A DNA stretch of 64,000 bases from Alphaproteobacteria bacterium (GTDB lineage Bacteria; Pseudomonadota; Alphaproteobacteria; JANQMY01). Where the stretch lies: the NCBI GenBank assembly GCA_028289425.1, contig JANQPL010000007.1:162611-226610 (forward strand), read 5' to 3'. The notes below the pieces were generated by a model. The model was given only the letters and a program-made list of their open reading frames with translations, searched no databases and was not told the DNA's origin. A program made the position numbers and the translations under genes. Shown in pieces: positions 1-64,000 of this stretch (position 1 is its first letter; each line of letters begins with the position of its first letter).

Positions 1-144
1 GAAATGTCATCTATGGCGAAACTGTCGGCACACATGTCGCATGCGGCCCGCAATGCACAGTCACGTGTTCACGTCGGTTGTTAAAGTAGTCCCATGCTTC
101 CCAAATTTTTCTTCCCATCAGTACTAAGTTTGAGCTAAATTTGT

Positions 145-158
145 CAACTATATAGTTG
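145..158. promoter_or_regulatory. Operator, family 1, site 1
   Basis: CAACTATATAGTTG is the core of an 18-bp perfect palindrome, GTCAACTATATAGTTGAC (143-160). It lies 115 bp before the molybdopterin oxidoreductase start. It is the cleanest copy of a 14-bp inverted repeat that recurs in intergenic DNA through the first 33 kb. The size and symmetry fit a TetR-dimer operator; the binder is inferred. Confidence 0.75.
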
Positions 159-272
159 ACCGAATTCAGGATCAGTTCTCGGTTTAAGCCGCGATGCACC
201 GAGGGGTGGGGAGCGCCTGTTCTTAACGCGGAAACCGGGGACAGAGAGTTACTCAACATAAGAACCATACCC

Positions 273-2507
273 ATGACAGAGCATTTTAAGTCGACCTGCA
301 GTCTCTGCGAGGCATGTTGCGGAGTCATATTGGAAATTGAGAAAGACCGTGTCCTGAACGTCATTCCGGACCGTGAAGATCCATTGTCTGGTGGATTTGT
401 ATGCCCCAAAGGGGCCGTCATCGGGGAGGTTGACGCCGATCCCGATCGGTTGCGCACACCCATGCTCAAGACCAACGGGTGCCACCGCCCGATTTCTTGG
501 GACGATGCATTCAGCCAAATAGAAGAGCGAATTGTGCCGATCCAAAAGGAGCACGGAAGAGACGCTGTCGGTCTTTATGTGGGGAACGGTGCGGCACATA
601 ACTACAATCTGCACGGCAATCTACACCACCTTTTATCGAATCTCGGCTCACAGAACTTCTACACCTCCGGCACGGTTGATCAGGTTCCACGGCAAGTGGT
701 TTCAATGTTGATGTATGGCAGTGAACTGTCGGTTCCATTGCCCGACCTTGACCGATGCCAGTTACTCTGGGTCATTGGCGCGAACCCTGCCGAGTCGAAC
801 GGAAGCATGTTGACCACGCCAGGCTTCGTGGGACGAGCGAACGCGATAAGGCGGCGGGGCGGACGGGTGATCGTCATCGATCCCCAACGAACGAGAACGG
901 CCCAGCTTGCCTCGGAGCATTTGGCGATCAGACCGTCGGCGGACGGGGCGTTTTTGGCCGCTGTTGCAAACACTTTGTTGAAGCAGAAGCCGGTTGAAAA
1001 CAATGCGCTCCGTTTGTGTGGCGACCTTACTTTTCTTGAAAGCTGGCTTGAACCCTTCACGCCCGAAAATGTTGCGGACGCGTGTCGCGTAGATGCCGAG
1101 ACAATCACGAGGCTTGCAACGGAACTGCGCGAAACGGAAAAAGCCGCGGTCTATGGCCGTATGGGTACCACAACCCAAGCCTTCTCCTCGCTCGTTGTGT
1201 GGTTGATGGACCTGGTCAACATTCTGGCGGGCAACTTGGACGTGGAAGGCGGTGCCATGTTCGCAACACCGCTTTTCGCTCAAGAAAACTCGATGGGTGA
1301 TCGCGTGCCGTCGCCAACGGCGGTTATCGGCAAATGGAGATCTCGCGTTTCGGGGCTGCCGGAAGCACTGCATCAATTGCCCGTTGCGTGCCTTCCCGAG
1401 GAAATCGAAACACCTGGTCAAGGGCAAATCAAAGCACTCGTAACGATCGCCGCAAATCCCGTGATCTCGAATCCCGATCCAAATCGCTTGAGGCGCGCCC
1501 TGTCGCAGCTGGAATTCATGGTCAGCTATGACACCTACATCAACGAGACAACACAGTATGCAGACTTAATTCTGCCGTCGCCATCTCGGCTCACACAATT
1601 CAACTACGATTCCTGGTTTTATCAGTTCGCTGTTCGAAATTATGGACGGTATACGCCGGCCTACAGAGCGCCCCACGCTGATGAGAAACCCGATCGAGAA
1701 GTTTCCCTAAGACTTGCGATGATCTTTGCGGGGCTTGGAGCCGACGGCGACATAGATGCTTTTGAGATGGCAGCGTTGCGTAACGAAATCGAAAATGAAA
1801 TCGGCCGTCCGGCCTCCGAGATCTCGGGGCGCGACGTCGAAGAGATTTTCAATGACTTGTCGCGATTGCCTATCGAACTCAGACGGTTGGATTTTATGTT
1901 TCGTATTGGCCCGTTCGGCGACGGCTTCGGGTCCAAGCACGGCATTAGGTTTGAAGATGTGGCGGCAGCCAGTTCCGGTCTTGATCTGGGCCCGTTAGTG
2001 CCCCGCTTGCCGAACCTGTTGCGTACCGCGTCCGGTCAGATCGACATCAGGCACGAATTCGCGCAGGAGGAACTGAGACGGCTCAAGGAATGGGTCGACA
2101 AAGACAAACCTCGATATGTGCTGGTGGGCCGCCGGCAACTTCGCTCAAACAATTCCTGGATGCACAATATTTCGTCATTGCGGCACGCCACACGTCAGTG
2201 CACGTTGCGTATGAATAGTGACGATGCAGCACAATCGGGTCTGAAGTCGGGAGATTTCGTGACGGTTTCGACAGAGCACGGAAGCATCAAGGTGCGGATC
2301 GAAACGACGGAATCGATTGCCAGCGGCGTCGTCTCTTTGCCCCATGGTTGGGGTCACGAAACGTTGGACGGAGGCCAGCGTGTCTCGTTGCAAGATCCGG
2401 GCGTGAATGTGAACCAACTGACCGGGCATAACCGGCGGGATCCGCTGACGAATACGGCTATTGTGAATGGCTACGCGGTTCAGATTGCAACGTCGCAATG
2501 TGAGTGA
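273..2507 (+). CDS. Molybdopterin-dependent oxidoreductase (formate dehydrogenase/DMSO reductase superfamily)
   Basis: A 744-residue cytoplasmic oxidoreductase of the Mo-bis-MGD superfamily. The N-terminus has a [4Fe-4S] motif, Cys9-x2-Cys12-x3-Cys16 and Cys44 in 'FVCPKG'. The large Mo-cofactor domain follows, with 'VIGANPAESNG', and the C-terminal cofactor-binding beta-barrel starts near 'RYVLVGRRQLRSNNSW'. No Tat signal is seen, so it probably acts in the cytoplasm. Where formate dehydrogenases carry Sec/Cys, the sequence reads 'SGTVDQVPRQ', which suggests Asp136 as metal ligand. ATG at 273 is chosen because the cysteine cluster follows directly; an in-frame TTG at 156 would lie inside the operator palindrome. 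The substrate is unknown. Being first in an operator-linked catabolic block suggests a redox step on the growth substrate. Family assignment is firm; the reaction is not. Confidence 0.85.
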   Translation: MTEHFKSTCSLCEACCGVILEIEKDRVLNVIPDREDPLSGGFVCPKGAVIGEVDADPDRLRTPMLKTNGCHRPISWDDAFSQIEERIVPIQKEHGRDAVGLYVGNGAAHNYNLHGNLHHLLSNLGSQNFYTSGTVDQVPRQVVSMLMYGSELSVPLPDLDRCQLLWVIGANPAESNGSMLTTPGFVGRANAIRRRGGRVIVIDPQRTRTAQLASEHLAIRPSADGAFLAAVANTLLKQKPVENNALRLCGDLTFLESWLEPFTPENVADACRVDAETITRLATELRETEKAAVYGRMGTTTQAFSSLVVWLMDLVNILAGNLDVEGGAMFATPLFAQENSMGDRVPSPTAVIGKWRSRVSGLPEALHQLPVACLPEEIETPGQGQIKALVTIAANPVISNPDPNRLRRALSQLEFMVSYDTYINETTQYADLILPSPSRLTQFNYDSWFYQFAVRNYGRYTPAYRAPHADEKPDREVSLRLAMIFAGLGADGDIDAFEMAALRNEIENEIGRPASEISGRDVEEIFNDLSRLPIELRRLDFMFRIGPFGDGFGSKHGIRFEDVAAASSGLDLGPLVPRLPNLLRTASGQIDIRHEFAQEELRRLKEWVDKDKPRYVLVGRRQLRSNNSWMHNISSLRHATRQCTLRMNSDDAAQSGLKSGDFVTVSTEHGSIKVRIETTESIASGVVSLPHGWGHETLDGGQRVSLQDPGVNVNQLTGHNRRDPLTNTAIVNGYAVQIATSQCE

Positions 2508-2579
2508 ACGCGGCCGCCGTCATGAACACATCGAGTGGCAGCCAACAGGGCATTATCGTTTCACAGTAGGAGGGACGAC

Positions 2580-3365
2580 ATGAAAAAAACCGCTATTGTC
2601 ACAGGGGGCGCCACCGGAATTGGTCGTGCCACGGCGGAATGGTTGGCGCGCGACGGCATGAATATCGTCATCGGTGACATAAACATGGCGGGTGCTGAGG
2701 ATACCGTAAAATCGATTGTCGATACGACAGACAGCGACGCGCTAGCAATCCGAACCGATGTGGGGGAGCCCCAAGAGGTAAAACGATTGATCGACACGGC
2801 TGTCGATCGATTTGAGAGAATCGATGTGCTGATCAATTGTGCGGCCGACCTGAGCCAACTGCCAACCGACATGGATGTGGTAGGGACCGATCTTGCCGTA
2901 TTCGACCGAACCTATCAGGTAAATTTCAGAGGCGCTGTCGTTGGGTGCAAATATGCCATTCCGGAAATGGTGAAGACCGGCGGCGGATCGATCGTCAACG
3001 TCTCGTCAGCGACAAGTCTGCAGGGTGACAAGGAACGCGTTGCGTATTCTTCACTGAAGGCAGCAACCAATCAGTTAACCCGCTCGATCGCCGTCAGGTT
3101 TGGCAAAGACAACATTCGCTGCAACACGGTGTGTCCGGGCCTCATTTTAAACAATGACGCAACCCTTCATCCACCAGAAGTAATGAAAGCAGAGTTTCTA
3201 GAAGCGGTCGCCACACCTGAGCTTGGTATTTCTTCGAACGCGGCCGAGTTGATCGGTTTCTTGGCATCCGATCGCGCTCAATACATCACCGGGGAACTGA
3301 TCTCGATTGACGGTGGCTTTACCAAACGTGTTCCTTACTATTTTAGCCTTAAGGGTCCAGAATAA
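2580..3365 (+). CDS. Short-chain dehydrogenase/reductase (SDR)
   Basis: A 261-residue classical SDR that interconverts an alcohol and a ketone with NAD(P). The cofactor motif TGGATGIG lies near residues 8-15, 'DVLINCAA' is the NNAG-like motif, and the catalytic set is Ser in 'VNVSSATS' and Tyr-x3-Lys in 'YSSLK'. The Asp in 'VIGDIN' after beta-2 suggests NAD preference. The ATG at 2580 has a strong Shine-Dalgarno (AGGAGG); a start 45 bp upstream has none. It sits 72 bp behind the molybdopterin oxidoreductase on the same strand with no operator between, so the two are probably cotranscribed. The substrate is inferred to be a hydroxylated pathway intermediate. Confidence 0.85.
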   Translation: MKKTAIVTGGATGIGRATAEWLARDGMNIVIGDINMAGAEDTVKSIVDTTDSDALAIRTDVGEPQEVKRLIDTAVDRFERIDVLINCAADLSQLPTDMDVVGTDLAVFDRTYQVNFRGAVVGCKYAIPEMVKTGGGSIVNVSSATSLQGDKERVAYSSLKAATNQLTRSIAVRFGKDNIRCNTVCPGLILNNDATLHPPEVMKAEFLEAVATPELGISSNAAELIGFLASDRAQYITGELISIDGGFTKRVPYYFSLKGPE

Positions 3366-3532
3366 TCTGTCCCGAGAAACCGCCTTCAATATGGCTCGGA
3401 AATGCTCTAGCTGCCGGTTTCTCTGAAATTCGACGGTCGTCTCTACAAACTGATCATCAATAAAGTAACGGGTGCAAGGCGTTTGACGGGTCAGTGAATT
3501 CCCCTATTATCGCGAAGGCGTTGGAAAACTCT

Positions 3533-3546
3533 CGACCGTACAGTCA
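3533..3546. promoter_or_regulatory. Operator, family 1, site 2
   Basis: CGACCGTACAGTCA lies 57 bp before the first TetR gene. It departs from the consensus at the outer bases (CGAC, GTCA), but the same variants recur in other copies (CGAC at 20457; GTCA at 5826 and 25237). The position suggests autoregulation. Confidence 0.5.
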
Positions 3547-3602
3547 AATTATTTTTGATATGCAGATGCTTGAAGCAATCTCGGCAGTCACAAAAAGGTC
3601 CT

Positions 3603-4244
3603 ATGACCGTTAGCGATCACAAGCAAAAAGCGGCATGGGCCGCGACTCCGCGCAAAGATCGAAACAATCGGCGCCAATTGATCCTCGACAAGGCGGCCGA
3701 ACTGTTTGCGGCGCAGGGCTACCAGGCCACATCTATGGATCAATTGTCCGAATTGACCACTCTCAACAAAGGGACGATCTACTACTACTATAAATCCAAG
3801 GCCGATATCCTGTTTGATATGAGCTATTTTGTGGCGGAGCGCGCTCTGAAGCTCATTGCGCCCGCAAGCAAGATGGAACATGCGTCGGACGCGTTTGCGC
3901 ACGCGATCGAAGTAACGGTCGATTGGATTATCGACCACAAAGACGTGGTAACGACCTATTTCCAGGAATCTCCATATTTCAAATCCATCTTCTCGGAAGA
4001 ACAATACCGTCACATCAGCGACCAGCAATCTGAAATGATGAAGTTCTTTTATGAAACCATAGAAAAGGGGATTCGCGCAGGCGAATTCCGTGAGGTCGAT
4101 ACGCAGATAACGGGACGCTTGGTGGTTGGCGGTATTATGTGGATCTATCGTTGGCCGGAAGACGAGATAGACGGCGCGCGTGTTTCAGAAGTCATGATTT
4201 CCGGATTGCTGAATGGGCTGCTCCGAAATCCCCGCACGCCGTGA
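3603..4244 (+). CDS. TetR-family transcriptional regulator (block I, first of a pair)
   Basis: A 213-residue one-component repressor. The N-terminal helix-turn-helix covers roughly residues 42-63, ending in 'LNKGTIYYYYKSKADILFDM', a standard TetR recognition helix and its follow-on. The C-terminal ligand domain is alpha-helical and variable. ATG at 3603 is used because an upstream in-frame TTG would add a leader unlike the family. The protein is clearly related over the HTH to the TetR gene at 26903-27511 ('LNKGT', 'YYYY', 'SK', 'DILFD' shared), so the two may bind the same operator family. A copy of that operator lies just upstream, which suggests self-repression. The ligand is unknown; a CoA thioester or the growth substrate would be usual for the family. 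Confidence 0.9.
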   Translation: MTVSDHKQKAAWAATPRKDRNNRRQLILDKAAELFAAQGYQATSMDQLSELTTLNKGTIYYYYKSKADILFDMSYFVAERALKLIAPASKMEHASDAFAHAIEVTVDWIIDHKDVVTTYFQESPYFKSIFSEEQYRHISDQQSEMMKFFYETIEKGIRAGEFREVDTQITGRLVVGGIMWIYRWPEDEIDGARVSEVMISGLLNGLLRNPRTP

Positions 4245-4270
4245 AACCATCAATCCACTGATGTACGTGG

Positions 4271-5500
4271 TTATGCTTTGGCAACCACTGGCACTTTTTT
4301 GTAACCGGAGACAATATTGGACCGGACTTTCACCGGCTCTCCAACCAGTTCGATGTTTGGAAACCTTTCCAACAGTGCTTCCCAAAGACAACGCAGTTGC
4401 AGCTCGGCCAGCCGGGAACCGAGGCAATAATGCAACCCCTTGCCGAAGGAGAGGTGCTTCGGACCGCCGCGCCCAATCACGAGGTCGTAAGGCTGGTCAT
4501 ACACCTCTTCATCGTAATTGGCCGACGCGTACCAAAGAATTACACGATCGCCCTTTTTGATGGTTTTGCCGCGGAGTTCCGTATCCTGAAGTGCGGTACG
4601 GCGGATACAGTGAATGGGCGTTTGCCATCTGATGAATTCATCGATGGCGGGCACGATCTTCGAACGGTCGTCCCGCAACAGCTGGTATTGATTGGGAAAT
4701 TTGTTGAGTCCGACAATACTGCCGGCAATTGTTGATCGTGTTGTGTCATTGCCGCCGGTTACGAGCAGGATCATTGTACCAATGTAGTCGTCCGGCGAAA
4801 GCTTCTCCTTGTCGTTGTAAACAAGCATGGAAACGAGATCTTCGCCTGGGCCGGATTCGACCCGCTTGTTCCAAAGAAAGAAACAATAGTCCGTAAAATT
4901 CTCGAAATTCTGCTGCGCTGACGCGGGATCGAAAAACTCCGGTTCGTCTTGGCTGATGAGAAGGTTCGACCACTGCAAGAATTTTCCTCTGTCTTCCTGC
5001 GGTATGTCGAACAGTGTAGAGAGCATTTGCATAGGCAGCTCGTCTGCAACAATCTCACACCAATTAAACTCCTCACCAACAGGTACCTTGTCCAAGATTG
5101 CCGCAACACGCGCACGGACCTCGGATTCCAGGTTCTGTATTTTCGGCGGCGCGAACGCGGGCGCCACCATGGCGCGATAGGTAGAATGCTCCGGCGGGTC
5201 GAGCATGATCATGCTCTTGCCCGGAACCAAGTTGGTTTCCGGAGACGAGTCGTAAAACGCCGCTCCCCCATGTTTGTAATCGGCAGAATAAATCTCGTAG
5301 AGGCCGTCGATTTCTGCAACATCCTGATACTTGGTGACGGACCAGTACGCACCAAGATCATCGCTATCGATATAGTGGATCGGATCTTCTTTTCTCAACC
5401 GTTCAAAGACAGCATAATACTTCCCTGTCGCAAAAAGATCCGGTTGGCCGGCATCAATTTGTTCGATGGGGAGATGAACTTGCTCTGTTGGATTGTCCAT
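4271..5500 (-). CDS. Cytochrome P450, CYP153-like
   Basis: A 409-residue soluble bacterial P450. I-helix GGNDTT at 249-254 carries the oxygen-activating Asp-Thr pair, the ExxR motif is Glu288-Phe-Ile-Arg291, and the haem loop FGKGLHYCLG (352-361) has Cys359 as iron ligand. 'AYWSVTKY', 'EFIRWQTP', 'SRLAELQLRCLWE' and the C-terminal 'VRSNIVSGYKKVPV' resemble CYP153, a family known for terminal hydroxylation of alkyl chains and some terpenes. ATG at 5500 is the natural family start; an extension to 5539 would be atypical. No ferredoxin or ferredoxin reductase gene lies in the window, so its electron partners must be elsewhere. It ends 26 bp from the convergent TetR gene. The 451-bp gap to the divergent crotonase holds one family 1 operator. 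Confidence 0.88.
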   Translation of the reverse strand: MDNPTEQVHLPIEQIDAGQPDLFATGKYYAVFERLRKEDPIHYIDSDDLGAYWSVTKYQDVAEIDGLYEIYSADYKHGGAAFYDSSPETNLVPGKSMIMLDPPEHSTYRAMVAPAFAPPKIQNLESEVRARVAAILDKVPVGEEFNWCEIVADELPMQMLSTLFDIPQEDRGKFLQWSNLLISQDEPEFFDPASAQQNFENFTDYCFFLWNKRVESGPGEDLVSMLVYNDKEKLSPDDYIGTMILLVTGGNDTTRSTIAGSIVGLNKFPNQYQLLRDDRSKIVPAIDEFIRWQTPIHCIRRTALQDTELRGKTIKKGDRVILWYASANYDEEVYDQPYDLVIGRGGPKHLSFGKGLHYCLGSRLAELQLRCLWEALLERFPNIELVGEPVKVRSNIVSGYKKVPVVAKA

Positions 5501-5951
5501 GGGGATACCTTGGTGTCTCACTTTATGTTTTATAGCCAATAGGCAAGAGGCCTCGAGGGTTTCCTGAAAACATGAAAGGAAAAATCTCCGAACGCCAGAT
5601 CCTCGAATTTATGGAGAATCGCGACGGCTTCTCTCATAACATCTGTATACAAATAAATCTTGTTGTGTGTTCGAATCGAATATCGGTTCTCGAAACGGCC
5701 GATTCACGTGTCAGCATCGATCCGACTGGGTCGCGCAAGCACGCGCAACCGATGCTCTAACGCGACTGCCGTTGTTTCCTTCAAGTTCTTTTAGACAGAA
5801 CGCCCATCAAAAACGCTATCAAAGTTCAACTGATCAGTCAATTGACAAAAATAAACCCTTGCCCAAAAATGCGCCGAACAGATACGCCCGGAGGTTTCTC
5901 CGCCGTGATCGTTGTTCGAGCGCGACATCGGCTCGTCACAGGAAACAGACT
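5501..5951. other. Divergent intergenic region, P450 / 6-oxocamphor-hydrolase-like gene
   Basis: This 451-bp non-coding gap separates two divergent genes. The only clear element is operator site 3 near the right-hand gene. Short open frames here have no recognisable product. Confidence 0.6.
5826..5839. promoter_or_regulatory. Operator, family 1, site 3
   Basis: CAACTGATCAGTCA matches the family 1 consensus with the GTCA right-arm variant. It lies 113 bp before the crotonase start at 5952 and 326 bp from the divergent P450 start. Confidence 0.6.
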
Positions 5952-6704
5952 ATGCGTCCCGACTATTTCGATCGATATCCGACTATTCATTTTGAGCGCA
6001 ACCAAAGGGGTGTGCTGAGCGTCAGACTGCATTCCGACGATGGTCCGGTTGTTTACACCGAGCAGCATCACGAAGATTGGTGCGGTGCGTTCTACGATAT
6101 TGGTGCGGACCGGGATAATCGCGTGGTCGTCATTACCGGTACCGGCGACTCATTCATCGATGCGTATGGGTGGAAGGGAACCTATTCGCGCGCATCCGAC
6201 TGGGATGACAAATCCTATGAAGGACGCAGGATGATAAGGAACTACCTGGATATCGAGGTGCCCATCATCGCTGCGGTAAACGGCCCGGCGAGCGTCCACA
6301 ATGAGTTGGCGGTTCTTGCCGATATCGTTTTGGCGTCGACAACAGCGACCTTTTCCGACGCCCCTCACTTTCCAAACCGTGTGCCGCCGGGCGATGGCAT
6401 TCAAGTGATCTGGCAGGAACTTCTTGGGTTGAATCGGGGGCGGTATTTTCTCTTGACCGGACAAGAGCTGTCCGCGGAAGAGGCGTATCAGTTAGGTGTG
6501 GTATCGGAAGTCTTGGTGCCAGACAAACTGATGACCAGGGCCCACGAGTTGGCCGATCAGCTTTCAAAAGTGGGCACAATGACACTGAGAATGACAAAGT
6601 CAGTCCTTGTGCAGAATTTACGCCGAAAAATGGATGAACAATTGACGGCGTCAATCACATTGGAAGGGATGGCCGTCATGGACATGCTGATGAAGCAAAG
6701 ATGA
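5952..6704 (+). CDS. Crotonase-fold hydrolase resembling 6-oxocamphor hydrolase
   Basis: A 250-residue crotonase-superfamily protein. Unlike ordinary enoyl-CoA hydratases, it matches the remembered sequence of Rhodococcus 6-oxocamphor hydrolase (a retro-Claisen C-C hydrolase of a bicyclic beta-diketone). Shared stretches are 'IEVPIIAAVNGP', 'DIVLA', 'PHFP', 'PPGDG' and 'LLGLNRGRYFLLTGQEL'. His40, His139 and Asp148 fall where that enzyme has catalytic His45, His145 and Asp154. The likely reaction is hydrolytic cleavage of a cyclic 1,3-diketone to a keto acid, without CoA. Divergence from a P450 and nearby SDRs fits hydroxylation, oxidation to diketone, then ring cleavage. ATG at 5952 is chosen because conservation starts at 'YPTIHFERN'. 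The similarity call is from memory; the real substrate is unknown. Confidence 0.75.
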   Translation: MRPDYFDRYPTIHFERNQRGVLSVRLHSDDGPVVYTEQHHEDWCGAFYDIGADRDNRVVVITGTGDSFIDAYGWKGTYSRASDWDDKSYEGRRMIRNYLDIEVPIIAAVNGPASVHNELAVLADIVLASTTATFSDAPHFPNRVPPGDGIQVIWQELLGLNRGRYFLLTGQELSAEEAYQLGVVSEVLVPDKLMTRAHELADQLSKVGTMTLRMTKSVLVQNLRRKMDEQLTASITLEGMAVMDMLMKQR

Positions 6705-6865
6705 TGCAGGGCTGTTCATGGAACAGAAAAGACCGTGGACCGGCGTAAAGTCGATGTTGCTCCATTCGGTATTAGGCGGCGATTTGGTTCATGGTGTCAG
6801 ATAGGTCTCCTGCCTGGAAAACAAATCTGCAGGTCTTGCATTACTTAAAGTCCACGACGCTCTAA

Positions 6866-7960
6866 TCAGGTTAGAAGCTCCAACGTATCGTGGTCCATCG
6901 CCGCCCAGGCAAACTGCATGGCCTGCATAAGGTTGACGGTTTCCAACTGAAACTGCCCCTTTTCGTCGCCATTGCCCACCCAAGTGACCAATCCGAATAT
7001 GACGCCGCAGCGATATTTCCACCACGCCTCGTCAAAGTCCGGCGCATCGACACCATAGGCTTCCAGTCGAACGAGATAATGTTTGAGCAATGACTGTTCC
7101 CACTTACGCCGATCGGTAACGTCGAGGGCGCTCACCAGAAAGTAAGGAACGTCGTATTGCCACGACGCATGCCGGCAGTTCCAGTCGTAAAGCCCTCCTG
7201 CGCCCGATCCATCGACAAACGTGTTGCCGATATGCGGATCGCCGTGGGCGATGGTATACGGACCTTCGTTTTGTATGCTTTGGCCTTTCTTCAAAGCCGC
7301 ATACATTCGGCCGGCATCCTTGAATTTTCGAGGCAGTCCCAATCCGCGCGGCAGCGAACAGTAATACGCCCATTCATCTTGCTGAACGAGAGACTCATGC
7401 CTTTCGCCCAAACTGCCGTGATGCAGATTTTCGAGCCACTCGGAAATCGGCGGTTCATGCAACGCCGGATTGTTCCAGCCATATGCATGGAGCTTCGCCA
7501 ATGTGTCGAGCACACCCGCAGCCTGGTCATAGGTGTAAACTTTGGTTGCATGTCCGAATGTCACATTTCGCGCCGACAGATCCTCCATGATAATTACTGC
7601 ATGGTCGTCGGTGGGATAAAACCCAACAAAGAAGATCGTAGGTGCATTGACCTTCGACGGAATGGCGATATCTCTGTAGGCGAACATTTCGGCGGCTTGC
7701 ACGGCATAGAACCAAGACGGATCCTGGCGCTTGAAGCCCCCTTTTATATACACAACCTCTGGAAGACCGTGCTTCTTTCCCACGTCGTTGAAACTGAGCC
7801 TAACCTTCACTTTCACCGCAGCCCCTTGAAGAATCTGTTCTATCTTGGCCGACCTCACTTGCAGGCCAGAATAGAATTGGGACAAGGTGTCCGTTAGCCA
7901 TTCTGCATTTATGGCTTGAATCATTTCCGATTCACTTACATCGCGCGTTTGATAGGTCAT
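6866..7960 (-). CDS. Phosphotransferase family protein (aminoglycoside phosphotransferase/ecdysteroid-kinase-like)
   Basis: A 364-residue protein-kinase-fold small-molecule kinase. It shows a putative ATP-anchoring Lys in 'VYIKGGF' (about 73), a hinge-like 'VIIMEDL', the catalytic loop HGDPHIGN (239-246) with its Asp, and 'GLYDW' (Asp259) in place of the usual DFE/DFG metal-binding segment. Such proteins phosphorylate a hydroxyl group, and ecdysteroid kinases use steroids. The ATG at 7960 has a good Shine-Dalgarno (GGGAGG). It faces an SDR across a 314-bp gap with a family 1 operator, so it belongs to the same regulated set. The role in a catabolic pathway is not known: it could phosphorylate the substrate, an intermediate or a toxic side product. 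Confidence 0.75.
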   Translation of the reverse strand: MTYQTRDVSESEMIQAINAEWLTDTLSQFYSGLQVRSAKIEQILQGAAVKVKVRLSFNDVGKKHGLPEVVYIKGGFKRQDPSWFYAVQAAEMFAYRDIAIPSKVNAPTIFFVGFYPTDDHAVIIMEDLSARNVTFGHATKVYTYDQAAGVLDTLAKLHAYGWNNPALHEPPISEWLENLHHGSLGERHESLVQQDEWAYYCSLPRGLGLPRKFKDAGRMYAALKKGQSIQNEGPYTIAHGDPHIGNTFVDGSGAGGLYDWNCRHASWQYDVPYFLVSALDVTDRRKWEQSLLKHYLVRLEAYGVDAPDFDEAWWKYRCGVIFGLVTWVGNGDEKGQFQLETVNLMQAMQFAWAAMDHDTLELLT

Positions 7961-8274
7961 GACCTCCCTACAGCTTCGACTTCGGAGTCTTGGGTCTGTA
8001 CAAAACGGATCCCTTGCCGACGTGTTGGCGGCTTTGTCTTTAGAGCAATTGGATACGCCCTTGGCTTGACAAGCTTATTAAAAGCTGAATTAAATTCAAC
8101 TAAATAGTTGGAATTCTGGTGTGAGTGGCAAACGACTGCGACTTCGCTTCTGACACATGCAAAGACAATGCAACAAGCCTGGAACACAAAACCCGCTTCG
8201 CTTGAGGCAACCAAACAAAGGCCAGATATGTTGACCGTCACACCCGCGAATCTTTCGCTTAGTGAGCGCCAAAG
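7961..8274. other. Divergent intergenic region, phosphotransferase / SDR
   Basis: This 314-bp gap has no gene. Operator site 4 sits near its middle and could control both divergent units. The segment 8070-8120 is AT-rich and promoter-like. Confidence 0.6.
8097..8110. promoter_or_regulatory. Operator, family 1, site 4
   Basis: CAACTAAATAGTTG has perfect six-base arms and is extended by AATT on both sides (AATTCAAC ... GTTGGAATT). It lies between divergent starts at 7960 and 8275. Confidence 0.75.
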
Positions 8275-9210
8275 ATGAGCATGGGGGAAGCTCATTTTCT
8301 CGACGGGAAAGTCATTGCTGTGACCGGCGCCGGACGTGGTATTGGGCGAGCGGTGGCAATCCATTGTGCACGGATGGGTGCGTCCGTCGTGGTCAATGAT
8401 TGTGCCGTTACAAGCTTCGGCGAGCAACAATCGGATCAGCCGGCGCAAGAGGTGGCCTTGGAGATACGAGCTTCGGGCGGACAAGCCGTCGCGAATGTTG
8501 CCAATGTCGCCGATTACGAGGCCGCCGAGACAATAGTCCAAGACGCAATCTCAAATTTTGGACGGATCGATTGCGTGGTGAACAATGCCGGAATTCTGCG
8601 GGACAACTATTTTCACAAATTGAGCTTGGAAGATTGGAATGCGGTCGTAGATGTACACTTGAATGGATCTTTCAATGTCGCAAGAGCGGCAAGTGTTATC
8701 TTCAAAGAGCAACGCCGCGGTTGCTTCGTCCACTTCACGTCAACTTCCGGATTGATCGGCGATTATGGCCGGGCCAACTACGCCGCGGCGAAGATGGGCA
8801 TTGTCGGGTTATCGAAGGGAATCGCACTCGATCTGGCGCATTGCAATGTCAGGTCCAATTGTGTTGCGCCGTTTGCTTGGACGCGGATGGTAGAGGCTAG
8901 CAAAGTCCGATCGGAAGAGGAACAACGCATCGTCGATCGCCTTCGCGTTATGCGTCCGGAGAAAGTTGCGCCTCTTGTGGCCTTTTTGTGCTCAGACGCT
9001 GCTTCGAAAATAAGCGGGCAGATAATTGGTATTCGCAAGAATGAAATCTACTTGTTCAGCCAGCCCAGGCCTTCGCTTACCCTTTATTCTGAAGCCGGAT
9101 GGACACAAAAAAACTTGTCGAATTTATTTTCACAATCGGTGACGGCTGTCGCCTATCCATTAGAGACGTCAAACGACGTATTTTCGTGGGATGTGGGCGG
9201 CGACGAATGA
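8275..9210 (+). CDS. Short-chain dehydrogenase with extended C-terminus (17beta-HSD4 / 3-hydroxyacyl-CoA dehydrogenase-like)
   Basis: A 311-residue SDR. 'TGAGRGIG' binds the nucleotide, 'VVNNAGILRD' is the NNAG motif, and Ser in 'TSTSG' with Tyr-x3-Lys in 'NYAAAK' forms the active site. 'VVVND', 'NNAGILRD' and 'ALDLAHCNVRSNCVAP' resemble the dehydrogenase part of peroxisomal multifunctional enzyme type 2, which oxidises 3-hydroxyacyl-CoAs of bulky substrates. About 50 residues after the Rossmann core have no recognised fold. It is followed by an enoyl-CoA hydratase on the same strand, which supports a beta-oxidation step. A second ATG two codons later is also possible. Confidence 0.8.
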   Translation: MSMGEAHFLDGKVIAVTGAGRGIGRAVAIHCARMGASVVVNDCAVTSFGEQQSDQPAQEVALEIRASGGQAVANVANVADYEAAETIVQDAISNFGRIDCVVNNAGILRDNYFHKLSLEDWNAVVDVHLNGSFNVARAASVIFKEQRRGCFVHFTSTSGLIGDYGRANYAAAKMGIVGLSKGIALDLAHCNVRSNCVAPFAWTRMVEASKVRSEEEQRIVDRLRVMRPEKVAPLVAFLCSDAASKISGQIIGIRKNEIYLFSQPRPSLTLYSEAGWTQKNLSNLFSQSVTAVAYPLETSNDVFSWDVGGDE

Positions 9211-9355
9211 GTAAAAAGCCGGGGTGGGAAGAATGTGAGCACATAACAATACCATCAGTCTGCGAAACTTGAAGGCGCTCTGACTGACCGATTTGAACCG
9301 TGCCTAAAATGGCTGGTGCAACGAAAGTAGTCTAAAAAAGAATAGAGAGATATTG

Positions 9356-10204
9356 ATGTCTGACCTGGTGATTTACGAGAAAAAAGCCGAACGCGTCGCG
9401 CGCATCGTTCTGAACCGCCCGGACAAGGGGAATGCTCAGACCAATCGGCTGCTTTACGAAATCGATGCCGCTCTTATGAAAGCCTCTCATGACGATGACA
9501 TTCGAGTGATCATATTGGCGGGCAATGGGAAGCACTTTTCGACAGGACACGACCTTGCGGATTTCGATGCCAATTTGAATGACGTTGAGCCTTTAGGACA
9601 CTGGGGTGGATATCGTCAGCCGGCGCAAGAAGGCTATATGGCTTTTGAGGAAGAGGCCTATTTTGGGCTTTGCTGGCGGTGGCGGAACATACCCAAGCCG
9701 ATGATCGCGGAAGTCAAAGGCCGCGTTATTGCAGGCGGACTTATGCTCATGTGGGTATGCGACCTTATCATTGCCGACGATAAAACCACTTTTGCCGACC
9801 CAGTGGTCACCAGTGGCGTCAACGGGGTGGAGTACTTCGCACATCCGTGGGAGTTCGGACCCCGGAAAGCAAAAGAAATGCTGTTTACAGGACGCGCCAT
9901 GACCGCCGAGATGGCGGTTCAATGCGGGATGGTAAATCGAGCAGTGCCCGCGGAGAATCTTGAGCAAGAGGTCTTGGACCTGGCGGTGGAAATCTCGCAA
10001 CAATCGTCCATGGGGTTGAAATTGGCGAAGCTCGCCGTCAATCAAACGCAAGATGCTCAAGGGCTATGGACGGCTTTGAGGGGGGCCATGAGTTTGCAGC
10101 ACTTGTCCCACGCGAACAACTGGGCTGTGCATGGCGATTCTGCACCACCGGACGCATTCGGGGAGATTGGAAAGATACTTAAGAAATCTCCTCTTGGCCG
10201 ATAG
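9356..10204 (+). CDS. Enoyl-CoA hydratase/isomerase family protein
   Basis: A 282-residue crotonase. The CoA/oxyanion motif 'GNGKHFSTGHDLADF' is near residue 56 and the second oxyanion segment is 'EVKGRVIAGGLMLMWVCDLIIAD'. The insert rich in Trp/Tyr after residue 75 and the 'HPWEFGPRKAKEMLFTG' helix are typical of actinobacterial/proteobacterial hydratases for bulky acyl-CoAs. It probably adds water to, or isomerises, a 2-enoyl-CoA. ATG at 9356 follows AGAGAG; a TTG one codon earlier is less likely. It lies 145 bp downstream of the SDR on the same strand with no operator between, so they may be cotranscribed. Confidence 0.82.
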   Translation: MSDLVIYEKKAERVARIVLNRPDKGNAQTNRLLYEIDAALMKASHDDDIRVIILAGNGKHFSTGHDLADFDANLNDVEPLGHWGGYRQPAQEGYMAFEEEAYFGLCWRWRNIPKPMIAEVKGRVIAGGLMLMWVCDLIIADDKTTFADPVVTSGVNGVEYFAHPWEFGPRKAKEMLFTGRAMTAEMAVQCGMVNRAVPAENLEQEVLDLAVEISQQSSMGLKLAKLAVNQTQDAQGLWTALRGAMSLQHLSHANNWAVHGDSAPPDAFGEIGKILKKSPLGR

Positions 10205-10350
10205 ACGGCACTATTCTTCCGTCCATTAAACCGGCTGCGGCCATGGATGCGCCACAGCGTGCAAACGTCTTTGCCGCTTCCAAACCAATTGCCTTAGCGC
10301 CCGCCCTTACGCCTGCGACTTTTTTTGTGTGTAAGAGGAAACGGGACAAA

Positions 10351-11844
10351 TTAAATGTCAGTGGGTAACCCGATTTGCACCGACTTCGAATGGGTCATGT
10401 CATAAATACCGTCATAACCACCTTCTCGGCCAAAACCACTCATTTTCATGCCACCGAAGGGCAAGTTGCTCGGGAATTTGTGATGGGAGTTAATGCAGAC
10501 GTTCCCCGTATGCAGAGAATCTGCAACCTTCAATGCCCGCGACATGGTCTCGGTGAAGACATAGCTTGAGAGTCCGTAGCGGGAATTATTGGCAATCTGG
10601 ATCGCCTCTTCATCGGTCTTGAAACGAATGATCGCCAAGACGGGCCCAAACACTTCGTTCTGGGCAAGTGAGCTATCCGCTCCAACCCCCGCAAACACCG
10701 TCGGTTCGATAAAATATCCAGCAGATAACTCACCGTTCAAACGTTTCCCCCCAGCGACCAACTCGCCATCCCCATCGTTTTTGGATTTCTCTATAACGCT
10801 CAGTATACGGTTGCAGTGATGCTCGCTTACAATCGGACCCATGAAGGTTGATTTATCAAGCGGATCGCCGACTTTAATCGTCGGAAGAGCGTCGACAACG
10901 GCTTGGACGACGGTGTCATAAAGAGATTCGTGCACAAGCAATCGGGAGCCCGCGATGCACGCTTGTCCACTCTGAGTGATCACGCCTACTTGAAGCGCGG
11001 TCTGAATGGCGAGCTCGAGATTTGCATCTTCAAAAATTATGCTGGCCGATTTTCCTCCCAGCTCAAATGCCACCGGTGTCAAGTTTTCCGCCGCCGACGC
11101 CATAATTGCGCGCGCGGTAACATCGCCCCCGGTGAAGGACACTTTGTTGACCAGCGGATGCGTGACGAGCTTGTTTCCGGCTTCGGCATTTCCTGGCGTG
11201 ATATTGACGACACCGTTGGGCACGCCGGCCTCGCGACAAATCTCTCCAAATCTCAATACGGACCATGGGGCCAGGTCGGATGGCTTCAAGACGAGCGTAT
11301 TGCCTGCCGCAAGGGCGGCGGCGACTTTGAGGCCCATAAATGCCATCGGCGCGTTGTACGCGACAATCCCGGCGACAACGCCGTAGGGTTCGCGGCTTGT
11401 GAAATCGAAAGATCCTGGCTGCAGGGGTGGGGGAACGCTGCCTTCAAACTTGTCCGACCATCCGGCGTAGTAGCGAAACCACTCCGCAGGGGCGTCGGAC
11501 GAAATCGCCTCGCCAAACAAGACGGGTGTCCCGTTCTCAACGGCCCCTAACAGGCCGAGCCCCTCGCGGTCTTGCTCAAGCAGGTCCGCAATTCGGAGCA
11601 GGATGTTTCGCCTCGCCGCCGACCCCAAGTTCTTCCATCGCGGAAATGCTTCGTGTGCCGTTTGAACGGCGCTGTCAATGTCCTCTATTCCTGCCAATTG
11701 AAACGTCTTTTGAGCTTCGCCCGTCGCTGGATTTATGTGTGCCACTTCGATACCGGACCGCGCGTGCACGTGTGTACCGTCGATGAAAAGCAATCCGGCA
11801 GGCAGATGCTTTTCAGCAACCGTGCGATGGTCTTGAGAGTTCAT
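10351..11844 (-). CDS. NAD(P)-dependent aldehyde dehydrogenase
   Basis: A 497-residue aldehyde dehydrogenase that oxidises an aldehyde to the carboxylic acid. It has the catalytic Cys296 in 'GQACIAGSR', general base Glu261 in 'FELGGKS', an active-site Asn in 'AYNAP', and the cofactor segment 'LKPSDLAPWS'. Length is normal. The ATG at 11844 has GAGGAA upstream; the in-frame extension to 11886 lacks one. It follows the acyl-CoA synthetase by 43 bp on the same strand, so the pair reads as acid formation coupled to CoA activation. That fits oxidation of a terminal alcohol produced by the CYP153-like P450, which is an inference. Confidence 0.9.
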   Translation of the reverse strand: MNSQDHRTVAEKHLPAGLLFIDGTHVHARSGIEVAHINPATGEAQKTFQLAGIEDIDSAVQTAHEAFPRWKNLGSAARRNILLRIADLLEQDREGLGLLGAVENGTPVLFGEAISSDAPAEWFRYYAGWSDKFEGSVPPPLQPGSFDFTSREPYGVVAGIVAYNAPMAFMGLKVAAALAAGNTLVLKPSDLAPWSVLRFGEICREAGVPNGVVNITPGNAEAGNKLVTHPLVNKVSFTGGDVTARAIMASAAENLTPVAFELGGKSASIIFEDANLELAIQTALQVGVITQSGQACIAGSRLLVHESLYDTVVQAVVDALPTIKVGDPLDKSTFMGPIVSEHHCNRILSVIEKSKNDGDGELVAGGKRLNGELSAGYFIEPTVFAGVGADSSLAQNEVFGPVLAIIRFKTDEEAIQIANNSRYGLSSYVFTETMSRALKVADSLHTGNVCINSHHKFPSNLPFGGMKMSGFGREGGYDGIYDMTHSKSVQIGLPTDI

Positions 11845-11887
11845 GCTCGTTTCCTCATCGTGTTTGGTGGAGCTGGCAGGTTGCAAA

Positions 11888-13522
11888 CTACCGTCTGTCC
11901 TCTCGCTTCACCGCGTAGCCAAGGGCGTCAAAATCAATCGCATTGTCATTCGACCGCTTTTTAAGCTTGTGTTTCATGACCCTGCCGGTTGCAGTGAGCG
12001 GAAGATTGTCTAGGAATTCGACATAGCGCGGCATGGCAAAATAGGGCAGTGTTTCCTGCAAATACGAAAACATTTCTTCGGCTGAGAATTCTTGGTCCGG
12101 TTCCAGAACAATACAAAGTTTTATGTCGTCTTCGCTTAGCTCGGACGGGACAGGATGAGCGGCAACCGCTGAGATTTTCGGATGCCGAACAACGGCGTTC
12201 TCAACTTCAAAGGCGGCGACATTCTCGCCGCGACGCCGCATGGAATCGGATTTCCTGCCACGGAACACAATGTAACCGTCTTCATCCATAATCCCTAGAT
12301 CGCCTGTGTGAAACCAACCCTCTTCAAAGGCTTTCTCTGTTGCTTCAGGCTTGTTCCAATAGCCTTGAAACATCACTTCAGGCTCGCGCGGCCGGACACA
12401 TATCTCTCCTTCCTTCCCGATGGGTAATTCTGCGTTGCCTTCGTCGCGAATCGTGACTTCGTGATGGCTTGGCGCGCGGCCGACGGTTTGCCGCTTCTCA
12501 TCCAGAACATCAATTGAACCAAACGTGGCGGGACTCACTTCAGTTTGTCCGTATCCCAATGGAAAAACTTTTGTGGCAAACCGGCGCTCGAACCGAGCTT
12601 GATCTTCAGGAGTGATGGGTTGAATCATGAAGTGGCGTATTTGGTGCTTCGTGTCATACTCGCTCGGGGCCGTAGATAGGATCGCCTGCCCCATGGCGCC
12701 GATGCAATGCGCGAGAGTTGCCTGCTCTTCGGCGGCTCTTCGAATAAAACTTCTGGCGCTAAAAGACGGCTCAAAGTTAATCGGTATGCCGCCTTGCAAG
12801 GCTTCCATCATGAATATCGCGCCTGACGCCAGGTGAAACAGGGGCATCCCAGTGAAAACCTTGTCATCAACGGATGTGAAGCCCATTTCGTAAAATGCCC
12901 ACGGAATGGCTGTATAGTAGCCATTGCTCAGCATGCACCCTTTCGGCAATCCGGTCGTGCCGGACGTGTACATTATCGAAATCAGATCTTCCTTTTTCAG
13001 GTCGACCTCACGAAACGCAGCTGAAGAATTCGCGATCTCCTCGAACATGTACGTGTCGAGCGCCGTCCACGCACCCGTCGTGGCCGCAAGCTCTTCATGT
13101 GAGATGTTGACCCCGATCAGTTTTTTGATATGGGGAAGGTCGCTGCGCAGATTGCATATTTCTTTGATTGCGGGCTGATCTGCAATGACGATGCCGGCGG
13201 ATGCGTCGTCAATTTGATACTGCAAGAAGGTGCCTTTAAGAAACGTGTTCAACGGAACCTGAATCGCCCCCATTTTTGCCAATGCGTAGATCAGCAAGAC
13301 CATCTCTATCGTGTTCGGCAAAACAATCGCGACCCGGTCCCCTTTCTTGATGCCGAGCTCTTGCAAACCTGCGGCCAGGCGTGTGGTTTGGGTTTCAAGG
13401 TCTGAGAACGTCAACCAAGGCGAACCGCATTTCACGAAAGGCGCATCGGGGGTCGTTTCCGCCCAATATCTAAGTCTGTGAGAAACGACACGCCAATTTC
13501 GCATGTCTCGAACAATATCCAC
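11888..13522 (-). CDS. Acyl-CoA synthetase (AMP-forming, class I adenylate-forming)
   Basis: A 544-residue ATP-dependent CoA ligase. The P-loop-like motif 'YTSGTTGLPKG', the A5 motif 'GYGQTE', the A7/A8 segment 'FHTGDLGIMDEDGYIVFRGR' and the C-terminal Lys-bearing 'LPLTATGRVMKHKLKKRS' are all present. 'DSMRRRGENVAAFEVE' resembles CaiC / bulky-acid ligases such as those for bile and terpenoid acids. The GTG at 13522 sits four bases after GGAGGG. Operator site 5 lies 87 bp upstream. It probably activates the carboxylic acid made by the neighbouring aldehyde dehydrogenase, starting beta-oxidation. Confidence 0.88.
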   Translation of the reverse strand: MDIVRDMRNWRVVSHRLRYWAETTPDAPFVKCGSPWLTFSDLETQTTRLAAGLQELGIKKGDRVAIVLPNTIEMVLLIYALAKMGAIQVPLNTFLKGTFLQYQIDDASAGIVIADQPAIKEICNLRSDLPHIKKLIGVNISHEELAATTGAWTALDTYMFEEIANSSAAFREVDLKKEDLISIMYTSGTTGLPKGCMLSNGYYTAIPWAFYEMGFTSVDDKVFTGMPLFHLASGAIFMMEALQGGIPINFEPSFSARSFIRRAAEEQATLAHCIGAMGQAILSTAPSEYDTKHQIRHFMIQPITPEDQARFERRFATKVFPLGYGQTEVSPATFGSIDVLDEKRQTVGRAPSHHEVTIRDEGNAELPIGKEGEICVRPREPEVMFQGYWNKPEATEKAFEEGWFHTGDLGIMDEDGYIVFRGRKSDSMRRRGENVAAFEVENAVVRHPKISAVAAHPVPSELSEDDIKLCIVLEPDQEFSAEEMFSYLQETLPYFAMPRYVEFLDNLPLTATGRVMKHKLKKRSNDNAIDFDALGYAVKREDRR

Positions 13523-13608
13523 TATTCCCTCCGATGTGCTTGCCCGGCGAATTTGACCTATTCAGTCCAAGCACGTTCTCTAAAACTACAAGGATACCCG
13601 AGGAGTTT

Positions 13609-13622
13609 CAACTATATGGTTG
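13609..13622. promoter_or_regulatory. Operator, family 1, site 5
   Basis: CAACTATATGGTTG, extended to TTTCAAC ... GTTGAAA, is symmetric except for one central pair. It lies 87 bp upstream of the acyl-CoA synthetase start. Confidence 0.75.
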
Positions 13623-13698
13623 AAATTGACCGGTCTCTTCTGATGGAAATAAACGGCAGGCGTTGAACCGATGGGCTGGGGCAGTCCCGAAAGGGTGT

Positions 13699-13745
13699 AA
13701 AAAAAACCATCTCTCAACGCGGTCATTTGCTGCGTTGAGAGATGG
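13699..13745 (-). terminator. Strong intrinsic terminator, minus-strand sense, with no upstream gene
   Basis: Perfect 14-bp arms at 13707-13720 (CCATCTCTCAACGC) and 13732-13745 enclose an 11-nt loop. On the minus strand the hairpin is followed by eight T residues (A-run 13699-13706). No minus-strand gene is seen upstream of it, between 13746 and about 14.3 kb. Confidence 0.7.
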
Positions 13746-13840
13746 CCAAAGGGAGGAAGGGATCATGTTCCGTTCAATCGTACCTTTTTCGCCCCACGCA
13801 GGAGCGACAGCCCAAATTTTAGTGCGCGTCGTACATAATT

Positions 13841-13854
13841 CAACCGAAAAGTTG
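13841..13854. promoter_or_regulatory. Operator, family 1, site 6
   Basis: CAACCGAAAAGTTG, flanked by ATT and ATTT, matches the consensus except at one central position. It lies between the orphan terminator and the next plus-strand operon. Confidence 0.55.
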
Positions 13855-14032
13855 ATTTATTTATTCGCCGGCGCTAGAGCCGGGTGGTGAGCGGCAATCC
13901 CTGCGTAGACGTCAAGTTGGAAATCCACATCATTGGCCTTTTCCCGGTTTTGTGGCGGAAGTCAGTCTCGAGGCGATCCGAAAATCGACGAGCCGCCATC
14001 CCACCAAATCAATCGCCTGCCGACTCGAAATT

Positions 14033-14046
14033 CAATCAATTGGTTG
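14033..14046. promoter_or_regulatory. Operator, family 1, site 7
   Basis: CAATCAATTGGTTG, within TTCAATCAATTGGTTGAA, has one arm mismatch (T for C). It is the last copy before the operon that starts near 14307, about 260 bp upstream. Confidence 0.55.
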
Positions 14047-14306
14047 AAGAAATCGGTAAACTATGGTTTGTTTTAGGGGTGACACGACTGTGTCGCTGGT
14101 AAAAGCGAAGAACAGAAGGTTTTGTCTGAGAGGCAACAAGCGCGATCCATCCATTTCGTGAACGATCATCGGGCCTGTTAGCCACGGGCAATATTGATTC
14201 TACGTTTTGGTTTTCGGGGTCCGCACCGTTTGGGAATGTGTTAGGCGGTAATCATTGGTCTTTCCGACGCTTAACTTTACAGCGTTGTGGGAAAGGGAGA
14301 TTGACT

Positions 14307-15440
14307 TTGAACGAGAAAGTTGGAAAAGCCGATCGCCCAATTAGAGTAATCGTTTGGGGACCAGGGGGTGTGGGGGGCGGCTGCCTGCGCGAAGTAATCA
14401 AGCAACCCGAGTTCGAGGTGGTTGGTGTTCTCGCCTACAGCGAGGAGAAAGACGGTCTCGACGCAGGTGAGTTGGTAGGCATGGATCCTATTGGCGTGAA
14501 AGTAACGCGCGACAAGGAGAAGATTCATGGCCTCGATGCCGATTGCATACTTCATGCGCCCATGACCACTTCCGCTGAAGAGATGGACGGGGATGTGATA
14601 CGCGCGCTCGAGTCGGGCAAGAACGTTATTTCCGCGACAGCGTACCATTACCCACCTCTTAAAGGAAAAGAGTACGCCGAAAAGCTCGAAGCAGCATGCA
14701 AAAGAGGAAATGCCAGCTTGCATGGAACGGGAATCCACCCCAATTTTCTGGCGGAAAGGCTGGGGCTGACACTCACGGGTATCTGCAACCGAGTCGAACA
14801 CATAAAATTTCGTGAGTTTAATGAGACAGGAAGGTTTGGTGAGTCGCCCATTCTGACCAGTCTTGGATACGGTGCTCACCCGGACACGTTCAAGCCCGGA
14901 CAGTTCGCATATGACAACACCGAACGTTACTACAAGGAATCATTGTTGCTGACGGGTCTTGGGTTGTTTGGCCGGGAAATGGAAACGGTGGAATTCACAC
15001 CTGATCTAAAACTGGCGGAAGAGGACCTCCTTCAACCAAGTGGCCGGATGATTAAGAAGGGTCACATCGCAGAGTTTAAACACACTTTTGTTGGGTATTT
15101 GGATGGGAAGCCCCGCTTAACACTGGAAGAGAACTGGTATATCGGCGGACGAGAGAAATGTCCCTATCCAGGTGCGAAGAGTGACGATTACTATGTCATT
15201 GAGATCGATGCCGAACCCTGCTCCATCCGTATGGAAATGGGCTATAAGGCATCGTTTGTAAACGATCTTGACTTCTTTCCCGATGATCCGACGCCGCCGC
15301 CATTTTACGCAACGGCTGTAACCATGGTTCAAGCGGCCCCGATCGTTTGTGCCTCGCCTCCAGGAATTGTTTATCCGAAAATCTGGGCACATTTTGCTTC
15401 AGATTTGCGAAGTCTGGCCGCGGAAGCGGTGGGGAATTAG
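14307..15440 (+). CDS. Dihydrodipicolinate-reductase-like NAD(P)-binding protein
   Basis: A protein of about 377 residues with an N-terminal Rossmann fold, 'IRVIVWGPGGVGGGCLREV', of the DapB-like type, followed by 'DCILHAPMT' and 'GKNVISATAYHYP'. It is longer than true DapB (about 270) and lacks the DapB substrate motif, so lysine biosynthesis is unlikely. Similar proteins accompany steroid and terpenoid degradation genes in other bacteria, but I know of no proven reaction. The start is uncertain: a TTG at 14307 is placed about eight bases after AAGGGAGA, and a further in-frame TTG lies at 14301. It is first of a run of same-strand genes up to 22.8 kb. Confidence 0.65.
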   Translation: MNEKVGKADRPIRVIVWGPGGVGGGCLREVIKQPEFEVVGVLAYSEEKDGLDAGELVGMDPIGVKVTRDKEKIHGLDADCILHAPMTTSAEEMDGDVIRALESGKNVISATAYHYPPLKGKEYAEKLEAACKRGNASLHGTGIHPNFLAERLGLTLTGICNRVEHIKFREFNETGRFGESPILTSLGYGAHPDTFKPGQFAYDNTERYYKESLLLTGLGLFGREMETVEFTPDLKLAEEDLLQPSGRMIKKGHIAEFKHTFVGYLDGKPRLTLEENWYIGGREKCPYPGAKSDDYYVIEIDAEPCSIRMEMGYKASFVNDLDFFPDDPTPPPFYATAVTMVQAAPIVCASPPGIVYPKIWAHFASDLRSLAAEAVGN

Positions 15441-15589
15441 GGGGAGTTTTCAGAGAGCAATACCAGGCGTGATTGCGGTGAAGCGGCAAGCTGATGAGAT
15501 TTGCCTCAATGCACGGGCAAGGCGCGGAAACAGGTTTGTTCTCATAAAAATTCAAAAGCCGAAACACTGTCCAAAACAAGTGACGACAT

Positions 15590-16669
15590 ATGACAACGAG
15601 TGAAAAAACCGGTCGAGATCTTCAGGCTTTGCGCCAGTCTTTAGAAGAATGGATGAAAGGAGAATTCTCCCTAAATGAACATCCCAAAATAGTGTCCTTA
15701 GAAACTGTCGCGACTGGGGGCTTGTCCAACGAAACTCTGTTGTTGGAAGCGGAAATGCCCGACGGAAACGTGGAGGGATTTGTCTTACGGGCTCCGCCTC
15801 CTGATGAAGGTATTTTTCCCACTTCCATTTATGACATGAAGTTGCAAGGAGAGTTTCAGTCTCGGCTTGCAAAGGCCGGTATTCCGACGCCAGCGACGAT
15901 TGCATATGAGGGCGACGCCCGATGGATTGGATGCGAGTTCCTTCTCATGCCCATGTTGGAAGGTAGGGCGCCGGCAGATTTCCCCTGTTACATTGATGAA
16001 GGATGGTTGAAAGAACTGTCGCCCACGGATCAATATCGCAGCGTGCAAAGGTTCCTTTACTGGATGGGACAAATGCATCAATTGGATATCGAAGAGTGGG
16101 GCCTGACAATCGCCGCCCGGAATACGCCGGGCGCAACGCCGCTTGCGCAAGAATTCCAGTGGTGGAAGGACTATTTGGATTGGATTTCGACGGATGACGT
16201 CCGCGACGAAGTTCAAAAAGTTTCAGAAGTGGTTGAATGGTGCGAACGAAATTGGCCTGATCAAGAGCCCGCACCGTCGTTTGTCTGGGGTGATGCGCGC
16301 CCTGCCAATGTTCTCTTTAACGACGACCTGGAGGTCATGGGGTTTCTGGATTTTGAGCTGGCGGGACTTGCGCCGGCCGAGTTCGATTTGGGCACATGGC
16401 TTACCTATCGCAGGAATCTCATGGCGTCGCGAGATGGAGATCTTCCCGAACTTCCGGGATATCCAGATCGGCAAGAGACGATCGACATGTTTGAATCCTG
16501 TCTCGCCCGTAAAGTTGTCGATGTTGCTTGGCACGAGCTATTTGCCGCGATGCGGCAAGGGTCTTGCATCATAGGCATAAAATCGATGTGGCGACGGCGC
16601 GGCATGGGCGAAGTGCCAATTCCCAGCGTTGTTCCTGAATGGCAAGTCGAGGCGATGAAGTCGAATTAG
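15590..16669 (+). CDS. Phosphotransferase family protein (ACAD10/11-type, APH-like)
   Basis: A 359-residue kinase-fold protein. 'ETVATGGLSNETLLLEAEM' is the glycine-rich loop, 'FVLRAPP' supplies the Lys/Arg position, the catalytic loop is 'VWGDARPANVLF' (Trp instead of His before Gly-Asp), and 'GFLDFELAG' is the metal-binding DFE. This is the subfamily fused to acyl-CoA dehydrogenases in human ACAD10/ACAD11, where it phosphorylates 4-hydroxyacyl-CoAs. By analogy it may phosphorylate a hydroxyacyl intermediate. It is quite unlike the other phosphotransferase at 6866-7960. It is in the same run as two acyl-CoA dehydrogenases, which supports the analogy, but its substrate is inferred. Confidence 0.75.
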   Translation: MTTSEKTGRDLQALRQSLEEWMKGEFSLNEHPKIVSLETVATGGLSNETLLLEAEMPDGNVEGFVLRAPPPDEGIFPTSIYDMKLQGEFQSRLAKAGIPTPATIAYEGDARWIGCEFLLMPMLEGRAPADFPCYIDEGWLKELSPTDQYRSVQRFLYWMGQMHQLDIEEWGLTIAARNTPGATPLAQEFQWWKDYLDWISTDDVRDEVQKVSEVVEWCERNWPDQEPAPSFVWGDARPANVLFNDDLEVMGFLDFELAGLAPAEFDLGTWLTYRRNLMASRDGDLPELPGYPDRQETIDMFESCLARKVVDVAWHELFAAMRQGSCIIGIKSMWRRRGMGEVPIPSVVPEWQVEAMKSN

Positions 16670-16784
16670 CTGTAGGTGGCAGGGGGTTCTTATGAAGGCG
16701 GCTTCATATCGTCATCACGCAAATTAAAGAAGCGCCAGGTCGCGAAGGCCGCGATCAAGGGCAAAACCGGCGAGCGGAAGGAAG

Positions 16785-17258
16785 ATGAACAAAGAACCGA
16801 CAGATTTTGAAAGCGTCGAAGAAATCAAAAAACTCAAAGCCAAATACTGTCGATTCGCGGACACCAAGCAGTGGCAAATGTTTCATGCTCTGTTTACGGA
16901 TGATGCGGTTCTTGATCTGCGTGCCGGGCTTTCGTTAGATCCGGCCGATCAAGACGATATGTTTGCGGAAACCGGGTATCTGGACGGCAAAGAGAGTATA
17001 GAAACTTGGACCGTACAGACGGCAGACGCCATATCAACTCTCGTCCACCAATGTCACACACCAGAGATTGAGTTTGAGACCGAGACCAAAGCTCGCGGCA
17101 TTTGGGCGATGGAAGATCGCCTCCAATTCAAAGATGGCGGGCCGATCAAAGAGTTGCACGGATTTGGCCATTACCATGAAACATACGAGCGGACAGAGCA
17201 GGGGTGGCGTATCGCATCGGTAAAACTCACCAGGACGAGGGTTGATATCACCAGCTAA
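16785..17258 (+). CDS. SnoaL-like / NTF2-fold small protein
   Basis: A 157-residue protein with the signature of the SnoaL-like (NTF2, scytalone-dehydratase-like) fold. 'IKKLKAKYCRFADTKQWQMFHALFTDDAVLDL' forms the N-terminal helices, with Tyr21, an Asp and 'VHQCHTPEIEF' as the likely pocket residues, and 'GWRIASVKLTRTRVD' as the closing strand. Members include bile-acid 7-alpha-dehydratase BaiE and polyketide cyclases. A dehydratase or isomerase role on an alicyclic intermediate is plausible. ATG at 16785 follows GGAAG. It lies between a phosphotransferase and a zinc alcohol dehydrogenase on the same strand. Confidence 0.75.
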   Translation: MNKEPTDFESVEEIKKLKAKYCRFADTKQWQMFHALFTDDAVLDLRAGLSLDPADQDDMFAETGYLDGKESIETWTVQTADAISTLVHQCHTPEIEFETETKARGIWAMEDRLQFKDGGPIKELHGFGHYHETYERTEQGWRIASVKLTRTRVDITS

Positions 17259-17376
17259 TTCGTATGAAGGCGATTGGCCGGCAAAACCTATTGTTCGCTT
17301 GCGTTTTAAGAAGAAACTTGGTCGGGAACGTTTTTAGACCCCACATATTTCATGGGCCATTGGCTTGGAGAGAGTT

Positions 17377-18333
17377 ATGCAGGCCGTTCGTTGGGAACAC
17401 GGTGAAATTAGAGTGCGTGACGTGCCATCGCCTCGCGGAGAGGGCGTTTCGGTAAAGATCGAAAGCGCGGGCATATGCGGTTCTGACGTCCATGTGGTCA
17501 ACGCGCCCGACTCACCGATTTATTCGAACGACATCACCTTGGGACACGAACTGGCTGGGGTGACGTCGAATGGTGTTCCTGTGGTGATTGATCCAATGGC
17601 CGGATGTGGCCAGTGCGATCTGTGCCAGTCGGGTGATTATAATTTGTGTCGTAAGGGGCCGGATGTTTTTGGTGTGACCAAAGACGGGGGCATGACGGAA
17701 CAATTGCTCGTCCCCGAACGCGCGTTGATCCGCCTGCCGGCAGGACTGGAGCCGCGAAACGCTTGCCTTGTGGAACCGATCGGCGTTGCTCTTCATGGCC
17801 TTAGGCGTGCCAAATTAGAAGCGGGAAAAAAAGTTGCCATTGTTGGGGGTGGCCCTGTTGGCCTATGTGCGGCGGCTGTCGCTGTTCACGCGGGGTGCAG
17901 CGTCGTGGTTTCGGCGCGTCATCCGCACCAGAACGAAGTCGCGGAAAAGATCGGTGCGAGCCTCAGCGGCTCGAACGACGACTACGACATCGTTGTCGAC
18001 GCAGCCGGCACCAACAGCGCTCTGACGCGCTGCATAGAGCTTGCAAAACCCGGCGGGAAGGTAGCGCTGCTCGCGGTTTATTGGGATGGTTTCGACTTCG
18101 ATATGGCGGCGGCGAGTTTGAAGGAACTCACCGTTTATTCGTCGATGGCATATGGCCATCACGGGCCGGTACGAGACTTGGACATGGCGGCAAATGTCTT
18201 AGGCATGCGTCCGGAACTCTCCGAACTCATCATTACGCACCGCTTTCCGCTAAATGCCGCGAAAGAGGCTTTTGTAACTGCTGCGGCGAGGGACCGCGGC
18301 GCCATTAAGGTGGTTATGGACCCGCAGTGTTGA
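17377..18333 (+). CDS. Zinc-dependent medium-chain alcohol dehydrogenase
   Basis: A 318-residue zinc MDR. Catalytic zinc ligands are Cys in 'AGICGSDVH' and His-Glu in 'LGHELAG'. The structural zinc site is the four Cys of 'GCGQCDLCQSGDYNLC'. The Rossmann motif is 'AIVGGGPVGLCAAAVAV'. It resembles threonine/sorbitol-dehydrogenase-type enzymes. The ATG at 17377 follows GGAGAGAG. It probably oxidises a secondary alcohol in the pathway. No operator lies upstream, so it is read as part of the 14.3-20.4 kb operon. Confidence 0.85.
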   Translation: MQAVRWEHGEIRVRDVPSPRGEGVSVKIESAGICGSDVHVVNAPDSPIYSNDITLGHELAGVTSNGVPVVIDPMAGCGQCDLCQSGDYNLCRKGPDVFGVTKDGGMTEQLLVPERALIRLPAGLEPRNACLVEPIGVALHGLRRAKLEAGKKVAIVGGGPVGLCAAAVAVHAGCSVVVSARHPHQNEVAEKIGASLSGSNDDYDIVVDAAGTNSALTRCIELAKPGGKVALLAVYWDGFDFDMAAASLKELTVYSSMAYGHHGPVRDLDMAANVLGMRPELSELIITHRFPLNAAKEAFVTAAARDRGAIKVVMDPQC

Positions 18334-18419
18334 CATCTTCGTTGCGTTCAGACCGCGACTCCAAAACCCCGAAACAGTGCCGCGATTGTCGGCTGCGAAT
18401 TGAGAAAGGGCAGTACTAG

Positions 18420-19427
18420 ATGACAGAGACCTTATTGGAAGATACACCGGCCGACCCGATTCCGGACACGCCGCACTGGAGCGAGAACTTTGCCATTGGC
18501 TCTTTTGATCCTCAGCGAAAGATACACTTTTTTTCACATATCGGCCGCTGGCGAAAAGACATGTCACAATGGCGAGAATTGTTCAAACTTTGTCTTCCCG
18601 ACGGGACGACAATCATGCATCGCTCGATCGGCAATCGATGCGCCACCCCGACCGGACCCGGTGGAAGCAATCTAGATGTTGAAGTGGTGAAACCCTTCGA
18701 GCAGCTTCGCTGGCGTTTCCTGGGGGCCGCCGAACGGATGTCGTCGGCTGATGCATTTGGCCGGTTGCCCAAGGACGGCTCTTTGGAGCGGGTCGAATTT
18801 GATCTTCTGTTCTCTTCCGATCTGCCGATGTGGCAACTGGGTGAAATAAGCGAAGAGGTTGCGGTCGTGGGTCAAGGGCATACGGAGCAATTGGGGCGAC
18901 TTTCCGGAACCATAAAGGTGGGCAATCAATCTTTTGAATTCGACAGCATGGCAAATCGTGACCATAGCCGAGGTCCTCGGGTGGTCGATCCGGTCGTCCG
19001 ACACATTTGGATGCAAGGTGTATTCGAAAACGGATTGAGTTTTCTGGCCTACGATATGCAAACCGAGTTAGAAGGTCCGGTAGCCATGTCGAAAGCGTGC
19101 GTCTACGAGGACGGAAAGCTGTTTCCTGCAACATTCGAGCCGGATTACCGACTGCCAACAGGCGGAACAAATCTTCTTGAAAAGCCGTTTGGGATAAAGC
19201 TTGAGTATGAAAAGGGGTCGTTTGATATTCAGGTAACGGAGTATCCAAATACCGGTTTCATTCAGTTTACGTCACCGTGGGATTTGTATGTGGGGCGTAG
19301 GCAAGTTGACGACGAACCGAATCATTGCGTTGCCGAGCAATCGGCAACATACATGATGGATGGAAAAGTTGCCGGATATGGGCACATCGAGAGAGGTGTG
19401 CCAGGGAAGATCATTCTTGATCCATAA
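18420..19427 (+). CDS. Unrecognised protein, possibly lipocalin/CrtC-like
   Basis: A 335-residue soluble protein with no signal peptide, rich in beta-strand and aromatic residues. 'ANRDHSRGPRVVDP' near residue 180 resembles the conserved 'RDHSWG' signature I associate with uncharacterised families related to hydroxyneurosporene synthase CrtC and AttH lipocalin-like domains. 'HIGRWRKDMSQWRE' near the N-terminus is another likely pocket element. I cannot assign a reaction. CrtC hydrates an isoprenoid double bond, so a (de)hydration or isomerisation of a terpenoid ring is one possibility. It lies between the zinc alcohol dehydrogenase and an enoyl-CoA hydratase on the same strand and is probably a pathway enzyme. 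Confidence 0.6.
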   Translation: MTETLLEDTPADPIPDTPHWSENFAIGSFDPQRKIHFFSHIGRWRKDMSQWRELFKLCLPDGTTIMHRSIGNRCATPTGPGGSNLDVEVVKPFEQLRWRFLGAAERMSSADAFGRLPKDGSLERVEFDLLFSSDLPMWQLGEISEEVAVVGQGHTEQLGRLSGTIKVGNQSFEFDSMANRDHSRGPRVVDPVVRHIWMQGVFENGLSFLAYDMQTELEGPVAMSKACVYEDGKLFPATFEPDYRLPTGGTNLLEKPFGIKLEYEKGSFDIQVTEYPNTGFIQFTSPWDLYVGRRQVDDEPNHCVAEQSATYMMDGKVAGYGHIERGVPGKIILDP

Positions 19428-19532
19428 GGAGATTTAATGTGTTCCCCCTGACGGGATCAGGTCGAATGGGGTTCCTGAACAAACATACTGCCGGCAGTCT
19501 GTAAACGGGGCAGCGGCATAAGGAAATTCTCT

Positions 19533-20381
19533 ATGAGCGAAGACGTCAAGGTCGGCCGATCCGGGCCAATTATGCTGTGTACGATCAATCGAGCGGAACG
19601 AAACAACAGCATCACACCGGGAGTTTTTGAAGGGTTGCTCACGGCATTCCGGGAAGCCGATTTGGATCCTGAATGCAAGGTAATCGTGACGAAGGCGGAA
19701 GGAAAAAACTTCTGCGTTGGCGCCGATTCCGCTGACTTGGGCAATTGGGTTGGGCAACCGCTCGATCAGGTTTACTACACCAATTTTGCCGGGAAACAGG
19801 GAACAACCAAGCAATACTCGCCAAAGGATTCATTGGACCCCCTCGGGATGAACCGGTGGGCGTTTGAAGTCGCGCAGATCGATACCCCTATGATCGCCGC
19901 CATACGGGGAGCGGCTGCCGGGGGTGGGCTCGCTCTCGCACTGCTGCATCATTTTCGCGTCGCTGATACCAGTGCACACTTTTCGACAGGCTTTGGCCGC
20001 CTAGGTTTAGCGGGCGAACTGGGTCTGTCTTATATATTGCCGGACCTAATCGGACGACAGGCCGCGCTGCAGATGTTAATTGCGGATCATTCCATGTCCG
20101 GACGGGAGGCAAAGGAAGCGGGCCTTGTTGACGAAGTCGTTGAGCCGGATGAGCTCGACGACGAAGTCATGAAACTGGCCGACAGAATTGCCAGCCTCTC
20201 TGCGGCCAGCGTTCGCGCGTCGTTGCGGGCCGTCCTTGAACCACGCCGGGAAGCGCTACGCTCGGTCATGGAGCTTGAATACAATCAGCAGCGGACATTG
20301 TGGTCTTCGTCAGAATTCCAAGATGGCGTTCGGAGACTCCTTGCAAGGCTGAACGGCGGCAAAACCGAAGAAAAACCCTAA
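19533..20381 (+). CDS. Enoyl-CoA hydratase/isomerase family protein
   Basis: A 282-residue crotonase. 'EGKNFCVGADSADLGNW' is the first oxyanion loop, 'AAIRGAAAGGGLALALLHHFRVAD' the second, and Glu in 'LAGELGLSYILP' sits at the usual catalytic position. The family hydrates 2-enoyl-CoAs or shifts their double bond. ATG at 19533 has a weak AAGGAAA upstream. It closes the run that starts at 14.3 kb; the next genes have their own operator. Confidence 0.82.
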   Translation: MSEDVKVGRSGPIMLCTINRAERNNSITPGVFEGLLTAFREADLDPECKVIVTKAEGKNFCVGADSADLGNWVGQPLDQVYYTNFAGKQGTTKQYSPKDSLDPLGMNRWAFEVAQIDTPMIAAIRGAAAGGGLALALLHHFRVADTSAHFSTGFGRLGLAGELGLSYILPDLIGRQAALQMLIADHSMSGREAKEAGLVDEVVEPDELDDEVMKLADRIASLSAASVRASLRAVLEPRREALRSVMELEYNQQRTLWSSSEFQDGVRRLLARLNGGKTEEKP

Positions 20382-20456
20382 ATCCCGCACCCGCACAGCC
20401 CCCGAAACGAAAATCTGTCGCAACATTGACAAGGTGACGGAAGCTTTGCTTTAATT

Positions 20457-20470
20457 CGACCATTCAGTTG
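20457..20470. promoter_or_regulatory. Operator, family 1, site 8
   Basis: CGACCATTCAGTTG, within AATTCGAC ... GTTGAATT, has outer AATT arms that pair. It ends only 16 bp before the GTG start of the acyl-CoA dehydrogenase, so a bound repressor would block the promoter or the start region. Confidence 0.65.
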
Positions 20471-20486
20471 AATTTTGGAGCGGGTT

Positions 20487-21665
20487 GTGGACTTTGCGCT
20501 AAGTAAGGAACATCAAGCATTCCGAGAAGAACTTCTCGCCTATCTTGATGGGCTTCGCCAAAGCCGCGTGATCGACCTCGATGCGGTCAGCGAAGAATAC
20601 GACCAGGACCCCAAAGCTCTTCAAACGAAGGGTCTGGCTTTCGTCCGCCAACTCGGCAAGGACGGGTGGCTGGGCATCGGTGTCCCCAAAAAGTATGGGG
20701 GGCGGGGCCTTGGTTTCGTCGAACAATGGCTCTTCTTGGAAGAGCTCAAGTATCAATCACTTCCGACCGGACAGCTTCTCATTCAGTCGATCATTCCGGC
20801 ACTCGTTTTCTTGGCAAGCGACGAAATCCGCAAACGCTTTCTGCCTCTCTGTATGAGCGGTGACGTCATGTTTGCCATAGGGTATTCCGAACCTAATGCG
20901 GGCAGTGATCTCGCTGCCTTGACGACGCGTGCCACCAAAACCGACGGTGGTTACAGGATAAACGGCACAAAAATCTGGACCACCAATGCGCAAAACGCCA
21001 CGCATCTCTGGCTTGCAGCCCGGACAGGCGCGCCCGATAGCCGACACAAGGGCATCAGCCTTTTTATTATGCCCACGGATCAGTCCGGCGTCACAATCCA
21101 ACCGATCATTACCCAAGCCGACGAACAGACGAACCAAGTTTTCCTCGATGATGTGTTTGTCGATGAAGATTTACGGGTGGGCGACGAAAACGAGGGCTGG
21201 AAGTTCATTATGGCCCAGCTCAATTTTGAGCGTTTGTTTTGTATTTCGGAGATGCTGAGGGAGTTTCACTCCTTACTTCACTGGTGGAAAAGCCATAAGC
21301 CCGCTGACACCTCAGCGTACGAATTTGAACGCCGCGAACTGGCCAAGGTCGCGGCCGACATCGAAGTATGTCGTCTCATGGCGAAACGCGCCGCATGGAT
21401 GATGGATACCGGACGTGTCCCTGAGGCAGAAGCAAGCATCTCCAAGGTCTTCTATTCAACCACGCATCTGCGTGCCTCGATTGAAGGACTTAAGCTCATG
21501 GGGCCCCCGGGACAAGTCAGGTTTGGTGAACGGGATGCCCCGGCGTATGGCCGCATTGAGCGCGGCTACCGCGCGACACCGGTGTACAATTTCGGCGCCG
21601 GCGCGAATGAAATTCAACGCGATATCATTGCCAATCGCGGTCTTGATCTTCCACGGATTAGATAG
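20487..21665 (+). CDS. Acyl-CoA dehydrogenase, first of a tandem pair
   Basis: A 392-residue FAD-dependent acyl-CoA dehydrogenase. 'FAIGYSEPNAGSDLAALTTRA' binds FAD and substrate, 'KIWTTNAQNATHLWL' follows, and the C-terminal 'YNFGAGANEIQRDIIA' replaces the usual 'GGTxEI' loop. Start: GTG at 20487 is preceded by GGAGCGG; a TTG at 20475 is upstream but poorer. The next gene, 12 bp on, is a shorter divergent acyl-CoA dehydrogenase. Such pairs form alpha2-beta2 enzymes for bulky steroid or ring acyl-CoAs in actinobacteria (FadE28-FadE29 type). A heteromer is an inference from arrangement and length. Confidence 0.88.
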   Translation: MDFALSKEHQAFREELLAYLDGLRQSRVIDLDAVSEEYDQDPKALQTKGLAFVRQLGKDGWLGIGVPKKYGGRGLGFVEQWLFLEELKYQSLPTGQLLIQSIIPALVFLASDEIRKRFLPLCMSGDVMFAIGYSEPNAGSDLAALTTRATKTDGGYRINGTKIWTTNAQNATHLWLAARTGAPDSRHKGISLFIMPTDQSGVTIQPIITQADEQTNQVFLDDVFVDEDLRVGDENEGWKFIMAQLNFERLFCISEMLREFHSLLHWWKSHKPADTSAYEFERRELAKVAADIEVCRLMAKRAAWMMDTGRVPEAEASISKVFYSTTHLRASIEGLKLMGPPGQVRFGERDAPAYGRIERGYRATPVYNFGAGANEIQRDIIANRGLDLPRIR

Positions 21666-21676
21666 GGCTCAACATC

Positions 21677-22789
21677 GTGGACTTGCAATTCTCTGAAACC
21701 GACACGTTGTTGCGCAGCTCGGCACAGAAACTTTTCGAAGAACGCGTAACGCTCGGTGCTAAACTTGAGCTAGATCACGATGGCCACGCGAGTACGTTCG
21801 ATCAGGAATTGTGGCGAGAATTCGGTGAGCTTGGATGGTTAAGTGCTGCCTGTGCACCTGATCCCGAAGCCGCCGTGGTGCTAGGAATTCTTGCTGAGGA
21901 AGTTGGCCGCAGCGGCTGTGCAACGCCCTTTCTGCGCGCCGCGACCGCTGCGCTCACACTCGCCCGTCACGGCGAGGGGGCCGTTACGAAACGCTTATTG
22001 GAACAAGCAGCCCTGGGCACCCAGATACTTATTCCCGTCGGCATAGAGCCTGGTCAAAAAACCATTCTGGCCGAACAAGATGGAAAAGATTTTTATGTCG
22101 CTTTCGATCGACGGCTGGTCGAATGGGCGCCGAGCGCCACCGGTTTCATCGTGATGGCGTGGCGGCCCGACGGGCGCCCACTGCTCGTTCACTTTGACCA
22201 CGACGCACCCGGTTTAGAGATAGAGCCGGTTGAAACCTTCGATAATGCGGCCGCCGCCTGGGTCTCGTTGCAGAGGATCGCGGTTTCCGGCGACGCAGTT
22301 GTTGGATCTCCGGAATCCCTCGAAAACATCGACGAGACGATTGCGCTGACACAACTTCTTTCCGCGGCTGAGGCAGTTGGCGGCGCTGAGGGCGCTCTTG
22401 ATTTGGTGGTCAACCATGTCCGTGAGCGCGAACAGTTTGGCCGCAAGATTGGCGCCTTCCAATCCATCCAACATGGACTAGCGGACGTAAAGATTCTGGT
22501 AGACGGTGCATCTTTAGCCGTGTGGTCGGCCTTGTCTGATGCATCGCTTGACCGTTCCTGTGTTGGGTCCGCTGCCCTTGCCACCTGGCTCGCGCAACGC
22601 GCGTTTCAAGAAACAGCCGTCAAAGGGGCCCTTTACCACGGCGGAATGGGCCATACCCGAGACTCTCATATGCAGTTCCTGTACAGGCGGGCGGGCACAA
22701 GCCACGCCAGGTTGGGCACCCAGTGGGACCTGTTGGGAACGATCTCTGACTTCTACATTGCGCCCAATTTGGATCGGGTGACCGATTAG
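21677..22789 (+). CDS. Acyl-CoA dehydrogenase, second of a tandem pair
   Basis: A 370-residue, more divergent acyl-CoA dehydrogenase. The N-terminal helical part begins 'MDLQFSETDTLLRSSAQKLF'; the middle beta-domain is reduced; the C-terminal helices include 'HVREREQFGRKIGAFQSIQHGLADV' and 'LYHGGMGHTRDSHMQFLYRRA'. The Arg-x-Gln-Phe-Gly-(R/K)-x-I-G-x-F-Q-x-Q/I motif is the normal FAD-binding helix. The start is GTG. It is translationally close to its partner (12-bp gap) and probably its subunit. Its stop codon overlaps the stop of the convergent CoA-transferase gene by three bases. Confidence 0.85.
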   Translation: MDLQFSETDTLLRSSAQKLFEERVTLGAKLELDHDGHASTFDQELWREFGELGWLSAACAPDPEAAVVLGILAEEVGRSGCATPFLRAATAALTLARHGEGAVTKRLLEQAALGTQILIPVGIEPGQKTILAEQDGKDFYVAFDRRLVEWAPSATGFIVMAWRPDGRPLLVHFDHDAPGLEIEPVETFDNAAAAWVSLQRIAVSGDAVVGSPESLENIDETIALTQLLSAAEAVGGAEGALDLVVNHVREREQFGRKIGAFQSIQHGLADVKILVDGASLAVWSALSDASLDRSCVGSAALATWLAQRAFQETAVKGALYHGGMGHTRDSHMQFLYRRAGTSHARLGTQWDLLGTISDFYIAPNLDRVTD

Positions 22790-24012
22790 AGCGGCATGCT
22801 CTCCGCGGCAACCAGTTCTATCTCTGCATCGCTAAGTCCGATTTCCTTCAGTACTTGCCCGGTACTTTCACCCAACATTTCAGGGTCTGACCGGACTTCC
22901 GCCGGCGATTGCTCAAACCGAACGGGATGCGCCATCGAAATATATTTGCCGGCATTCTTGTGATCGCGTTCTGTGAAGAATCCAACGCTTTTCAGGTGCG
23001 GTTCTTCCAGAACCTCATCGAGTTTGTTGTAGCGCATCGCCGGAATATTCAAGCTTCCCAGTAGTTCCAACCATTCATCGGTTGTCTTGGTGCCGGATAC
23101 CTCTCGGATGATGGCATAAAGGTCGCCGATATTGTCCGTTCGCTGCTCATAAGTGGCGAATCGCGGATCATCCATCACGCCTGCACGCCCGCCAACTTCA
23201 AAGAATTGCGCCCACTGTTCGTCATTATACGGCACAATTGAAATGAAACCGTCTTTCGTCGGGTAGGGTTTTCTGTTCGGGTTAATCGAACGGGTGTATC
23301 CCATGCCGCCGGTTGGGGGCAAAAAAGTTTTGCGATACAGATTTTCAACGAGATTGAACATTGTAAACGCCTCCAACATAGGCACTTCGACGAACTGTCC
23401 TTGCCCCGTCCGCTCGCGATGAAAGAGTGCAGCGATTGTCGCGTAAGTGGCGTGAAGGCCGGCGGTCTTGTCGGCGACAATCGACGGAACGTATTCCGGA
23501 TCGCCGCCATCTCGCATAACGACCAGGTCGGCAAACCCCGACGCTGCTTGCACCAAATCATCATATGCCTGCCGGCCGCCATAAAGGCCTTGGGAGCCGT
23601 AGCCGACGCCATGCACATAGATGATATCCTTGTTGAGGGACTTCACCGATTCGTAGTCGAAGCCGAGCCGTTTGATCCCGCCACTTCTTACGTTGTGAAA
23701 AAACACATCTGCAGTTTCCAGCAAGCGTGAAAATGCACGTTTCGAAGCAGGCTTACTTAAATCCAGTGTCACAGATCTCTTGTTGCGGTTGAGGGCCATG
23801 AACACGCCGCCCATACCCGGTGCCGGCGCTTTGCCTGCATGGCGCATGGTGTCCCCTTTGCCGGTCTCCACTTTTATGACTTCCGCGCCCATATCGGCGA
23901 GAAGCATGGTCGCGTAGGGACCAAAAACGACGGTGCTCAGATCAACGATCTTTACACCAGACAAGGGGCCTTGTTGCGGGGCCGCACCAGTATGTTCTTT
24001 AGACTTTGCCAT
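22786..24012 (-). CDS. CaiB/BaiF-type (family III) CoA-transferase
   Basis: A 408-residue family III CoA-transferase. 'PLSGVKIVDLSTVVFGPYATMLLADMGAEVIKVE' is the hallmark N-terminus, 'NRNKRSVTLDL' follows, and 'YDDLVQAASGFADL' supplies the catalytic Asp that forms the aspartyl-CoA mixed anhydride. It moves CoA between carboxylates, e.g. from a thioester to the incoming acid. BaiF and related enzymes do this for bile acids. It lies downstream of the Rieske gene on the same strand, with that gene's terminator between, and overlaps the acyl-CoA dehydrogenase gene at 3' ends. Confidence 0.9.
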   Translation of the reverse strand: MAKSKEHTGAAPQQGPLSGVKIVDLSTVVFGPYATMLLADMGAEVIKVETGKGDTMRHAGKAPAPGMGGVFMALNRNKRSVTLDLSKPASKRAFSRLLETADVFFHNVRSGGIKRLGFDYESVKSLNKDIIYVHGVGYGSQGLYGGRQAYDDLVQAASGFADLVVMRDGGDPEYVPSIVADKTAGLHATYATIAALFHRERTGQGQFVEVPMLEAFTMFNLVENLYRKTFLPPTGGMGYTRSINPNRKPYPTKDGFISIVPYNDEQWAQFFEVGGRAGVMDDPRFATYEQRTDNIGDLYAIIREVSGTKTTDEWLELLGSLNIPAMRYNKLDEVLEEPHLKSVGFFTERDHKNAGKYISMAHPVRFEQSPAEVRSDPEMLGESTGQVLKEIGLSDAEIELVAAESMPL

Positions 24013-24087
24013 CTCCGTTACCTCACATGCGTGCGCGTCTTTGTTCGCTATCTTATTGCCAGTTCGTTCAATCCGCGAGGGCCAAAC

Positions 24088-24114
24088 AAAAAACGCTGCC
24101 CGTTAAGGGCAGCG
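24088..24114 (-). terminator. Intrinsic terminator of the Rieske oxygenase gene
   Basis: Eight-base arms CGCTGCCC (24094-24101) and GGGCAGCG (24107-24114) are followed on the minus strand by a T-run (A-run 24088-24093). It lies 37 bp past the Rieske stop codon. Confidence 0.8.
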
Positions 24115-24150
24115 CATTGTGTCGGTTTGCGTCAACTGCAGGTCGGTCTG

Positions 24151-25164
24151 TCAGTAAACAGGATTGGGATAGAACTTGTCGAAGTGCTTCCTGATGAACG
24201 CATAGCGCGTCTTCTCGGCCTCACCAGTGAAAATGGGCCGAACGCGATACGTCATATTCTGCCAAATGTGGAAATCATTTCGGATCTGAATGTGCTGGGC
24301 ATCCATCATTTTTTTGGCAATACCGGTGGGCGTGTCTCCAGTGTCACCTGGTTCCTTGCTGTGCGTGACTGTACTGAAGAAGATGGCATTGTCTTCGTCA
24401 ATCGGCGTCAAAACGGTTAAGTGGACGCAGATTCGACCGTCAATATTAAACCGTGCAATGCCAAGTGAAGCACCCCAGAAGAAATTATCAATTTCTCCGT
24501 CAACCGGTCCGTTCGGTGTGAGCCACGTTGATTCTTTGCCGGCACCGAAGGTCATTAGCATCTTGTTGGTACAGAACGCGCCATCGACGACATAGTCGGT
24601 GAATTCCGCATCGACGCCTGATCCGTGTACATAGGGAAAGTGATGGGGATCGGCACTGTTTTCCATCGGAAACTGCGGTTTCACCCTATGCGGACCGTCG
24701 ACAGTCCAGTCAATTGGGTAATAATCTGCTTTGTCCCCAAGGAATGGCAATCCAGGCCATTCATAAGTGGGCGGACCGCCCGCATGGTCGTACCACATCA
24801 TGATGATGCCGTCCGTCTCACGCACATACTTTGCATCTAATTTTGCGCTGATCGAGTGATCTTCCATATAGGGGATTCTGTGGATTGTCCCATCAGTGTT
24901 CCATTCCCACCCATGCCAAGGGCATTGAATTGTCTCGCCGCAAACTCGGCCGCCAAACTCTCCGGGGTGCCCAAGGTGTGCTCCCATATGCGGACAGAAC
25001 GCATCAAGCGCACAAAGCTCACCAGATTCGGTTCGAAAGATCACGAGGTCCTGATTCAACCACTGTGCCGACTTTACCTCGCCTGATTTGATTTCGGCTG
25101 AATACCCAATCTGATACCAACCTGTGGCAAAATCGGTGTATGGCCACCCCTTCATCTTACCCAT
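24151..25164 (-). CDS. Rieske non-haem iron oxygenase, KshA-like
   Basis: A 337-residue oxygenase component. The Rieske [2Fe-2S] ligands are Cys57-x-His59 ('CPHMG') and Cys81-x2-His84 ('CPWHGWEW'), with about five extra residues between the two halves compared with KshA as I recall it. The catalytic iron site has His175 and His180 in 'DPHHFPYVHG', spaced as in 3-ketosteroid 9-alpha-hydroxylase. The family hydroxylates steroid or other alicyclic carbons with O2 and electrons from a separate reductase. No reductase or ferredoxin gene lies in the window. ATG at 25164 ('MGKMKGWPYTDF') is chosen because homologues begin there and a longer start would run into the operator. Regiochemistry is unknown. 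Confidence 0.85.
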   Translation of the reverse strand: MGKMKGWPYTDFATGWYQIGYSAEIKSGEVKSAQWLNQDLVIFRTESGELCALDAFCPHMGAHLGHPGEFGGRVCGETIQCPWHGWEWNTDGTIHRIPYMEDHSISAKLDAKYVRETDGIIMMWYDHAGGPPTYEWPGLPFLGDKADYYPIDWTVDGPHRVKPQFPMENSADPHHFPYVHGSGVDAEFTDYVVDGAFCTNKMLMTFGAGKESTWLTPNGPVDGEIDNFFWGASLGIARFNIDGRICVHLTVLTPIDEDNAIFFSTVTHSKEPGDTGDTPTGIAKKMMDAQHIQIRNDFHIWQNMTYRVRPIFTGEAEKTRYAFIRKHFDKFYPNPVY

Positions 25165-25236
25165 TATTGCGCTCCGTTTGTAATCCTTCGCACTTGGACC
25201 CCCAATTTCATGCGATAGTAGTCGATTACCAATTTT

Positions 25237-25250
25237 CAACTAAGTAGTCA
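25237..25250. promoter_or_regulatory. Operator, family 1, site 9
   Basis: CAACTAAGTAGTCA has the GTCA right-arm variant and lies 73 bp before the Rieske oxygenase start. Confidence 0.6.
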
Positions 25251-25590
25251 ATATTTTTGAAAGGGGAGTGTCTCTCGTAGACGATCAGCCGCACATGGGA
25301 GGCGTGTGGTTTCGGCCAAAATATGCGCCTGCGACGTTCCCATGACATAAACTTGCAATCTCGCGCGCCAGCGACGCTCTCAGTCCGTTTTCCGCGCCAA
25401 AAATGAGGACGCTGTAGGCACCGAGATTCACATTTCTCGAACAAATCTACGGCAATACCGTTCACCGCTGCTTCGCCGGTCCCGCTTCACCATGTGAGGT
25501 CTGGATACCGCTGGATCGGGTGTCGCCCACTCCGAAATTTCATCGTCTCCTAAGAGATTGACATCACCATAACATTGGATGCTAAAATAT

Positions 25591-25604
25591 CAACTGTCCG
25601 GTTG
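25591..25604. promoter_or_regulatory. Operator, family 1, site 10
   Basis: CAACTGTCCGGTTG, within ATCAAC ... GTTGAT, matches the consensus and has symmetric eight-base outer arms apart from the centre. It lies 162 bp before the MaoC-like gene. Confidence 0.7.
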
Positions 25605-25765
25605 ATGTTGTCGTTGCGACAACGAGACGTGGCCCAACGGAGGGGTCATAACTCTCGTTCTGGTGTGCAGGCCAAACGTGGATGCATGAGTTTGGCGGCG
25701 ACACCGACCTTTACCGCAATGCGTTACCCCGTTGACGGTGCAGGTAACGTGAACCCCACGTGACC

Positions 25766-26659
25766 ATGAATACAGCGAAAGATCTACAAGACCTGCGACA
25801 TGAGCTGGTGTCTCGCCCAGCGCTGGCCCTTTCATCCTGGGACAGGGTGAACGAAACCATGGTGCGCCATTGGTGCGACGTAATGGGTATCGATGATAGG
25901 CCATACTTGACGACAAACTTCGCGCCCGAGGCCATGTTGCATTCGTGGACAATGCCTGGCTATTCCGGTGTATTCCCAGGGGGCAAATCGGTAGATCTGC
26001 TGCGCGATGCAGCGACCGAATTTGGGCAGCGCGGTTTCAGAGGGAACTTTGCCGTACATTTGCAACAGACCTATCATCGGCCTTTGAAGTTTGGGGAGCA
26101 GCTTCAGCGCATTGTCAGGTTGGACGCGATTAGTCCCCAAAAGTCGACAGCTGCCGGCGATGGTCATTTCATCACCGAGCTTGGCGAGGTTTTTTCGAAC
26201 GATGAGAAGGTGGGGTCGACCCGACTTACCCTATTGGCTTTCGCGCCACGACAACAGATTTCGAAGCCTGCCGAGGGACAGTCAGACACTCAAGCGAACG
26301 CCGAAGCCAAAACATTGTTCTCCATACCCTTAGACACGCGGTTCATAGTGGCCGCCTCAATTGCGACGCGAGATTTTGAGGACGTGCATACGGATCCGGA
26401 GCGGGCAAGAGGAAAGGGGGGCAAACATGTTTACGTCAATATCATGACAACACTTGCACTCGTACAGCGCGCGGCCGAACAACTCCTTGGTCGCCGAACC
26501 ACCTTGACTGAGATCGATTTGCGCCTCCTGTCTCCTGCCTATTCAGGCGATGCGATGACGTTGAGCGGAATAAAGACAGGTCCGGATCAGGCTGAGGTGG
26601 TGGTGGAGCTGCAGACGAGCACCCATGCCGTGGCAAGGTTGGCGTACCGCGAAGCATAA
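25766..26659 (+). CDS. MaoC-like acyl-CoA (de)hydratase with double hotdog fold
   Basis: A 297-residue protein that reads as two hotdog domains. The N-terminal half has the FAS1-like/MaoC N-domain signature ('SSWDRVNETMVRHWCDVMG', 'VHLQQTYHRPLKFGEQL'). The C-terminal half carries the hydratase-2 motif in 'ASIATRDFEDVHTDPERA' (Asp203, His208). The family adds water to 2-enoyl-CoA in the R sense, as in ChsH-type steroid side-chain hydratases. ATG at 25766 is preferred over GTG two codons earlier. It has its own operator and is a single-gene unit convergent with the second TetR gene. Confidence 0.8.
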   Translation: MNTAKDLQDLRHELVSRPALALSSWDRVNETMVRHWCDVMGIDDRPYLTTNFAPEAMLHSWTMPGYSGVFPGGKSVDLLRDAATEFGQRGFRGNFAVHLQQTYHRPLKFGEQLQRIVRLDAISPQKSTAAGDGHFITELGEVFSNDEKVGSTRLTLLAFAPRQQISKPAEGQSDTQANAEAKTLFSIPLDTRFIVAASIATRDFEDVHTDPERARGKGGKHVYVNIMTTLALVQRAAEQLLGRRTTLTEIDLRLLSPAYSGDAMTLSGIKTGPDQAEVVVELQTSTHAVARLAYREA

Positions 26660-26902
26660 AGAGGCATTGGCAATCATTTGAGCGGGGCGCAGAGGCGTAT
26701 GGCCTGCCGAAATCGATCCGAGTTGATCAGAAGACGGATTTTGTCTCAAAGAGTATCAACAGGCCGACCCCAGGTCGAGAATGTTTCGCCGGAGGGAAGT
26801 ACAGCGGATGATGTTGCGTCCAACCAGTCTGTCAGCAGCCAATGGCGCTAAAGTCTCGACAAGCTGACGGGCATCCAGCGGCCAAAAGAGAATGTGCGTT
26901 CG

Positions 26903-27511
26903 CTATTCTTTTCGAATGCCTTGCAGAATAAGAGAATGCGCTTGCTCGATCAAATCCCCTTCGTCGAGAGAGTAATCTCGCCATCTGTATGGGCCAATAA
27001 TGATGCCGTATATGTGACGCCCGCAGGTCTTCACGTCAATTTGGCGAAATTGTCCGGATGAAATTCCATTCTCAATGACCGTATAGATGTTCTGCATAAA
27101 CCTGCGTTGTTGTTGCCGCACTTTCGCAAGTTGGTTGCGATCAAATATCGACTCAAAAAAATGGTCTTCTTGATAGTACACGCGGCAGTAATCTCTGTTC
27201 TCAACAATGAAATTGATCGAGGTTTCTATTATGAAATTTAGTCCTTCAACTGCGTCTGACATTTTTGAAGCCGCGGAAACGACCCGGTAGTGCTTTTCTG
27301 TTTTGGAGACGCATATGTCAAAAAGTATGTCGGGCTTCGACGTATAGTAATAGTACAGCGTACCCTTGTTCAGTTCGGTCACTTCAGACAGCATGTCCAT
27401 AGACGTTGCGTGATATCCATACTCCGCAAATAACCGAGCCGCAGTATCCAGAATGAAGCTCTTCTTGTTCTCGCGATTCCGCTGAACAGTTGGGCTTTTC
27501 GTGGCGGTCAT
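26903..27511 (-). CDS. TetR-family transcriptional regulator (block I, second of a pair)
   Basis: A 202-residue TetR repressor. The HTH region is about residues 34-55, with 'LNKGTLYYYYTSKPDILFDI'. It is near-identical in this segment to the regulator at 3603-4244, so DNA preference should overlap; the ligand domains are more different. ATG at 27511 ('MTATKSPTVQ') is chosen because an extension to 27682 adds a low-complexity, Cys-containing leader. No good family 1 operator is found upstream; a perfect 18-bp palindrome at 27709 is the only notable element there. Two sister repressors on shared sites could give a two-signal control. Confidence 0.88.
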   Translation of the reverse strand: MTATKSPTVQRNRENKKSFILDTAARLFAEYGYHATSMDMLSEVTELNKGTLYYYYTSKPDILFDICVSKTEKHYRVVSAASKMSDAVEGLNFIIETSINFIVENRDYCRVYYQEDHFFESIFDRNQLAKVRQQQRRFMQNIYTVIENGISSGQFRQIDVKTCGRHIYGIIIGPYRWRDYSLDEGDLIEQAHSLILQGIRKE

Positions 27512-27989
27512 CTTGCCTTTTGTGGCAGTGCTGGATCTTGGCAACTCACTTGTTCCTTTTGCTTTCGTACAATGCGTCTGGCCAAAACGACGGCTTGGGC
27601 ACTCGTCTAAGTCCGAATTATGGCAGGTAGAACTCGAAACAGGTAGCGCGTTTTCGCAACCGACCGACTGGATTTGGCCCACCCTCTATCATTTACCCAT
27701 TTAGAAGTAAAACGGGATCCCGTTTTCTTGATCGGCCGGGCTCCTGGGGTGGTGGCGATCGATCAGATTGCGTCCCGTTGCGTTTAAAGGTCGAAGCGGC
27801 CAAGCGGGCCAGGCCCCCAGGGCATTAAGGCCTTATCTTTGCGGCACGTATGGGACCAATTCATCAAGAGCTTCAACCGACTGGCCGACATTTGGTGACG
27901 GCCCCAGCTTCCGCCGCTTTCTTTGCCTTGCCGCCAAATGGTTCCGTCAGAACGGTCTGGTTTTGGAAAGATTCGCTCCAATTACAGTC
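27512..27989. other. Intergenic region between TetR and LLM oxidoreductase genes
   Basis: This 478-bp gap separates same-strand genes. It contains the palindrome at 27709-27726 and nothing else I can name. A weak operator-like string at 27542 has three mismatches and was not accepted. Confidence 0.5.
27709..27726. promoter_or_regulatory. Perfect 18-bp palindrome
   Basis: AAAACGGGATCCCGTTTT is self-complementary over its full length. It lies about 200 bp upstream of the second TetR gene and 260 bp downstream of the LLM gene. It may be a separate operator or a compact terminator (GC stem with T-run on both strands). Confidence 0.45.
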
Positions 27990-28850
27990 TTATGACACCG
28001 CGTTCTTGTACTCTTCCATACATTTCAGGTGTTCATCGACAGTCTTAAGGTCCATGCCGTCAGTCCGCAGAGCAATATGTGAGGCGCCAAGATTGCGCCA
28101 CTTGTTCGCGTGTTTGGCCCAACGCTCAGGCGTGCCGCCGGCGTACATGGCCTGAGCTTGAATGCCGAAACCATCCCAGGCCAATCCCGCTTGAGCTCGC
28201 GCCTTTTTAATCTCCTCAATCGCCGCATTAGCACCGTCACTGGGGCCCCCGAGCGGAAGCCAGCCGTCACCCAGCCGAGCTGCCCGATTAAGCAAGGGGG
28301 GCGCGCTGCCACCGAACCATATTGGGATTTGTTTCGTTGGACGCGGATTGATGCTTGCCAAGTCGATGTGATGAAAATCGCCGGTATAGTCCAGGCTGTC
28401 TTCCGACCACAGAAGCTTTAGTAACTTAACTTGTTCCTCTTGGCGGATCCCTCTTCGTTCAAAGGGCACATTGAGTCCGACATACTCGACCTTGTTCCAG
28501 CCTGTGCCCACGCCGAGGCGCAATCTGTTATTGGAAAGGATGGCCACTTGAGCTGCTTGTTTTGCCACCAAAACCGTCTGTCGCTGGGGCAAGATAAGTA
28601 TGGCAGTCACCATTTCGATTTCATCGGTTACCCCTGCAATAAACGCGAAGGTCGTGAGGGGTTCGTGAAACTGAATGTCTTTGTCGTATGGACCGTCAAA
28701 ACCGCCCGGGCGATCGGGGTCGGCGCCCAACACATGATCGTAAAGCAGCATATGCGTCATACCGAGCGCTTCCGCCCCTTGCGCATAAGCTTTTATGGCA
28801 CCCGGATCCGTTCCGATTTCATTGTGTGGCAGGACACATCCTAATTTCAT
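27990..28850 (-). CDS. LLM-class flavin/F420-dependent oxidoreductase
   Basis: A 286-residue luciferase-like TIM-barrel protein. 'MKLGCVLPHNEIGTDPGAIKAYAQGAEALGMTHMLLYDH' and 'RLRLGVGTGWNKVEYVGLNVPFERRG' are typical of the LLM subgroup annotated F420-dependent (TIGR03619-like). With F420 it would be a dehydrogenase or reductase; with FMNH2 a monooxygenase. The sequence alone does not settle the cofactor. The length is normal. It lies 212 bp downstream of the TonB receptor gene on the same strand, with a terminator between, so it may depend on read-through or an unseen promoter. Confidence 0.8.
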   Translation of the reverse strand: MKLGCVLPHNEIGTDPGAIKAYAQGAEALGMTHMLLYDHVLGADPDRPGGFDGPYDKDIQFHEPLTTFAFIAGVTDEIEMVTAILILPQRQTVLVAKQAAQVAILSNNRLRLGVGTGWNKVEYVGLNVPFERRGIRQEEQVKLLKLLWSEDSLDYTGDFHHIDLASINPRPTKQIPIWFGGSAPPLLNRAARLGDGWLPLGGPSDGANAAIEEIKKARAQAGLAWDGFGIQAQAMYAGGTPERWAKHANKWRNLGASHIALRTDGMDLKTVDEHLKCMEEYKNAVS

Positions 28851-28955
28851 GTCAGTTCCTCAACGCAATAAGAATGGATAGCAAGGTTCTTAAAGCGCTG
28901 GGCGAAAAAGTCGACTCCGGATTTTTATGTTACTGGCGCGACCGCCGCGGTTTCC

Positions 28956-28992
28956 AAAAAAAATGGCCGCCTGGCTCCAAGAACCAGACGGC
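28956..28992 (-). terminator. Intrinsic terminator of TonB receptor 1
   Basis: Nine-base arms at 28966-28974 and 28984-28992 pair with one G-U. On the minus strand they are followed by eight T residues (A-run 28956-28963). It is 71 bp past the receptor stop codon. Confidence 0.75.
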
Positions 28993-29062
28993 TATACTAG
29001 ATCATTTAGTCCTTTTTACAGGACCCGACCGGGCTGCAGGATCTCTATTGCAGCCGTCCCGT

Positions 29063-31333
29063 TCAGTTGCCGAAAAGGTCCGTCGGACGTATCGTCAACT
29101 GAACAATTATTGCGCGAGGTCTGTTGGTGGCAGACGTAATTTCCTGTCCGAGCACACTATTGTTTGAAATTGTGGCGAACATATCGTTGTTTAGATTGCG
29201 ACCGATAACGGCAACCTCCCAACCTTGTGTATCGTCGTAAATGGCACCCCCTGCATTGACCATGAAGTATCCATCTTCCCACAAATTTGGAGGACCGGCA
29301 GAAAGCTGAGTGAAGTATTCACTCGAATAGGCCGCGTCTGCTGAAACTCGGAAGCGCAGATCGCTGTTGGGCAATGCTCGGTCCAGGATTGCGCCGAAGG
29401 TTGCCGTCCAATCGGGGGCTTGCACAATTTGTTCGCCGGTAAGGTCTTGGAAATTACCGCCGATACATCCCGTGGCCGCAGTCTGACCGAGGTAGCAGGG
29501 CGCCTGACGAAAGTCCGTGTACCGCGCCCGGTTGTAGTTCACCGAGCCATTCAGGGTCAGGCCTTCGATTTGAGGCGGTGTCCACAGTGTTTCGAGTTCG
29601 ATACCTTGAACACGCGCCGCCCCCGCATTCGATGTTGAGATCTGGTTAATCGTCGCATCGAATGAGCTTACTTGGAGCCCGGAGTAGTTATAGCGATATG
29701 CTGTTGCATTCACCCGAAGCGTGCGATCAAACCAAGTCGACTTCAAGCCGATTTCGCCGCCTTCGGCAAGCTCCTGGTCGAAGTTTTGCGCGCCTGACCC
29801 ACCCGTAGCCGTGTTGAAGCTGCCGGATTTGTACCCTTCCTTGTACGCACCATACATGGTCAGATCATCGGTTGGGCGCCAGGTTATCGTGAATTCGGGC
29901 GAAACATTATCGAATGTACGCTCATCCGGGGTGAATGGTATTGGCCCAGGCACCGGTCCGAATGCGTACGCATCGACTTCCTTTTTCTCCCTGGTGTACC
30001 GAAGACCACCCGTGATCTCTACAGTGTCCGTAACATCCGCCACCATCTGACCAAACGTTGAATAGGCAACACCGTTCACGTTGTAAGCGGCGCAAATGTA
30101 CAGCCCGAAGAAAACCGGACAGGGCCGATCGACCGCAAAGCTGTCTTCGAAGAACACGCCGCCGACAAAATTAAGGGGACCATCGAAATTGGTCGCAAGC
30201 CGGACTTCCTGGGATAGCGCCCGGTAACTTGGTTGGTTAGACGCGGTAACCGAATTGGTAGGAAGTATCAGGCCACCTACCGGAACCGCCCTTGTAAACT
30301 CCTGAAAATACTCTTGATCCGTCTGATAGTAACCTGTGATCGATGTGATGCTGAGCTTGTCCGTGGGATTGTAGTCCAGCCCCAATGTTGCCAGAAGGGT
30401 GGTTTGTTCCCAGAAGTAAGTCCCATCTCTAAACGTCTCATCGATTGGTGCGAATGCTGACGCAAGCGGCGGTGCCGAGACGAACGTTTCGTTCGGTACA
30501 CAATCGTCAAGCGGTGCTTCCGCTGATCCGGGCCCGCCGGTTGTTACCGAACAGTTTATCCTCTGTGCACCAACTGTCGCGTCGGAATCGACGTCAGAGT
30601 AGGATACCTTAAGATTGGCATTGAAGTCTTCGGAAGGATCGAATTCTAATGTCAACCGGCCAAAAAACTCTCTCGAAGCTTCGGCGTTGTCGTCGCCAGT
30701 CGCAACGTTTTCGAAAGGCCCCTCTTGATCAGTAACGAAAAAGACACCTCGATATCCAAAGGTATCGCTCAACGGTCCTGAGACAATAACTTCGCCGAAC
30801 TTCTCCTTTGCATTGAACTCATAGCCGGCGCGGCCCTGAACAAAAAACTCGTCCGTCGGCCCCTTTGTTTTCAAGGAGATGATACCACCGGGGCTGTTCT
30901 TGCCGAAAAACAGGGCTTGTGGTCCCTTCAGAACTTCCACCTGTTCCAAATCATACTGCCCCACCCGCAGCACGTTGCCGTTACTGACCGCCATGCCATC
31001 GACATTGATCGAGATAGCCTGCTCGATAGTCTGGTTGAGTGCCGAACTGGAAACGCCCCGCAGACTAATCAAACCGGACTGACCTGCGGCCTGATCATCG
31101 ATAAACAGACCTGCGACGGCAGTCGATAAGTCTTCCAATCCATCGATGCCGCGTTGCTGAATCTCCGCACCTGAAAATGCCGTCACGGCAACGGGTACTT
31201 GCTGCAAACCTTCCTCACGCTTACGCGCCGTAACGACGATTTCGTCAATCTGGGCGACGGCCTCAGATGCGATCGACATTGCTAAACCGACGGCAAGCAA
31301 TGAACATGTTGAATACAAACGAGATAAACTCAT
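29063..31333 (-). CDS. TonB-dependent receptor 1 (block I)
   Basis: A 756-residue outer-membrane receptor. A signal peptide ('MSLSRLYSTCSLLAVGLAMSIASEAVAQ') precedes the TonB box region 'IDEIVVTARKREE', the plug ('GLFIDDQAAGQSGLISLRG', 'VEVLKGPQALFFGKNSPGG') and the 22-strand barrel that ends in an aromatic-rich region near 'IIVQLTIRP'. This type imports hydrophobic or large nutrients in sphingomonad-like bacteria with TonB/ExbBD. The ATG at 31333 has GGGGAGAGG upstream; the extension to 31354 has none. Operator site 11 lies 71 bp upstream, linking import to the catabolic regulon. The substrate is unknown. Confidence 0.92.
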   Translation of the reverse strand: MSLSRLYSTCSLLAVGLAMSIASEAVAQIDEIVVTARKREEGLQQVPVAVTAFSGAEIQQRGIDGLEDLSTAVAGLFIDDQAAGQSGLISLRGVSSSALNQTIEQAISINVDGMAVSNGNVLRVGQYDLEQVEVLKGPQALFFGKNSPGGIISLKTKGPTDEFFVQGRAGYEFNAKEKFGEVIVSGPLSDTFGYRGVFFVTDQEGPFENVATGDDNAEASREFFGRLTLEFDPSEDFNANLKVSYSDVDSDATVGAQRINCSVTTGGPGSAEAPLDDCVPNETFVSAPPLASAFAPIDETFRDGTYFWEQTTLLATLGLDYNPTDKLSITSITGYYQTDQEYFQEFTRAVPVGGLILPTNSVTASNQPSYRALSQEVRLATNFDGPLNFVGGVFFEDSFAVDRPCPVFFGLYICAAYNVNGVAYSTFGQMVADVTDTVEITGGLRYTREKKEVDAYAFGPVPGPIPFTPDERTFDNVSPEFTITWRPTDDLTMYGAYKEGYKSGSFNTATGGSGAQNFDQELAEGGEIGLKSTWFDRTLRVNATAYRYNYSGLQVSSFDATINQISTSNAGAARVQGIELETLWTPPQIEGLTLNGSVNYNRARYTDFRQAPCYLGQTAATGCIGGNFQDLTGEQIVQAPDWTATFGAILDRALPNSDLRFRVSADAAYSSEYFTQLSAGPPNLWEDGYFMVNAGGAIYDDTQGWEVAVIGRNLNNDMFATISNNSVLGQEITSATNRPRAIIVQLTIRPTDLFGN

Positions 31334-31403
31334 AAAACCTCTCCCCGAAAACAATTTTGTTCTTTAGGCTAGGGATCGACTATATGCGGCCAGGCCTATT
31401 TTT

Positions 31404-31417
31404 CAACTGTTCAGTTA
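31404..31417. promoter_or_regulatory. Operator, family 1, site 11
   Basis: CAACTGTTCAGTTA has one end mismatch (A for G) and lies 71 bp before the TonB receptor 1 start. Confidence 0.6.
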
Positions 31418-31809
31418 TTTTTTTTAGACAAATTTTCCGCTCGTCACCGTTTTGCAACACCTCAGTCCCTCTCGATTGAGACAACAAGAATTAGACACGG
31501 CGTTGTATATATTTATCATTAAATATAATAACTTAGTGTATCTTCCGGCGAACACCAAAATGCACCCGTGGCGGGCGAATACCATCACTGAATGAGTGCG
31601 TTGATTTGTTCGACCAAATGTTTTAATTTCTAGTGACGCTGTATCGTGGTCGAAACCACCATTCAGGATTCACTCATGCCGCTCTAGTTGGGCCGGACGC
31701 CCGTGTCGTTCGCTACGGTCAATCTGGCTTCCAGATCATGCGGTGCCCAAATGCCATCATCGAACGTGCAGGAAGACATAGCCTAAGCGCTTTTGGCGCG
31801 TATATTTAC

Positions 31810-31866
31810 GAGCGGCTTGGGCCGCCGCTGTAGGCGGCCGACTGCGCCGCTTCTACAGAGCCGCTC
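31810..31866. repeat. Nested GC-rich inverted repeat
   Basis: GAGCGGCT and AGCCGCTC form the outer arms, with an inner hairpin GGCCGCC (31820-31826) / GGCGGCC (31833-31839). It lies just beyond the acyl-CoA dehydrogenase stop and may act in termination, though no T-run follows. Confidence 0.4.
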
Positions 31867-31887
31867 AGCTTACTGAGAAATATCCGG

Positions 31888-33087
31888 TCACAAACTTCGG
31901 GCAATGATCATTTTCATGATCTCGTTGGTCCCGCCATAGATCCGGGACACGCGCGCGTCACGATACATTCCGGAAATTGGATATTCGTTGATGTAACCAT
32001 AGCCGCCAAAAAGCTGCAGACACTTGTCAACCACTTCACCTTGCAACTCGGAAAGCAAGTATTTCGCCTTGGCCGCGGTTACGGCGTCAAGATTTCCGGC
32101 TATGTGACGCCTGACACAGTCGTCAACAAATGTGCGAGCCGCCGCCGTTTTGGCAACACAATCGGCCAATACGAACTGGGTGTTTTGGAAGTCGAAGACG
32201 GCCTGCCCGAAAGCTTTGCGTTCTTTGACATACTTCGTCGTTTCGTGGATGGCCCGTTCGATCATTGCAATCGCTTCAAGCGCAACGATCAGCCGCTCCT
32301 GATTGAGGTTGATCATCAACTGAGAAAAACCAAGCCCTTCTTCGCCGCCGAGAAGATGGTCAGCGGGAACTCTCACATCCTCAAAGAACAGTTCTGCGGT
32401 GGCATGTGCCTCGAGGCCCATTTTGTCCAGTTTCTTGCCGCGCGAAAAACCCGGCCTGGTCGCCTCTACAAAAAACAAAGACACTTTGTCTTCGCCTTCA
32501 TTATTCTTGGTTTTGCAGGCAACCATGTAAATGTCGGCAATATGTCCGAGTGTGGTGAATGTTTTTTGTCCGTTGATGATGTAGAAGTCGCCGTCTCTTA
32601 CCGCGCTTGTGCGAATGTTTTTTAGGTCCGAGCCGGTACTCGGTTCGGACATGGCAATCGCGCCAATCCAATTGCCGGAAGCAAGTTTTGGTATCCATTC
32701 TCTCTTCTGTGCTTCGGTTGCCAAGTTGATGAGGTATGGCCCAAAGACAGCGTTGGGAACGCAGACAACGAATTGATGCGCTCCCTGTAATCCAAAGCCT
32801 TCAATGATCGCTGCTTCATACCCGAAATGTGCCCCGCCGCCGCCATACTCAAATGGTGCACTGGCCATCAGCAACCCGGCCGCGCCCGCTTTCAGCCAAG
32901 CCTCTCTGGGCACCTCTCCTTGCGAACGCCATTGCTCCGCATAAGGCACACACTCCTTCTCGACGAATTTGTCGACGGTGTTGCGAAATACACGGAGATC
33001 CTCGTCGTAATAGTCCGGGAAAGAACCGCTATCGATGGGCGCCATGAGATCGATGTCCTTTTGTTCGATTCTGCGTTTCGGTTTCAT
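31888..33087 (-). CDS. Acyl-CoA dehydrogenase
   Basis: A 399-residue canonical acyl-CoA dehydrogenase. 'AIAMSEPSTGSDLKNIRTSA' and 'FTTLGHIADIYMVAC' bind FAD and substrate, 'YVKERKAFGQAVFDFQNTQF' is the FAD helix, and 'QLFGGYGYINEYPISGMYRDARVSRIYGGTNEIM' contains the C-terminal Gly-Gly loop with the catalytic region. It oxidises an acyl-CoA to the 2-enoyl-CoA and passes electrons to ETF. The ATG at 33087 is used; an in-frame ATG 14 codons later has a slightly better Shine-Dalgarno (AAAGGA) and cannot be excluded. Operator site 12 is 77 bp upstream. Confidence 0.9.
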   Translation of the reverse strand: MKPKRRIEQKDIDLMAPIDSGSFPDYYDEDLRVFRNTVDKFVEKECVPYAEQWRSQGEVPREAWLKAGAAGLLMASAPFEYGGGGAHFGYEAAIIEGFGLQGAHQFVVCVPNAVFGPYLINLATEAQKREWIPKLASGNWIGAIAMSEPSTGSDLKNIRTSAVRDGDFYIINGQKTFTTLGHIADIYMVACKTKNNEGEDKVSLFFVEATRPGFSRGKKLDKMGLEAHATAELFFEDVRVPADHLLGGEEGLGFSQLMINLNQERLIVALEAIAMIERAIHETTKYVKERKAFGQAVFDFQNTQFVLADCVAKTAAARTFVDDCVRRHIAGNLDAVTAAKAKYLLSELQGEVVDKCLQLFGGYGYINEYPISGMYRDARVSRIYGGTNEIMKMIIARSL

Positions 33088-33163
33088 CGCCGCGAAGCTG
33101 AGCTCCCGGCAGTGAGTGGCGAAACCGTTGTTGTCAATTATTGTAACGTCGCGAGATAAATAT

Positions 33164-33177
33164 CAACCATGTGGTTG
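33164..33177. promoter_or_regulatory. Operator, family 1, site 12
   Basis: CAACCATGTGGTTG has perfect six-base arms, with TCAAC ... GTTGA outer pairing. It lies 77 bp before the acyl-CoA dehydrogenase start and is the last family 1 copy found. Confidence 0.75.
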
Positions 33178-33439
33178 AATTACTGTCACAGATAGGAGTC
33201 TCGGCTTGAGCGGCGATACAGGGTCAGCGATACCCGGTGCTCAACCCCGGCCAATCACTCATGCCCGAACGACCGAGGTTTCTCCGCCTCCGTTCCCTTG
33301 AAGCTCCTGCGCGACAGTCTTCTCGCCAACCTCGCTTCGCTCAGTAAGCTGCGAAGGCTGGCGGTGGATGCCGTCTGTCGCGAACCATTCGCCGAACTTT
33401 GCTTGGAAAAGTTTCATTTCGGACATTGGGAAAAGACCG

Positions 33440-33463
33440 TTATTGACGATAGATTGAATAGTG
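33440..33463 (+). promoter_or_regulatory. Operator-like element, family 2, site 1
   Basis: TTATTGACGATAG is followed by ATTGAATAGTG. It matches the block II consensus (TTATTGACGA, six bases, TATAATAA) with a degenerate right end. It lies 34 bp before the epoxide-hydrolase-like gene. Confidence 0.6.
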
Positions 33464-33496
33464 TAAGATCAACCGCCGGAAGATAGTGGAAGCGTC

Positions 33497-34378
33497 ATGG
33501 ATGACACTCATTTTGGGTTTGTCGAACGCGATGGCGTTCAATTGCACTATGCAGCGCGGGGACGCGGACCGCTGATCCTATGCCTTCACGGATTTCCGGA
33601 CTTTTGGCGCACGTGGCAGCCATTCATGGAGTCCTTCGCTGAGAGCCATACGGTCGTTGCACCCGATATGCGCGGTTACAATTTGTCGTCGAAACCCAAA
33701 AGTGTGGAGGCCTACCGGGAAGAAGAGACTGTCAAGGACATAGGTGCACTCGCATCACATTTCACCGACGAACCATTCGTTCTTGTCGGCCATGATTGGG
33801 GTGGTGCATCCGCGTGGAATTTCGCGATCAATCGACCGGAGCGGCTGTCGAACTTGATCGTTCTCAACGCACCGCACCCTGCCATCTTTCAGAACGCCAT
33901 TTGGCACGACACGGATCAGCGCGCCGCATCACAATATATTAGGCGGTTAAGGGAAGAAAACTCAGAACTCGTTCTTTTCGGCGAGGGCGAAAATGGCATG
34001 TGGTCCCGCTTTTTCGATCAGCGACACAGGGACGGCATGCTCTCGGATGCGGACAAGAAAGCTTATCTGGAAGCTTGGGGCCAACCCGGGGCCGCCCGCG
34101 CTATGGTCAATTGGTATCGCGCTGCTCCGTTTGACGTGCCCGAGATTGGCGCTCCGCCGAAGACGCCCAACTGGATGTCCGGGCGTGATTTTCATGTTTC
34201 GGTTCCGACGCTGGTGTGCTGGGGCGAGCAAGATGGTGTTCTCTTGCCTTGTTTACTGGACCCCCTGCCGAAGTTTGTTTCGGACCTAACAATCCGACGC
34301 TTTCCAAAAGCAGGCCACAACCCGCACCAAGACGACCAATCCGCTACCTTTGCAGAAGTTCGGCGGTTCATTCGTTGA
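33497..34378 (+). CDS. Alpha/beta hydrolase, epoxide hydrolase/haloalkane dehalogenase type
   Basis: A 293-residue alpha/beta hydrolase with an Asp nucleophile: Asp100 in 'VLVGHDWGGASAW', an oxyanion loop 'LHGFPDFW' (30-37), and the catalytic His in 'KAGHNPHQDD'. Asp nucleophiles of this kind open epoxides or displace halides. 'HGFPDFWRTW' and 'NAPHP' resemble epoxide hydrolases more than dehalogenases. ATG at 33497 follows GTGGAAG. It is the first gene of block II and stands alone before the next promoter element. The substrate is unknown. Confidence 0.82.
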   Translation: MDDTHFGFVERDGVQLHYAARGRGPLILCLHGFPDFWRTWQPFMESFAESHTVVAPDMRGYNLSSKPKSVEAYREEETVKDIGALASHFTDEPFVLVGHDWGGASAWNFAINRPERLSNLIVLNAPHPAIFQNAIWHDTDQRAASQYIRRLREENSELVLFGEGENGMWSRFFDQRHRDGMLSDADKKAYLEAWGQPGAARAMVNWYRAAPFDVPEIGAPPKTPNWMSGRDFHVSVPTLVCWGEQDGVLLPCLLDPLPKFVSDLTIRRFPKAGHNPHQDDQSATFAEVRRFIR

Positions 34379-34417
34379 CAAATCGAAGAGGAAAAAATTC
34401 AGCAAGGTTGCAATCCG

Positions 34418-34441
34418 TTATTGACTAGTCGTATAATAAGC
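34418..34441 (+). promoter_or_regulatory. Operator-like element, family 2, site 2
   Basis: TTATTGACTAGTC is followed by GTATAATAAGC. It lies 47 bp upstream of the VOC gene. TTGAC and TATAAT are only about seven bases apart, too close for a normal sigma-70 pair. Confidence 0.7.
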
Positions 34442-34487
34442 TTTCTTTGACCATGGTCTCAAGTGAGCAGGGGAGTCCCCGAATACG

Positions 34488-35432
34488 ATGATACGCGGCG
34501 TGCACCATGTTGGTTTGACAGTCGCCAACCTGCCCAAGATGGTGAGCTTCTATCGGCAAGCCGCTCAATTTTCGCCGTTGCCGCAGCACCCGTTTGCCGT
34601 TGAAACGCGCTTCTCGCGCATTGGCGAAGAGAACAGGCCGATTGAGAAGTCGCTTATGCTGCAAGCGCCAAACGGTTATTTAGAACTCATCCCTCTTGAT
34701 GGGGCCGCCGAACCATCCCGCCTGGACGTGAACCAGGCCGGCCTAAGACATATCTGTGTGCAGTCTGCGGAAGGCCCTGCGGTATACCAAAACTTTTCGG
34801 ATGCCGGCGCCCAGTTTCACTCGGAATTCGTGAGCTTGGGTACCGGATATCTGTACGCCTACGCCCGCGATCCTGAACAAAATGTTGTGGAGTTGGAAGG
34901 GGCGCCAAAAGGTCCAAATGAAGCTCCCCCATGGCTGGCCCATGTGGCCATCGTTACGCACGACATTGACCGATTGTCCGATTTCTACAGCGGGCTGCTA
35001 GGGCGGCGTGTACACAATCGTGGCCATTTTCATTCGAATGATCGCTTCGACAAGGTCACGGCACTTAAGAACGTTGATGTGAAAGCGGCCTGGATTCATA
35101 CGGAGAATTTGATCATAGAGATGTGGCAATACATCAATCCGCCCACAGAAGAGCAGCCTGTATCTCTATTTTCGACTGCCGGAATCAATCACATCAGTTT
35201 TGAAGTCGATGATATTGCGGCCGACAAACTGGCATTGCAGCAAAGCGGTTATGAGCTTTGCAGGGATGAAACCATCTGCAATGGGGGCAAGTCTGTCCTT
35301 GGTCGAGACGTCGATGGGAATCTGATTGAGCTTCTGGAGATCGACCAGTCGTATTCCGGGTTGAGCATAAATGCGCTGGACGACGTGTCCATCATTCCGC
35401 GCCTGGCCGGTGTTGAGGCAGGTGCTGCATGA
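34488..35432 (+). CDS. VOC-superfamily protein, two-domain (glyoxalase/extradiol dioxygenase-like)
   Basis: A 314-residue protein with two vicinal-oxygen-chelate modules (about 1-135 and 150-290). Metal-ligand candidates are His6 or His7 ('GVHHVGL') and Glu ('GYLELIPLD') in the first, and His ('LAHVAIVTHD', 'INHISFEVDD') and Glu ('NLIELLEI') in the second. Length and double-module layout fit type I extradiol dioxygenases or VOC isomerases. The reaction is not assignable by eye. Its stop codon overlaps the start of the next SDR gene by four bases (ATGA), so they are translationally coupled. Confidence 0.8.
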   Translation: MIRGVHHVGLTVANLPKMVSFYRQAAQFSPLPQHPFAVETRFSRIGEENRPIEKSLMLQAPNGYLELIPLDGAAEPSRLDVNQAGLRHICVQSAEGPAVYQNFSDAGAQFHSEFVSLGTGYLYAYARDPEQNVVELEGAPKGPNEAPPWLAHVAIVTHDIDRLSDFYSGLLGRRVHNRGHFHSNDRFDKVTALKNVDVKAAWIHTENLIIEMWQYINPPTEEQPVSLFSTAGINHISFEVDDIAADKLALQQSGYELCRDETICNGGKSVLGRDVDGNLIELLEIDQSYSGLSINALDDVSIIPRLAGVEAGAA

Positions 35433-36217
35433 GTGAAAACAGACCCGATCGAAGACTTTTCGGCAAGGCAGCAATCGTAACCGGCGCTGCGCAAGGCATC
35501 GGCCTGGCAATCGTGAAACGCTTCATCGATGAAGGAGCGGGCGTTGTCGCCTTCGACGTTCCCGGGTCGCCTCTCCACGATGCGGAACGGTACGCCGAGG
35601 AGGCGGGCGCACGTTGTGTCCTGTTCGAAGGCGATGTGGCCAATGAGGACGACTGGATCAAAGTTGTTGAGACGGCTCTTCGTTCCTTCGACAGAATAGA
35701 CGTGCTGGTAAACAATGCAGGTATTGGCGGGTCTGCAGGCGTTGCGCTGACCGACTATCCAACTGACGTGTTCGACCACGTGATGGCTGTGAATGTCCGC
35801 GGCGTGTTTCTCGGACTGAAGCACTGCGGCAAGGTGATGAAGCATCAAAGGTCGGGCGACATCGTCAACATCTCTTCCATTTCGGGGTTTGGCGGCAAGG
35901 GCCGCGTGTTCGCCTACACGGCCAGTAAGCACGCCGTCAATGGCATGACGAAAAATGCCGGCGCCGAGCTGGCGCGGTATGGCGTACGCGTCAACGCTGT
36001 GTGTCCCTCGCCGACGGACACGGAAATGATGGCGACGGCCGAGCGCATCGTATCGGACGACCCAGTGCAAGCCAGGGCCGCTTTTGTAAGCAATAATCCC
36101 ATGGGCCGATATGCCGATCCGGCCGAAGTCGCGTCGGTGGTGACATTTTTGGTGAGCGGCGATGCGTCTTTCGTCAACGCCGCATTGGTGCCCGTTGACG
36201 GCGGGTTGCTTGCCTGA
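35429..36217 (+). CDS. Short-chain dehydrogenase/reductase
   Basis: A 262-residue classical SDR. 'TGAAQGIGLAIV' binds the nucleotide, 'DVLVNNAGIGG' is the NNAG motif, and Ser in 'ISSISGFGG' with Tyr-x3-Lys in 'AYTASKHAVNG' is the active site; 'AFDVPG' (Asp after beta-2) suggests NAD. It overlaps the VOC gene by four bases and precedes another SDR by 41 bp, so the three form one operon. Confidence 0.88.
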   Translation: MSENRPDRRLFGKAAIVTGAAQGIGLAIVKRFIDEGAGVVAFDVPGSPLHDAERYAEEAGARCVLFEGDVANEDDWIKVVETALRSFDRIDVLVNNAGIGGSAGVALTDYPTDVFDHVMAVNVRGVFLGLKHCGKVMKHQRSGDIVNISSISGFGGKGRVFAYTASKHAVNGMTKNAGAELARYGVRVNAVCPSPTDTEMMATAERIVSDDPVQARAAFVSNNPMGRYADPAEVASVVTFLVSGDASFVNAALVPVDGGLLA

Positions 36218-36258
36218 GCGGGCTCGTTCACTTCTTCATTATACAGAGGGCATTGATC

Positions 36259-37026
36259 ATGGATCTCGGACTGTCGGGTAGGAAAGCGATTGTCACCGGT
36301 GGCAGCCGCGGCATCGGAAAAGCCATCCTGTTGGAGCTGGTCAGAGAGGGGGCCGTTGTCGCCACTTGCGCCCGTAACGAAGACACGCTTGTGGCAACCG
36401 CGTCAGAGGTTCAGAGTTTGGGCGGCACCATATTTACACAAGCGCTCGACGTGAGAGATCGATCGGCCCGTGATGAATGGCTCAGCGAGGCCGTACAGCA
36501 ATTAGGTGGCTTGGACATATTGATTAGTAATGTGTCGACGCGCGTTGACACGAAAAGCGAGACGTGGTGGCAGGACTCGTTCGACGTAGATCTCAATCAG
36601 CACGTCGAGACATGTAAACAGGTTTTGCCCGCACTGCAGGATAGCGGCGGAGGATCCGTTGTGTTCATTGCGTCCATCGCTTCGGTTCTGACGCAGCTTC
36701 CACCGGACGAGCTTGCCTACGGTTCCATGAAGGCCGCCTTGGTGAACTATAGCGGACAAATGGCTGTTCGATTAGCCAGCAAAGGGGTGCGCGTAAATTG
36801 TGTTTCGCCCGGCCCGATCCACTTCGAAGGTGGGTTCTGGGATCACGTCAAGAAGCAAGCGCCAGAGTTCTTTGAACTGGCGGGAAAAACTTCCGCCATG
36901 GGCCGGCACGGAACACCCGAAGAGGTGTCCAGGGCAGTGGCCTTTCTTGCCAGCCCGGCGGCGTCTTACATCACCGGGGCAAATCTGCGGATCGACGGTG
37001 CGGCCGTTAAGGCAGCCAATTTCTAA
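36259..37026 (+). CDS. Short-chain dehydrogenase/reductase
   Basis: A 255-residue SDR. 'TGGSRGIGKAILLEL' binds the nucleotide and 'CARNED' (Arg after beta-2) suggests NADP. The active site is Ser in 'IASIAS' and Tyr-x3-Lys in 'AYGSMKAAL'. ATG at 36259 follows AGAGGG; a TTG two codons earlier is less likely. With the preceding NAD-type SDR, it gives the operon one NAD- and one NADP-type enzyme, which would suit an epimerisation through a ketone (inference). Confidence 0.87.
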   Translation: MDLGLSGRKAIVTGGSRGIGKAILLELVREGAVVATCARNEDTLVATASEVQSLGGTIFTQALDVRDRSARDEWLSEAVQQLGGLDILISNVSTRVDTKSETWWQDSFDVDLNQHVETCKQVLPALQDSGGGSVVFIASIASVLTQLPPDELAYGSMKAALVNYSGQMAVRLASKGVRVNCVSPGPIHFEGGFWDHVKKQAPEFFELAGKTSAMGRHGTPEEVSRAVAFLASPAASYITGANLRIDGAAVKAANF

Positions 37027-37094
37027 TGCACCGATAGGGCCCTAGCACAGATCCAGCGGGTTCTTTTTTGACAGGCCCCTCTGCGCAGGTTATT

Positions 37095-37118
37095 TTATTG
37101 ACGATATATATAATAAAG
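37095..37118 (+). promoter_or_regulatory. Operator-like element, family 2, site 3
   Basis: TTATTGACGATAT is followed by ATATAATAAAG. This is the closest copy to the consensus. It lies 75 bp before the transporter start. Confidence 0.75.
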
Positions 37119-37192
37119 GCGCCGCGCTCGTGGCATTTCTCGATGCCGGGTGACGCGCGCAGGAAACGGGAAGCGCCAAGGCGGATGGATCG

Positions 37193-38779
37193 TTGACCAC
37201 CCAGAACAGGATATTGTCCTTTCCCACGAAACTAGCTTTCGGTGTGGGCGCGATTGGCGAGATTGTCTATCTCGGCATGTTCAACACCTTCATCGGAATT
37301 TTTTACAATCAGGCGATCGGGCTTTCCAATTCCCTCATCGGCACCGCGATTATGTTGGCCCTCATTGGGGATGCCATATCCGATCCGCTGGTGGGCATGA
37401 TTTCGGATCGCTGGCGGTCTTCACAAGGGCGGCGCCATCCATTTTTGTACGTCGCTCCGTTGCCTGTTGCGATCGCGCTCTATTGCATCTTTAGCCCGCC
37501 GGGCGCGCTCACATCTACGGACACAATATCGACTGACAGTGGCCAGTTTTATCTGTTCCTCTGGCTAACGTTTTGGACCATTCTCAGCCGCCTGTTTCTG
37601 ACGCTTTATTCCGTGCCGCATCTCGCGCTCGGCGGCGAATTGACGAATGAGCCTACCCAACGCTCTCAGCTATTCAGTGTAAACGCCGTTTGCGGTTACG
37701 CGACAGGCGCATTGTTCGCTTTTCTTGCATGGGGCTACTTTCTGGGTGGGGAAAGTCTGAATGCGGACGGCGTTACGATCCCCCGGCATTTGGATCCAAC
37801 CGCCTACGGCGCGTTGGTCTTCACGGCCTGCGGATCTGTCCTTTTTGCCATTTGGCTGTGTGCCTGGGGCACACGAGATCAAATCCCGCATCTAAGCGAT
37901 CCGCCTGTCGATTCGAGATCCCTCTCGATCAACTTGTTCTATCAAGATATTTTCGGGGCGATGAAGAACCCCAACTATGCCTTTCTGCTGGTCGGGTTTT
38001 TCTTTTTCATGATCTCTGTGGGCCTCAATGAAACATTCGGTGTTTTTGTCAACACCTACTTCTGGGAATTGGGTACGGAGCAAATGCGGTGGTTTGGATT
38101 GGCTGCCGTGCCGGCGATTCTCCTGGGCGCGGTTTCGGCGCCCATCCTGATGCGCCGTTTTGACCGGAAACCCGTTTTGATCTGTGCGCTCTTGGCCATG
38201 ACCATCTTTGCGCAGCTCGCGATTTGGTTGCGAATAGTGGGATTGTTTCCGGCGAATGACTCTCCTTTTTTATTGCCGTTGCTGATCAGCTTCGCCTGCG
38301 GCTTGTCGTTGGCTCTTGCCGTTACCTCGGTTGCCGTCTTGTCCATGTTGGGCGATATCGCGGATGAAAACGAACTTGCGACCGGCAAACGGCAAGAGGG
38401 ACTCGTTTATTCGGCCCGAGCCTTCTTCGCAAAGGCGTCAGGGTCATTCGGCCATTTCCTGGCTGGTATCATTCTCGATCTCTTCGTACGCCTGCCATTC
38501 GAGGCTGTGCCGGGTCAAGTCGACGCGGATGTCATTCTGCGGCTGGGCCTTGCGGCGGGGCCGATCATGGGTGCCGGCGCATTCATCTCTATATTCTTCT
38601 ATGCACGCTACAACATCACGTCGGAACGGCACTCAAGAATATTGGCGGAATTGGCGGAACGGCGGTCTGCCGTTCCGGTGGGACAAGTGCAGTTTGCAGC
38701 GTCGGCGGCACCTTCGTCGGGAGGTGTCCTCGCCGCTCAAAAGCCTGGCGACGCCGCGGAGACGAAGCCCGCACCATAG
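37193..38779 (+). CDS. Major facilitator transporter, GPH (glycoside-pentoside-hexuronide) type
   Basis: A 528-residue membrane protein with about 12 hydrophobic segments. The signature 'GDAISDPLVGMISDRWRSSQGRRHPF' is the GPH-family motif between helices 2 and 3, and 'TLYSVPHLALGGELT' is the conserved helix 5 region. A hydrophilic C-terminal tail of about 45 residues is Ala/Pro-rich. GPH members import sugars and glycosides with cations; in catabolic clusters relatives also carry other polar organics. The start appears to be TTG at 37193, since no in-frame ATG lies nearby upstream. It is in one unit with the following reductase, under family 2 control. Confidence 0.85.
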   Translation: MTTQNRILSFPTKLAFGVGAIGEIVYLGMFNTFIGIFYNQAIGLSNSLIGTAIMLALIGDAISDPLVGMISDRWRSSQGRRHPFLYVAPLPVAIALYCIFSPPGALTSTDTISTDSGQFYLFLWLTFWTILSRLFLTLYSVPHLALGGELTNEPTQRSQLFSVNAVCGYATGALFAFLAWGYFLGGESLNADGVTIPRHLDPTAYGALVFTACGSVLFAIWLCAWGTRDQIPHLSDPPVDSRSLSINLFYQDIFGAMKNPNYAFLLVGFFFFMISVGLNETFGVFVNTYFWELGTEQMRWFGLAAVPAILLGAVSAPILMRRFDRKPVLICALLAMTIFAQLAIWLRIVGLFPANDSPFLLPLLISFACGLSLALAVTSVAVLSMLGDIADENELATGKRQEGLVYSARAFFAKASGSFGHFLAGIILDLFVRLPFEAVPGQVDADVILRLGLAAGPIMGAGAFISIFFYARYNITSERHSRILAELAERRSAVPVGQVQFAASAAPSSGGVLAAQKPGDAAETKPAP

Positions 38780-38864
38780 ACAGGCTGAAGTTAGCCGCAA
38801 CGATGTGAGGTGCAAAGGGCCCCGTCTGCATTTTACGAACCTATCGTCAGTAGAGGTCACTCTC

Positions 38865-39860
38865 ATGAAAAACACCTTGGTGAGACTCGCAAAACGTCCC
38901 GAAGCCGAGATCGAAGAGGACACTTTTGAGATTGAACAAACTGCCGCGCGTTTGCCGGATGACGGCGAAATTCAAGTGGCCATCGAGTACATATCGATCG
39001 ACCCGACAATGCGGACTTGGGTCGCCGACATCGAAAGTTATGTACCGCCCGTCGCCGTTGGAGATGTCATGCGCGCCGGTGCCGTGGGCGACGTCACCGG
39101 TTCCCGTCATCCGGAATTTAAAGTGGGTGACAAGGTGCATGGCATGTTTGGCGTCCAGTCCATTTATACCGGGCCGGCCGAACGGGTGACCATGCTGGAT
39201 ACGCATGTTGCTCCGGCCCAAGACTACCTTGGTGGTCTGGGCGGCACGGGCCTTGCCGCCTATTTCGGTATTTTGAAAGTTGGCGCGCTTGCGCAAGGTG
39301 AAACCGTTGTCGTGTCGGCGGCGGCGGGTGCCGTGGGGCACCTGGTCGTTCAAATCGGAAAGCTGAAAGGCGCCCGCGTCGTGGGTATTGCAGGCGGCAC
39401 CGAGAAATGCCGGCGGGTGGTCGAGGTTTTCGGAGCCGATGCCTGTATTGACTACAAATCTGAAGACCTGTCCGAAAAACTGAAACAGTTTTGCCCGGAC
39501 GGCGTCGATGTTTATTTCGACAATGTCGGTGGTAAGACCCTCGAAACACTGATCGACCATTTGGCGATGCGCGCGCGCATCGTCATCAGCGGTGCCATTT
39601 CAAAATACAATGAACTCGATTCTGTTCGAGGGCCGCGCAACTATCTCAATTTGATCGGTAAGGGCGCGCGCATGGAAGGGCTCTTGAACATGCACTGGGT
39701 GGCGGAATTCGATGAGGCACGACAGGAGCTTGCAACTTGGGCGCATGAGGGCCGCATCAAATTCCATAACCAGATCGAACACGGCCTTGAGAACTTTCCC
39801 ACTACCTTGGGCATGTTGTTTTCCGGTCAGAACGTCGGAAAGCTTCTACTGAAGGTGTAA
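38865..39860 (+). CDS. NADP-dependent zinc-free MDR reductase (CurA/LTB4-dehydrogenase-like)
   Basis: A 331-residue medium-chain reductase lacking zinc-ligand cysteines. 'ISIDPTMRTWVADIESYVPPV' is the family's substrate loop, 'GGLGGTGLAAYFGILKVG' precedes the Rossmann motif 'VVVSAAAGAVGHLVVQIGKLKGARVVGIAGG', and 'YFDNVGG' follows. Members (CurA, leukotriene B4 dehydrogenase, prostaglandin reductase) reduce the C=C of enones with NADPH. ATG at 38865 has AGAGG upstream; a much longer in-frame extension overlaps the transporter in another frame and is not real. The start lies 85 bp after the transporter stop. Confidence 0.88.
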   Translation: MKNTLVRLAKRPEAEIEEDTFEIEQTAARLPDDGEIQVAIEYISIDPTMRTWVADIESYVPPVAVGDVMRAGAVGDVTGSRHPEFKVGDKVHGMFGVQSIYTGPAERVTMLDTHVAPAQDYLGGLGGTGLAAYFGILKVGALAQGETVVVSAAAGAVGHLVVQIGKLKGARVVGIAGGTEKCRRVVEVFGADACIDYKSEDLSEKLKQFCPDGVDVYFDNVGGKTLETLIDHLAMRARIVISGAISKYNELDSVRGPRNYLNLIGKGARMEGLLNMHWVAEFDEARQELATWAHEGRIKFHNQIEHGLENFPTTLGMLFSGQNVGKLLLKV

Positions 39861-39917
39861 CCAACACTCTTTGAGCTGAGCTGTGGTGTTTGATTTTCTC
39901 CGCGGCACGTCATGCAG

Positions 39918-39947
39918 AAAAAAATTGCCGCCTTGGTGGCGGCAATT
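39918..39947 (-). terminator. Intrinsic terminator of TonB receptor 2
   Basis: Ten-base arms AATTGCCGCC (39923-39932) and GGCGGCAATT (39938-39947) with a five-base loop are followed on the minus strand by a T-run (A-run 39918-39924). They could also end the plus-strand reductase transcript. Confidence 0.75.
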
Positions 39948-40080
39948 GTCAGTTGTTTTTCGATGAGCAGGGACTGTAGTCGTTCTTTCAGGCTCTTCTC
40001 TTTCTTGCTTTTAGATGAGGAGCCAGATGGCCGGGGAGGCGACCATCTGGCCAGTCGTCCACCTGTATTTGCAGGCGTGG

Positions 40081-42390
40081 TCAGAGCTGTGCGCGCAGGG
40101 TCAGCGACCAGGTGATTGGATCGCCGATGAACTGTGCGTTGGTTGCATTGCCATCCAATACGCCATAGGACGACCCGAAGATGAAGTGCTCATAGTCCTT
40201 GTCCAGAGCGTTCTCGACGGCGAAGATCACGCCGTAGCGCTGATCTGGGCTGTCGATACCCACCCGCAGGTTGAGCAGACCGTAGGAATCGACCACGGCG
40301 AAATCATCTTGTCCCAAAGTTGTGTTCTTCGACGATTGCCACGCCCATTCCCCTTGCAAGAAACCGGTGAAGTTGGTGTTCAAGATCGGCTTTTGATAGT
40401 TGCCGATCAGCGAATAGAAGTAGCGCGGCGAGTCGCGGAATCGTGAGCCCTCAAGCGCCACATTGTCGGAAAACTCGACGATGTCCACTTCGTTCCAAGT
40501 GAAACCACCCGTTATCGTCAGGCCGTCAATAAAGTTGGGCGCAAAGACAAGATCGGCTTCAATGCCCATCGTGTTCAGCTTGTCGATCGACAGGTTGAGA
40601 ACGTTGCCAAGTGAGTCCGACGTGATCGTCTGCAGGTCACGCACATTCTGATGGAAGAACGTCACGTTGGTCGATACCTGACCTTCGAACAACTGAGACC
40701 GGAAGCCTGCTTCAATCAATGTGGGGACTTCAGGCGCAAGCACCGGTAATCCGCCAGGTGTCGTGATTGCCGCGACGTTGACGCTTTCGGCGACATCAAT
40801 ACCGGGCCCCTTGTAGCCGCGAGACCACGACGCATAGGTCATGAGATCGTCGGTCCAGAAGTAGCGCCCGATGAAGCGTCCTGACAGGTTGTCGTCTTCG
40901 ACCTTCTGGAAGCCGGTGACGTCGGGTCCAAAGTTGCTGCCCGAAAAAGGCAACAGCGGATTAATGGGCGTTCCGACACGATTGTACCAGGCCTCGATTT
41001 CTTCGTGTGTGAACCGGCCGCCAAGAATTAAAGATAGCTTGTCGGTGATGTCGATCGTCGTTTCGGTGAAAACGGCGAAGCTGTCGTTTTCAACCGCACG
41101 GTCCGCGTTTGTTCTGGAGTTCAAGTTCCCCAGCCCCGGAATAGCAAAGGGAAGGGCCAGCTCAACATCCACCTGGCCTTGGGCGTCAAGATCCTGATGA
41201 AAATAGTAGAGGCCCGCCACATAGCTCACCCGGTCCAAAAAACTGCCGTCTAAGCGCAATTCTTGACTGAATTGTTTTGTTGATGAGACCGTGCCGTTGC
41301 GGTTATTGGCATTTGAGTTCGAAACGCCGTCGGCTTCGTTGAATTCATTGATTTCCCAAGCCCGGTAACTGGTGATCGACTTGAGCGTCGCAGCACCAAA
41401 GTCATACTCAACATCAAGGGCCGCACCGCCAGCCTGCGAGTCTTGGAGAATATTTTCGTCCAGGACGGCGACCGACCGGTTTCTTGGCCCAGGAACAATA
41501 CCGACCGCCGACAGAGCGTCCCCAATCTGAAGAACCCCTGAATTGAGGGCAAAGCCAACCGCCAAGTTAGGGGGCCCAGCATTTCTGAATGTTGGCTGAC
41601 AACATCTATTGTCTTCCTCGACAAAGTCGCCGGTAAATTTTACGGTCAGGTCAGCCGTAGGCTGATAAAGAATCTTGCCGCGCAGGGAATAGGTCGATTT
41701 GTCATTCAGATCGTCCTCACCCGGCAGCACGTTATCAAGAACGCCGTCGCGACGGTTAAACGTGCCGCTTAGCCGTGCCGCAAGTTTGTTGCCGACCAGT
41801 GGACCCGTCACGCTGCCGCGAATTTTAAATTCATTATAGCGGCCGTAGGAAATATCGCCCCCGGCCCCGAATTCAAACTCCGGATCTTTGGTGCGGATGT
41901 TGATTACGCCGGCGGACGCGTTCTTCCCGAAAAGCGTCCCCTGCGGACCTTTAATGATCTCGATGGTTTCGACATCGAAGAAATCGAAGAATCCTTGCGC
42001 TTCACGGCCCAAAACCACGCCGTCGATGACGGTCGCCACACTCGATTCAAAGCCATCGCTGAAACTGAAGGTCGAAATGCCACGAATCTTTGACCCCGTC
42101 GCGCGGGACGTATTGATCGGCGTCAGGTCGAAGCCGGGGACAAACCGGACAAGATCGTTGACCGTGTTGAACCCGGTCACCTCTAAAAACTCGTCTGATA
42201 TTACCGTCACGGCAACGGGCGTTTCGAAGAGCGATTCCTCGCGTTTTCGTGCCGTCACGATGATGTTGTCCATTATTGATGCCGCGGCATCCGATTGCGC
42301 GACAGCCGGCGTTTCCATCGTGCAGGCGATCGCTACCGCCGCCAGGGAAATAGCGGCTTTTTTAAAGTCTAACGGAACCCGTATTTGCAT
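40081..42390 (-). CDS. TonB-dependent receptor 2 (block II)
   Basis: A 769-residue outer-membrane receptor. A signal peptide ('MQIRVPLDFKKAAISLAAVA' onward to 'AVAQS') precedes the TonB-box region 'MDNIIVTARKREE', the plug with 'VETIEIIKGPQGTLFGKNASAG' and 'VINIRTKDPE', and the barrel ending 'PITWSLTLRAQL'. ATG at 42390 is chosen because GGGGGA precedes it; an alternative at 42405 would add five residues. Two family 2 elements lie 92 and 120 bp upstream, the only tandem pair. The substrate is unknown, but it is presumably the compound handled by block II. Confidence 0.92.
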   Translation of the reverse strand: MQIRVPLDFKKAAISLAAVAIACTMETPAVAQSDAAASIMDNIIVTARKREESLFETPVAVTVISDEFLEVTGFNTVNDLVRFVPGFDLTPINTSRATGSKIRGISTFSFSDGFESSVATVIDGVVLGREAQGFFDFFDVETIEIIKGPQGTLFGKNASAGVINIRTKDPEFEFGAGGDISYGRYNEFKIRGSVTGPLVGNKLAARLSGTFNRRDGVLDNVLPGEDDLNDKSTYSLRGKILYQPTADLTVKFTGDFVEEDNRCCQPTFRNAGPPNLAVGFALNSGVLQIGDALSAVGIVPGPRNRSVAVLDENILQDSQAGGAALDVEYDFGAATLKSITSYRAWEINEFNEADGVSNSNANNRNGTVSSTKQFSQELRLDGSFLDRVSYVAGLYYFHQDLDAQGQVDVELALPFAIPGLGNLNSRTNADRAVENDSFAVFTETTIDITDKLSLILGGRFTHEEIEAWYNRVGTPINPLLPFSGSNFGPDVTGFQKVEDDNLSGRFIGRYFWTDDLMTYASWSRGYKGPGIDVAESVNVAAITTPGGLPVLAPEVPTLIEAGFRSQLFEGQVSTNVTFFHQNVRDLQTITSDSLGNVLNLSIDKLNTMGIEADLVFAPNFIDGLTITGGFTWNEVDIVEFSDNVALEGSRFRDSPRYFYSLIGNYQKPILNTNFTGFLQGEWAWQSSKNTTLGQDDFAVVDSYGLLNLRVGIDSPDQRYGVIFAVENALDKDYEHFIFGSSYGVLDGNATNAQFIGDPITWSLTLRAQL

Positions 42391-42481
42391 TGGTGTTTCC
42401 CCCATCTCCAGCAACCAGCTCGTTTTTCGCGCGTTCACCTTCTGGCTCTTTTGACGCGCGCTCGCTCCCATATGAGGCACA

Positions 42482-42505
42482 CACTATTAGATAACACGTC
42501 ATTAG
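42482..42505 (-). promoter_or_regulatory. Operator-like element, family 2, site 5 (distal of tandem pair)
   Basis: On the minus strand it reads CTAATGACGTGTT then ATCTAATAGTG. It resembles the copy at 50794 (AATGACG variant) and lies 28 bp from site 4. Confidence 0.55.
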
Positions 42506-42509
42506 TCAA

Positions 42510-42533
42510 CGTTATTACATTGATCGTCAATAA
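42510..42533 (-). promoter_or_regulatory. Operator-like element, family 2, site 4 (tandem pair)
   Basis: On the minus strand it reads TTATTGACGATCA then ATGTAATAACG. It lies 120 bp before the TonB receptor 2 start codon. Confidence 0.7.
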
Positions 42534-42766
42534 GGGGTGGATCAGCGCTGCGGGGTGGCTGCCGCATATGGCCAGCATGAGTGTGGGCAAAACGACCGGT
42601 GGAGAGTGCACCGCTGTTATAGCAAGCGTCAGGAAGAAGAACCAAAGTCATGAGGCTTGGCCGCCAACGGAAGTTAAGCCGCCGTAAGAGCGCTGCGATG
42701 GCACCAGATTTGGCCCGATAACCAGGCGCCAGATTTTGTGTCGAAAGCTTTGCGGTTAGTTGACGA

Positions 42767-43456
42767 TTAGGCGGTCGATTTTTCACGCGGAGGTTTTGAC
42801 CGCTTCCGGCGCGGTTGCGACGCCTTTGGAGACGCCGAAGTGGTTTTATAGTTCGCTTTGAGCGTGTCTACGATCCCAAGAGCAAGGACGATGTTGAGAT
42901 CTTCAACCGTTTTGCGATCGACCCGTCCTTGGCTGATCATTTCCCCGGCCGTCCCCGTCATGCCCATGGAAAGTTCGGCTGCTAACAGGGCCGTGCGCCG
43001 CGGGATACTGTAAGAGTCCACGATTTCCTTAGCAAGGAACTCGATTCCACGCTGTCGGTCTCTTCGGTCGAGTTCTCCCATGGCGACGGCCACCGACGGT
43101 TCGCTCATCAGGCGCTGCACGAGATCGCCGCGTTCTTCCACATGCGCCAAGTAGGTGCTGGTCGTCCGCCGAATGAGATCTTCGAAATCAACCGCTTTTT
43201 GCACTTCTTTGGCTTGCCGGTTTACCAGCCGCTTTTGTTCGCGCAGAAGAAGTTCCTGCAACAGCGTTGTTTGATTTGGAAAGTAGACATAGACCAGCGC
43301 CTTGCTGACACCGGCTTCGCGCGCGACCCGCTCCATCGAAACGGACGTGACACCTTCGCTCGAAATGAGGCGCGCGGTCTCATCGAGTATGAGTTCTTTT
43401 CGGATTTCCGGATCGAGGCGTCGGTTGCGGCGGGGTTTCGATTTCACTCTGGCCAT
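42767..43456 (-). CDS. TetR-family transcriptional regulator (block II)
   Basis: A 229-residue TetR repressor. The N-terminus is very basic ('MARVKSKPRRNRRLDPEIRK'); the HTH includes 'TSVSMERVAREAGVSKALVYVYFPNQTTLLQEL'; the C-terminal tail is Lys/Arg/Pro-rich. It belongs to a different TetR subgroup from the block I pair. ATG at 43456 is used since an upstream extension crosses the inverted repeat at 43499. It is the only regulator in block II, so it is the prime candidate to bind the eight family 2 elements, though its own upstream region shows a different inverted repeat. Confidence 0.88.
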   Translation of the reverse strand: MARVKSKPRRNRRLDPEIRKELILDETARLISSEGVTSVSMERVAREAGVSKALVYVYFPNQTTLLQELLLREQKRLVNRQAKEVQKAVDFEDLIRRTTSTYLAHVEERGDLVQRLMSEPSVAVAMGELDRRDRQRGIEFLAKEIVDSYSIPRRTALLAAELSMGMTGTAGEMISQGRVDRKTVEDLNIVLALGIVDTLKANYKTTSASPKASQPRRKRSKPPREKSTA

Positions 43457-43498
43457 GTTGTTCGTTGAACTTTCAATGTCGCCCGCGAGGACGTATCT

Positions 43499-43526
43499 AT
43501 TAGAATCTCTTAAAGCCAATTCTAAT
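43499..43526. promoter_or_regulatory. Inverted repeat upstream of the block II TetR gene
   Basis: ATTAGAAT (43499-43506) and ATTCTAAT (43519-43526) are perfect arms with a 12-bp spacer, 43 bp before the start at 43456. It is likely an autoregulatory operator or another regulator's site; it is not a family 2 element. Confidence 0.5.
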
Positions 43527-43632
43527 AACGACTACGGTGAACAACAGCAATATAAATCTTCAACGATCACGCAAAATTATAGAGATGGTCAATTAGAGAC
43601 GGTCCGTGTCTCGCTGGATAGGGGCTGCCCGC

Positions 43633-45087
43633 CTACTTGGCACCGGACGCGCCACGAGGCAGATAATGCATTTCGAGACCGACGGCCTGACGCCGCTTGA
43701 ATCCCTTCCAGTAGTTTTCCGATCCATTTGTACCGTCGGCATACTGATCGCCATAGTACTGACCCATCGGCTGCGCCCATGTTCCGTCATTCGACAAGGT
43801 TGTTGGTACCTCGAGATATGCCCGTCGGGATTCATCACCTTTGAGGTGCAGGTCTAAGAATGCCGTGATGAAATGCTGGTTGACGGAAAGCAGCCGGTCT
43901 TTTTTCCAGATGGGATCTTCAAACTGCTCCCATACAGATACATCAAGAAATGCCGCTTCCGGTGCAGGCACCTGAACAAGATTGTGTTGGGCATTCTGAA
44001 ATACCAACATATGCCGATCGGTATTGCGTGCATTGTCGAAAATTCTGCGGACGCCGTTCTCGAAGCCGACAACATCGTCCTGGCTTCCAACGATAAAGAG
44101 AAGGGGCGATGGAATGTCGGCAAAAGCCTCATTCTTCCAGGCTTTTACGTCGTCCTGCGCGCCCCAAGGGGAAATGGCTATAACAGCGCCAATCAAGTCC
44201 AGATTTCTCTCTTTGAACGCTTCGTTTTCACTCGACAGGTCTTCAAAATAGCGCCGTCCGGCCCATCCAAAGATTTCCGCATCGATATGGTATCCGGCGC
44301 CGGCGTGATTGAGAGCCCCATATCCCCCAAACGAAAATCCGATCAGCCCTGCCTTAGAGTCACTGATCAGATTTGCCCAGGGGGCGCCACCGTCGTTCGC
44401 TGCACCTCTCAATGAGTCCACAACAAACTGCTGATCAATGGAACGGAACAACATGGCGCGCGCGAAAATTTTCAGGGGCGCAAGTTCATCTGCTTTCACG
44501 TAATCACCATGGTCAATCGCGGCGACAACATATCCTTTGCTCGCCAGATTTTCCGTAAGGCCGGCGACCGCGGCGGGCGCACTTCCAAGTCCATGCGAAA
44601 AGATGACCAGCGGGAACTGTTCCGCGGCGACAGGAGAGGCGTCGCGCACGGCAATCCCCTGAACCGTGAAGTGGTCGGGTAGTCCAGGAATCGGCCGCTG
44701 CTCTGACTGGTAAAATTTCCCTTCATAAAAGGCCCGTTCGGCATCTGGTTCGATTACCGCGGGATAGAAGACGTCGACCTGTATCGTTCGATCATAGGTT
44801 GGCGCCGTGCGCGTGATCAGGCTGTAACTGGCGATATCGATCTGACCGGGATTGACAAGTTCAACGGTAGCGACCCCTACATCGTAAGGCCCAAATGACG
44901 CAAGCTCCGGCGCCTCGTCGCCGGGCAGGGCAGCCGTTGTGAGACTAGCCAATGTGATTGGCGCGGATACTTCTGCAGGCTCCACGGGCCCATCGCAGCC
45001 GGCCAATCCCGATACGATGAGTGCCATCGCAAAACCCCTCAACATGCCGCTCCGCTCGCTTTTCCGATACCTCAAACATCCCCGCAT
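43633..45087 (-). CDS. Lipoprotein alpha/beta hydrolase (PAF-acetylhydrolase / dienelactone-hydrolase-like)
   Basis: A 484-residue secreted hydrolase. The N-terminus has a basic stretch, then 'LRGFAMALIVSGLAGC', a lipobox with the lipidated Cys, so it is anchored in a membrane facing the periplasm. The nucleophile elbow is 'GFSFGGYG' (Ser) and a catalytic His fits 'QNAQHNLV'; 'VIFSHGLGSAPA' is the oxyanion loop. The domain arrangement resembles platelet-activating-factor acetylhydrolase, so an ester or lactone is the likely substrate. ATG at 45087 follows AAGG. It starts eight bases after the stop of the Coq4-like gene, so the two are one operon. A periplasmic esterase could release the molecule that the cytoplasmic enzymes use. 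Confidence 0.82.
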   Translation of the reverse strand: MRGCLRYRKSERSGMLRGFAMALIVSGLAGCDGPVEPAEVSAPITLASLTTAALPGDEAPELASFGPYDVGVATVELVNPGQIDIASYSLITRTAPTYDRTIQVDVFYPAVIEPDAERAFYEGKFYQSEQRPIPGLPDHFTVQGIAVRDASPVAAEQFPLVIFSHGLGSAPAAVAGLTENLASKGYVVAAIDHGDYVKADELAPLKIFARAMLFRSIDQQFVVDSLRGAANDGGAPWANLISDSKAGLIGFSFGGYGALNHAGAGYHIDAEIFGWAGRRYFEDLSSENEAFKERNLDLIGAVIAISPWGAQDDVKAWKNEAFADIPSPLLFIVGSQDDVVGFENGVRRIFDNARNTDRHMLVFQNAQHNLVQVPAPEAAFLDVSVWEQFEDPIWKKDRLLSVNQHFITAFLDLHLKGDESRRAYLEVPTTLSNDGTWAQPMGQYYGDQYADGTNGSENYWKGFKRRQAVGLEMHYLPRGASGAK

Positions 45088-45094
45088 GGTGACC

Positions 45095-45805
45095 TTACAT
45101 CTGACTCCCAGGGTGCTCCACGCATCTTGGATATAATCCGTATTCCTTCTGAATGTCCTTGAGAGGGCGATCGAGTTGGTCTTCGAAACGGACCAGTTGG
45201 ATGTTTTTCGCGGACTTCCCGAAAGACCAGCCATCGGTGATCGCGTTCATGGCCGGGTTGATCAGATCCGGGTTCAACAAGGTCATATGGCTGGTAACCA
45301 CGGCAATCCACATTCCTGCGTAAGGAAAATTGTTCTGCGCAAATCCGAAGGCTTGCAAAGAAATTTCACCGACCGGGTCCGGCCGGTAGCCGGTCAAGAC
45401 GTGGTGAATGTCGTGGGTTTGATATCCGCGCAGGATTTTGTATTGCAGCACGTGGGGCATGCCATCCAGTTTTCCTGTCTGCTGCATTTCCTCATGAAGC
45501 GTGCGATATCCGGCAGCCAGCTGTTCTTCCAATCCATTGTCTTCGATGAAGTGAAGATACGCTTCACCAAGTGAGCCAGATGCGCAGGCGCGTAGACGGT
45601 CCATATCGACCGGCTCTGCCAACCACCCTTCGGCCGCCAGGGGACCCTGTTCCGGGTGGCTTTCAATCGCCGCGACATATTTTTCGATCACCTCGCGCGG
45701 TGCTTCTTCCCACCAATCATTGAAGAGCAGATGCACACCGTAAGCGTCATAGTCATCGATGGAGGTGAGAAATCTTTCACCGAACGCTCTATCAACCCCA
45801 ACCAT
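45095..45805 (-). CDS. Coq4-like protein
   Basis: A 236-residue protein with the Coq4 zinc/metal motif HDxxHx11E: His131-Asp132, His135 and Glu147 in 'HDIHHVLTGYRPDPVGE'. Coq4 acts in ubiquinone synthesis, recently linked to oxidative decarboxylation of the ring. Here it is not with ubi genes but in an operon with a periplasmic hydrolase under a family 2 element, so a catabolic role on an aromatic or quinone-like molecule is more likely. ATG at 45805 follows GGGAG; a longer start would lie upstream of, and translate through, the family 2 element. Family call is firm; function in this context is inferred. Confidence 0.8.
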   Translation of the reverse strand: MVGVDRAFGERFLTSIDDYDAYGVHLLFNDWWEEAPREVIEKYVAAIESHPEQGPLAAEGWLAEPVDMDRLRACASGSLGEAYLHFIEDNGLEEQLAAGYRTLHEEMQQTGKLDGMPHVLQYKILRGYQTHDIHHVLTGYRPDPVGEISLQAFGFAQNNFPYAGMWIAVVTSHMTLLNPDLINPAMNAITDGWSFGKSAKNIQLVRFEDQLDRPLKDIQKEYGLYPRCVEHPGSQM

Positions 45806-45842
45806 ATCCGTCTCCCGCAAGGCTCTGTGTGTGAGGGATTCT

Positions 45843-45866
45843 TTATTGACGAAATGTATAATAAGG
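45843..45866 (+). promoter_or_regulatory. Operator-like element, family 2, site 6
   Basis: TTATTGACGAAAT is followed by GTATAATAAGG. It lies 38 bp before the Coq4-like gene but in the reverse orientation to it, as expected for a regulator site rather than a core promoter. Confidence 0.75.
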
Positions 45867-45936
45867 AAGGGCGTGTCAGTCAATTCCGGCGCTGTTCAAG
45901 ACACAAAATAAGGGTTGGTGGCGCGCTGTTAGCCAA

Positions 45937-46902
45937 TCACCACGCGTATGCCTCCGGTGCTTCTCCGCACTGTGGGAATATGGCGTCAAGTCGCTCTAGT
46001 GTCTGATCGTTCAGCCGAATTTCCGGCACATGGAGGACGGATCCGAGTTGCTCGACATTTCCGGGCCCGATGATCGTGGCGGAAATGCCTGGCCGATGTA
46101 ACAACCAAGACAACGCGACCGCACTTGGTATTTCTTCCAACTCGGCGCATAGCTCAAAAAACCGGCGGAGCTGTCCGGCATGTTCTGTCCGCGCATTTTC
46201 TATGCTCGCCGCCTTTCGGCGGCTTTGGGTGCGGTCGTTTTCGCCCGCTAATAACCCGCCGGCCAACGGACTCCACGGAATGAGCCCCACACCATAGGCG
46301 CGACACGCGGGCAAAACCTCCATCTCGATGCGGCGCTCAACCAGATTGTAGAGGCTCTGCTCGGAAATCAGTCCCAAGCGGCCGCGTGACATGGCACGTT
46401 CGTTCGCGCGGGCAATCGCCCAGCCCGGAAAATTGCTCGATCCCACATAGGTGATCTTGCCCTGCGCGATCAGCCGCTCCATCGCCTGCCAGGTTTCTTC
46501 CACCGGGGCCAGCCTGTCGAAGTGGTGCATTTGATAGAGATCGATATGGTCGATCCCAAGACGCTTTAGGCTTGCCTCACACGCCATTTGAATATGGCGC
46601 GCAGACAGGCCCCGATCATTGATGTCGTCAGACATTGGTTCATAAACTTTGGTCGCGATGACGAGATTGTCGCGCCGCGCTTTGTTCTCGGAAAGCCATT
46701 TCCCAACGATGCGTTCAGTCGTCCCGACCCCCAGATCGCCGCCATATTGGTTGGCCGTATCAATGAAATTGATGCCGGCATCGACCGCCGTGTTGAGAAT
46801 TTCCAAGGACTCCGCTTCATTTGCCCGCGGTCCAAAATTCATGGTGCCGAGGCAAAGCGTGCTGACTTTGAGGGCGGAGGATCCAAGTTGGCGGTACTGC
46901 AT
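45937..46902 (-). CDS. Aldo/keto reductase
   Basis: A 321-residue NADPH-dependent TIM-barrel reductase. 'QLGSSALKVSTLCLGTMNFG' is the family N-terminus. The tetrad is Asp and Tyr in 'FIDTANQYGG', Lys in 'VIATKVY', and His in 'DLYQMHHFD'. 'GLIPWSPLAGGLL' and 'LSWLLHRPGISATIIGPGNVEQL' form the cofactor site. ATG at 46902 is used; a TTG at 46914 is an alternative, and neither has a good Shine-Dalgarno, as is common with tight coupling. It begins 18 bp after the phytanoyl-CoA-dioxygenase-like gene, so the two are cotranscribed. Confidence 0.87.
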   Translation of the reverse strand: MQYRQLGSSALKVSTLCLGTMNFGPRANEAESLEILNTAVDAGINFIDTANQYGGDLGVGTTERIVGKWLSENKARRDNLVIATKVYEPMSDDINDRGLSARHIQMACEASLKRLGIDHIDLYQMHHFDRLAPVEETWQAMERLIAQGKITYVGSSNFPGWAIARANERAMSRGRLGLISEQSLYNLVERRIEMEVLPACRAYGVGLIPWSPLAGGLLAGENDRTQSRRKAASIENARTEHAGQLRRFFELCAELEEIPSAVALSWLLHRPGISATIIGPGNVEQLGSVLHVPEIRLNDQTLERLDAIFPQCGEAPEAYAW

Positions 46903-46920
46903 GACGGGCTGCAAGTAAGT

Positions 46921-47886
46921 TTACGGCGCCCGCAAAGTGACGCCGGTTTCCAAGACTTCGCTTGAATCGGCGACACAGTATCGGGCAATTTTCTGCGCGC
47001 GTTCCGGGAGCTTTTTGTAATCGTCGTAAGCGATTCCTTTGACGATGGGCTCCCGAAACCAAGGGGCGTAAAACTCAAGATTTGGGATGGCGCGGACAGC
47101 ATCGGACACATTCGGCGTGCCGCCGTGCCACGCGCGGGTATCGCGGATCATGATGCCGCCCGCAGGAACCGGACATACTGTGCTCAAGCGCATCCATTCG
47201 GGCTCCTCTTTGAGCGACGGCACCGGAGCACGTGAATATTGTGTGCCAGGGATTTGGCGGGTGGGGCCGTTGAGCCGTGTGATCTCTTGCGGAAGGAAGT
47301 TCACGCAAATGTACGGACAAGGCAGATCGGTGACATTCAAGCGCCCGCCCGGATCGTAAAAGGAACTGAAAGGCGATCCTTTTGTGTCCGTCCAATTCCG
47401 AACATCCGCATGCAGACGTTGGTACTGCATGGCGCCGGGCAGACAGAAATCGCCGCTGGCGGCCCTCAACACGAAATCCTCAGAGCCGAACATAGCCGCA
47501 ACCAGATCGGTGACGGTCGAATGACTCAGAAGCATCTGCCATTCGGGACGATGCAGTTGGCTTCGGGTCAAGCTCGATCCGCCAAAAGAATAACGGCCGG
47601 TGCCGCGATTGCCGGTGCGATCCTCGTCGAGAGCGAGGATCTCCGAAATAACCTCGCGGCAGCCGGCGGCCAGAAAGTCGATCTGTTCTTCGTTGAGGAT
47701 GTCCCTGATCACGACGAACCCATCCCGCCGGAACAGCCTGACCGCGTTGTCCACATCGTCAGCCTTCAGGATTTCCAAGCCCTTGATTCCATTGCTCCGG
47801 TCAAGATACGTGCGCAATTGCTGAAACGATGTCGCGTCGGCCGAACTCGACATGTTTCCAGCTTTGGCGTCGAGTAGTGCCATCAT
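46921..47886 (-). CDS. Phytanoyl-CoA dioxygenase family protein (Fe(II)/2-oxoglutarate oxygenase)
   Basis: A 321-residue member of the PhyH family. The iron ligands are His and Asp in 'QRLHADVRNWTD' and the distal His in 'DTRAWHGGTPNVS', with an Arg downstream for 2-oxoglutarate. It hydroxylates an aliphatic or other unactivated C-H with O2 and 2-oxoglutarate. The N-terminal 'DAVRLFRRDGFVVIRDILNEEQI' is typical. ATG at 47886 has GAGGT upstream. A family 2 element lies 62 bp upstream, and an aldo/keto reductase follows. It may oxidise a side chain on the block II substrate; the actual target is unknown. Confidence 0.85.
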   Translation of the reverse strand: MMALLDAKAGNMSSSADATSFQQLRTYLDRSNGIKGLEILKADDVDNAVRLFRRDGFVVIRDILNEEQIDFLAAGCREVISEILALDEDRTGNRGTGRYSFGGSSLTRSQLHRPEWQMLLSHSTVTDLVAAMFGSEDFVLRAASGDFCLPGAMQYQRLHADVRNWTDTKGSPFSSFYDPGGRLNVTDLPCPYICVNFLPQEITRLNGPTRQIPGTQYSRAPVPSLKEEPEWMRLSTVCPVPAGGIMIRDTRAWHGGTPNVSDAVRAIPNLEFYAPWFREPIVKGIAYDDYKKLPERAQKIARYCVADSSEVLETGVTLRAP

Positions 47887-47947
47887 TTTACCTCATCAGG
47901 CGAGTAGGCCATGGAGCCCGTTCGACCAGCGCAAGAAAACGGTCAAA

Positions 47948-47971
47948 GATAATTATACTATTCGTCAATAA
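47948..47971 (-). promoter_or_regulatory. Operator-like element, family 2, site 7
   Basis: On the minus strand it reads TTATTGACGAATA then GTATAATTATC. It lies 62 bp before the phytanoyl-CoA-dioxygenase-like gene. Confidence 0.72.
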
Positions 47972-48144
47972 TAGTCGGCCCATGCAACAAGTCAAACTGC
48001 CCAACCAACAAATCGAACGGCTTGGTAAATTTCGAAATGGATCACACGGTTGCACGGGACCTCCGAGAACAGACAGGGTTATTTCGGTCTGCGCGGCGCG
48101 CTACGTCGCCGTACGCTTCGTTCCAAGTGCAAAACAAACGGCCA

Positions 48145-49374
48145 TTAGCCGAAATGCAAGCGTCTGTATTTTCCGCCGAAGTAGAGAAGCGGATCGCGGC
48201 GCGGGTCAAATCTCGCACGCACCACCTCACCAATGAGAATGATGTGATCTCCTTGATCTACTTCATTTCTCCGCAAACACTCGTAACTCGCCAGAGAATT
48301 GGAAATTATCGGGACGTTGTAGTCCCAAGTTTCCCAGATCGTTGTAGCGAATCTGTCTTGCCCCTTGCTGGCAAACAGATTTGACAATGGTTGTTGCCCC
48401 ATATGCAGAATGTTTACCGCAAACGCAGGCTCTTTCTGGAAGGCAGGTAAGCTGCCGACAGACTTCCCCAAGCAGATCAACACCAAGGGCGGGTCTAGCG
48501 AAACCGACGAGAATGAGTTTGCGGTGAGACCAACCGGTTGCCCCCTAGGATCTTTTGTGGTGACCACCGTAATTCCGGTTGCGAAACACCCCATGGCGTC
48601 CCTGAGAGTGCGCTGGTCGGATCCCGATGTGAATTCAGGGGGGTCGCGCGGCACATTGTGTTCCAAAAACTCCAACAACTTGGCGTTAAATTCATCTGCG
48701 CGTTCGAACGCAACATAGTGTCCGCCACCCTCGATTTCGACAATTTCGACGTGAGGGATATGGGCCGCCAGAGCGCTTGTCGATTGCGCAGAACTCAACG
48801 CATTATCGCCACCCCTCACGATCAAGGCTGGAATTTTGAGCCGCTTAGCGGCCTGCGTCATCCGATATTCGAGATCTTTGAAATCAAACCCGCCGGTGAA
48901 GAGTGCTTCGTCGAATCCACCTTTGCGGCGGTTCTCTGAAACTTGGCGGTTGACTTCTTTATCCAATGCACGCGCGCTCAGTCCACTCACATCCTCGAGC
49001 GGATTTGTGAGAACGAGCCCGGTCGCCAAAGGGCTCTGTGCTTCGCCCAGCGCCGTTAATGCAATCCAGCCGCCAAATGTCGATCCGATGATTGCCGGGC
49101 GGGACGAAAGTTGAGCTAGAATGGCAACCAAGTCGGCGACAAAGGCTTCAAGTTGGTAGTTGCCATCGGCTGGACGCTCGCTATCCCCATGCCCTCGAAA
49201 GTCAACACAGACCGCATAACGCCCTGCCTTTGCCAATGCTTTGGCCGCATCGTGCCATGCCTGGCGCGGTTGCGTGGCGCCGGGCAACAGTAACACACAG
49301 GGGTGTTCTTCTTGCCCGAACGTGTCGGCAACGAGCTTCACCCCTCCAAAACCGGTGAACTCTCGGACTGGCAT
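48145..49374 (-). CDS. Alpha/beta hydrolase fused to a flavin reductase-like FMN-binding domain
   Basis: A 409-residue fusion. Residues 1-240 are an alpha/beta hydrolase: 'VLLLPGATQPRQAW', 'VCVDFRGHGDSERP', acid Asp190 in 'IVRGGDNALS' and His219 in 'EGGGHYVAFE'. The nucleophile elbow reads 'IIGSTFGGW', putting Thr99 where Ser, Cys or Asp normally stands. Residues about 255-409 are a flavin reductase-like domain ('MGCFATGITVVTT', 'GLTANSFSSVSLDPPLVLICL'), which usually supplies reduced FMN to a monooxygenase. The combination is unusual. ATG at 49374 is chosen since conservation begins after it. It follows the amidohydrolase gene (197-bp gap) on the same strand. Confidence 0.82.
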   Translation of the reverse strand: MPVREFTGFGGVKLVADTFGQEEHPCVLLLPGATQPRQAWHDAAKALAKAGRYAVCVDFRGHGDSERPADGNYQLEAFVADLVAILAQLSSRPAIIGSTFGGWIALTALGEAQSPLATGLVLTNPLEDVSGLSARALDKEVNRQVSENRRKGGFDEALFTGGFDFKDLEYRMTQAAKRLKIPALIVRGGDNALSSAQSTSALAAHIPHVEIVEIEGGGHYVAFERADEFNAKLLEFLEHNVPRDPPEFTSGSDQRTLRDAMGCFATGITVVTTKDPRGQPVGLTANSFSSVSLDPPLVLICLGKSVGSLPAFQKEPAFAVNILHMGQQPLSNLFASKGQDRFATTIWETWDYNVPIISNSLASYECLRRNEVDQGDHIILIGEVVRARFDPRRDPLLYFGGKYRRLHFG

Positions 49375-49494
49375 ATGACGGGCCTCCCGCGATCTGTTCG
49401 TCCTTATGAGGCGTCGTACTGACCTGAAGCCGAAAGGCAATCCCACAAGCAGCCCAGTTGGGTGCAAACTCTCGCGACCCAAGAATATCTAGGC

Positions 49495-49519
49495 TGGCGG
49501 GCCTTTTAGTGGTCCGCCA
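49495..49519. terminator. Hairpin between amidohydrolase and fusion gene (weak)
   Basis: TGGCGGGCC (49495-49503) and GGTCCGCCA (49511-49519) pair with one G-U. No T-run follows on the minus strand, so it may only attenuate or protect the transcript. Confidence 0.4.
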
Positions 49520-49571
49520 CTGCTATGGATTACCCAATCCAAAGGCCACTGCCGCTGGCAAGAACATACGC

Positions 49572-50753
49572 TTACTGAAGACCTAGGTAGTCCTCGAAAT
49601 TCTTGCTGTAGAAGTGATCGAGCTCTTCGGGCGTCGCATCGACCGCGTCCAAGCTGCGCTCGAAATCGCCAAACGGGTCGGAACCACCCTCAGGGTGCGG
49701 ATAGTCCGTATTGAACATCAGAATGTCTTTTCCAACGTTTCGCAGCACCCATCCGGCATCTTCCATGTGGAATGGCGTCACACGCACTTGCCGCTGAACA
49801 TATTCCGACGGTTTGAGGGAGAGTTTCTTTAGCGCAATGTCGCGCTTGCCGAGCTCCCGGACGCCCATGTCCAGATTGTACAAACACGCAGGTAGCCAGT
49901 TCGAACCCAATTCAATCAAACCGATTTTGAGATTTGGGAAGCGTTCCAGGACACCGTCATAGATCATGCAGGTTAGCCAGCGTTCGATCGAATGATGCAG
50001 GACGGGTACGTCTTTTGCTCTGGTGGTCTCGATGTTCGTCAGGCTGGGCTCCAACAAGCGCTCCGTCCCGATGTTCATGTACTCGTCGGGCATATTCACG
50101 CCCGACCCGATATGAAGTGTGACCGGAATTTTTGCCTCTTGCATGATCGCCCAAATCGGATCGTAGTCGAGGTGCGATGGGGAACGCCCCCTAACAGCGT
50201 CCGAATGGATCCAGACTGTCTTAATTCCCATGTCGATTGCTTGCTTTAGCGAAGACTGAGCTTTTTCGGGGTCCTTTAAAGAAACATATCCGACGGGCAG
50301 GAGCCTTTGGTCGCTCGAGCAAAAGTCGGCCATGCCCCGATTGAGAGCCTCGCTTCCGCCGTAAACGACGTCTAAGTCTTTGGATCTCGCAAACCGGGCC
50401 ATCGCAATGCTCGGGAACACAAGCTGATGGTTGATCCCCGCAAGATCGAGTGACTTGCTGCGTTCGTTCTTGTCGATGGCGCCATAGGCCGTCCATTGCT
50501 TGTATTTTTCCTTGTGGCCGAACATGTTTTTCTCAAGCTCTGCCGTTGTCTCCGGATCATTTCCGTCCAAGCGATTCCGAGCGCGTTCGTAAACGGCCTG
50601 CAGCTCGGGCATATCCAAAGGGATCAAACCGGGTTCCAAATTGGCCTTGACGTAGTCGCTCGCAAAACTCTCAAGCCAGCCCGGATATTCTATGAGGTGG
50701 CTGTCAGCGTCGTGAATAATCCGTCCATTTTGGTGGCTACTTGCTGTCGACAT
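49572..50753 (-). CDS. Amidohydrolase family 2 protein (ACMSD/LigI-like metal hydrolase)
   Basis: A 393-residue TIM-barrel metal hydrolase. The N-terminal metal motif is Asp17-x-His19 in 'HDADSHLIEYP'; 'VTLHIGSG' provides the barrel His; 'VLHHSIERW' follows; the C-terminal Asp is in 'LMFNTDYPHPEGG'. Relatives decarboxylate or hydrolyse aromatic ring-cleavage products. ATG at 50753 follows GGGAGA. A family 2 element lies 41 bp upstream. It is the last gene of block II. Confidence 0.85.
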   Translation of the reverse strand: MSTASSHQNGRIIHDADSHLIEYPGWLESFASDYVKANLEPGLIPLDMPELQAVYERARNRLDGNDPETTAELEKNMFGHKEKYKQWTAYGAIDKNERSKSLDLAGINHQLVFPSIAMARFARSKDLDVVYGGSEALNRGMADFCSSDQRLLPVGYVSLKDPEKAQSSLKQAIDMGIKTVWIHSDAVRGRSPSHLDYDPIWAIMQEAKIPVTLHIGSGVNMPDEYMNIGTERLLEPSLTNIETTRAKDVPVLHHSIERWLTCMIYDGVLERFPNLKIGLIELGSNWLPACLYNLDMGVRELGKRDIALKKLSLKPSEYVQRQVRVTPFHMEDAGWVLRNVGKDILMFNTDYPHPEGGSDPFGDFERSLDAVDATPEELDHFYSKNFEDYLGLQ

Positions 50754-51226
50754 GTGCGTCTCCCATCAAATTCGGTCTCTGGTCCGAACATCCTTAATGA
50801 CGGTTTATATAATACGGAATTGCCCGCTTGTCCACAGCAGGCATTTGGGATGCGTTTTCGCCTTGCTGGCCCTGCGAGGCCCACACCCGTGCTGTTTGTT
50901 GACGATCTTCTTGAGGTCACCGCGCATCCGCACGGCAGCCATGCGGTCCACCCAATCAAGGCCAACCGAAAGACCATAGACATTTCGACTTCTACCCGAG
51001 CGCCGCCATTGAGTTCCGGAGGTGTGGGCAGAGGGGAGCGAACTCGTCGCCGCGCCTTATAGGGCGGATCTCAATCACAATTCCCTGTTGGCCCGCGGAG
51101 AACATTGCCGCACCGATTCACCAAGGCACGTTCCCAAAAATCTATCTGAATCGATCGCTCCCCTAGGATGAGGTTGCGAATATCCATTGACCTAGATGGC
51201 AGCGTCGCTCATTATCCAATTGGATA
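50754..51226. other. Boundary region between blocks II and III
   Basis: This 473-bp divergent gap has a family 2 element at its left end (50794) and a family 3 palindrome touching the right-hand start codon (51211). Open frames inside it resemble no known protein. Confidence 0.6.
50794..50817 (+). promoter_or_regulatory. Operator-like element, family 2, site 8
   Basis: TTAATGACGGTTT is followed by ATATAATACGG. It lies 41 bp before the amidohydrolase start and is the last family 2 copy found. Confidence 0.68.
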
Positions 51227-51228
51227 AT
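51211..51228. promoter_or_regulatory. Operator, family 3, site 1
   Basis: ATTATCCAATTGGATAAT is a perfect 18-bp palindrome. Its last two bases are the AT of the apparent ATG at 51227. Related copies precede the TetR, TonB 3 and GH3 genes of block III. Confidence 0.7.
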
Positions 51229-52120
51229 GCAGATAGTGGACCACGGCAACGCGGTGATCATTGCAAACGACCGGATCGAGATTGCAATCCGCCCGGAGCG
51301 GGGCGGCAGCTTGGAACATGTGCGCTATAACGGACGTGACCTGTTCCGATGCTTAACCGCACGCGGGGCGACCGATTGGAACCCGCTGGATATGGCGTGT
51401 TTCCCGCTGGTCCCGTTTTCCAATCGCATTGAACACGGCCGTTTTACCTTCGACGGACACCAAGCAACATTGAGCCCGAACATGGGCGATCACCCCCATG
51501 CGATCCATGGCCAAGGCTGGTTGGGGAAATGGAGACAGACGCTCAAAACAGACACAGCGTGCGAGATGCAGTTTGTCTATGAAGCTGACGAATGGCCATG
51601 GTCTTACACGGGACGGCAGCATTTGTCGGTCTATGGAGACGCCTTTCGCCACGAGTTGTCGGTACAAAACAAGTCGCCGAAGACGATGCCGGCGGGCCTC
51701 GGCCTTCATCCACAATTCACTAAAACGCCGGCCTGTTCCATTCGAGCTGGGGTCGAATTTGTCTGGCTCACGACCTCGGACGGCATTCCCACGGAGAAGG
51801 TTTCGGTGCCGCAGGACTGGGCTCTGGCGGATGGCAAAAATGTATCCGATCTGCATGTGGATCATTGTTTCGCGGAATGGAATCGTGTTGCCCGGATCGA
51901 GTGGCCGGAATTGCACAGCGCCGTGACCATCTCTGCCGATGAGATCCTCCATCATCTGGTCGTGTTCGTTCCCCAGGGACAAAACTTCTTTTGTGTGGAA
52001 CCGGTAAGCCACATGCCTAATGCGCTTAATCAATCCGATCCCTTGGGCGCTGGAATGGTCGCACTCCAACCTGAGCAAGAACTGACGGCAGGGGTCACCT
52101 ATCTATTCGAGGACCTTTAG
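51227..52120 (+). CDS. Aldose 1-epimerase (mutarotase)
   Basis: A 297-residue galactose-mutarotase-fold protein that equilibrates the alpha and beta anomers of an aldose, here most likely xylose. 'FPLVPFSNRIEHGRF' carries the conserved Asn-Arg, 'DHPHAIHGQGW' the first active-site His, 'GLGLHPQF' the catalytic His, and 'FFCVEPVSHMPNAL' the Glu. The ATG at 51227 overlaps the family 3 operator palindrome, so either translation starts further in (a GTG lies at 51236) or the mRNA is nearly leaderless. It is the first gene of an operon with xylB and xylA (2-bp and 25-bp gaps). Confidence 0.85.
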   Translation: MQIVDHGNAVIIANDRIEIAIRPERGGSLEHVRYNGRDLFRCLTARGATDWNPLDMACFPLVPFSNRIEHGRFTFDGHQATLSPNMGDHPHAIHGQGWLGKWRQTLKTDTACEMQFVYEADEWPWSYTGRQHLSVYGDAFRHELSVQNKSPKTMPAGLGLHPQFTKTPACSIRAGVEFVWLTTSDGIPTEKVSVPQDWALADGKNVSDLHVDHCFAEWNRVARIEWPELHSAVTISADEILHHLVVFVPQGQNFFCVEPVSHMPNALNQSDPLGAGMVALQPEQELTAGVTYLFEDL

Positions 52121-52122
52121 TC

Positions 52123-53580
52123 ATGTATCTGGGAATCGATATCGGCACATCCGCCGTCAAGGCCCTGTTGATGGACGACAGCGGCGCCATCACCGATGAA
52201 ACCACCGCACCGTTGTCGGTATCGCGCCCAAAAGATCTGTGGTCAGAGCAAAATCCGTTAGACTGGTGGTCCGCGGCAAACGAAGCCGTTTGTGGCCTAG
52301 ACCGGAACAGCCGTACGGCCGTTAAGGCCATCGGCCTGTCCGGACAAATGCATGGCGCGACGGTTCTGGACGCAGAAGACAAACCACTGCGTCCCGCGAT
52401 TTTATGGAATGATGGCCGAAGCGCCGGCCAATGCCGGCAATTAGAGGCAAAAGCACCCCAAACCCGAACCATCACGGGCAACATTGCCATGCCGGGCTTT
52501 ACGGCCCCCAAACTTCTTTGGCTGCAAGAAAACGAACCGGCGCTTTTTCGAAAGATCACAAAAGTCCTGCTGCCGAAAGACTATGTCCGTCTTTGCATGA
52601 CCGGGGATTACGCCTCCGACATGTCCGACAGTGCCGGCACGCTGTGGCTGGATGTGGCGCGACGGTCCTGGTCGGATCGGATGCTTGTAGCATGCGATCT
52701 CACCCCGCAATACATGCCCCAGCTTTTTGAGGGTCCACAAGCCACCGGCACGTTACGCGCGGATGTCGCGGCGGATTGGGGCATGGACCGAGTGGTCGTG
52801 GCCGCCGGTGGTGGTGATAATGCGGCCGGTGCGGTGGGCGCCGGTGTCATTGCACCGGGCCAGGCGTCTCTGTCACTCGGCACATCAGGGGTTTATTTCG
52901 TTGCCGCCGATCACTTTGCGCCCAACTCCGACGCTGCCGTGCACTGTTTTTGCCACGCGCTGCAGGACCGCTGGCACACAATGGCGGTCGTCTTATCGGC
53001 AGCAAGTTGTCTTGAATGGGTGACACAAATTTGCGGGTTCGACGATGTTGCGGGCGCGCTCAAGGCGGCTGAATCGCACGGCCCCATCCGTGGATCGGAA
53101 ATTTTTCTTCCCTATCTGTCCGGGGAACGTACACCCCACAATGATCCCCATGCCAAGGGTGTTTTCTTTGGCCTGACCCACACCACGGAAAAAGCAACAC
53201 TGGTGCAAGCGGTGTTGGAAGGTGTCGCGTTTGCATTCGCAGATGGACAAGATGTTCTTCTGAATACGGATCAAACCATCGGCGAGGTGAGCGTTATTGG
53301 GGGCGGGGCGCAGTCGCTCTATTGGGGCACAATCTTGGCGGCGGCGCTCAACCGCCCGCTGCTCTATCGGGAGGGCGGCGAAAAAGGTCCGGCATTCGGG
53401 GCCGCCCGTCTTGCGCGCCTGTGCCACACCGGCGAGCCCATAGAAACCGTGTGTACCGCGCCCAAAATCAGCCATGAGGTCCGACCCGATCCCGGACTTG
53501 CTGATCGTCTGGCGGAGCGGCAACCGCGATATTTCGAATTGTACCAGGCCTTGAAAACGGCCTTCACCAAGATCGATTGA
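52123..53580 (+). CDS. xylB: Xylulokinase
   Basis: A 485-residue FGGY kinase that phosphorylates D-xylulose at O5, giving D-xylulose 5-phosphate for the pentose phosphate pathway. '[18 protein letters not shown]' is the phosphate-1 motif, '[14 protein letters not shown]' holds the substrate-contacting Met-His, and '[16 protein letters not shown]' and '[15 protein letters not shown]' form the ATP site. Length equals the family norm. It begins two bases after the mutarotase stop codon and precedes xylose isomerase, the classical order of a bacterial xylose operon. Confidence 0.93.
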
Positions 53581-53605
53581 ACAGAAAGTAGTTAGGGAGC
53601 ACCAC

Positions 53606-54916
53606 ATGTCCATCTTCTCAGATATCGACCCGATCGCTTATGAAGGTCCGGAGACGGATAATCCGCTTGCATTCCGGTTTTACAACAAAGATGCGGTGGT
53701 TCTGGGCCGACGGATGGAAGACCATCTGCGTATTGCCGTGTGTTATTGGCACAGCTTTTGTTGGCCCGGCTCGGACGTGTTCGGCGATGGTACTTTCGGG
53801 CGCCCATGGATGCGCGGCGCCATGGACCAAGAGGCGGCCGACCTAAAACTTGAGGCGGCATTCGATTTCTTTGGCCGGCTTGGGGCCCCGTTCTTCTGCT
53901 TTCACGACGTGGATGTGATGGCCGAGGCGACGAGCCTGCAGGAACACATCGCCAATCTGGAAAGTATTACCGATCGCCTGGAAGACAAGATTGCCAAGAC
54001 GGGTGTGAAGCTATTGTGGGGCACCGCCAATTTGTTCGGCCATCCGCGATTTGCCGCCGGTGCCGCGACCAACCCCGATCCCGATGTTTTTGCCTTTGCC
54101 GCCGCTCAAGTCCGTTGCTGCCTGGAAGCAACCAACCGGCTTGATGGCGCGAATTACGTGATGTGGGGGGGCCGCGAAGGGTATGACACATTGCTCAACA
54201 CGGATATGTCGCGGGAAATGGATCAGATGGGCCGATTCCTCTCCATGGTCGTGGAGCACAAACACAAAATCGGCTTCAAAGGCACGCTGCTTATTGAGCC
54301 CAAACCCCATGAACCGACCAAACATCAATACGACCATGATGTGGCGACCGTCTATGGGTTCCTGAAGCGTTATGGGCTTGAGAATGACATCAAAGTCAAT
54401 ATTGAGGTCAATCACGCGACTCTGGCTGGGCACAGTTTCGAACACGAACTTGCTGTGGCCATTGCAAACGGTGTCCTCGGGTCGGTAGACATGAATCGTG
54501 GCGATCCGCAAAATGGATGGGATACGGATCAATTCCCCAACAATGTAACGGAAACCACGTTGGCACTTTACCATATTCTGAAATCGGGCGGCTTCGAAAC
54601 CGGTGGCTTTAACTTCGATGCGAAGCTGCGGAGACAATCCATGGACCCGGCGGATCTTTTTCATGCTCATATCGGGGGCATGGATACCTTGGCGCGCGGC
54701 CTTCTAAATGCAGCCAAGATCATCGAAGACGGTACGCTCAATCGTTTCATCGAGGCCCGATACGAAAAATGGAACGGTCCCCTGGGCCAAGATATTTTAG
54801 AGGGAAAGCTGGGGCTGGAGGCGCTTTCCGAAAAAGCGGTCCAAAGCAATATGGATCCTCAGCCCGTATCAGGCCGTCAGGAGTTTCTCGAGAATCTTGT
54901 CAACCGGTTTGTGTGA
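53606..54916 (+). CDS. xylA: Xylose isomerase
   Basis: A 436-residue class II xylose isomerase that converts D-xylose to D-xylulose. It is close throughout to Escherichia coli XylA as I recall it. 'FCFHDVDV' has the catalytic His-Asp pair, '[17 protein letters not shown]' the first metal Glu, '[18 protein letters not shown]' the metal Glu and His, and '[20 protein letters not shown]' the remaining Asp ligands. ATG at 53606 follows AGGGAG. It ends the operon, 18 bp from the convergent TetR gene. Confidence 0.96.
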
Positions 54917-54934
54917 AGACGGGGGAGGGGAGCG

Positions 54935-55585
54935 TCAATCTTCCGATTTGTGATCGAAGAAAAGCGTGATGATCGCATCGGCGTGGGCATCAATCGCTTT
55001 TTTCGAAAACGGATCAATCCCATGAATACGTTTAACCTCCGGCGCGAGCATAAAGAAGGTTTGGCAGACGGCGACCAGGATGTAGATGAGCGATATGTGC
55101 GAAACATTGGGCCAGATGCCTTCGCGAACGTGCTTTTTTAGGTCCGTCATGCCAACCATATGGCTACGTTTTATGAAACGGGTTGCCCATTCAAGGCGCT
55201 CATCGTCCCGGACGGATGCTTGCACCATAATCCGCGCATGTTCTGGGTGCTGAGCGCAATAGTGGACATAGCGCCGGACAAAATTCTTCACCCTATCAAG
55301 TTCGCTGAGCCCTTCCTCGGACTCCGGGGCAACAGTCATCTCTTCGTTTAAGCGGTCAAACAGAAACTCCACCGCTGCCTTCCAGAGGCTCTCTTTGTCT
55401 TCGAAGTGATACTTGATGAGCGCATGATTGACGCCCACCTTTGCCGCAATATCTCGGATGCTTGCGCCTTCGAACCCCTTCTCCGCAAACATTTCAAGGG
55501 CTGCCTGCAAGATACTGGCTCGGGTTGCTTGCTTCTGTTGTTCGCGCACCCCGAGAGGCTCAGGTGCCTCTTGTATTTTGACCAT
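54935..55585 (-). CDS. TetR-family transcriptional regulator (block III, first)
   Basis: A 216-residue TetR regulator. The HTH is within 'GASIRDIAAKVGVNHALIKYHFEDKESLW', about residues 40-62, and the C-terminal domain fits TetR_C-type repressors of the AcrR/CerR style. A family 3 element lies 44 bp upstream, so it may repress itself and the xylose genes. This would be an unusual regulator class for xylose, which is normally under XylR (AraC, ROK or LacI type). The ligand is unknown. Confidence 0.87.
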   Translation of the reverse strand: MVKIQEAPEPLGVREQQKQATRASILQAALEMFAEKGFEGASIRDIAAKVGVNHALIKYHFEDKESLWKAAVEFLFDRLNEEMTVAPESEEGLSELDRVKNFVRRYVHYCAQHPEHARIMVQASVRDDERLEWATRFIKRSHMVGMTDLKKHVREGIWPNVSHISLIYILVAVCQTFFMLAPEVKRIHGIDPFSKKAIDAHADAIITLFFDHKSED

Positions 55586-55628
55586 AAATGCGTCCCCAAT
55601 CCGGCCCGGCCGAAGCCGTCATGCTTTG

Positions 55629-55646
55629 TTCTCCAAACTGGATAAT
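55629..55646. promoter_or_regulatory. Operator, family 3, site 2
   Basis: TTCTCCAAACTGGATAAT shares the right arm TGGATAAT exactly with site 1; the left arm is degenerate. It lies 44 bp upstream of the TetR gene. Confidence 0.55.
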
Positions 55647-55695
55647 AAAGCGACGGCGGAAAACGGCTAGAAAAAACCGACCCGTCTTTAGGAGA

Positions 55696-57054
55696 TTATG
55701 GTTCTGCTGTGGTTTCCGTGTCGAACGTGGGTGCCGGAACCGTCCTCAAGGGTTTGAACGCTTCCGTCTGGGTTGTCAGTATTGCGCGCAGCCGATCAAG
55801 GACCTCGGGGTTTTCACGGGCTTTGCTGTAACGTTCGGCTGTATCTTTCGACATGTCGAAAAGAAGCCAGTAACCGAACTGATCGAACGGCACATAGTAG
55901 CTGCGGTAGTAGTCGTGCGTTGCCAATTTCCATTCTTGAGTCCGGATACCCACAATGTCTTCGTTGTTAAACAACAATAGATGGTCGTGTGGGCTTTCGT
56001 CAGCCCCCGTCAAAACAGGCCAGATGTTCTTTCCATCCACGGTAGGGGCAGAAGAAAGATCGATGTTCGCCAATGCCGCGATTGTGGGCAGGATATCGAT
56101 CCCCATGGCAATGGCGTCCGAGCGCGTCCCCTGTTTGATCTGCCCGGCCCAATAAGCGATGAAGGGCACGCGGTAGCCACCTTCCCAGGTGCTGCCTTTT
56201 CTGTCACGTAAGGGGCCGGAACTTCCCTCAAACCATGGTCCATTGTCGCTTGTGAAAACCACAAGCGTGTTTTCATCCTTCCCAAGACGTTTGAGAGCCG
56301 CAAGAATCTCGCCGGTGCTCCAATCCAACTCCTCGACTGTATCGCCGTAGAGCCCCGCATCGGATTTGCCATCAAACTGCTCGGAGGCAAACAGCGGTAT
56401 ATGTGGAAAGGTATGCGCTAAATAAAGAAAGAATGGCGTATCGCCACTTTCTTCAATAAAGCGGATGGATTCTTCCGTATACCGCTTCGTAAGGGTCGTC
56501 TGATCTACCGGTTCTTCGATGATTTCTGTGCCCCGGTAGAGCGCGAGTGGCGTCATATCGTTGCTATAGGGCAGGCCGTAATAATGCTTGAAGCCATGAT
56601 TGGTTGGCCAGTGCGCCTCTTGATGACCCAAATGCCACTTGCCAACCAATGCGGTACGGTAGCCGTGCTCGCCTAGCATTTCAGCGATTGTAATCTCTTC
56701 GTCCGGCAGGCCGCGTTTGTCATTGGGCATAATGACTTGATGGCCCAACCCGGTGCGAATGGGGTATCGGCCTGTCAGCAAACCGGCCCGGGACGGTGTG
56801 CAGATATTGGCGGCTGCGTAGAAATTTGTCAGCACCGCCCCCTGCTCCGCCATGGAATCTAGATTTGGGGTGTCAATTGATTGGGAGCCAAACGCACCAA
56901 TATCGCCATATCCCAAATCATCCGTCAGTATAACGATGAAGTTCGGCGTGCTTTTTGACGTAGCAGCAGTCGCGTCCTGGCACACCATTGCAAATGCGGA
57001 AAAAGAAAGGCACGCGGTGAACACGTGCCTAACCAGTTTACGGAGATAGCCCAT
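55696..57054 (-). CDS. Secreted sulfatase, family S1 (arylsulfatase type)
   Basis: A 452-residue formylglycine-dependent sulfatase that hydrolyses a sulfate ester. A signal peptide of about 30 residues ('AFAMVCQDATA') leads to the periplasm. Metal-binding Asp45-Asp46 sit in 'ILTDDLGYGD'. The catalytic Cys85 is in the C-T-P-S-R motif followed by 'AGLLTGRYP', and would be converted to formylglycine. 'ALVGKWHLGH' and 'FTSDNGPW' complete the site. No maturase gene lies in the window. It is 73 bp downstream of TonB receptor 3 on the same strand, so import and desulfation are linked. The sulfated substrate is not known; xylose genes nearby suggest a sulfated xyloside or polysaccharide. Confidence 0.9.
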   Translation of the reverse strand: MGYLRKLVRHVFTACLSFSAFAMVCQDATAATSKSTPNFIVILTDDLGYGDIGAFGSQSIDTPNLDSMAEQGAVLTNFYAAANICTPSRAGLLTGRYPIRTGLGHQVIMPNDKRGLPDEEITIAEMLGEHGYRTALVGKWHLGHQEAHWPTNHGFKHYYGLPYSNDMTPLALYRGTEIIEEPVDQTTLTKRYTEESIRFIEESGDTPFFLYLAHTFPHIPLFASEQFDGKSDAGLYGDTVEELDWSTGEILAALKRLGKDENTLVVFTSDNGPWFEGSSGPLRDRKGSTWEGGYRVPFIAYWAGQIKQGTRSDAIAMGIDILPTIAALANIDLSSAPTVDGKNIWPVLTGADESPHDHLLLFNNEDIVGIRTQEWKLATHDYYRSYYVPFDQFGYWLLFDMSKDTAERYSKARENPEVLDRLRAILTTQTEAFKPLRTVPAPTFDTETTAEP

Positions 57055-57127
57055 TCTAAATACCTAACCCATAAGAAAAAAAGGAAGGCGAGGGCTATCT
57101 GGGGAGGAAGCCGCTCTCAACTCACAA

Positions 57128-59356
57128 TTAGTACCTAGCCTTTACCGAAAGGCCGAACCGGCGTTCTGCGTTGTAGTTCGGGAACTGTGCTACCGGTGCG
57201 CCGCCGAGTGCCGACAGGTTAACCAGAGATGTGGCGAAGTTTTCGTCGAACAAATTCTTGACGAAGAAGGTCAGGGTGTATTGCCCGTCATTCCCTTCAA
57301 TCCCCAAAGATGTGTCAACAAGGTGGTAGCCATCCTGAACCAACCCTGGGTCTCCGGCCGTCGAGAAGTTTGCCTCACTCCTGTAGAAATAAGACAAATT
57401 GAAGAAACCATCGAACGGCAGGCTGTCCAAAGGAATTTGCTGATTGAAGTTCGATGTGATGGTCCAATCGGGAGAGTTTCCAATGTCGGCCCCGGACAGG
57501 TCCTGCACATTACCAATACACCCTTGCGCCACAGTTTGACCGGGGAAGCACGGGCCACCTTCAAACTCGTCAAACACAGCATCGATATAGGCGCCGGCGA
57601 GAGAAATGGAGGTCGTGTCGAATGGCCGACCAACGAATTCAAACTCCGCACCTTTCGTTTCGGCGACACCAGCATTGATGATGGCAAATGACAGAGAAAC
57701 ATTGTTGAACGCTTGGGCTTGGAAATCTCGAACTCGTGTGTAGAAGCCCGTCAGGTTTGCCGTCAAACGGCCATCGAACCATGTGGAGCGAATGCCACCT
57801 TCGTAAGATGTTGGGATTTCCGGCTGAACCAATGTATTGGCGATAATCGAGTCCAACGCGTTGAAACCACCGCCCTTATAGCCACGCGACACGGTGAAAT
57901 ATGCCATCGCATCTTCCAGGACGTCGTATTGCAGGCCGGCACGCCAACTTACGGCAAAGTCGTCATTGTCATTCTCAACATTGACCAGACCAAATGCTGC
58001 TGCTTGTGCTGGGTCCGTGCTCACGCCAGGGCCGCAAAAACAAAATACGTTTGGCCGGAAGAATTCGAGGTCGAGCTCCTCGCGGATCAGGCGGAGACCC
58101 CCTAGCAGACGAAAGTCATCCGTCATGCTCAAGGTGAGATCCCCGAAGGCTGAGTAGTTCAACGTTTCGATGGCTGAATCCCGCAGGTTTGTGGACGTGA
58201 CAAAGCCAAGGTCAATGATCTGATCCAAATTGTTCGACTGATATTGTTTGAAGAAATAAAGACCAGCCACATATTCGAAGCGACCACCTGTCGGTGATGT
58301 GACGCGAAGTTCCTGAGTGAACTGGTCCTGTTGTCCATCGCCTACATTGGCGGTCAAAACAGGGATCAATTCTTGTTCTTGTTGTAAATCGTACCCCCGA
58401 TAAGCGGTGATTGAGGTCACCGTGTGGTCAGCAACGTCCCAATCCACCTGGGCGGAAACGCCCCAGGTTGCGAGATCTGCGAAAATGTTGCCAGGAATGC
58501 TCACGCGATCGTTGGTGATACCAGGCGTGATACCAGGGATTGCAGGACCCCCCTGAACAGCTGTGGCCACACAGCAATCTTCTTCACTGTCGGAATAATC
58601 CGCCGCGATGTTCACAGTGACGTTGTCGGTCAGACGAAGTTCCAGCTTGCCGCGGAAACCGGTTTCGTTCCGGTTGTTAAGTTCCCGGCCGTCAAAGATG
58701 TTATCGACCAAGCCGTCTCGGTTGTTGTGATAGGCGCTCAAGCGAAAAAACGCTTTGTCGCTGGTGCCCAGCAATGGGCCCGAGACAGCAGCATTTGCTT
58801 TGATTTCATTCTGTTCTGAATAGCCAAAACCAGCTTCCGCCGCGAATTCTTCGGTTGGGCCTTTTGTAACGATGTTCAACAAGCCAGCGGAGGCGTTCTT
58901 GCCGAAGAGGGTTCCTTGTGGCCCGCGCAAAACCTCGATGCGCTCAATGTCAGCAAGGTCTGTCAGACCGCCGATGGTGCGCCCAAGGACGACGCCGTCT
59001 ACAACAACAGCGACAGAGTCTTCCGTACCAACACCAAAGACCTGGGTGCCGATTCCCCGCACCTGAAAGCCTTGTCCATTCTGGTTGTTGGCGTCGTTTA
59101 GATCAAAGCCTGGCGCCACAAAACGGAGTTCACTTACATCGTTGAAGTTACGTGAGTCTAAGAAATCACCGTCAACGACAAGAACAGAAATGGGAACGTC
59201 CTGAAGGTTTTGCTCCCGCTTTTGAGATGTCACGATGATTTCATCGATTTGCGCCGAAACGGACACCACTGAAAGCAGTGTACTGAGAATGACCGTTGCG
59301 CCACCAAGGCCGCTTAAGCTGAGGAGCCGATTGTTAGTCTGATGCTTCCTGGACAT
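57128..59356 (-). CDS. TonB-dependent receptor 3 (block III)
   Basis: A 742-residue outer-membrane receptor. The signal peptide ends 'SVVSVSAQ'; then come 'IDEIIVTSQKREQNLQDVPISV', the plug with 'IERIEVLRGPQGTLFGKNASAG' and 'LLNIVTKGPTEEF', and the barrel ending 'RRFGLSVKARY' with a C-terminal aromatic residue as expected for BAM recognition. It is divergent from a TetR gene and forms one unit with the sulfatase. A family 3 element lies 33 bp upstream. The substrate is probably a glycoside or oligosaccharide, by context. Confidence 0.93.
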   Translation of the reverse strand: MSRKHQTNNRLLSLSGLGGATVILSTLLSVVSVSAQIDEIIVTSQKREQNLQDVPISVLVVDGDFLDSRNFNDVSELRFVAPGFDLNDANNQNGQGFQVRGIGTQVFGVGTEDSVAVVVDGVVLGRTIGGLTDLADIERIEVLRGPQGTLFGKNASAGLLNIVTKGPTEEFAAEAGFGYSEQNEIKANAAVSGPLLGTSDKAFFRLSAYHNNRDGLVDNIFDGRELNNRNETGFRGKLELRLTDNVTVNIAADYSDSEEDCCVATAVQGGPAIPGITPGITNDRVSIPGNIFADLATWGVSAQVDWDVADHTVTSITAYRGYDLQQEQELIPVLTANVGDGQQDQFTQELRVTSPTGGRFEYVAGLYFFKQYQSNNLDQIIDLGFVTSTNLRDSAIETLNYSAFGDLTLSMTDDFRLLGGLRLIREELDLEFFRPNVFCFCGPGVSTDPAQAAAFGLVNVENDNDDFAVSWRAGLQYDVLEDAMAYFTVSRGYKGGGFNALDSIIANTLVQPEIPTSYEGGIRSTWFDGRLTANLTGFYTRVRDFQAQAFNNVSLSFAIINAGVAETKGAEFEFVGRPFDTTSISLAGAYIDAVFDEFEGGPCFPGQTVAQGCIGNVQDLSGADIGNSPDWTITSNFNQQIPLDSLPFDGFFNLSYFYRSEANFSTAGDPGLVQDGYHLVDTSLGIEGNDGQYTLTFFVKNLFDENFATSLVNLSALGGAPVAQFPNYNAERRFGLSVKARY

Positions 59357-59388
59357 GTATTCCCCCTTCTTTTCGGTGCTGCAGAATT

Positions 59389-59406
59389 GTTCACCATCTG
59401 GTTAAG
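59389..59406. promoter_or_regulatory. Operator, family 3, site 4
   Basis: GTTCACCATCTGGTTAAG keeps the CC-N4-GG core and the GGTTA right arm of the GH3 site; the left arm is weak. It lies 33 bp before the TonB receptor 3 start, between divergent genes. Confidence 0.5.
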
Positions 59407-59575
59407 CACCAATTCCCGAAGCCTAATCGCGAAAATGAGAAGGAGCAAGAAAATTCATCACTGATGAATAAAAATCGTCAGAAATGGCAAAAAATAAGGG
59501 CTAAGTTGTTGAGAAACAAACGTTCCAGCAATAGGTTGGAACCTTAGAATTCCTATTGAAGATGAGTTTGCGTGG

Positions 59576-60223
59576 ATGGCAGAAGCAATAGAGCAGACAG
59601 GTTTTGGCAAGACAGCCAAGAGCGAAAGAACCCGAAAACGCATCATCGACGCAGCGATCGAATGCTTGGCAAGCCATGGATATGCCGCAACCAACATGTC
59701 CATGGTGGCAAAGACGGCGGGGCTGACACGCGGATCGCTGCAATATTATTTTCCGGAAAAGCGCCAGCTCATGGTGACTGTTGCCAAGGAAATTCGAAAA
59801 GACCGTGCCAAGAACCTGGAACGCCAGATGGATACCGCCAAGTCGGTGAAAGAGCGGCTCGATGCGATGGGCCGTCACGGACGACAAGAATTCGGTACAA
59901 ATTTTCATATCGCTGCTATTGAACTCCAAATGGCAACACGGGGTGACCCTCAACTCAAACAGCTTCTTGGCCCTGTTCTAGCCAAGGAATATCAAGATGC
60001 TGATGCAGCGTTTGTGGCGTCGTTTTCAGATGTAGACCTTTCCGAAGAAGAGCTGATCGCTTTCAGGACCGTCACCTCTGCGGTTCACCGAGGAATGGCG
60101 ATCGAGATGCTCAATAGCGACAACAAGTCGGTGGTAAATCTTGCCAACCGCTTGGTAAGACAGCTTCTGGATAGCCATTTCATCGAAGCGGCCCCATCGA
60201 CAGAGCGAAAAAAGAAGACGTAA
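59576..60223 (+). CDS. TetR-family transcriptional regulator (block III, second)
   Basis: A 215-residue TetR regulator. The HTH lies in 'TNMSMVAKTAGLTRGSLQYYFPEKRQLM' (about residues 38-65). The N-terminal 'KSERTRKRIIDAAIECLASHG' is typical; the C-terminal tail is Lys/Glu-rich. It is divergent from TonB receptor 3 and ends five bases before the convergent symporter gene. It is not closely related to the other block III TetR in the HTH. It may control the receptor-sulfatase unit. Confidence 0.88.
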   Translation: MAEAIEQTGFGKTAKSERTRKRIIDAAIECLASHGYAATNMSMVAKTAGLTRGSLQYYFPEKRQLMVTVAKEIRKDRAKNLERQMDTAKSVKERLDAMGRHGRQEFGTNFHIAAIELQMATRGDPQLKQLLGPVLAKEYQDADAAFVASFSDVDLSEEELIAFRTVTSAVHRGMAIEMLNSDNKSVVNLANRLVRQLLDSHFIEAAPSTERKKKT

Positions 60224-60228
60224 GTCCG

Positions 60229-61617
60229 TTATGGCGATGCAGCCGTCGCGCGTGCATTGCGCCAGGCAATGGCCCGTACCAAGCGGCCATGCAATTTTTG
60301 ATCGATCGGGTAAAACCAGATCAGCGTAATCCCGCCGACACCGATTGCGGCGGGCAGCAGAGTCATGATGGCCTTAATGCCGACCAACGTGTCCGCCGAC
60401 TGAACCGCGTTCGCTTGATAGCCGACACCATCCAAGAGGACGCCCAGCAGCCCCGCGGCGAGGCCAAAAGAAACTTTCTGCGCAAAGGACACAAGGCCGA
60501 ACACCAGGGACTCCGTGCGCACGCCCGTGGTCCATTCCCCATATTCCACCGTATCCGGCAGGGTTGACCAAAAGCATAAAGCGCCTGCGGCGCTGCCGAC
60601 GGCGGAGATCGCAAACAATCCGGTGACAACGGCTGCGGATTCATAGGGGTTCAGAAATATGGCGATGCTAACGGCGAGCGAGACGCAACTGCCGGCAAGC
60701 CAAACGTTGCGCTTGCTGGTGTAACGGGCAATGGTCGCCCAGATCGGCACGCAAAGGGCCGTCATGCCCGTTAAGACGGTAAGCGCGGTGCTGATAGAAG
60801 CCTCCGCATCCAGATTATATTTGAAGTAATAGATCAATGTCTTGCTGACCAACACGCTCGTCGCCATGCCCAACACGATGGCGAAGAAGACAATGAGGAA
60901 AGCGCGGTTTCGAACCAGGGCCGCAAAGACCTCTCGAAGCGGAAGCCCGTATTCTTGTGATGCATTAGCGGCGGCATCTTCATTTTCGCGTGTAAAAGCG
61001 AAAAGCAAAAGAAATATGGGTACGGACAAAGTTGCGTACAAAACGGCAACCCAAAAAAATCCGCGAACAGGATCACCCACACCAAATTGTTCCACAAGGC
61101 GCAAGGTCATGAACGCAACAAACATACCGCCCAACGTTGCCGAAACCATTCTGATCGCCGCAAGACTGTTGCGCTCCTGGCTGCTTCGCGTCATCCGCGC
61201 CGATAGGGAGCTATAGGGAATTGATAGGACCGTATATGTGGTCCGAAAAATCACATGGGTCGCGAGCGTGTAATAAATGATTCCCGTCGCAGAAAGATCA
61301 GGGCGATAGAACATCAAGACCAAAGACAGGGCCAACGGCACAGCGCCAAACAAAATATACGGCCGGTAGCTGCCCCATCGCGTGCGCGTACGTTCGGCCA
61401 CATATCCCATGAGCGGATCTGTGATGCCGTCCCAGATCATCGCAACCATGAAGATGAAGCCCGCGGTGCTCGCAGCAATCCCCAGAACATCCGTGTAGTA
61501 ATAAAGTAGGTAGAGGCTGATCGATGACCAGTAGAGATTAAACCCAAAATCCCCGAAGCCGTAGACGAGCTTCCGCGGCAGGCTCAGACTGCCTCCTTCG
61601 ACAGCGCTGTGCGTCAC
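60229..61617 (-). CDS. GPH-family sugar:cation symporter
   Basis: A 462-residue membrane protein with 12 predicted hydrophobic helices. 'YGFGDFGFNLYWSSISLYLLYYYTDVLGI' is the family N-terminus and 'WDGITDPLMGYVAERTRTRWGSYRPYI' the signature loop of glycoside-pentoside-hexuronide transporters (XynB/XylP/MelB type). The GTG start shares a base with the TAG stop of the GH3 gene (TAGTG), with AGAGGT upstream. Translation coupling to the glycosidase indicates that it imports xylosides or oligosaccharides for intracellular cleavage. Confidence 0.9.
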   Translation of the reverse strand: MTHSAVEGGSLSLPRKLVYGFGDFGFNLYWSSISLYLLYYYTDVLGIAASTAGFIFMVAMIWDGITDPLMGYVAERTRTRWGSYRPYILFGAVPLALSLVLMFYRPDLSATGIIYYTLATHVIFRTTYTVLSIPYSSLSARMTRSSQERNSLAAIRMVSATLGGMFVAFMTLRLVEQFGVGDPVRGFFWVAVLYATLSVPIFLLLFAFTRENEDAAANASQEYGLPLREVFAALVRNRAFLIVFFAIVLGMATSVLVSKTLIYYFKYNLDAEASISTALTVLTGMTALCVPIWATIARYTSKRNVWLAGSCVSLAVSIAIFLNPYESAAVVTGLFAISAVGSAAGALCFWSTLPDTVEYGEWTTGVRTESLVFGLVSFAQKVSFGLAAGLLGVLLDGVGYQANAVQSADTLVGIKAIMTLLPAAIGVGGITLIWFYPIDQKLHGRLVRAIAWRNARATAASP

Positions 61618-63728
61618 TAAAGAACGACCTCTGCAACCAGCAGATCCTCGGTCTTCGACGACCCCCCCACATATATGCGATGAACGCCCCGTTCCATAAC
61701 CCAAGCACCGTTCGATTCATTCCAATAGGTGAAGTCCGAATAAGGAACATGGAAGTACACCGTCTGGAGTTCGCCTGGTGACAAGGACACCCGCGCAAAT
61801 TCCCGCAGCAGTTTTACGGGCCGCTCGATCGCTGCGCCGGGAAAGCCCGCATAGAGCTGCACAATTTCATCCGCCTGCATTCGGCCGGAATTGCGGACCG
61901 ACACGCTCACCCGAACCCCATCCGGTGCTTTGTATGTTTTGAGAGCCCGATATTCGAATGAGGAATAGGACAAGCCAAAACCGAACGGAAAGGCCGGTGT
62001 CTTATCCGCGTCACGATCGAACATGGTGTATCCATGATAGGGGCCGTACTCGATTTCGTCGGCATCCGGATCGAAAAAGGGCAGGTCGCTTTCCTTCTCC
62101 GGCACAGAAAAGGGAAGTTTTCCGGAAGGCGATACCGCGCCGAAAAGTATGTCGGCGAGCGCGTGTCCGCCTTCCATACCCATGTAAAACCCATGCAAGA
62201 CAGCTGCCGCTTGGTCGACCCATTCGGTGATCACCACGGCGGAGCCCGAGATCATGACGACAGTTACATTGTCGTTCTGCTCGCAGGCTGCCTTGATCAT
62301 GGAAACTTGAGCCGAGGGCAATGTGAGCAATCGGCGATCGCCCCCCACGGCAAAATTGTTTGACCGCTGTACGTCCGTGGCTTCTTCAACCGCTGCCTGG
62401 ACATCGGGATCGAGCGCGATGTCCCCCGGCACATACTCGCCCTCTTCTTCAGCGGTATATCCCACAACCACAACAACTGAATCTACCGCGGCGGCGGCGG
62501 AGCTAATTTGTTCCAGATCGGTTTCTTCGGCATAAAGAAGCTCCGTCGACGGAGGGAGTGCCTTCTCAATACCTTCATAGGCCGTAACCACATGCTCGGG
62601 ACGAACGCGGCTGGAGCCGTGATCGCCGGTGTTTTCAAGTTTGGCGAGACGCCCTAAGACTGCGATCGATTTGAGGTCATTCACTTTCAGCGGCAACAAA
62701 TTGTCGTTTTTCAGCATGACCACCGACTTTATCGACGCCTCCTTGGCGACGGAGCGGTGTTCATCCGACGCCACCATGTCCAGCGTGTAGGTCTCGTATG
62801 GATCTTCGCGAGACGCAAACTGATAGATGGTGGTCAGGATCCGGCGGCAGGCCCGGTCGATGACTTCGGGTTCGACGCCGCCGCTATTTACGGCCGCCAC
62901 CAATTTGTCGCCGAAAACCAAAGGTTCCGGATTTTCCACATCGAGCCCGGCGGCCGCCCCGTAGGGTGCGTGGACACCTGCGACCCAATCCGAATGAACA
63001 AAGCCTTCAAACCCCCATTCGTCCCGCAAGATATCCGTCAGCAAAACCCGGTTCTGGCCGCAGAATTCGCCGTTAAGTTTGTTGTAGGCGCTCATTACCG
63101 ACGCGCAGCCGGCATCGAGTGTCCGCTTAAAGTGGGGCAGGTAGACTTCGCGTAACGTCCGCGGATCCACTTTGACGTCCACTTTGAAGCGTGCGTTTTC
63201 AATGGAATTCACCGCAAAGTGTTTTGCCGTTGCCACCACATTATGGGTTTGAATTCCAGTGGCAAGCGCCGCCCCCATTTCGCCCACATGATAAGGGTCT
63301 TCACCATACGTCTCTTGCGCGCGCCCCCATGCCGGATGGCGAAGCAAATTGATGCATACCGCGCCTGACAAGGTGCAGTCCTGCGCCCGTGCTTCAATGC
63401 CCATCACCTCGCCGATGCGGCGTTCCAGGTCGCGGTCGAATGTGGCTCCCCGCGCCATGGAACAGGGAAAACAGGTGGATTGCCCCCGCGCGACCCCGCG
63501 CGGTCCGTCCGTGAAGTAGAGCGCGGGTACATCCAACCGTTCGCAGCCGCCGCCGGCCCGGTAGGGATGACCGCCCCAACGGTTGTCGCTTTCCTTGAAT
63601 TGTTGGAAGAACCCTCGGCCGGACATCATCGCCACTTTTTCTTCCAACGTGGCTTCGGCAAGGATTGCGTCGATTGTTTCGGCGATTTCCTGCCGGGACA
63701 TTCCTTTGCGTGGCGGGAACGATGTCAT
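61617..63728 (-). CDS. Glycoside hydrolase family 3 (beta-glucosidase/beta-xylosidase)
   Basis: A 703-residue GH3 enzyme. The N-terminal TIM barrel has 'KHFAVNSIENARF' (Lys169-His170), and the nucleophile is Asp247 in 'GFVHSDWVAG'. The second alpha/beta sandwich has 'VVVGYTAEEEGEYVPGD', and a C-terminal fibronectin-III-like domain follows ('RVSVSVRNSGRMQADEIVQLY'). It lacks a signal peptide, so it is cytoplasmic. ATG at 63728 follows CAGGAGA; a longer start would read through the operator. Adjacent xylose genes suggest beta-xylosidase activity, though GH3 specificity cannot be read from sequence alone. Confidence 0.92.
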   Translation of the reverse strand: MTSFPPRKGMSRQEIAETIDAILAEATLEEKVAMMSGRGFFQQFKESDNRWGGHPYRAGGGCERLDVPALYFTDGPRGVARGQSTCFPCSMARGATFDRDLERRIGEVMGIEARAQDCTLSGAVCINLLRHPAWGRAQETYGEDPYHVGEMGAALATGIQTHNVVATAKHFAVNSIENARFKVDVKVDPRTLREVYLPHFKRTLDAGCASVMSAYNKLNGEFCGQNRVLLTDILRDEWGFEGFVHSDWVAGVHAPYGAAAGLDVENPEPLVFGDKLVAAVNSGGVEPEVIDRACRRILTTIYQFASREDPYETYTLDMVASDEHRSVAKEASIKSVVMLKNDNLLPLKVNDLKSIAVLGRLAKLENTGDHGSSRVRPEHVVTAYEGIEKALPPSTELLYAEETDLEQISSAAAAVDSVVVVVGYTAEEEGEYVPGDIALDPDVQAAVEEATDVQRSNNFAVGGDRRLLTLPSAQVSMIKAACEQNDNVTVVMISGSAVVITEWVDQAAAVLHGFYMGMEGGHALADILFGAVSPSGKLPFSVPEKESDLPFFDPDADEIEYGPYHGYTMFDRDADKTPAFPFGFGLSYSSFEYRALKTYKAPDGVRVSVSVRNSGRMQADEIVQLYAGFPGAAIERPVKLLREFARVSLSPGELQTVYFHVPYSDFTYWNESNGAWVMERGVHRIYVGGSSKTEDLLVAEVVL

Positions 63729-63764
63729 GGCCCTGTCTCCTGTTGCCTGTGTGGCCCGAATTAC

Positions 63765-63782
63765 ATTATCCTTTTGGTTAGT
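63765..63782. promoter_or_regulatory. Operator, family 3, site 3
   Basis: ATTATCCTTTTGGTTAGT keeps the ATTATCC left arm of site 1 exactly. It lies 37 bp before the GH3 start, placing the GH3-symporter operon in the same regulon as xylose genes. Confidence 0.6.
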
Positions 63783-63897
63783 CAAAATTTGGAGGATGAG
63801 TCAACCCCAATGGGGACAAGGGGGTTGCCTGTTACCGATCTTCCTCATGTTTGAATGGCAGAGTTGGGGGATGTTGTGGCTAGAGCGTCGTGCAGTG

Positions 63898-63917
63898 AAA
63901 CAGAATCAATTCTGTTT
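63898..63917. repeat. Inverted repeat near window end
   Basis: AAACAGAA and TTCTGTTT are perfect eight-base arms around a four-base centre. It is intergenic and of the style of dispersed palindromes seen in alphaproteobacteria; no copy elsewhere in the window was found. Beyond it, to 64000, no gene is recognised. Confidence 0.4.
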
Positions 63918-64000
63918 GCCGTCCGGCTTGACCGTACTCCCAGTATGGCCTGCGCCGGACAGCTTGGTCCTGACGCAAAACGACCTCGGCAGAATGGTTC

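Follow-up and report, generated by a model that had tools for sequence, protein, structure and literature searches.

A 22-bp element repeated in an alphaproteobacterial gene cluster is a predicted operator of the TetR-family regulator encoded within it

Introduction

SbtR from Thermus thermophilus is a TetR-family homodimer with the operator TGACYRNNYRGTCA, in which the measured site is TGAC-N6-GTCA (PMC4948773). In Mycobacterium tuberculosis, the TetR-like repressor Mce3R has an asymmetric operator with sites of about 25 bp each, and this asymmetry is found because Mce3R is a fused double TetR (PMC11667970). A third system, PheR from Sphingobium, belongs to the IclR family, has a GC-rich 44-bp operator and locally represses a cluster for uptake and catabolism (PMC13273656).

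The window, i.e., the whole stretch of 64,000 nucleotides analyzed here, contains a repeated 22-bp element whose TGAC half-site shares the TGAC-N6-GTCA geometry of the SbtR site, as do the actinobacterial dyads described below. However, the SbtR site is a symmetric 14-mer, whereas the element spans 22 bp, has AT-rich ends and carries TATA in place of GTCA. Mce3R is similar to the predicted system in being a TetR-like repressor with an asymmetric operator, and it is the top solved-structure sequence match of the window protein, in the helix-turn-helix region only, but Mce3R is a double TetR chain and the 229-aa window protein has just one unit. The likeness to PheR is in the logic, that of a sphingomonad cluster repressor relieved by substrate, while both the protein family and the kind of site differ. 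A literature search on the motif, the gene set and sphingomonad TetR operators yielded, among the matches listed and judged by title and start of abstract, no work describing the element or the cluster.

Here, we propose that the element is probably the operator of the TetR-family protein encoded at 42767-43456, which would repress the units of the cluster and its own gene by covering their promoters, and would be released on binding a pathway compound. Binding of the element by this protein, repression rather than activation, and self-regulation are all inferred from the comparisons presented below.

Results

A gene cluster with nine copies of the element

The genes of the block were assigned with Pfam, and NCBIfam was added for ten proteins; further evidence is given in brackets.

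33497..34378, plus strand: alpha/beta-hydrolase
34488..35432, plus strand: two-domain VOC (glyoxalase/dioxygenase superfamily) protein
35429..36217, plus strand: short-chain dehydrogenase 1
36253..37026, plus strand: short-chain dehydrogenase 2
37193..38779, plus strand: GPH-type symporter (MFS_2; under the NCBIfam cut-off)
38832..39860, plus strand: NADPH ene-reductase-like dehydrogenase (ADH_N_2; nearest NCBIfam model curcumin reductase, below cut-off)
40081..42480, minus strand: TonB-dependent receptor
42767..43456, minus strand: TetR-family regulator of 229 aa, predicted to read the element (TetR_N Pfam match, fold model, co-occurrence with the element)
43633..45234, minus strand: PAF-acetylhydrolase/PETase-like esterase or lipase
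45095..45805, minus strand: Coq4-like protein
45937..46914, minus strand: aldo/keto reductase
46921..47886, minus strand: PhyH (phytanoyl-CoA dioxygenase family) protein
48145..49482, minus strand: alpha/beta-hydrolase fused to a flavin reductase domain
49572..50753, minus strand: amidohydrolase (Amidohydro_2)

The hydrolase-flavin reductase gene has no element of its own and is likely cotranscribed with the upstream amidohydrolase gene in a predicted operon. The nine copies of the element are as follows, with scores from a matrix built from relatives only.

33440..33461, plus strand: copy 1 (weak), 22.8 bits; 35 bp before the alpha/beta-hydrolase gene at 33497
34418..34439, plus strand: copy 2, 28.1 bits; 48 bp before the VOC gene at 34488; overlaps the promoter-like TTGCAA-18-TATAAT
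37095..37116, plus strand: copy 3 (strongest), 34.0 bits; 76 bp before the GPH symporter gene at 37193
42484..42505, minus strand: copy 4 (weak), 22.3 bits; adjoins the TonB receptor gene start (tentative); in tandem with copy 5, 28 bp away
42512..42533, minus strand: copy 5, 29.3 bits; before the TonB receptor gene
43574..43595, minus strand: copy 6, 22.6 bits; upstream of the TetR gene, 54 bp to TTG 43519 and 117 bp to ATG 43456
45843..45864, plus strand: copy 7, 31.9 bits; 22 bp before the minus-strand Coq4-like gene, facing away
47950..47971, minus strand: copy 8, 30.0 bits; 63 bp before the PhyH gene; overlaps, at its edge, the promoter-like TTGACT-16-TATTAT
50794..50815, plus strand: copy 9, 26.2 bits; 40 bp before the minus-strand amidohydrolase gene, facing away

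The element is a polar pseudo-palindrome, about TTATTGAC-N6-TATAATAA. Eight copies had been named in the initial annotation, and all eight positions carry it (every copy listed except copy 6). The spacing given there did not hold, though the element itself did: TTATTGACGA followed by six bases and TATAATAA had no match in the window even with three mismatches, and in the whole genome there were two matches at three mismatches, none of them in the block. A first matrix, built from six strong window copies, also picked up the ninth copy at 43574-43595, which is on the minus strand and lies in the gap ahead of the TetR gene. The earlier statement that every transcription unit except the TetR gene has a copy is wrong, because this one precedes the TetR gene.

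The relatives-only matrix was made of 40 distinct sites from other genomes and included no window site, its sites having originally been located with the window's matrix. With it, the nine window copies ranked first at 22.3-34.0 bits (the weakest three at 33440, 42484 and 43574), and the next-best window score was 12.7; the top score in 60 Markov-shuffled windows was 17.9 bits. Exact TTATTGAC was observed seven times in the window against 1.34 expected, six times within elements and once outside, at 40525, and exact TATAATAA four times against 0.37 expected, three of them within elements. The element is thus present in the window beyond chance. No known structured RNA was matched by Rfam at gathering score between 33000 and 51300.

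The genome-wide motif search suggested in the initial annotation showed that the element is concentrated in the block. In this genome of 5.42 Mb in 20 contigs, 8 of the 15 matches at three or fewer mismatches fell in the block (the reversed control pattern gave 8 matches), as did all five matches with at most one mismatch. A site outside the block, C7:126342, lies between two divergent reading frames and scored 22.0 bits with the relatives-only matrix, on par with the weakest block copies. The sole other genome of the same genus that was searched, G001, gave no TetR match at 1e-10 and no element at two mismatches.

The regulator is a single-unit TetR-family protein

The TetR_N domain was detected in the regulator (PF00440, E 4.1e-13, 49.3 bits against a cut-off of 24), with one match within a 250-aa frame. 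The AlphaFold2 model contained one unit with eight helices of at least four residues and a mean pLDDT of 88.9, and this model and the Foldseek matches to TetR-family structures showed an all-helical fold with a C-terminal ligand domain. The top Foldseek matches were the Rhodococcus TetR-like 3f1b (TM 0.62) and then the FasR-DNA complex 6o6p (TM 0.62), both by query length; these best fold matches share 17-22% identity with the window protein and differ in regulon. FasR activates fatty-acid synthesis, and its place among the top structural matches is an observation at odds with a repressor. The best solved-structure sequence match was Mce3R, restricted to the helix-turn-helix region (residues 13-76, E 2.5e-7). 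A double TetR of the Mce3R type was excluded by the single TetR_N match and the single unit in the model.

A protein search gave 84 proteins, including the TetR itself; 40 were aligned, and 44 loci were fetched from named genomes. Nineteen of these (L021-L039, 297 kb) hold real TetR relatives with 38-58% identity, and 25 are control loci (L040-L064, 439 kb) with weak TetR matches mostly limited to the DNA-binding part.

Position and orientation of the element

In the window, seven of the nine copies point toward their gene and two away. The earlier remark that the element occurs in both orientations relative to the gene is correct, yet there is a bias. Among non-redundant loci including the window, and leaving out the near-duplicates L021, L023, L030 and L039, 20 sites had the same orientation as the gene and 5 the opposite one, 13 were between divergent genes and 1 had no gene (binomial p 0.004 for the bias, with sites that are not independent). 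Six further loci gave 11 same, 3 opposite, 13 divergent and 1 none, and two L132 sites in this set repeat L023 sites. In some divergent gaps (L021, L127), each gene has its own site aimed at it, and a 27-28 bp tandem similar to copies 4 and 5 precedes the TonB receptor gene in L021-L023 and L131.

The starts of the TonB receptor and TetR genes are tentative; for the other six genes with an element, which encode enzymes and the symporter, the distances from element end to gene start run from 22 bp (Coq4-like) through 35 (hydrolase), 40 (amidohydrolase), 48 (VOC) and 63 (PhyH) to 76 bp (symporter). The nearest cases are too close for a complete upstream activator site plus a promoter, which speaks for repression.

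No fixed -35/-10 signal was found in the flanks, where profiles were flat for 50 and again for 73 distinct sites. As a general rule, a fixed sigma-70 promoter, with TTGACA and TATAAT 16-18 bp apart, within or next to the element was rejected, given these flat flanks. When the promoter-like matches of the block were ranked, four of the top five overlapped an element. Two of the four fall on the copy at 34418, TTGCAA-18-TATAAT on the strand of the gene and a second match on the other strand; the third lies at the edge of the 47950 copy, and the fourth touches the 37095 copy by two bases. Two of these overlaps, the one on the wrong strand for its gene and the one of only two bases, speak against promoter covering. 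Overall, promoter-like sites were not enriched (12 against 9.5 expected). Our own promoter scoring, which placed 8 of the 9 window sites above 95% of the background, was set aside, as the background composition was unmatched and the rows of minus-strand genes were shifted by one base.

The sites are near gene starts and mostly face the gene, and some overlap promoter-like sequences; promoter-covering repression is therefore favored, with autoregulation, since a site precedes the TetR gene in the window and sites occur near it in several relatives. An alternative that we regard as unlikely is that the TetR binds the element as an activator or dual regulator, like FasR. The structural match to FasR and the directional element (20 against 5) would agree with this, but the elements end 22-48 bp before four window genes, leaving little room for a downstream promoter, and no promoter boxes are conserved at a fixed distance.

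The element tracks relatives of the TetR

To the reading of the element as the operator of the local TetR, the relatives bring further loci. With a refined matrix, which included sites from the 19 loci, 50 sites of at least 13 bits were spread over 14 of the 19 relative loci, and no site of at least 11 bits was found in the 25 control loci; the window and loci read backwards gave one site above 13 bits. The window's matrix alone, on the first pass, had 56 matches of at least 13 bits in the window and loci, and 59 were counted after refinement. The five relative loci without a site were L024, L031 and L032, which are on short contigs or contigs starting just before the gene, and the full-length L036 and L037. 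In whole genomes, 11 of 14, the window's included, had matches at two mismatches, most of them on the contig of the TetR cluster and some elsewhere.

A pattern-first analysis covered 397 genomes of the family of genome G097, with the element at one mismatch and the TetR at E <=1e-40. The element was found in 13 genomes and the TetR in 27, with both in 8 (Fisher p 1.6e-7), and all 16 sites of these 8 genomes lie 77-10,199 bp from the TetR. G097 and G105, both in the sample, were known beforehand to have element and TetR; leaving them out, the TetR was found in 6 of 11 element genomes versus 25 of 395 overall. The five other element genomes have one match each, and such single matches are at background level because the reversed control gives 11 matches in 10 genomes. 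Nineteen of the 27 TetR genomes had no element at one mismatch. When 20 TetR loci were read for 1.5 kb on each side, 8 had a site of at least 16 bits and 2 more had a site about 3 kb off, and 10 had no good site in the stretch read. The element-free genomes and loci may hold paralogues with other operators.

The control loci provided a further comparison. Of the 18 actinobacterial ones whose TetR has the helix string SKPLVYAYF, 17 hold a symmetric 22-bp dyad with an ATTKAC half-site within 2 kb, defined as TWATTKAC-N6-GTMAATWA with at least 13 of 16 fixed positions, a pattern framed after inspecting those loci. The dyad was found about 100 bp before the TetR match in seven loci, about 1.7 kb before it in eight, and about 600 bp after its start in two. 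None of the seven control loci lacking the string had a dyad, including L043, whose string is one residue off (SKPLVYVYL). In the AT-rich L041 and L042, 6 and 8 of 40 shuffles reach the dyad threshold.

Collectively, this comparative evidence strongly supports the predicted link between element and TetR. It appears very unlikely that the TetR gene is a mere passenger of the cluster and that the element is read by a different regulator with its gene elsewhere. Such a regulator would account for the 19 element-free TetR genomes and the 10 TetR loci with no good site nearby, but the TetR is the sole regulator among the block proteins scanned, element and TetR stay paired in clusters with differing enzyme sets, and the half-site is found again near actinobacterial TetRs whose recognition helix is almost identical.

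Internal symmetry of the element

Among 50 distinct copies, with sequence duplicates dropped, information was confined to the 22 bp. In each arm, the five outermost bases make up a dyad whose preferences match (YWATT and AATWR), and the pairing of TTATT and AATAA, called imperfect in the initial annotation, is a true outer dyad across the pooled sites. The inner three bases break this dyad in a fixed manner, with GAC on the left and TAT on the right. Exact TATAAT was present in 43 of 73 copies (duplicates dropped), and C at the first differing position in 14 of the 73, which restores one dyad base. A fixed GAC/TAT difference is odd for a homodimer.

The initial annotation had left the choice between an operator and a non-standard promoter; cross-genome comparison points to a predicted operator, and the promoter half of the proposal is not supported, given the flat flanks and the tracking of the TetR gene. 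That the element is itself a non-standard promoter, e.g., for an alternative sigma factor, is highly improbable: it contains TTGAC and TATAAT, precedes genes and mostly faces them, but the distance between the two boxes does not fit sigma-70, as was stated earlier, two of nine window copies face away from the gene, the outer arms are a dyad, and the element co-occurs with the TetR gene.

For the operator of the local TetR, a possible but rather doubtful refinement is that a single-unit homodimer sits on an operator of fixed asymmetry, in which a good ATTGAC half-site is joined to an arm rebuilt as a gene-aimed TATAAT box, so that operator and promoter are partly fused. The symmetric form would then survive next to those actinobacterial TetRs that have the same recognition helix, and partly in paralogous alphaproteobacterial clusters. 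As no promoter box lies at a fixed distance, the polar TATAAT half is only partly explained. If this refinement is true, a polar repressor site would have been kept across several alphaproteobacterial families.

Shared genes and a candidate substrate

Loci with the TetR and the element also carry relatives of the TonB receptor, symporter, PhyH, aldo/keto reductase, Coq4-like, amidohydrolase, esterase, VOC and short-chain dehydrogenase proteins, in subsets that vary from locus to locus. Both L026 and L027 have a GH42 beta-galactosidase behind an element, and in L027 another element lies before a short-chain dehydrogenase gene followed by a GH36 alpha-galactosidase. In L129, an element precedes a sodium:solute symporter gene and then galT and galK, with an aldose epimerase close by. 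From these genes behind elements in some relatives, we guess at a galactose-bearing substrate, which suggests that the inducer may be a galactose-bearing, perhaps ester-containing compound. No paper supporting a galactolipid as substrate was found among the matches listed.

Discussion

Nine copies before cluster genes and recurrence near TetR relatives make the element a likely docking site of the TetR. In the mechanism that we propose, a TetR homodimer would read the TTATT and AATAA arms, the better half-site probably being ATTGAC and the weaker one the side with TATAAT. Bound there, it would cover the promoters of the cluster units and turn transcription off, that of its own gene included. 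A pathway compound may enter via the TonB receptor and the GPH symporter and bind the TetR, which would then let go of the element.

The cluster is likely a local autoregulated TetR regulon, new as a regulon but of a familiar kind, with binding, repression and ligand all predicted from sequence. A TetR subfamily for which no study was found among the matches listed thus gains a predicted 22-bp site and regulon, along with a catabolic gene set that recurs and comprises the TonB receptor, GPH symporter, Coq4-like protein, PhyH, amidohydrolase and esterase, with galactosidases or galactose genes in some relatives. The fixed asymmetry of the site makes the TetR-dimer reading of imperfect dyads a small question that can be tested. 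Moreover, the element is usable as a tag that gathers pathway genes across many genomes, and may in this way offer a route to the substrate.

Additional observations on genes and element-like sites

An alpha/beta-hydrolase and a flavin reductase domain are joined in a single gene at 48145-49482, and homologues similar in length and with 63-64% identity were found in three loci with real TetR relatives (L021-L023) and in a further locus, L131. In Sphingorhabdus, a second cluster adjoins the main one (L132, G097:C2:162001-182000, at 6758-14168). This encodes a TetR paralogue (39% identity) and has element copies of its own, several with CAATAA or CAATAG as the right arm.

Outside the block, contig C7 of the window's genome contains an element-like site of 22.0 bits (C7:126342-126363, equivalent to L014, 1501-1522). 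It is flanked by two divergent reading frames, which by eye look citrate-synthase-like. The site may represent target number ten, or else a dyad that is unrelated.

Among the control loci, overlapping pairs of 22-bp dyads were observed near actinobacterial TetRs with the SKPLVYAYF helix in Nocardia, Smaragdicoccus, Hoyosella and Amycolatopsis (L044-L063). The paired dyads are 15 bp apart from start to start and share one half-site, and they possibly correspond to two adjacent dimers.

Element copy 9 (50794) is oriented toward genes that lie about 410 bp away:

51227-54916, right of the block: aldose epimerase, FGGY kinase and xylose-isomerase-like gene

In the further locus L129 (1874-5678), an element stands in front of a symporter-galT-galK run, and therefore galactose use may fall within the same regulon in that genome.
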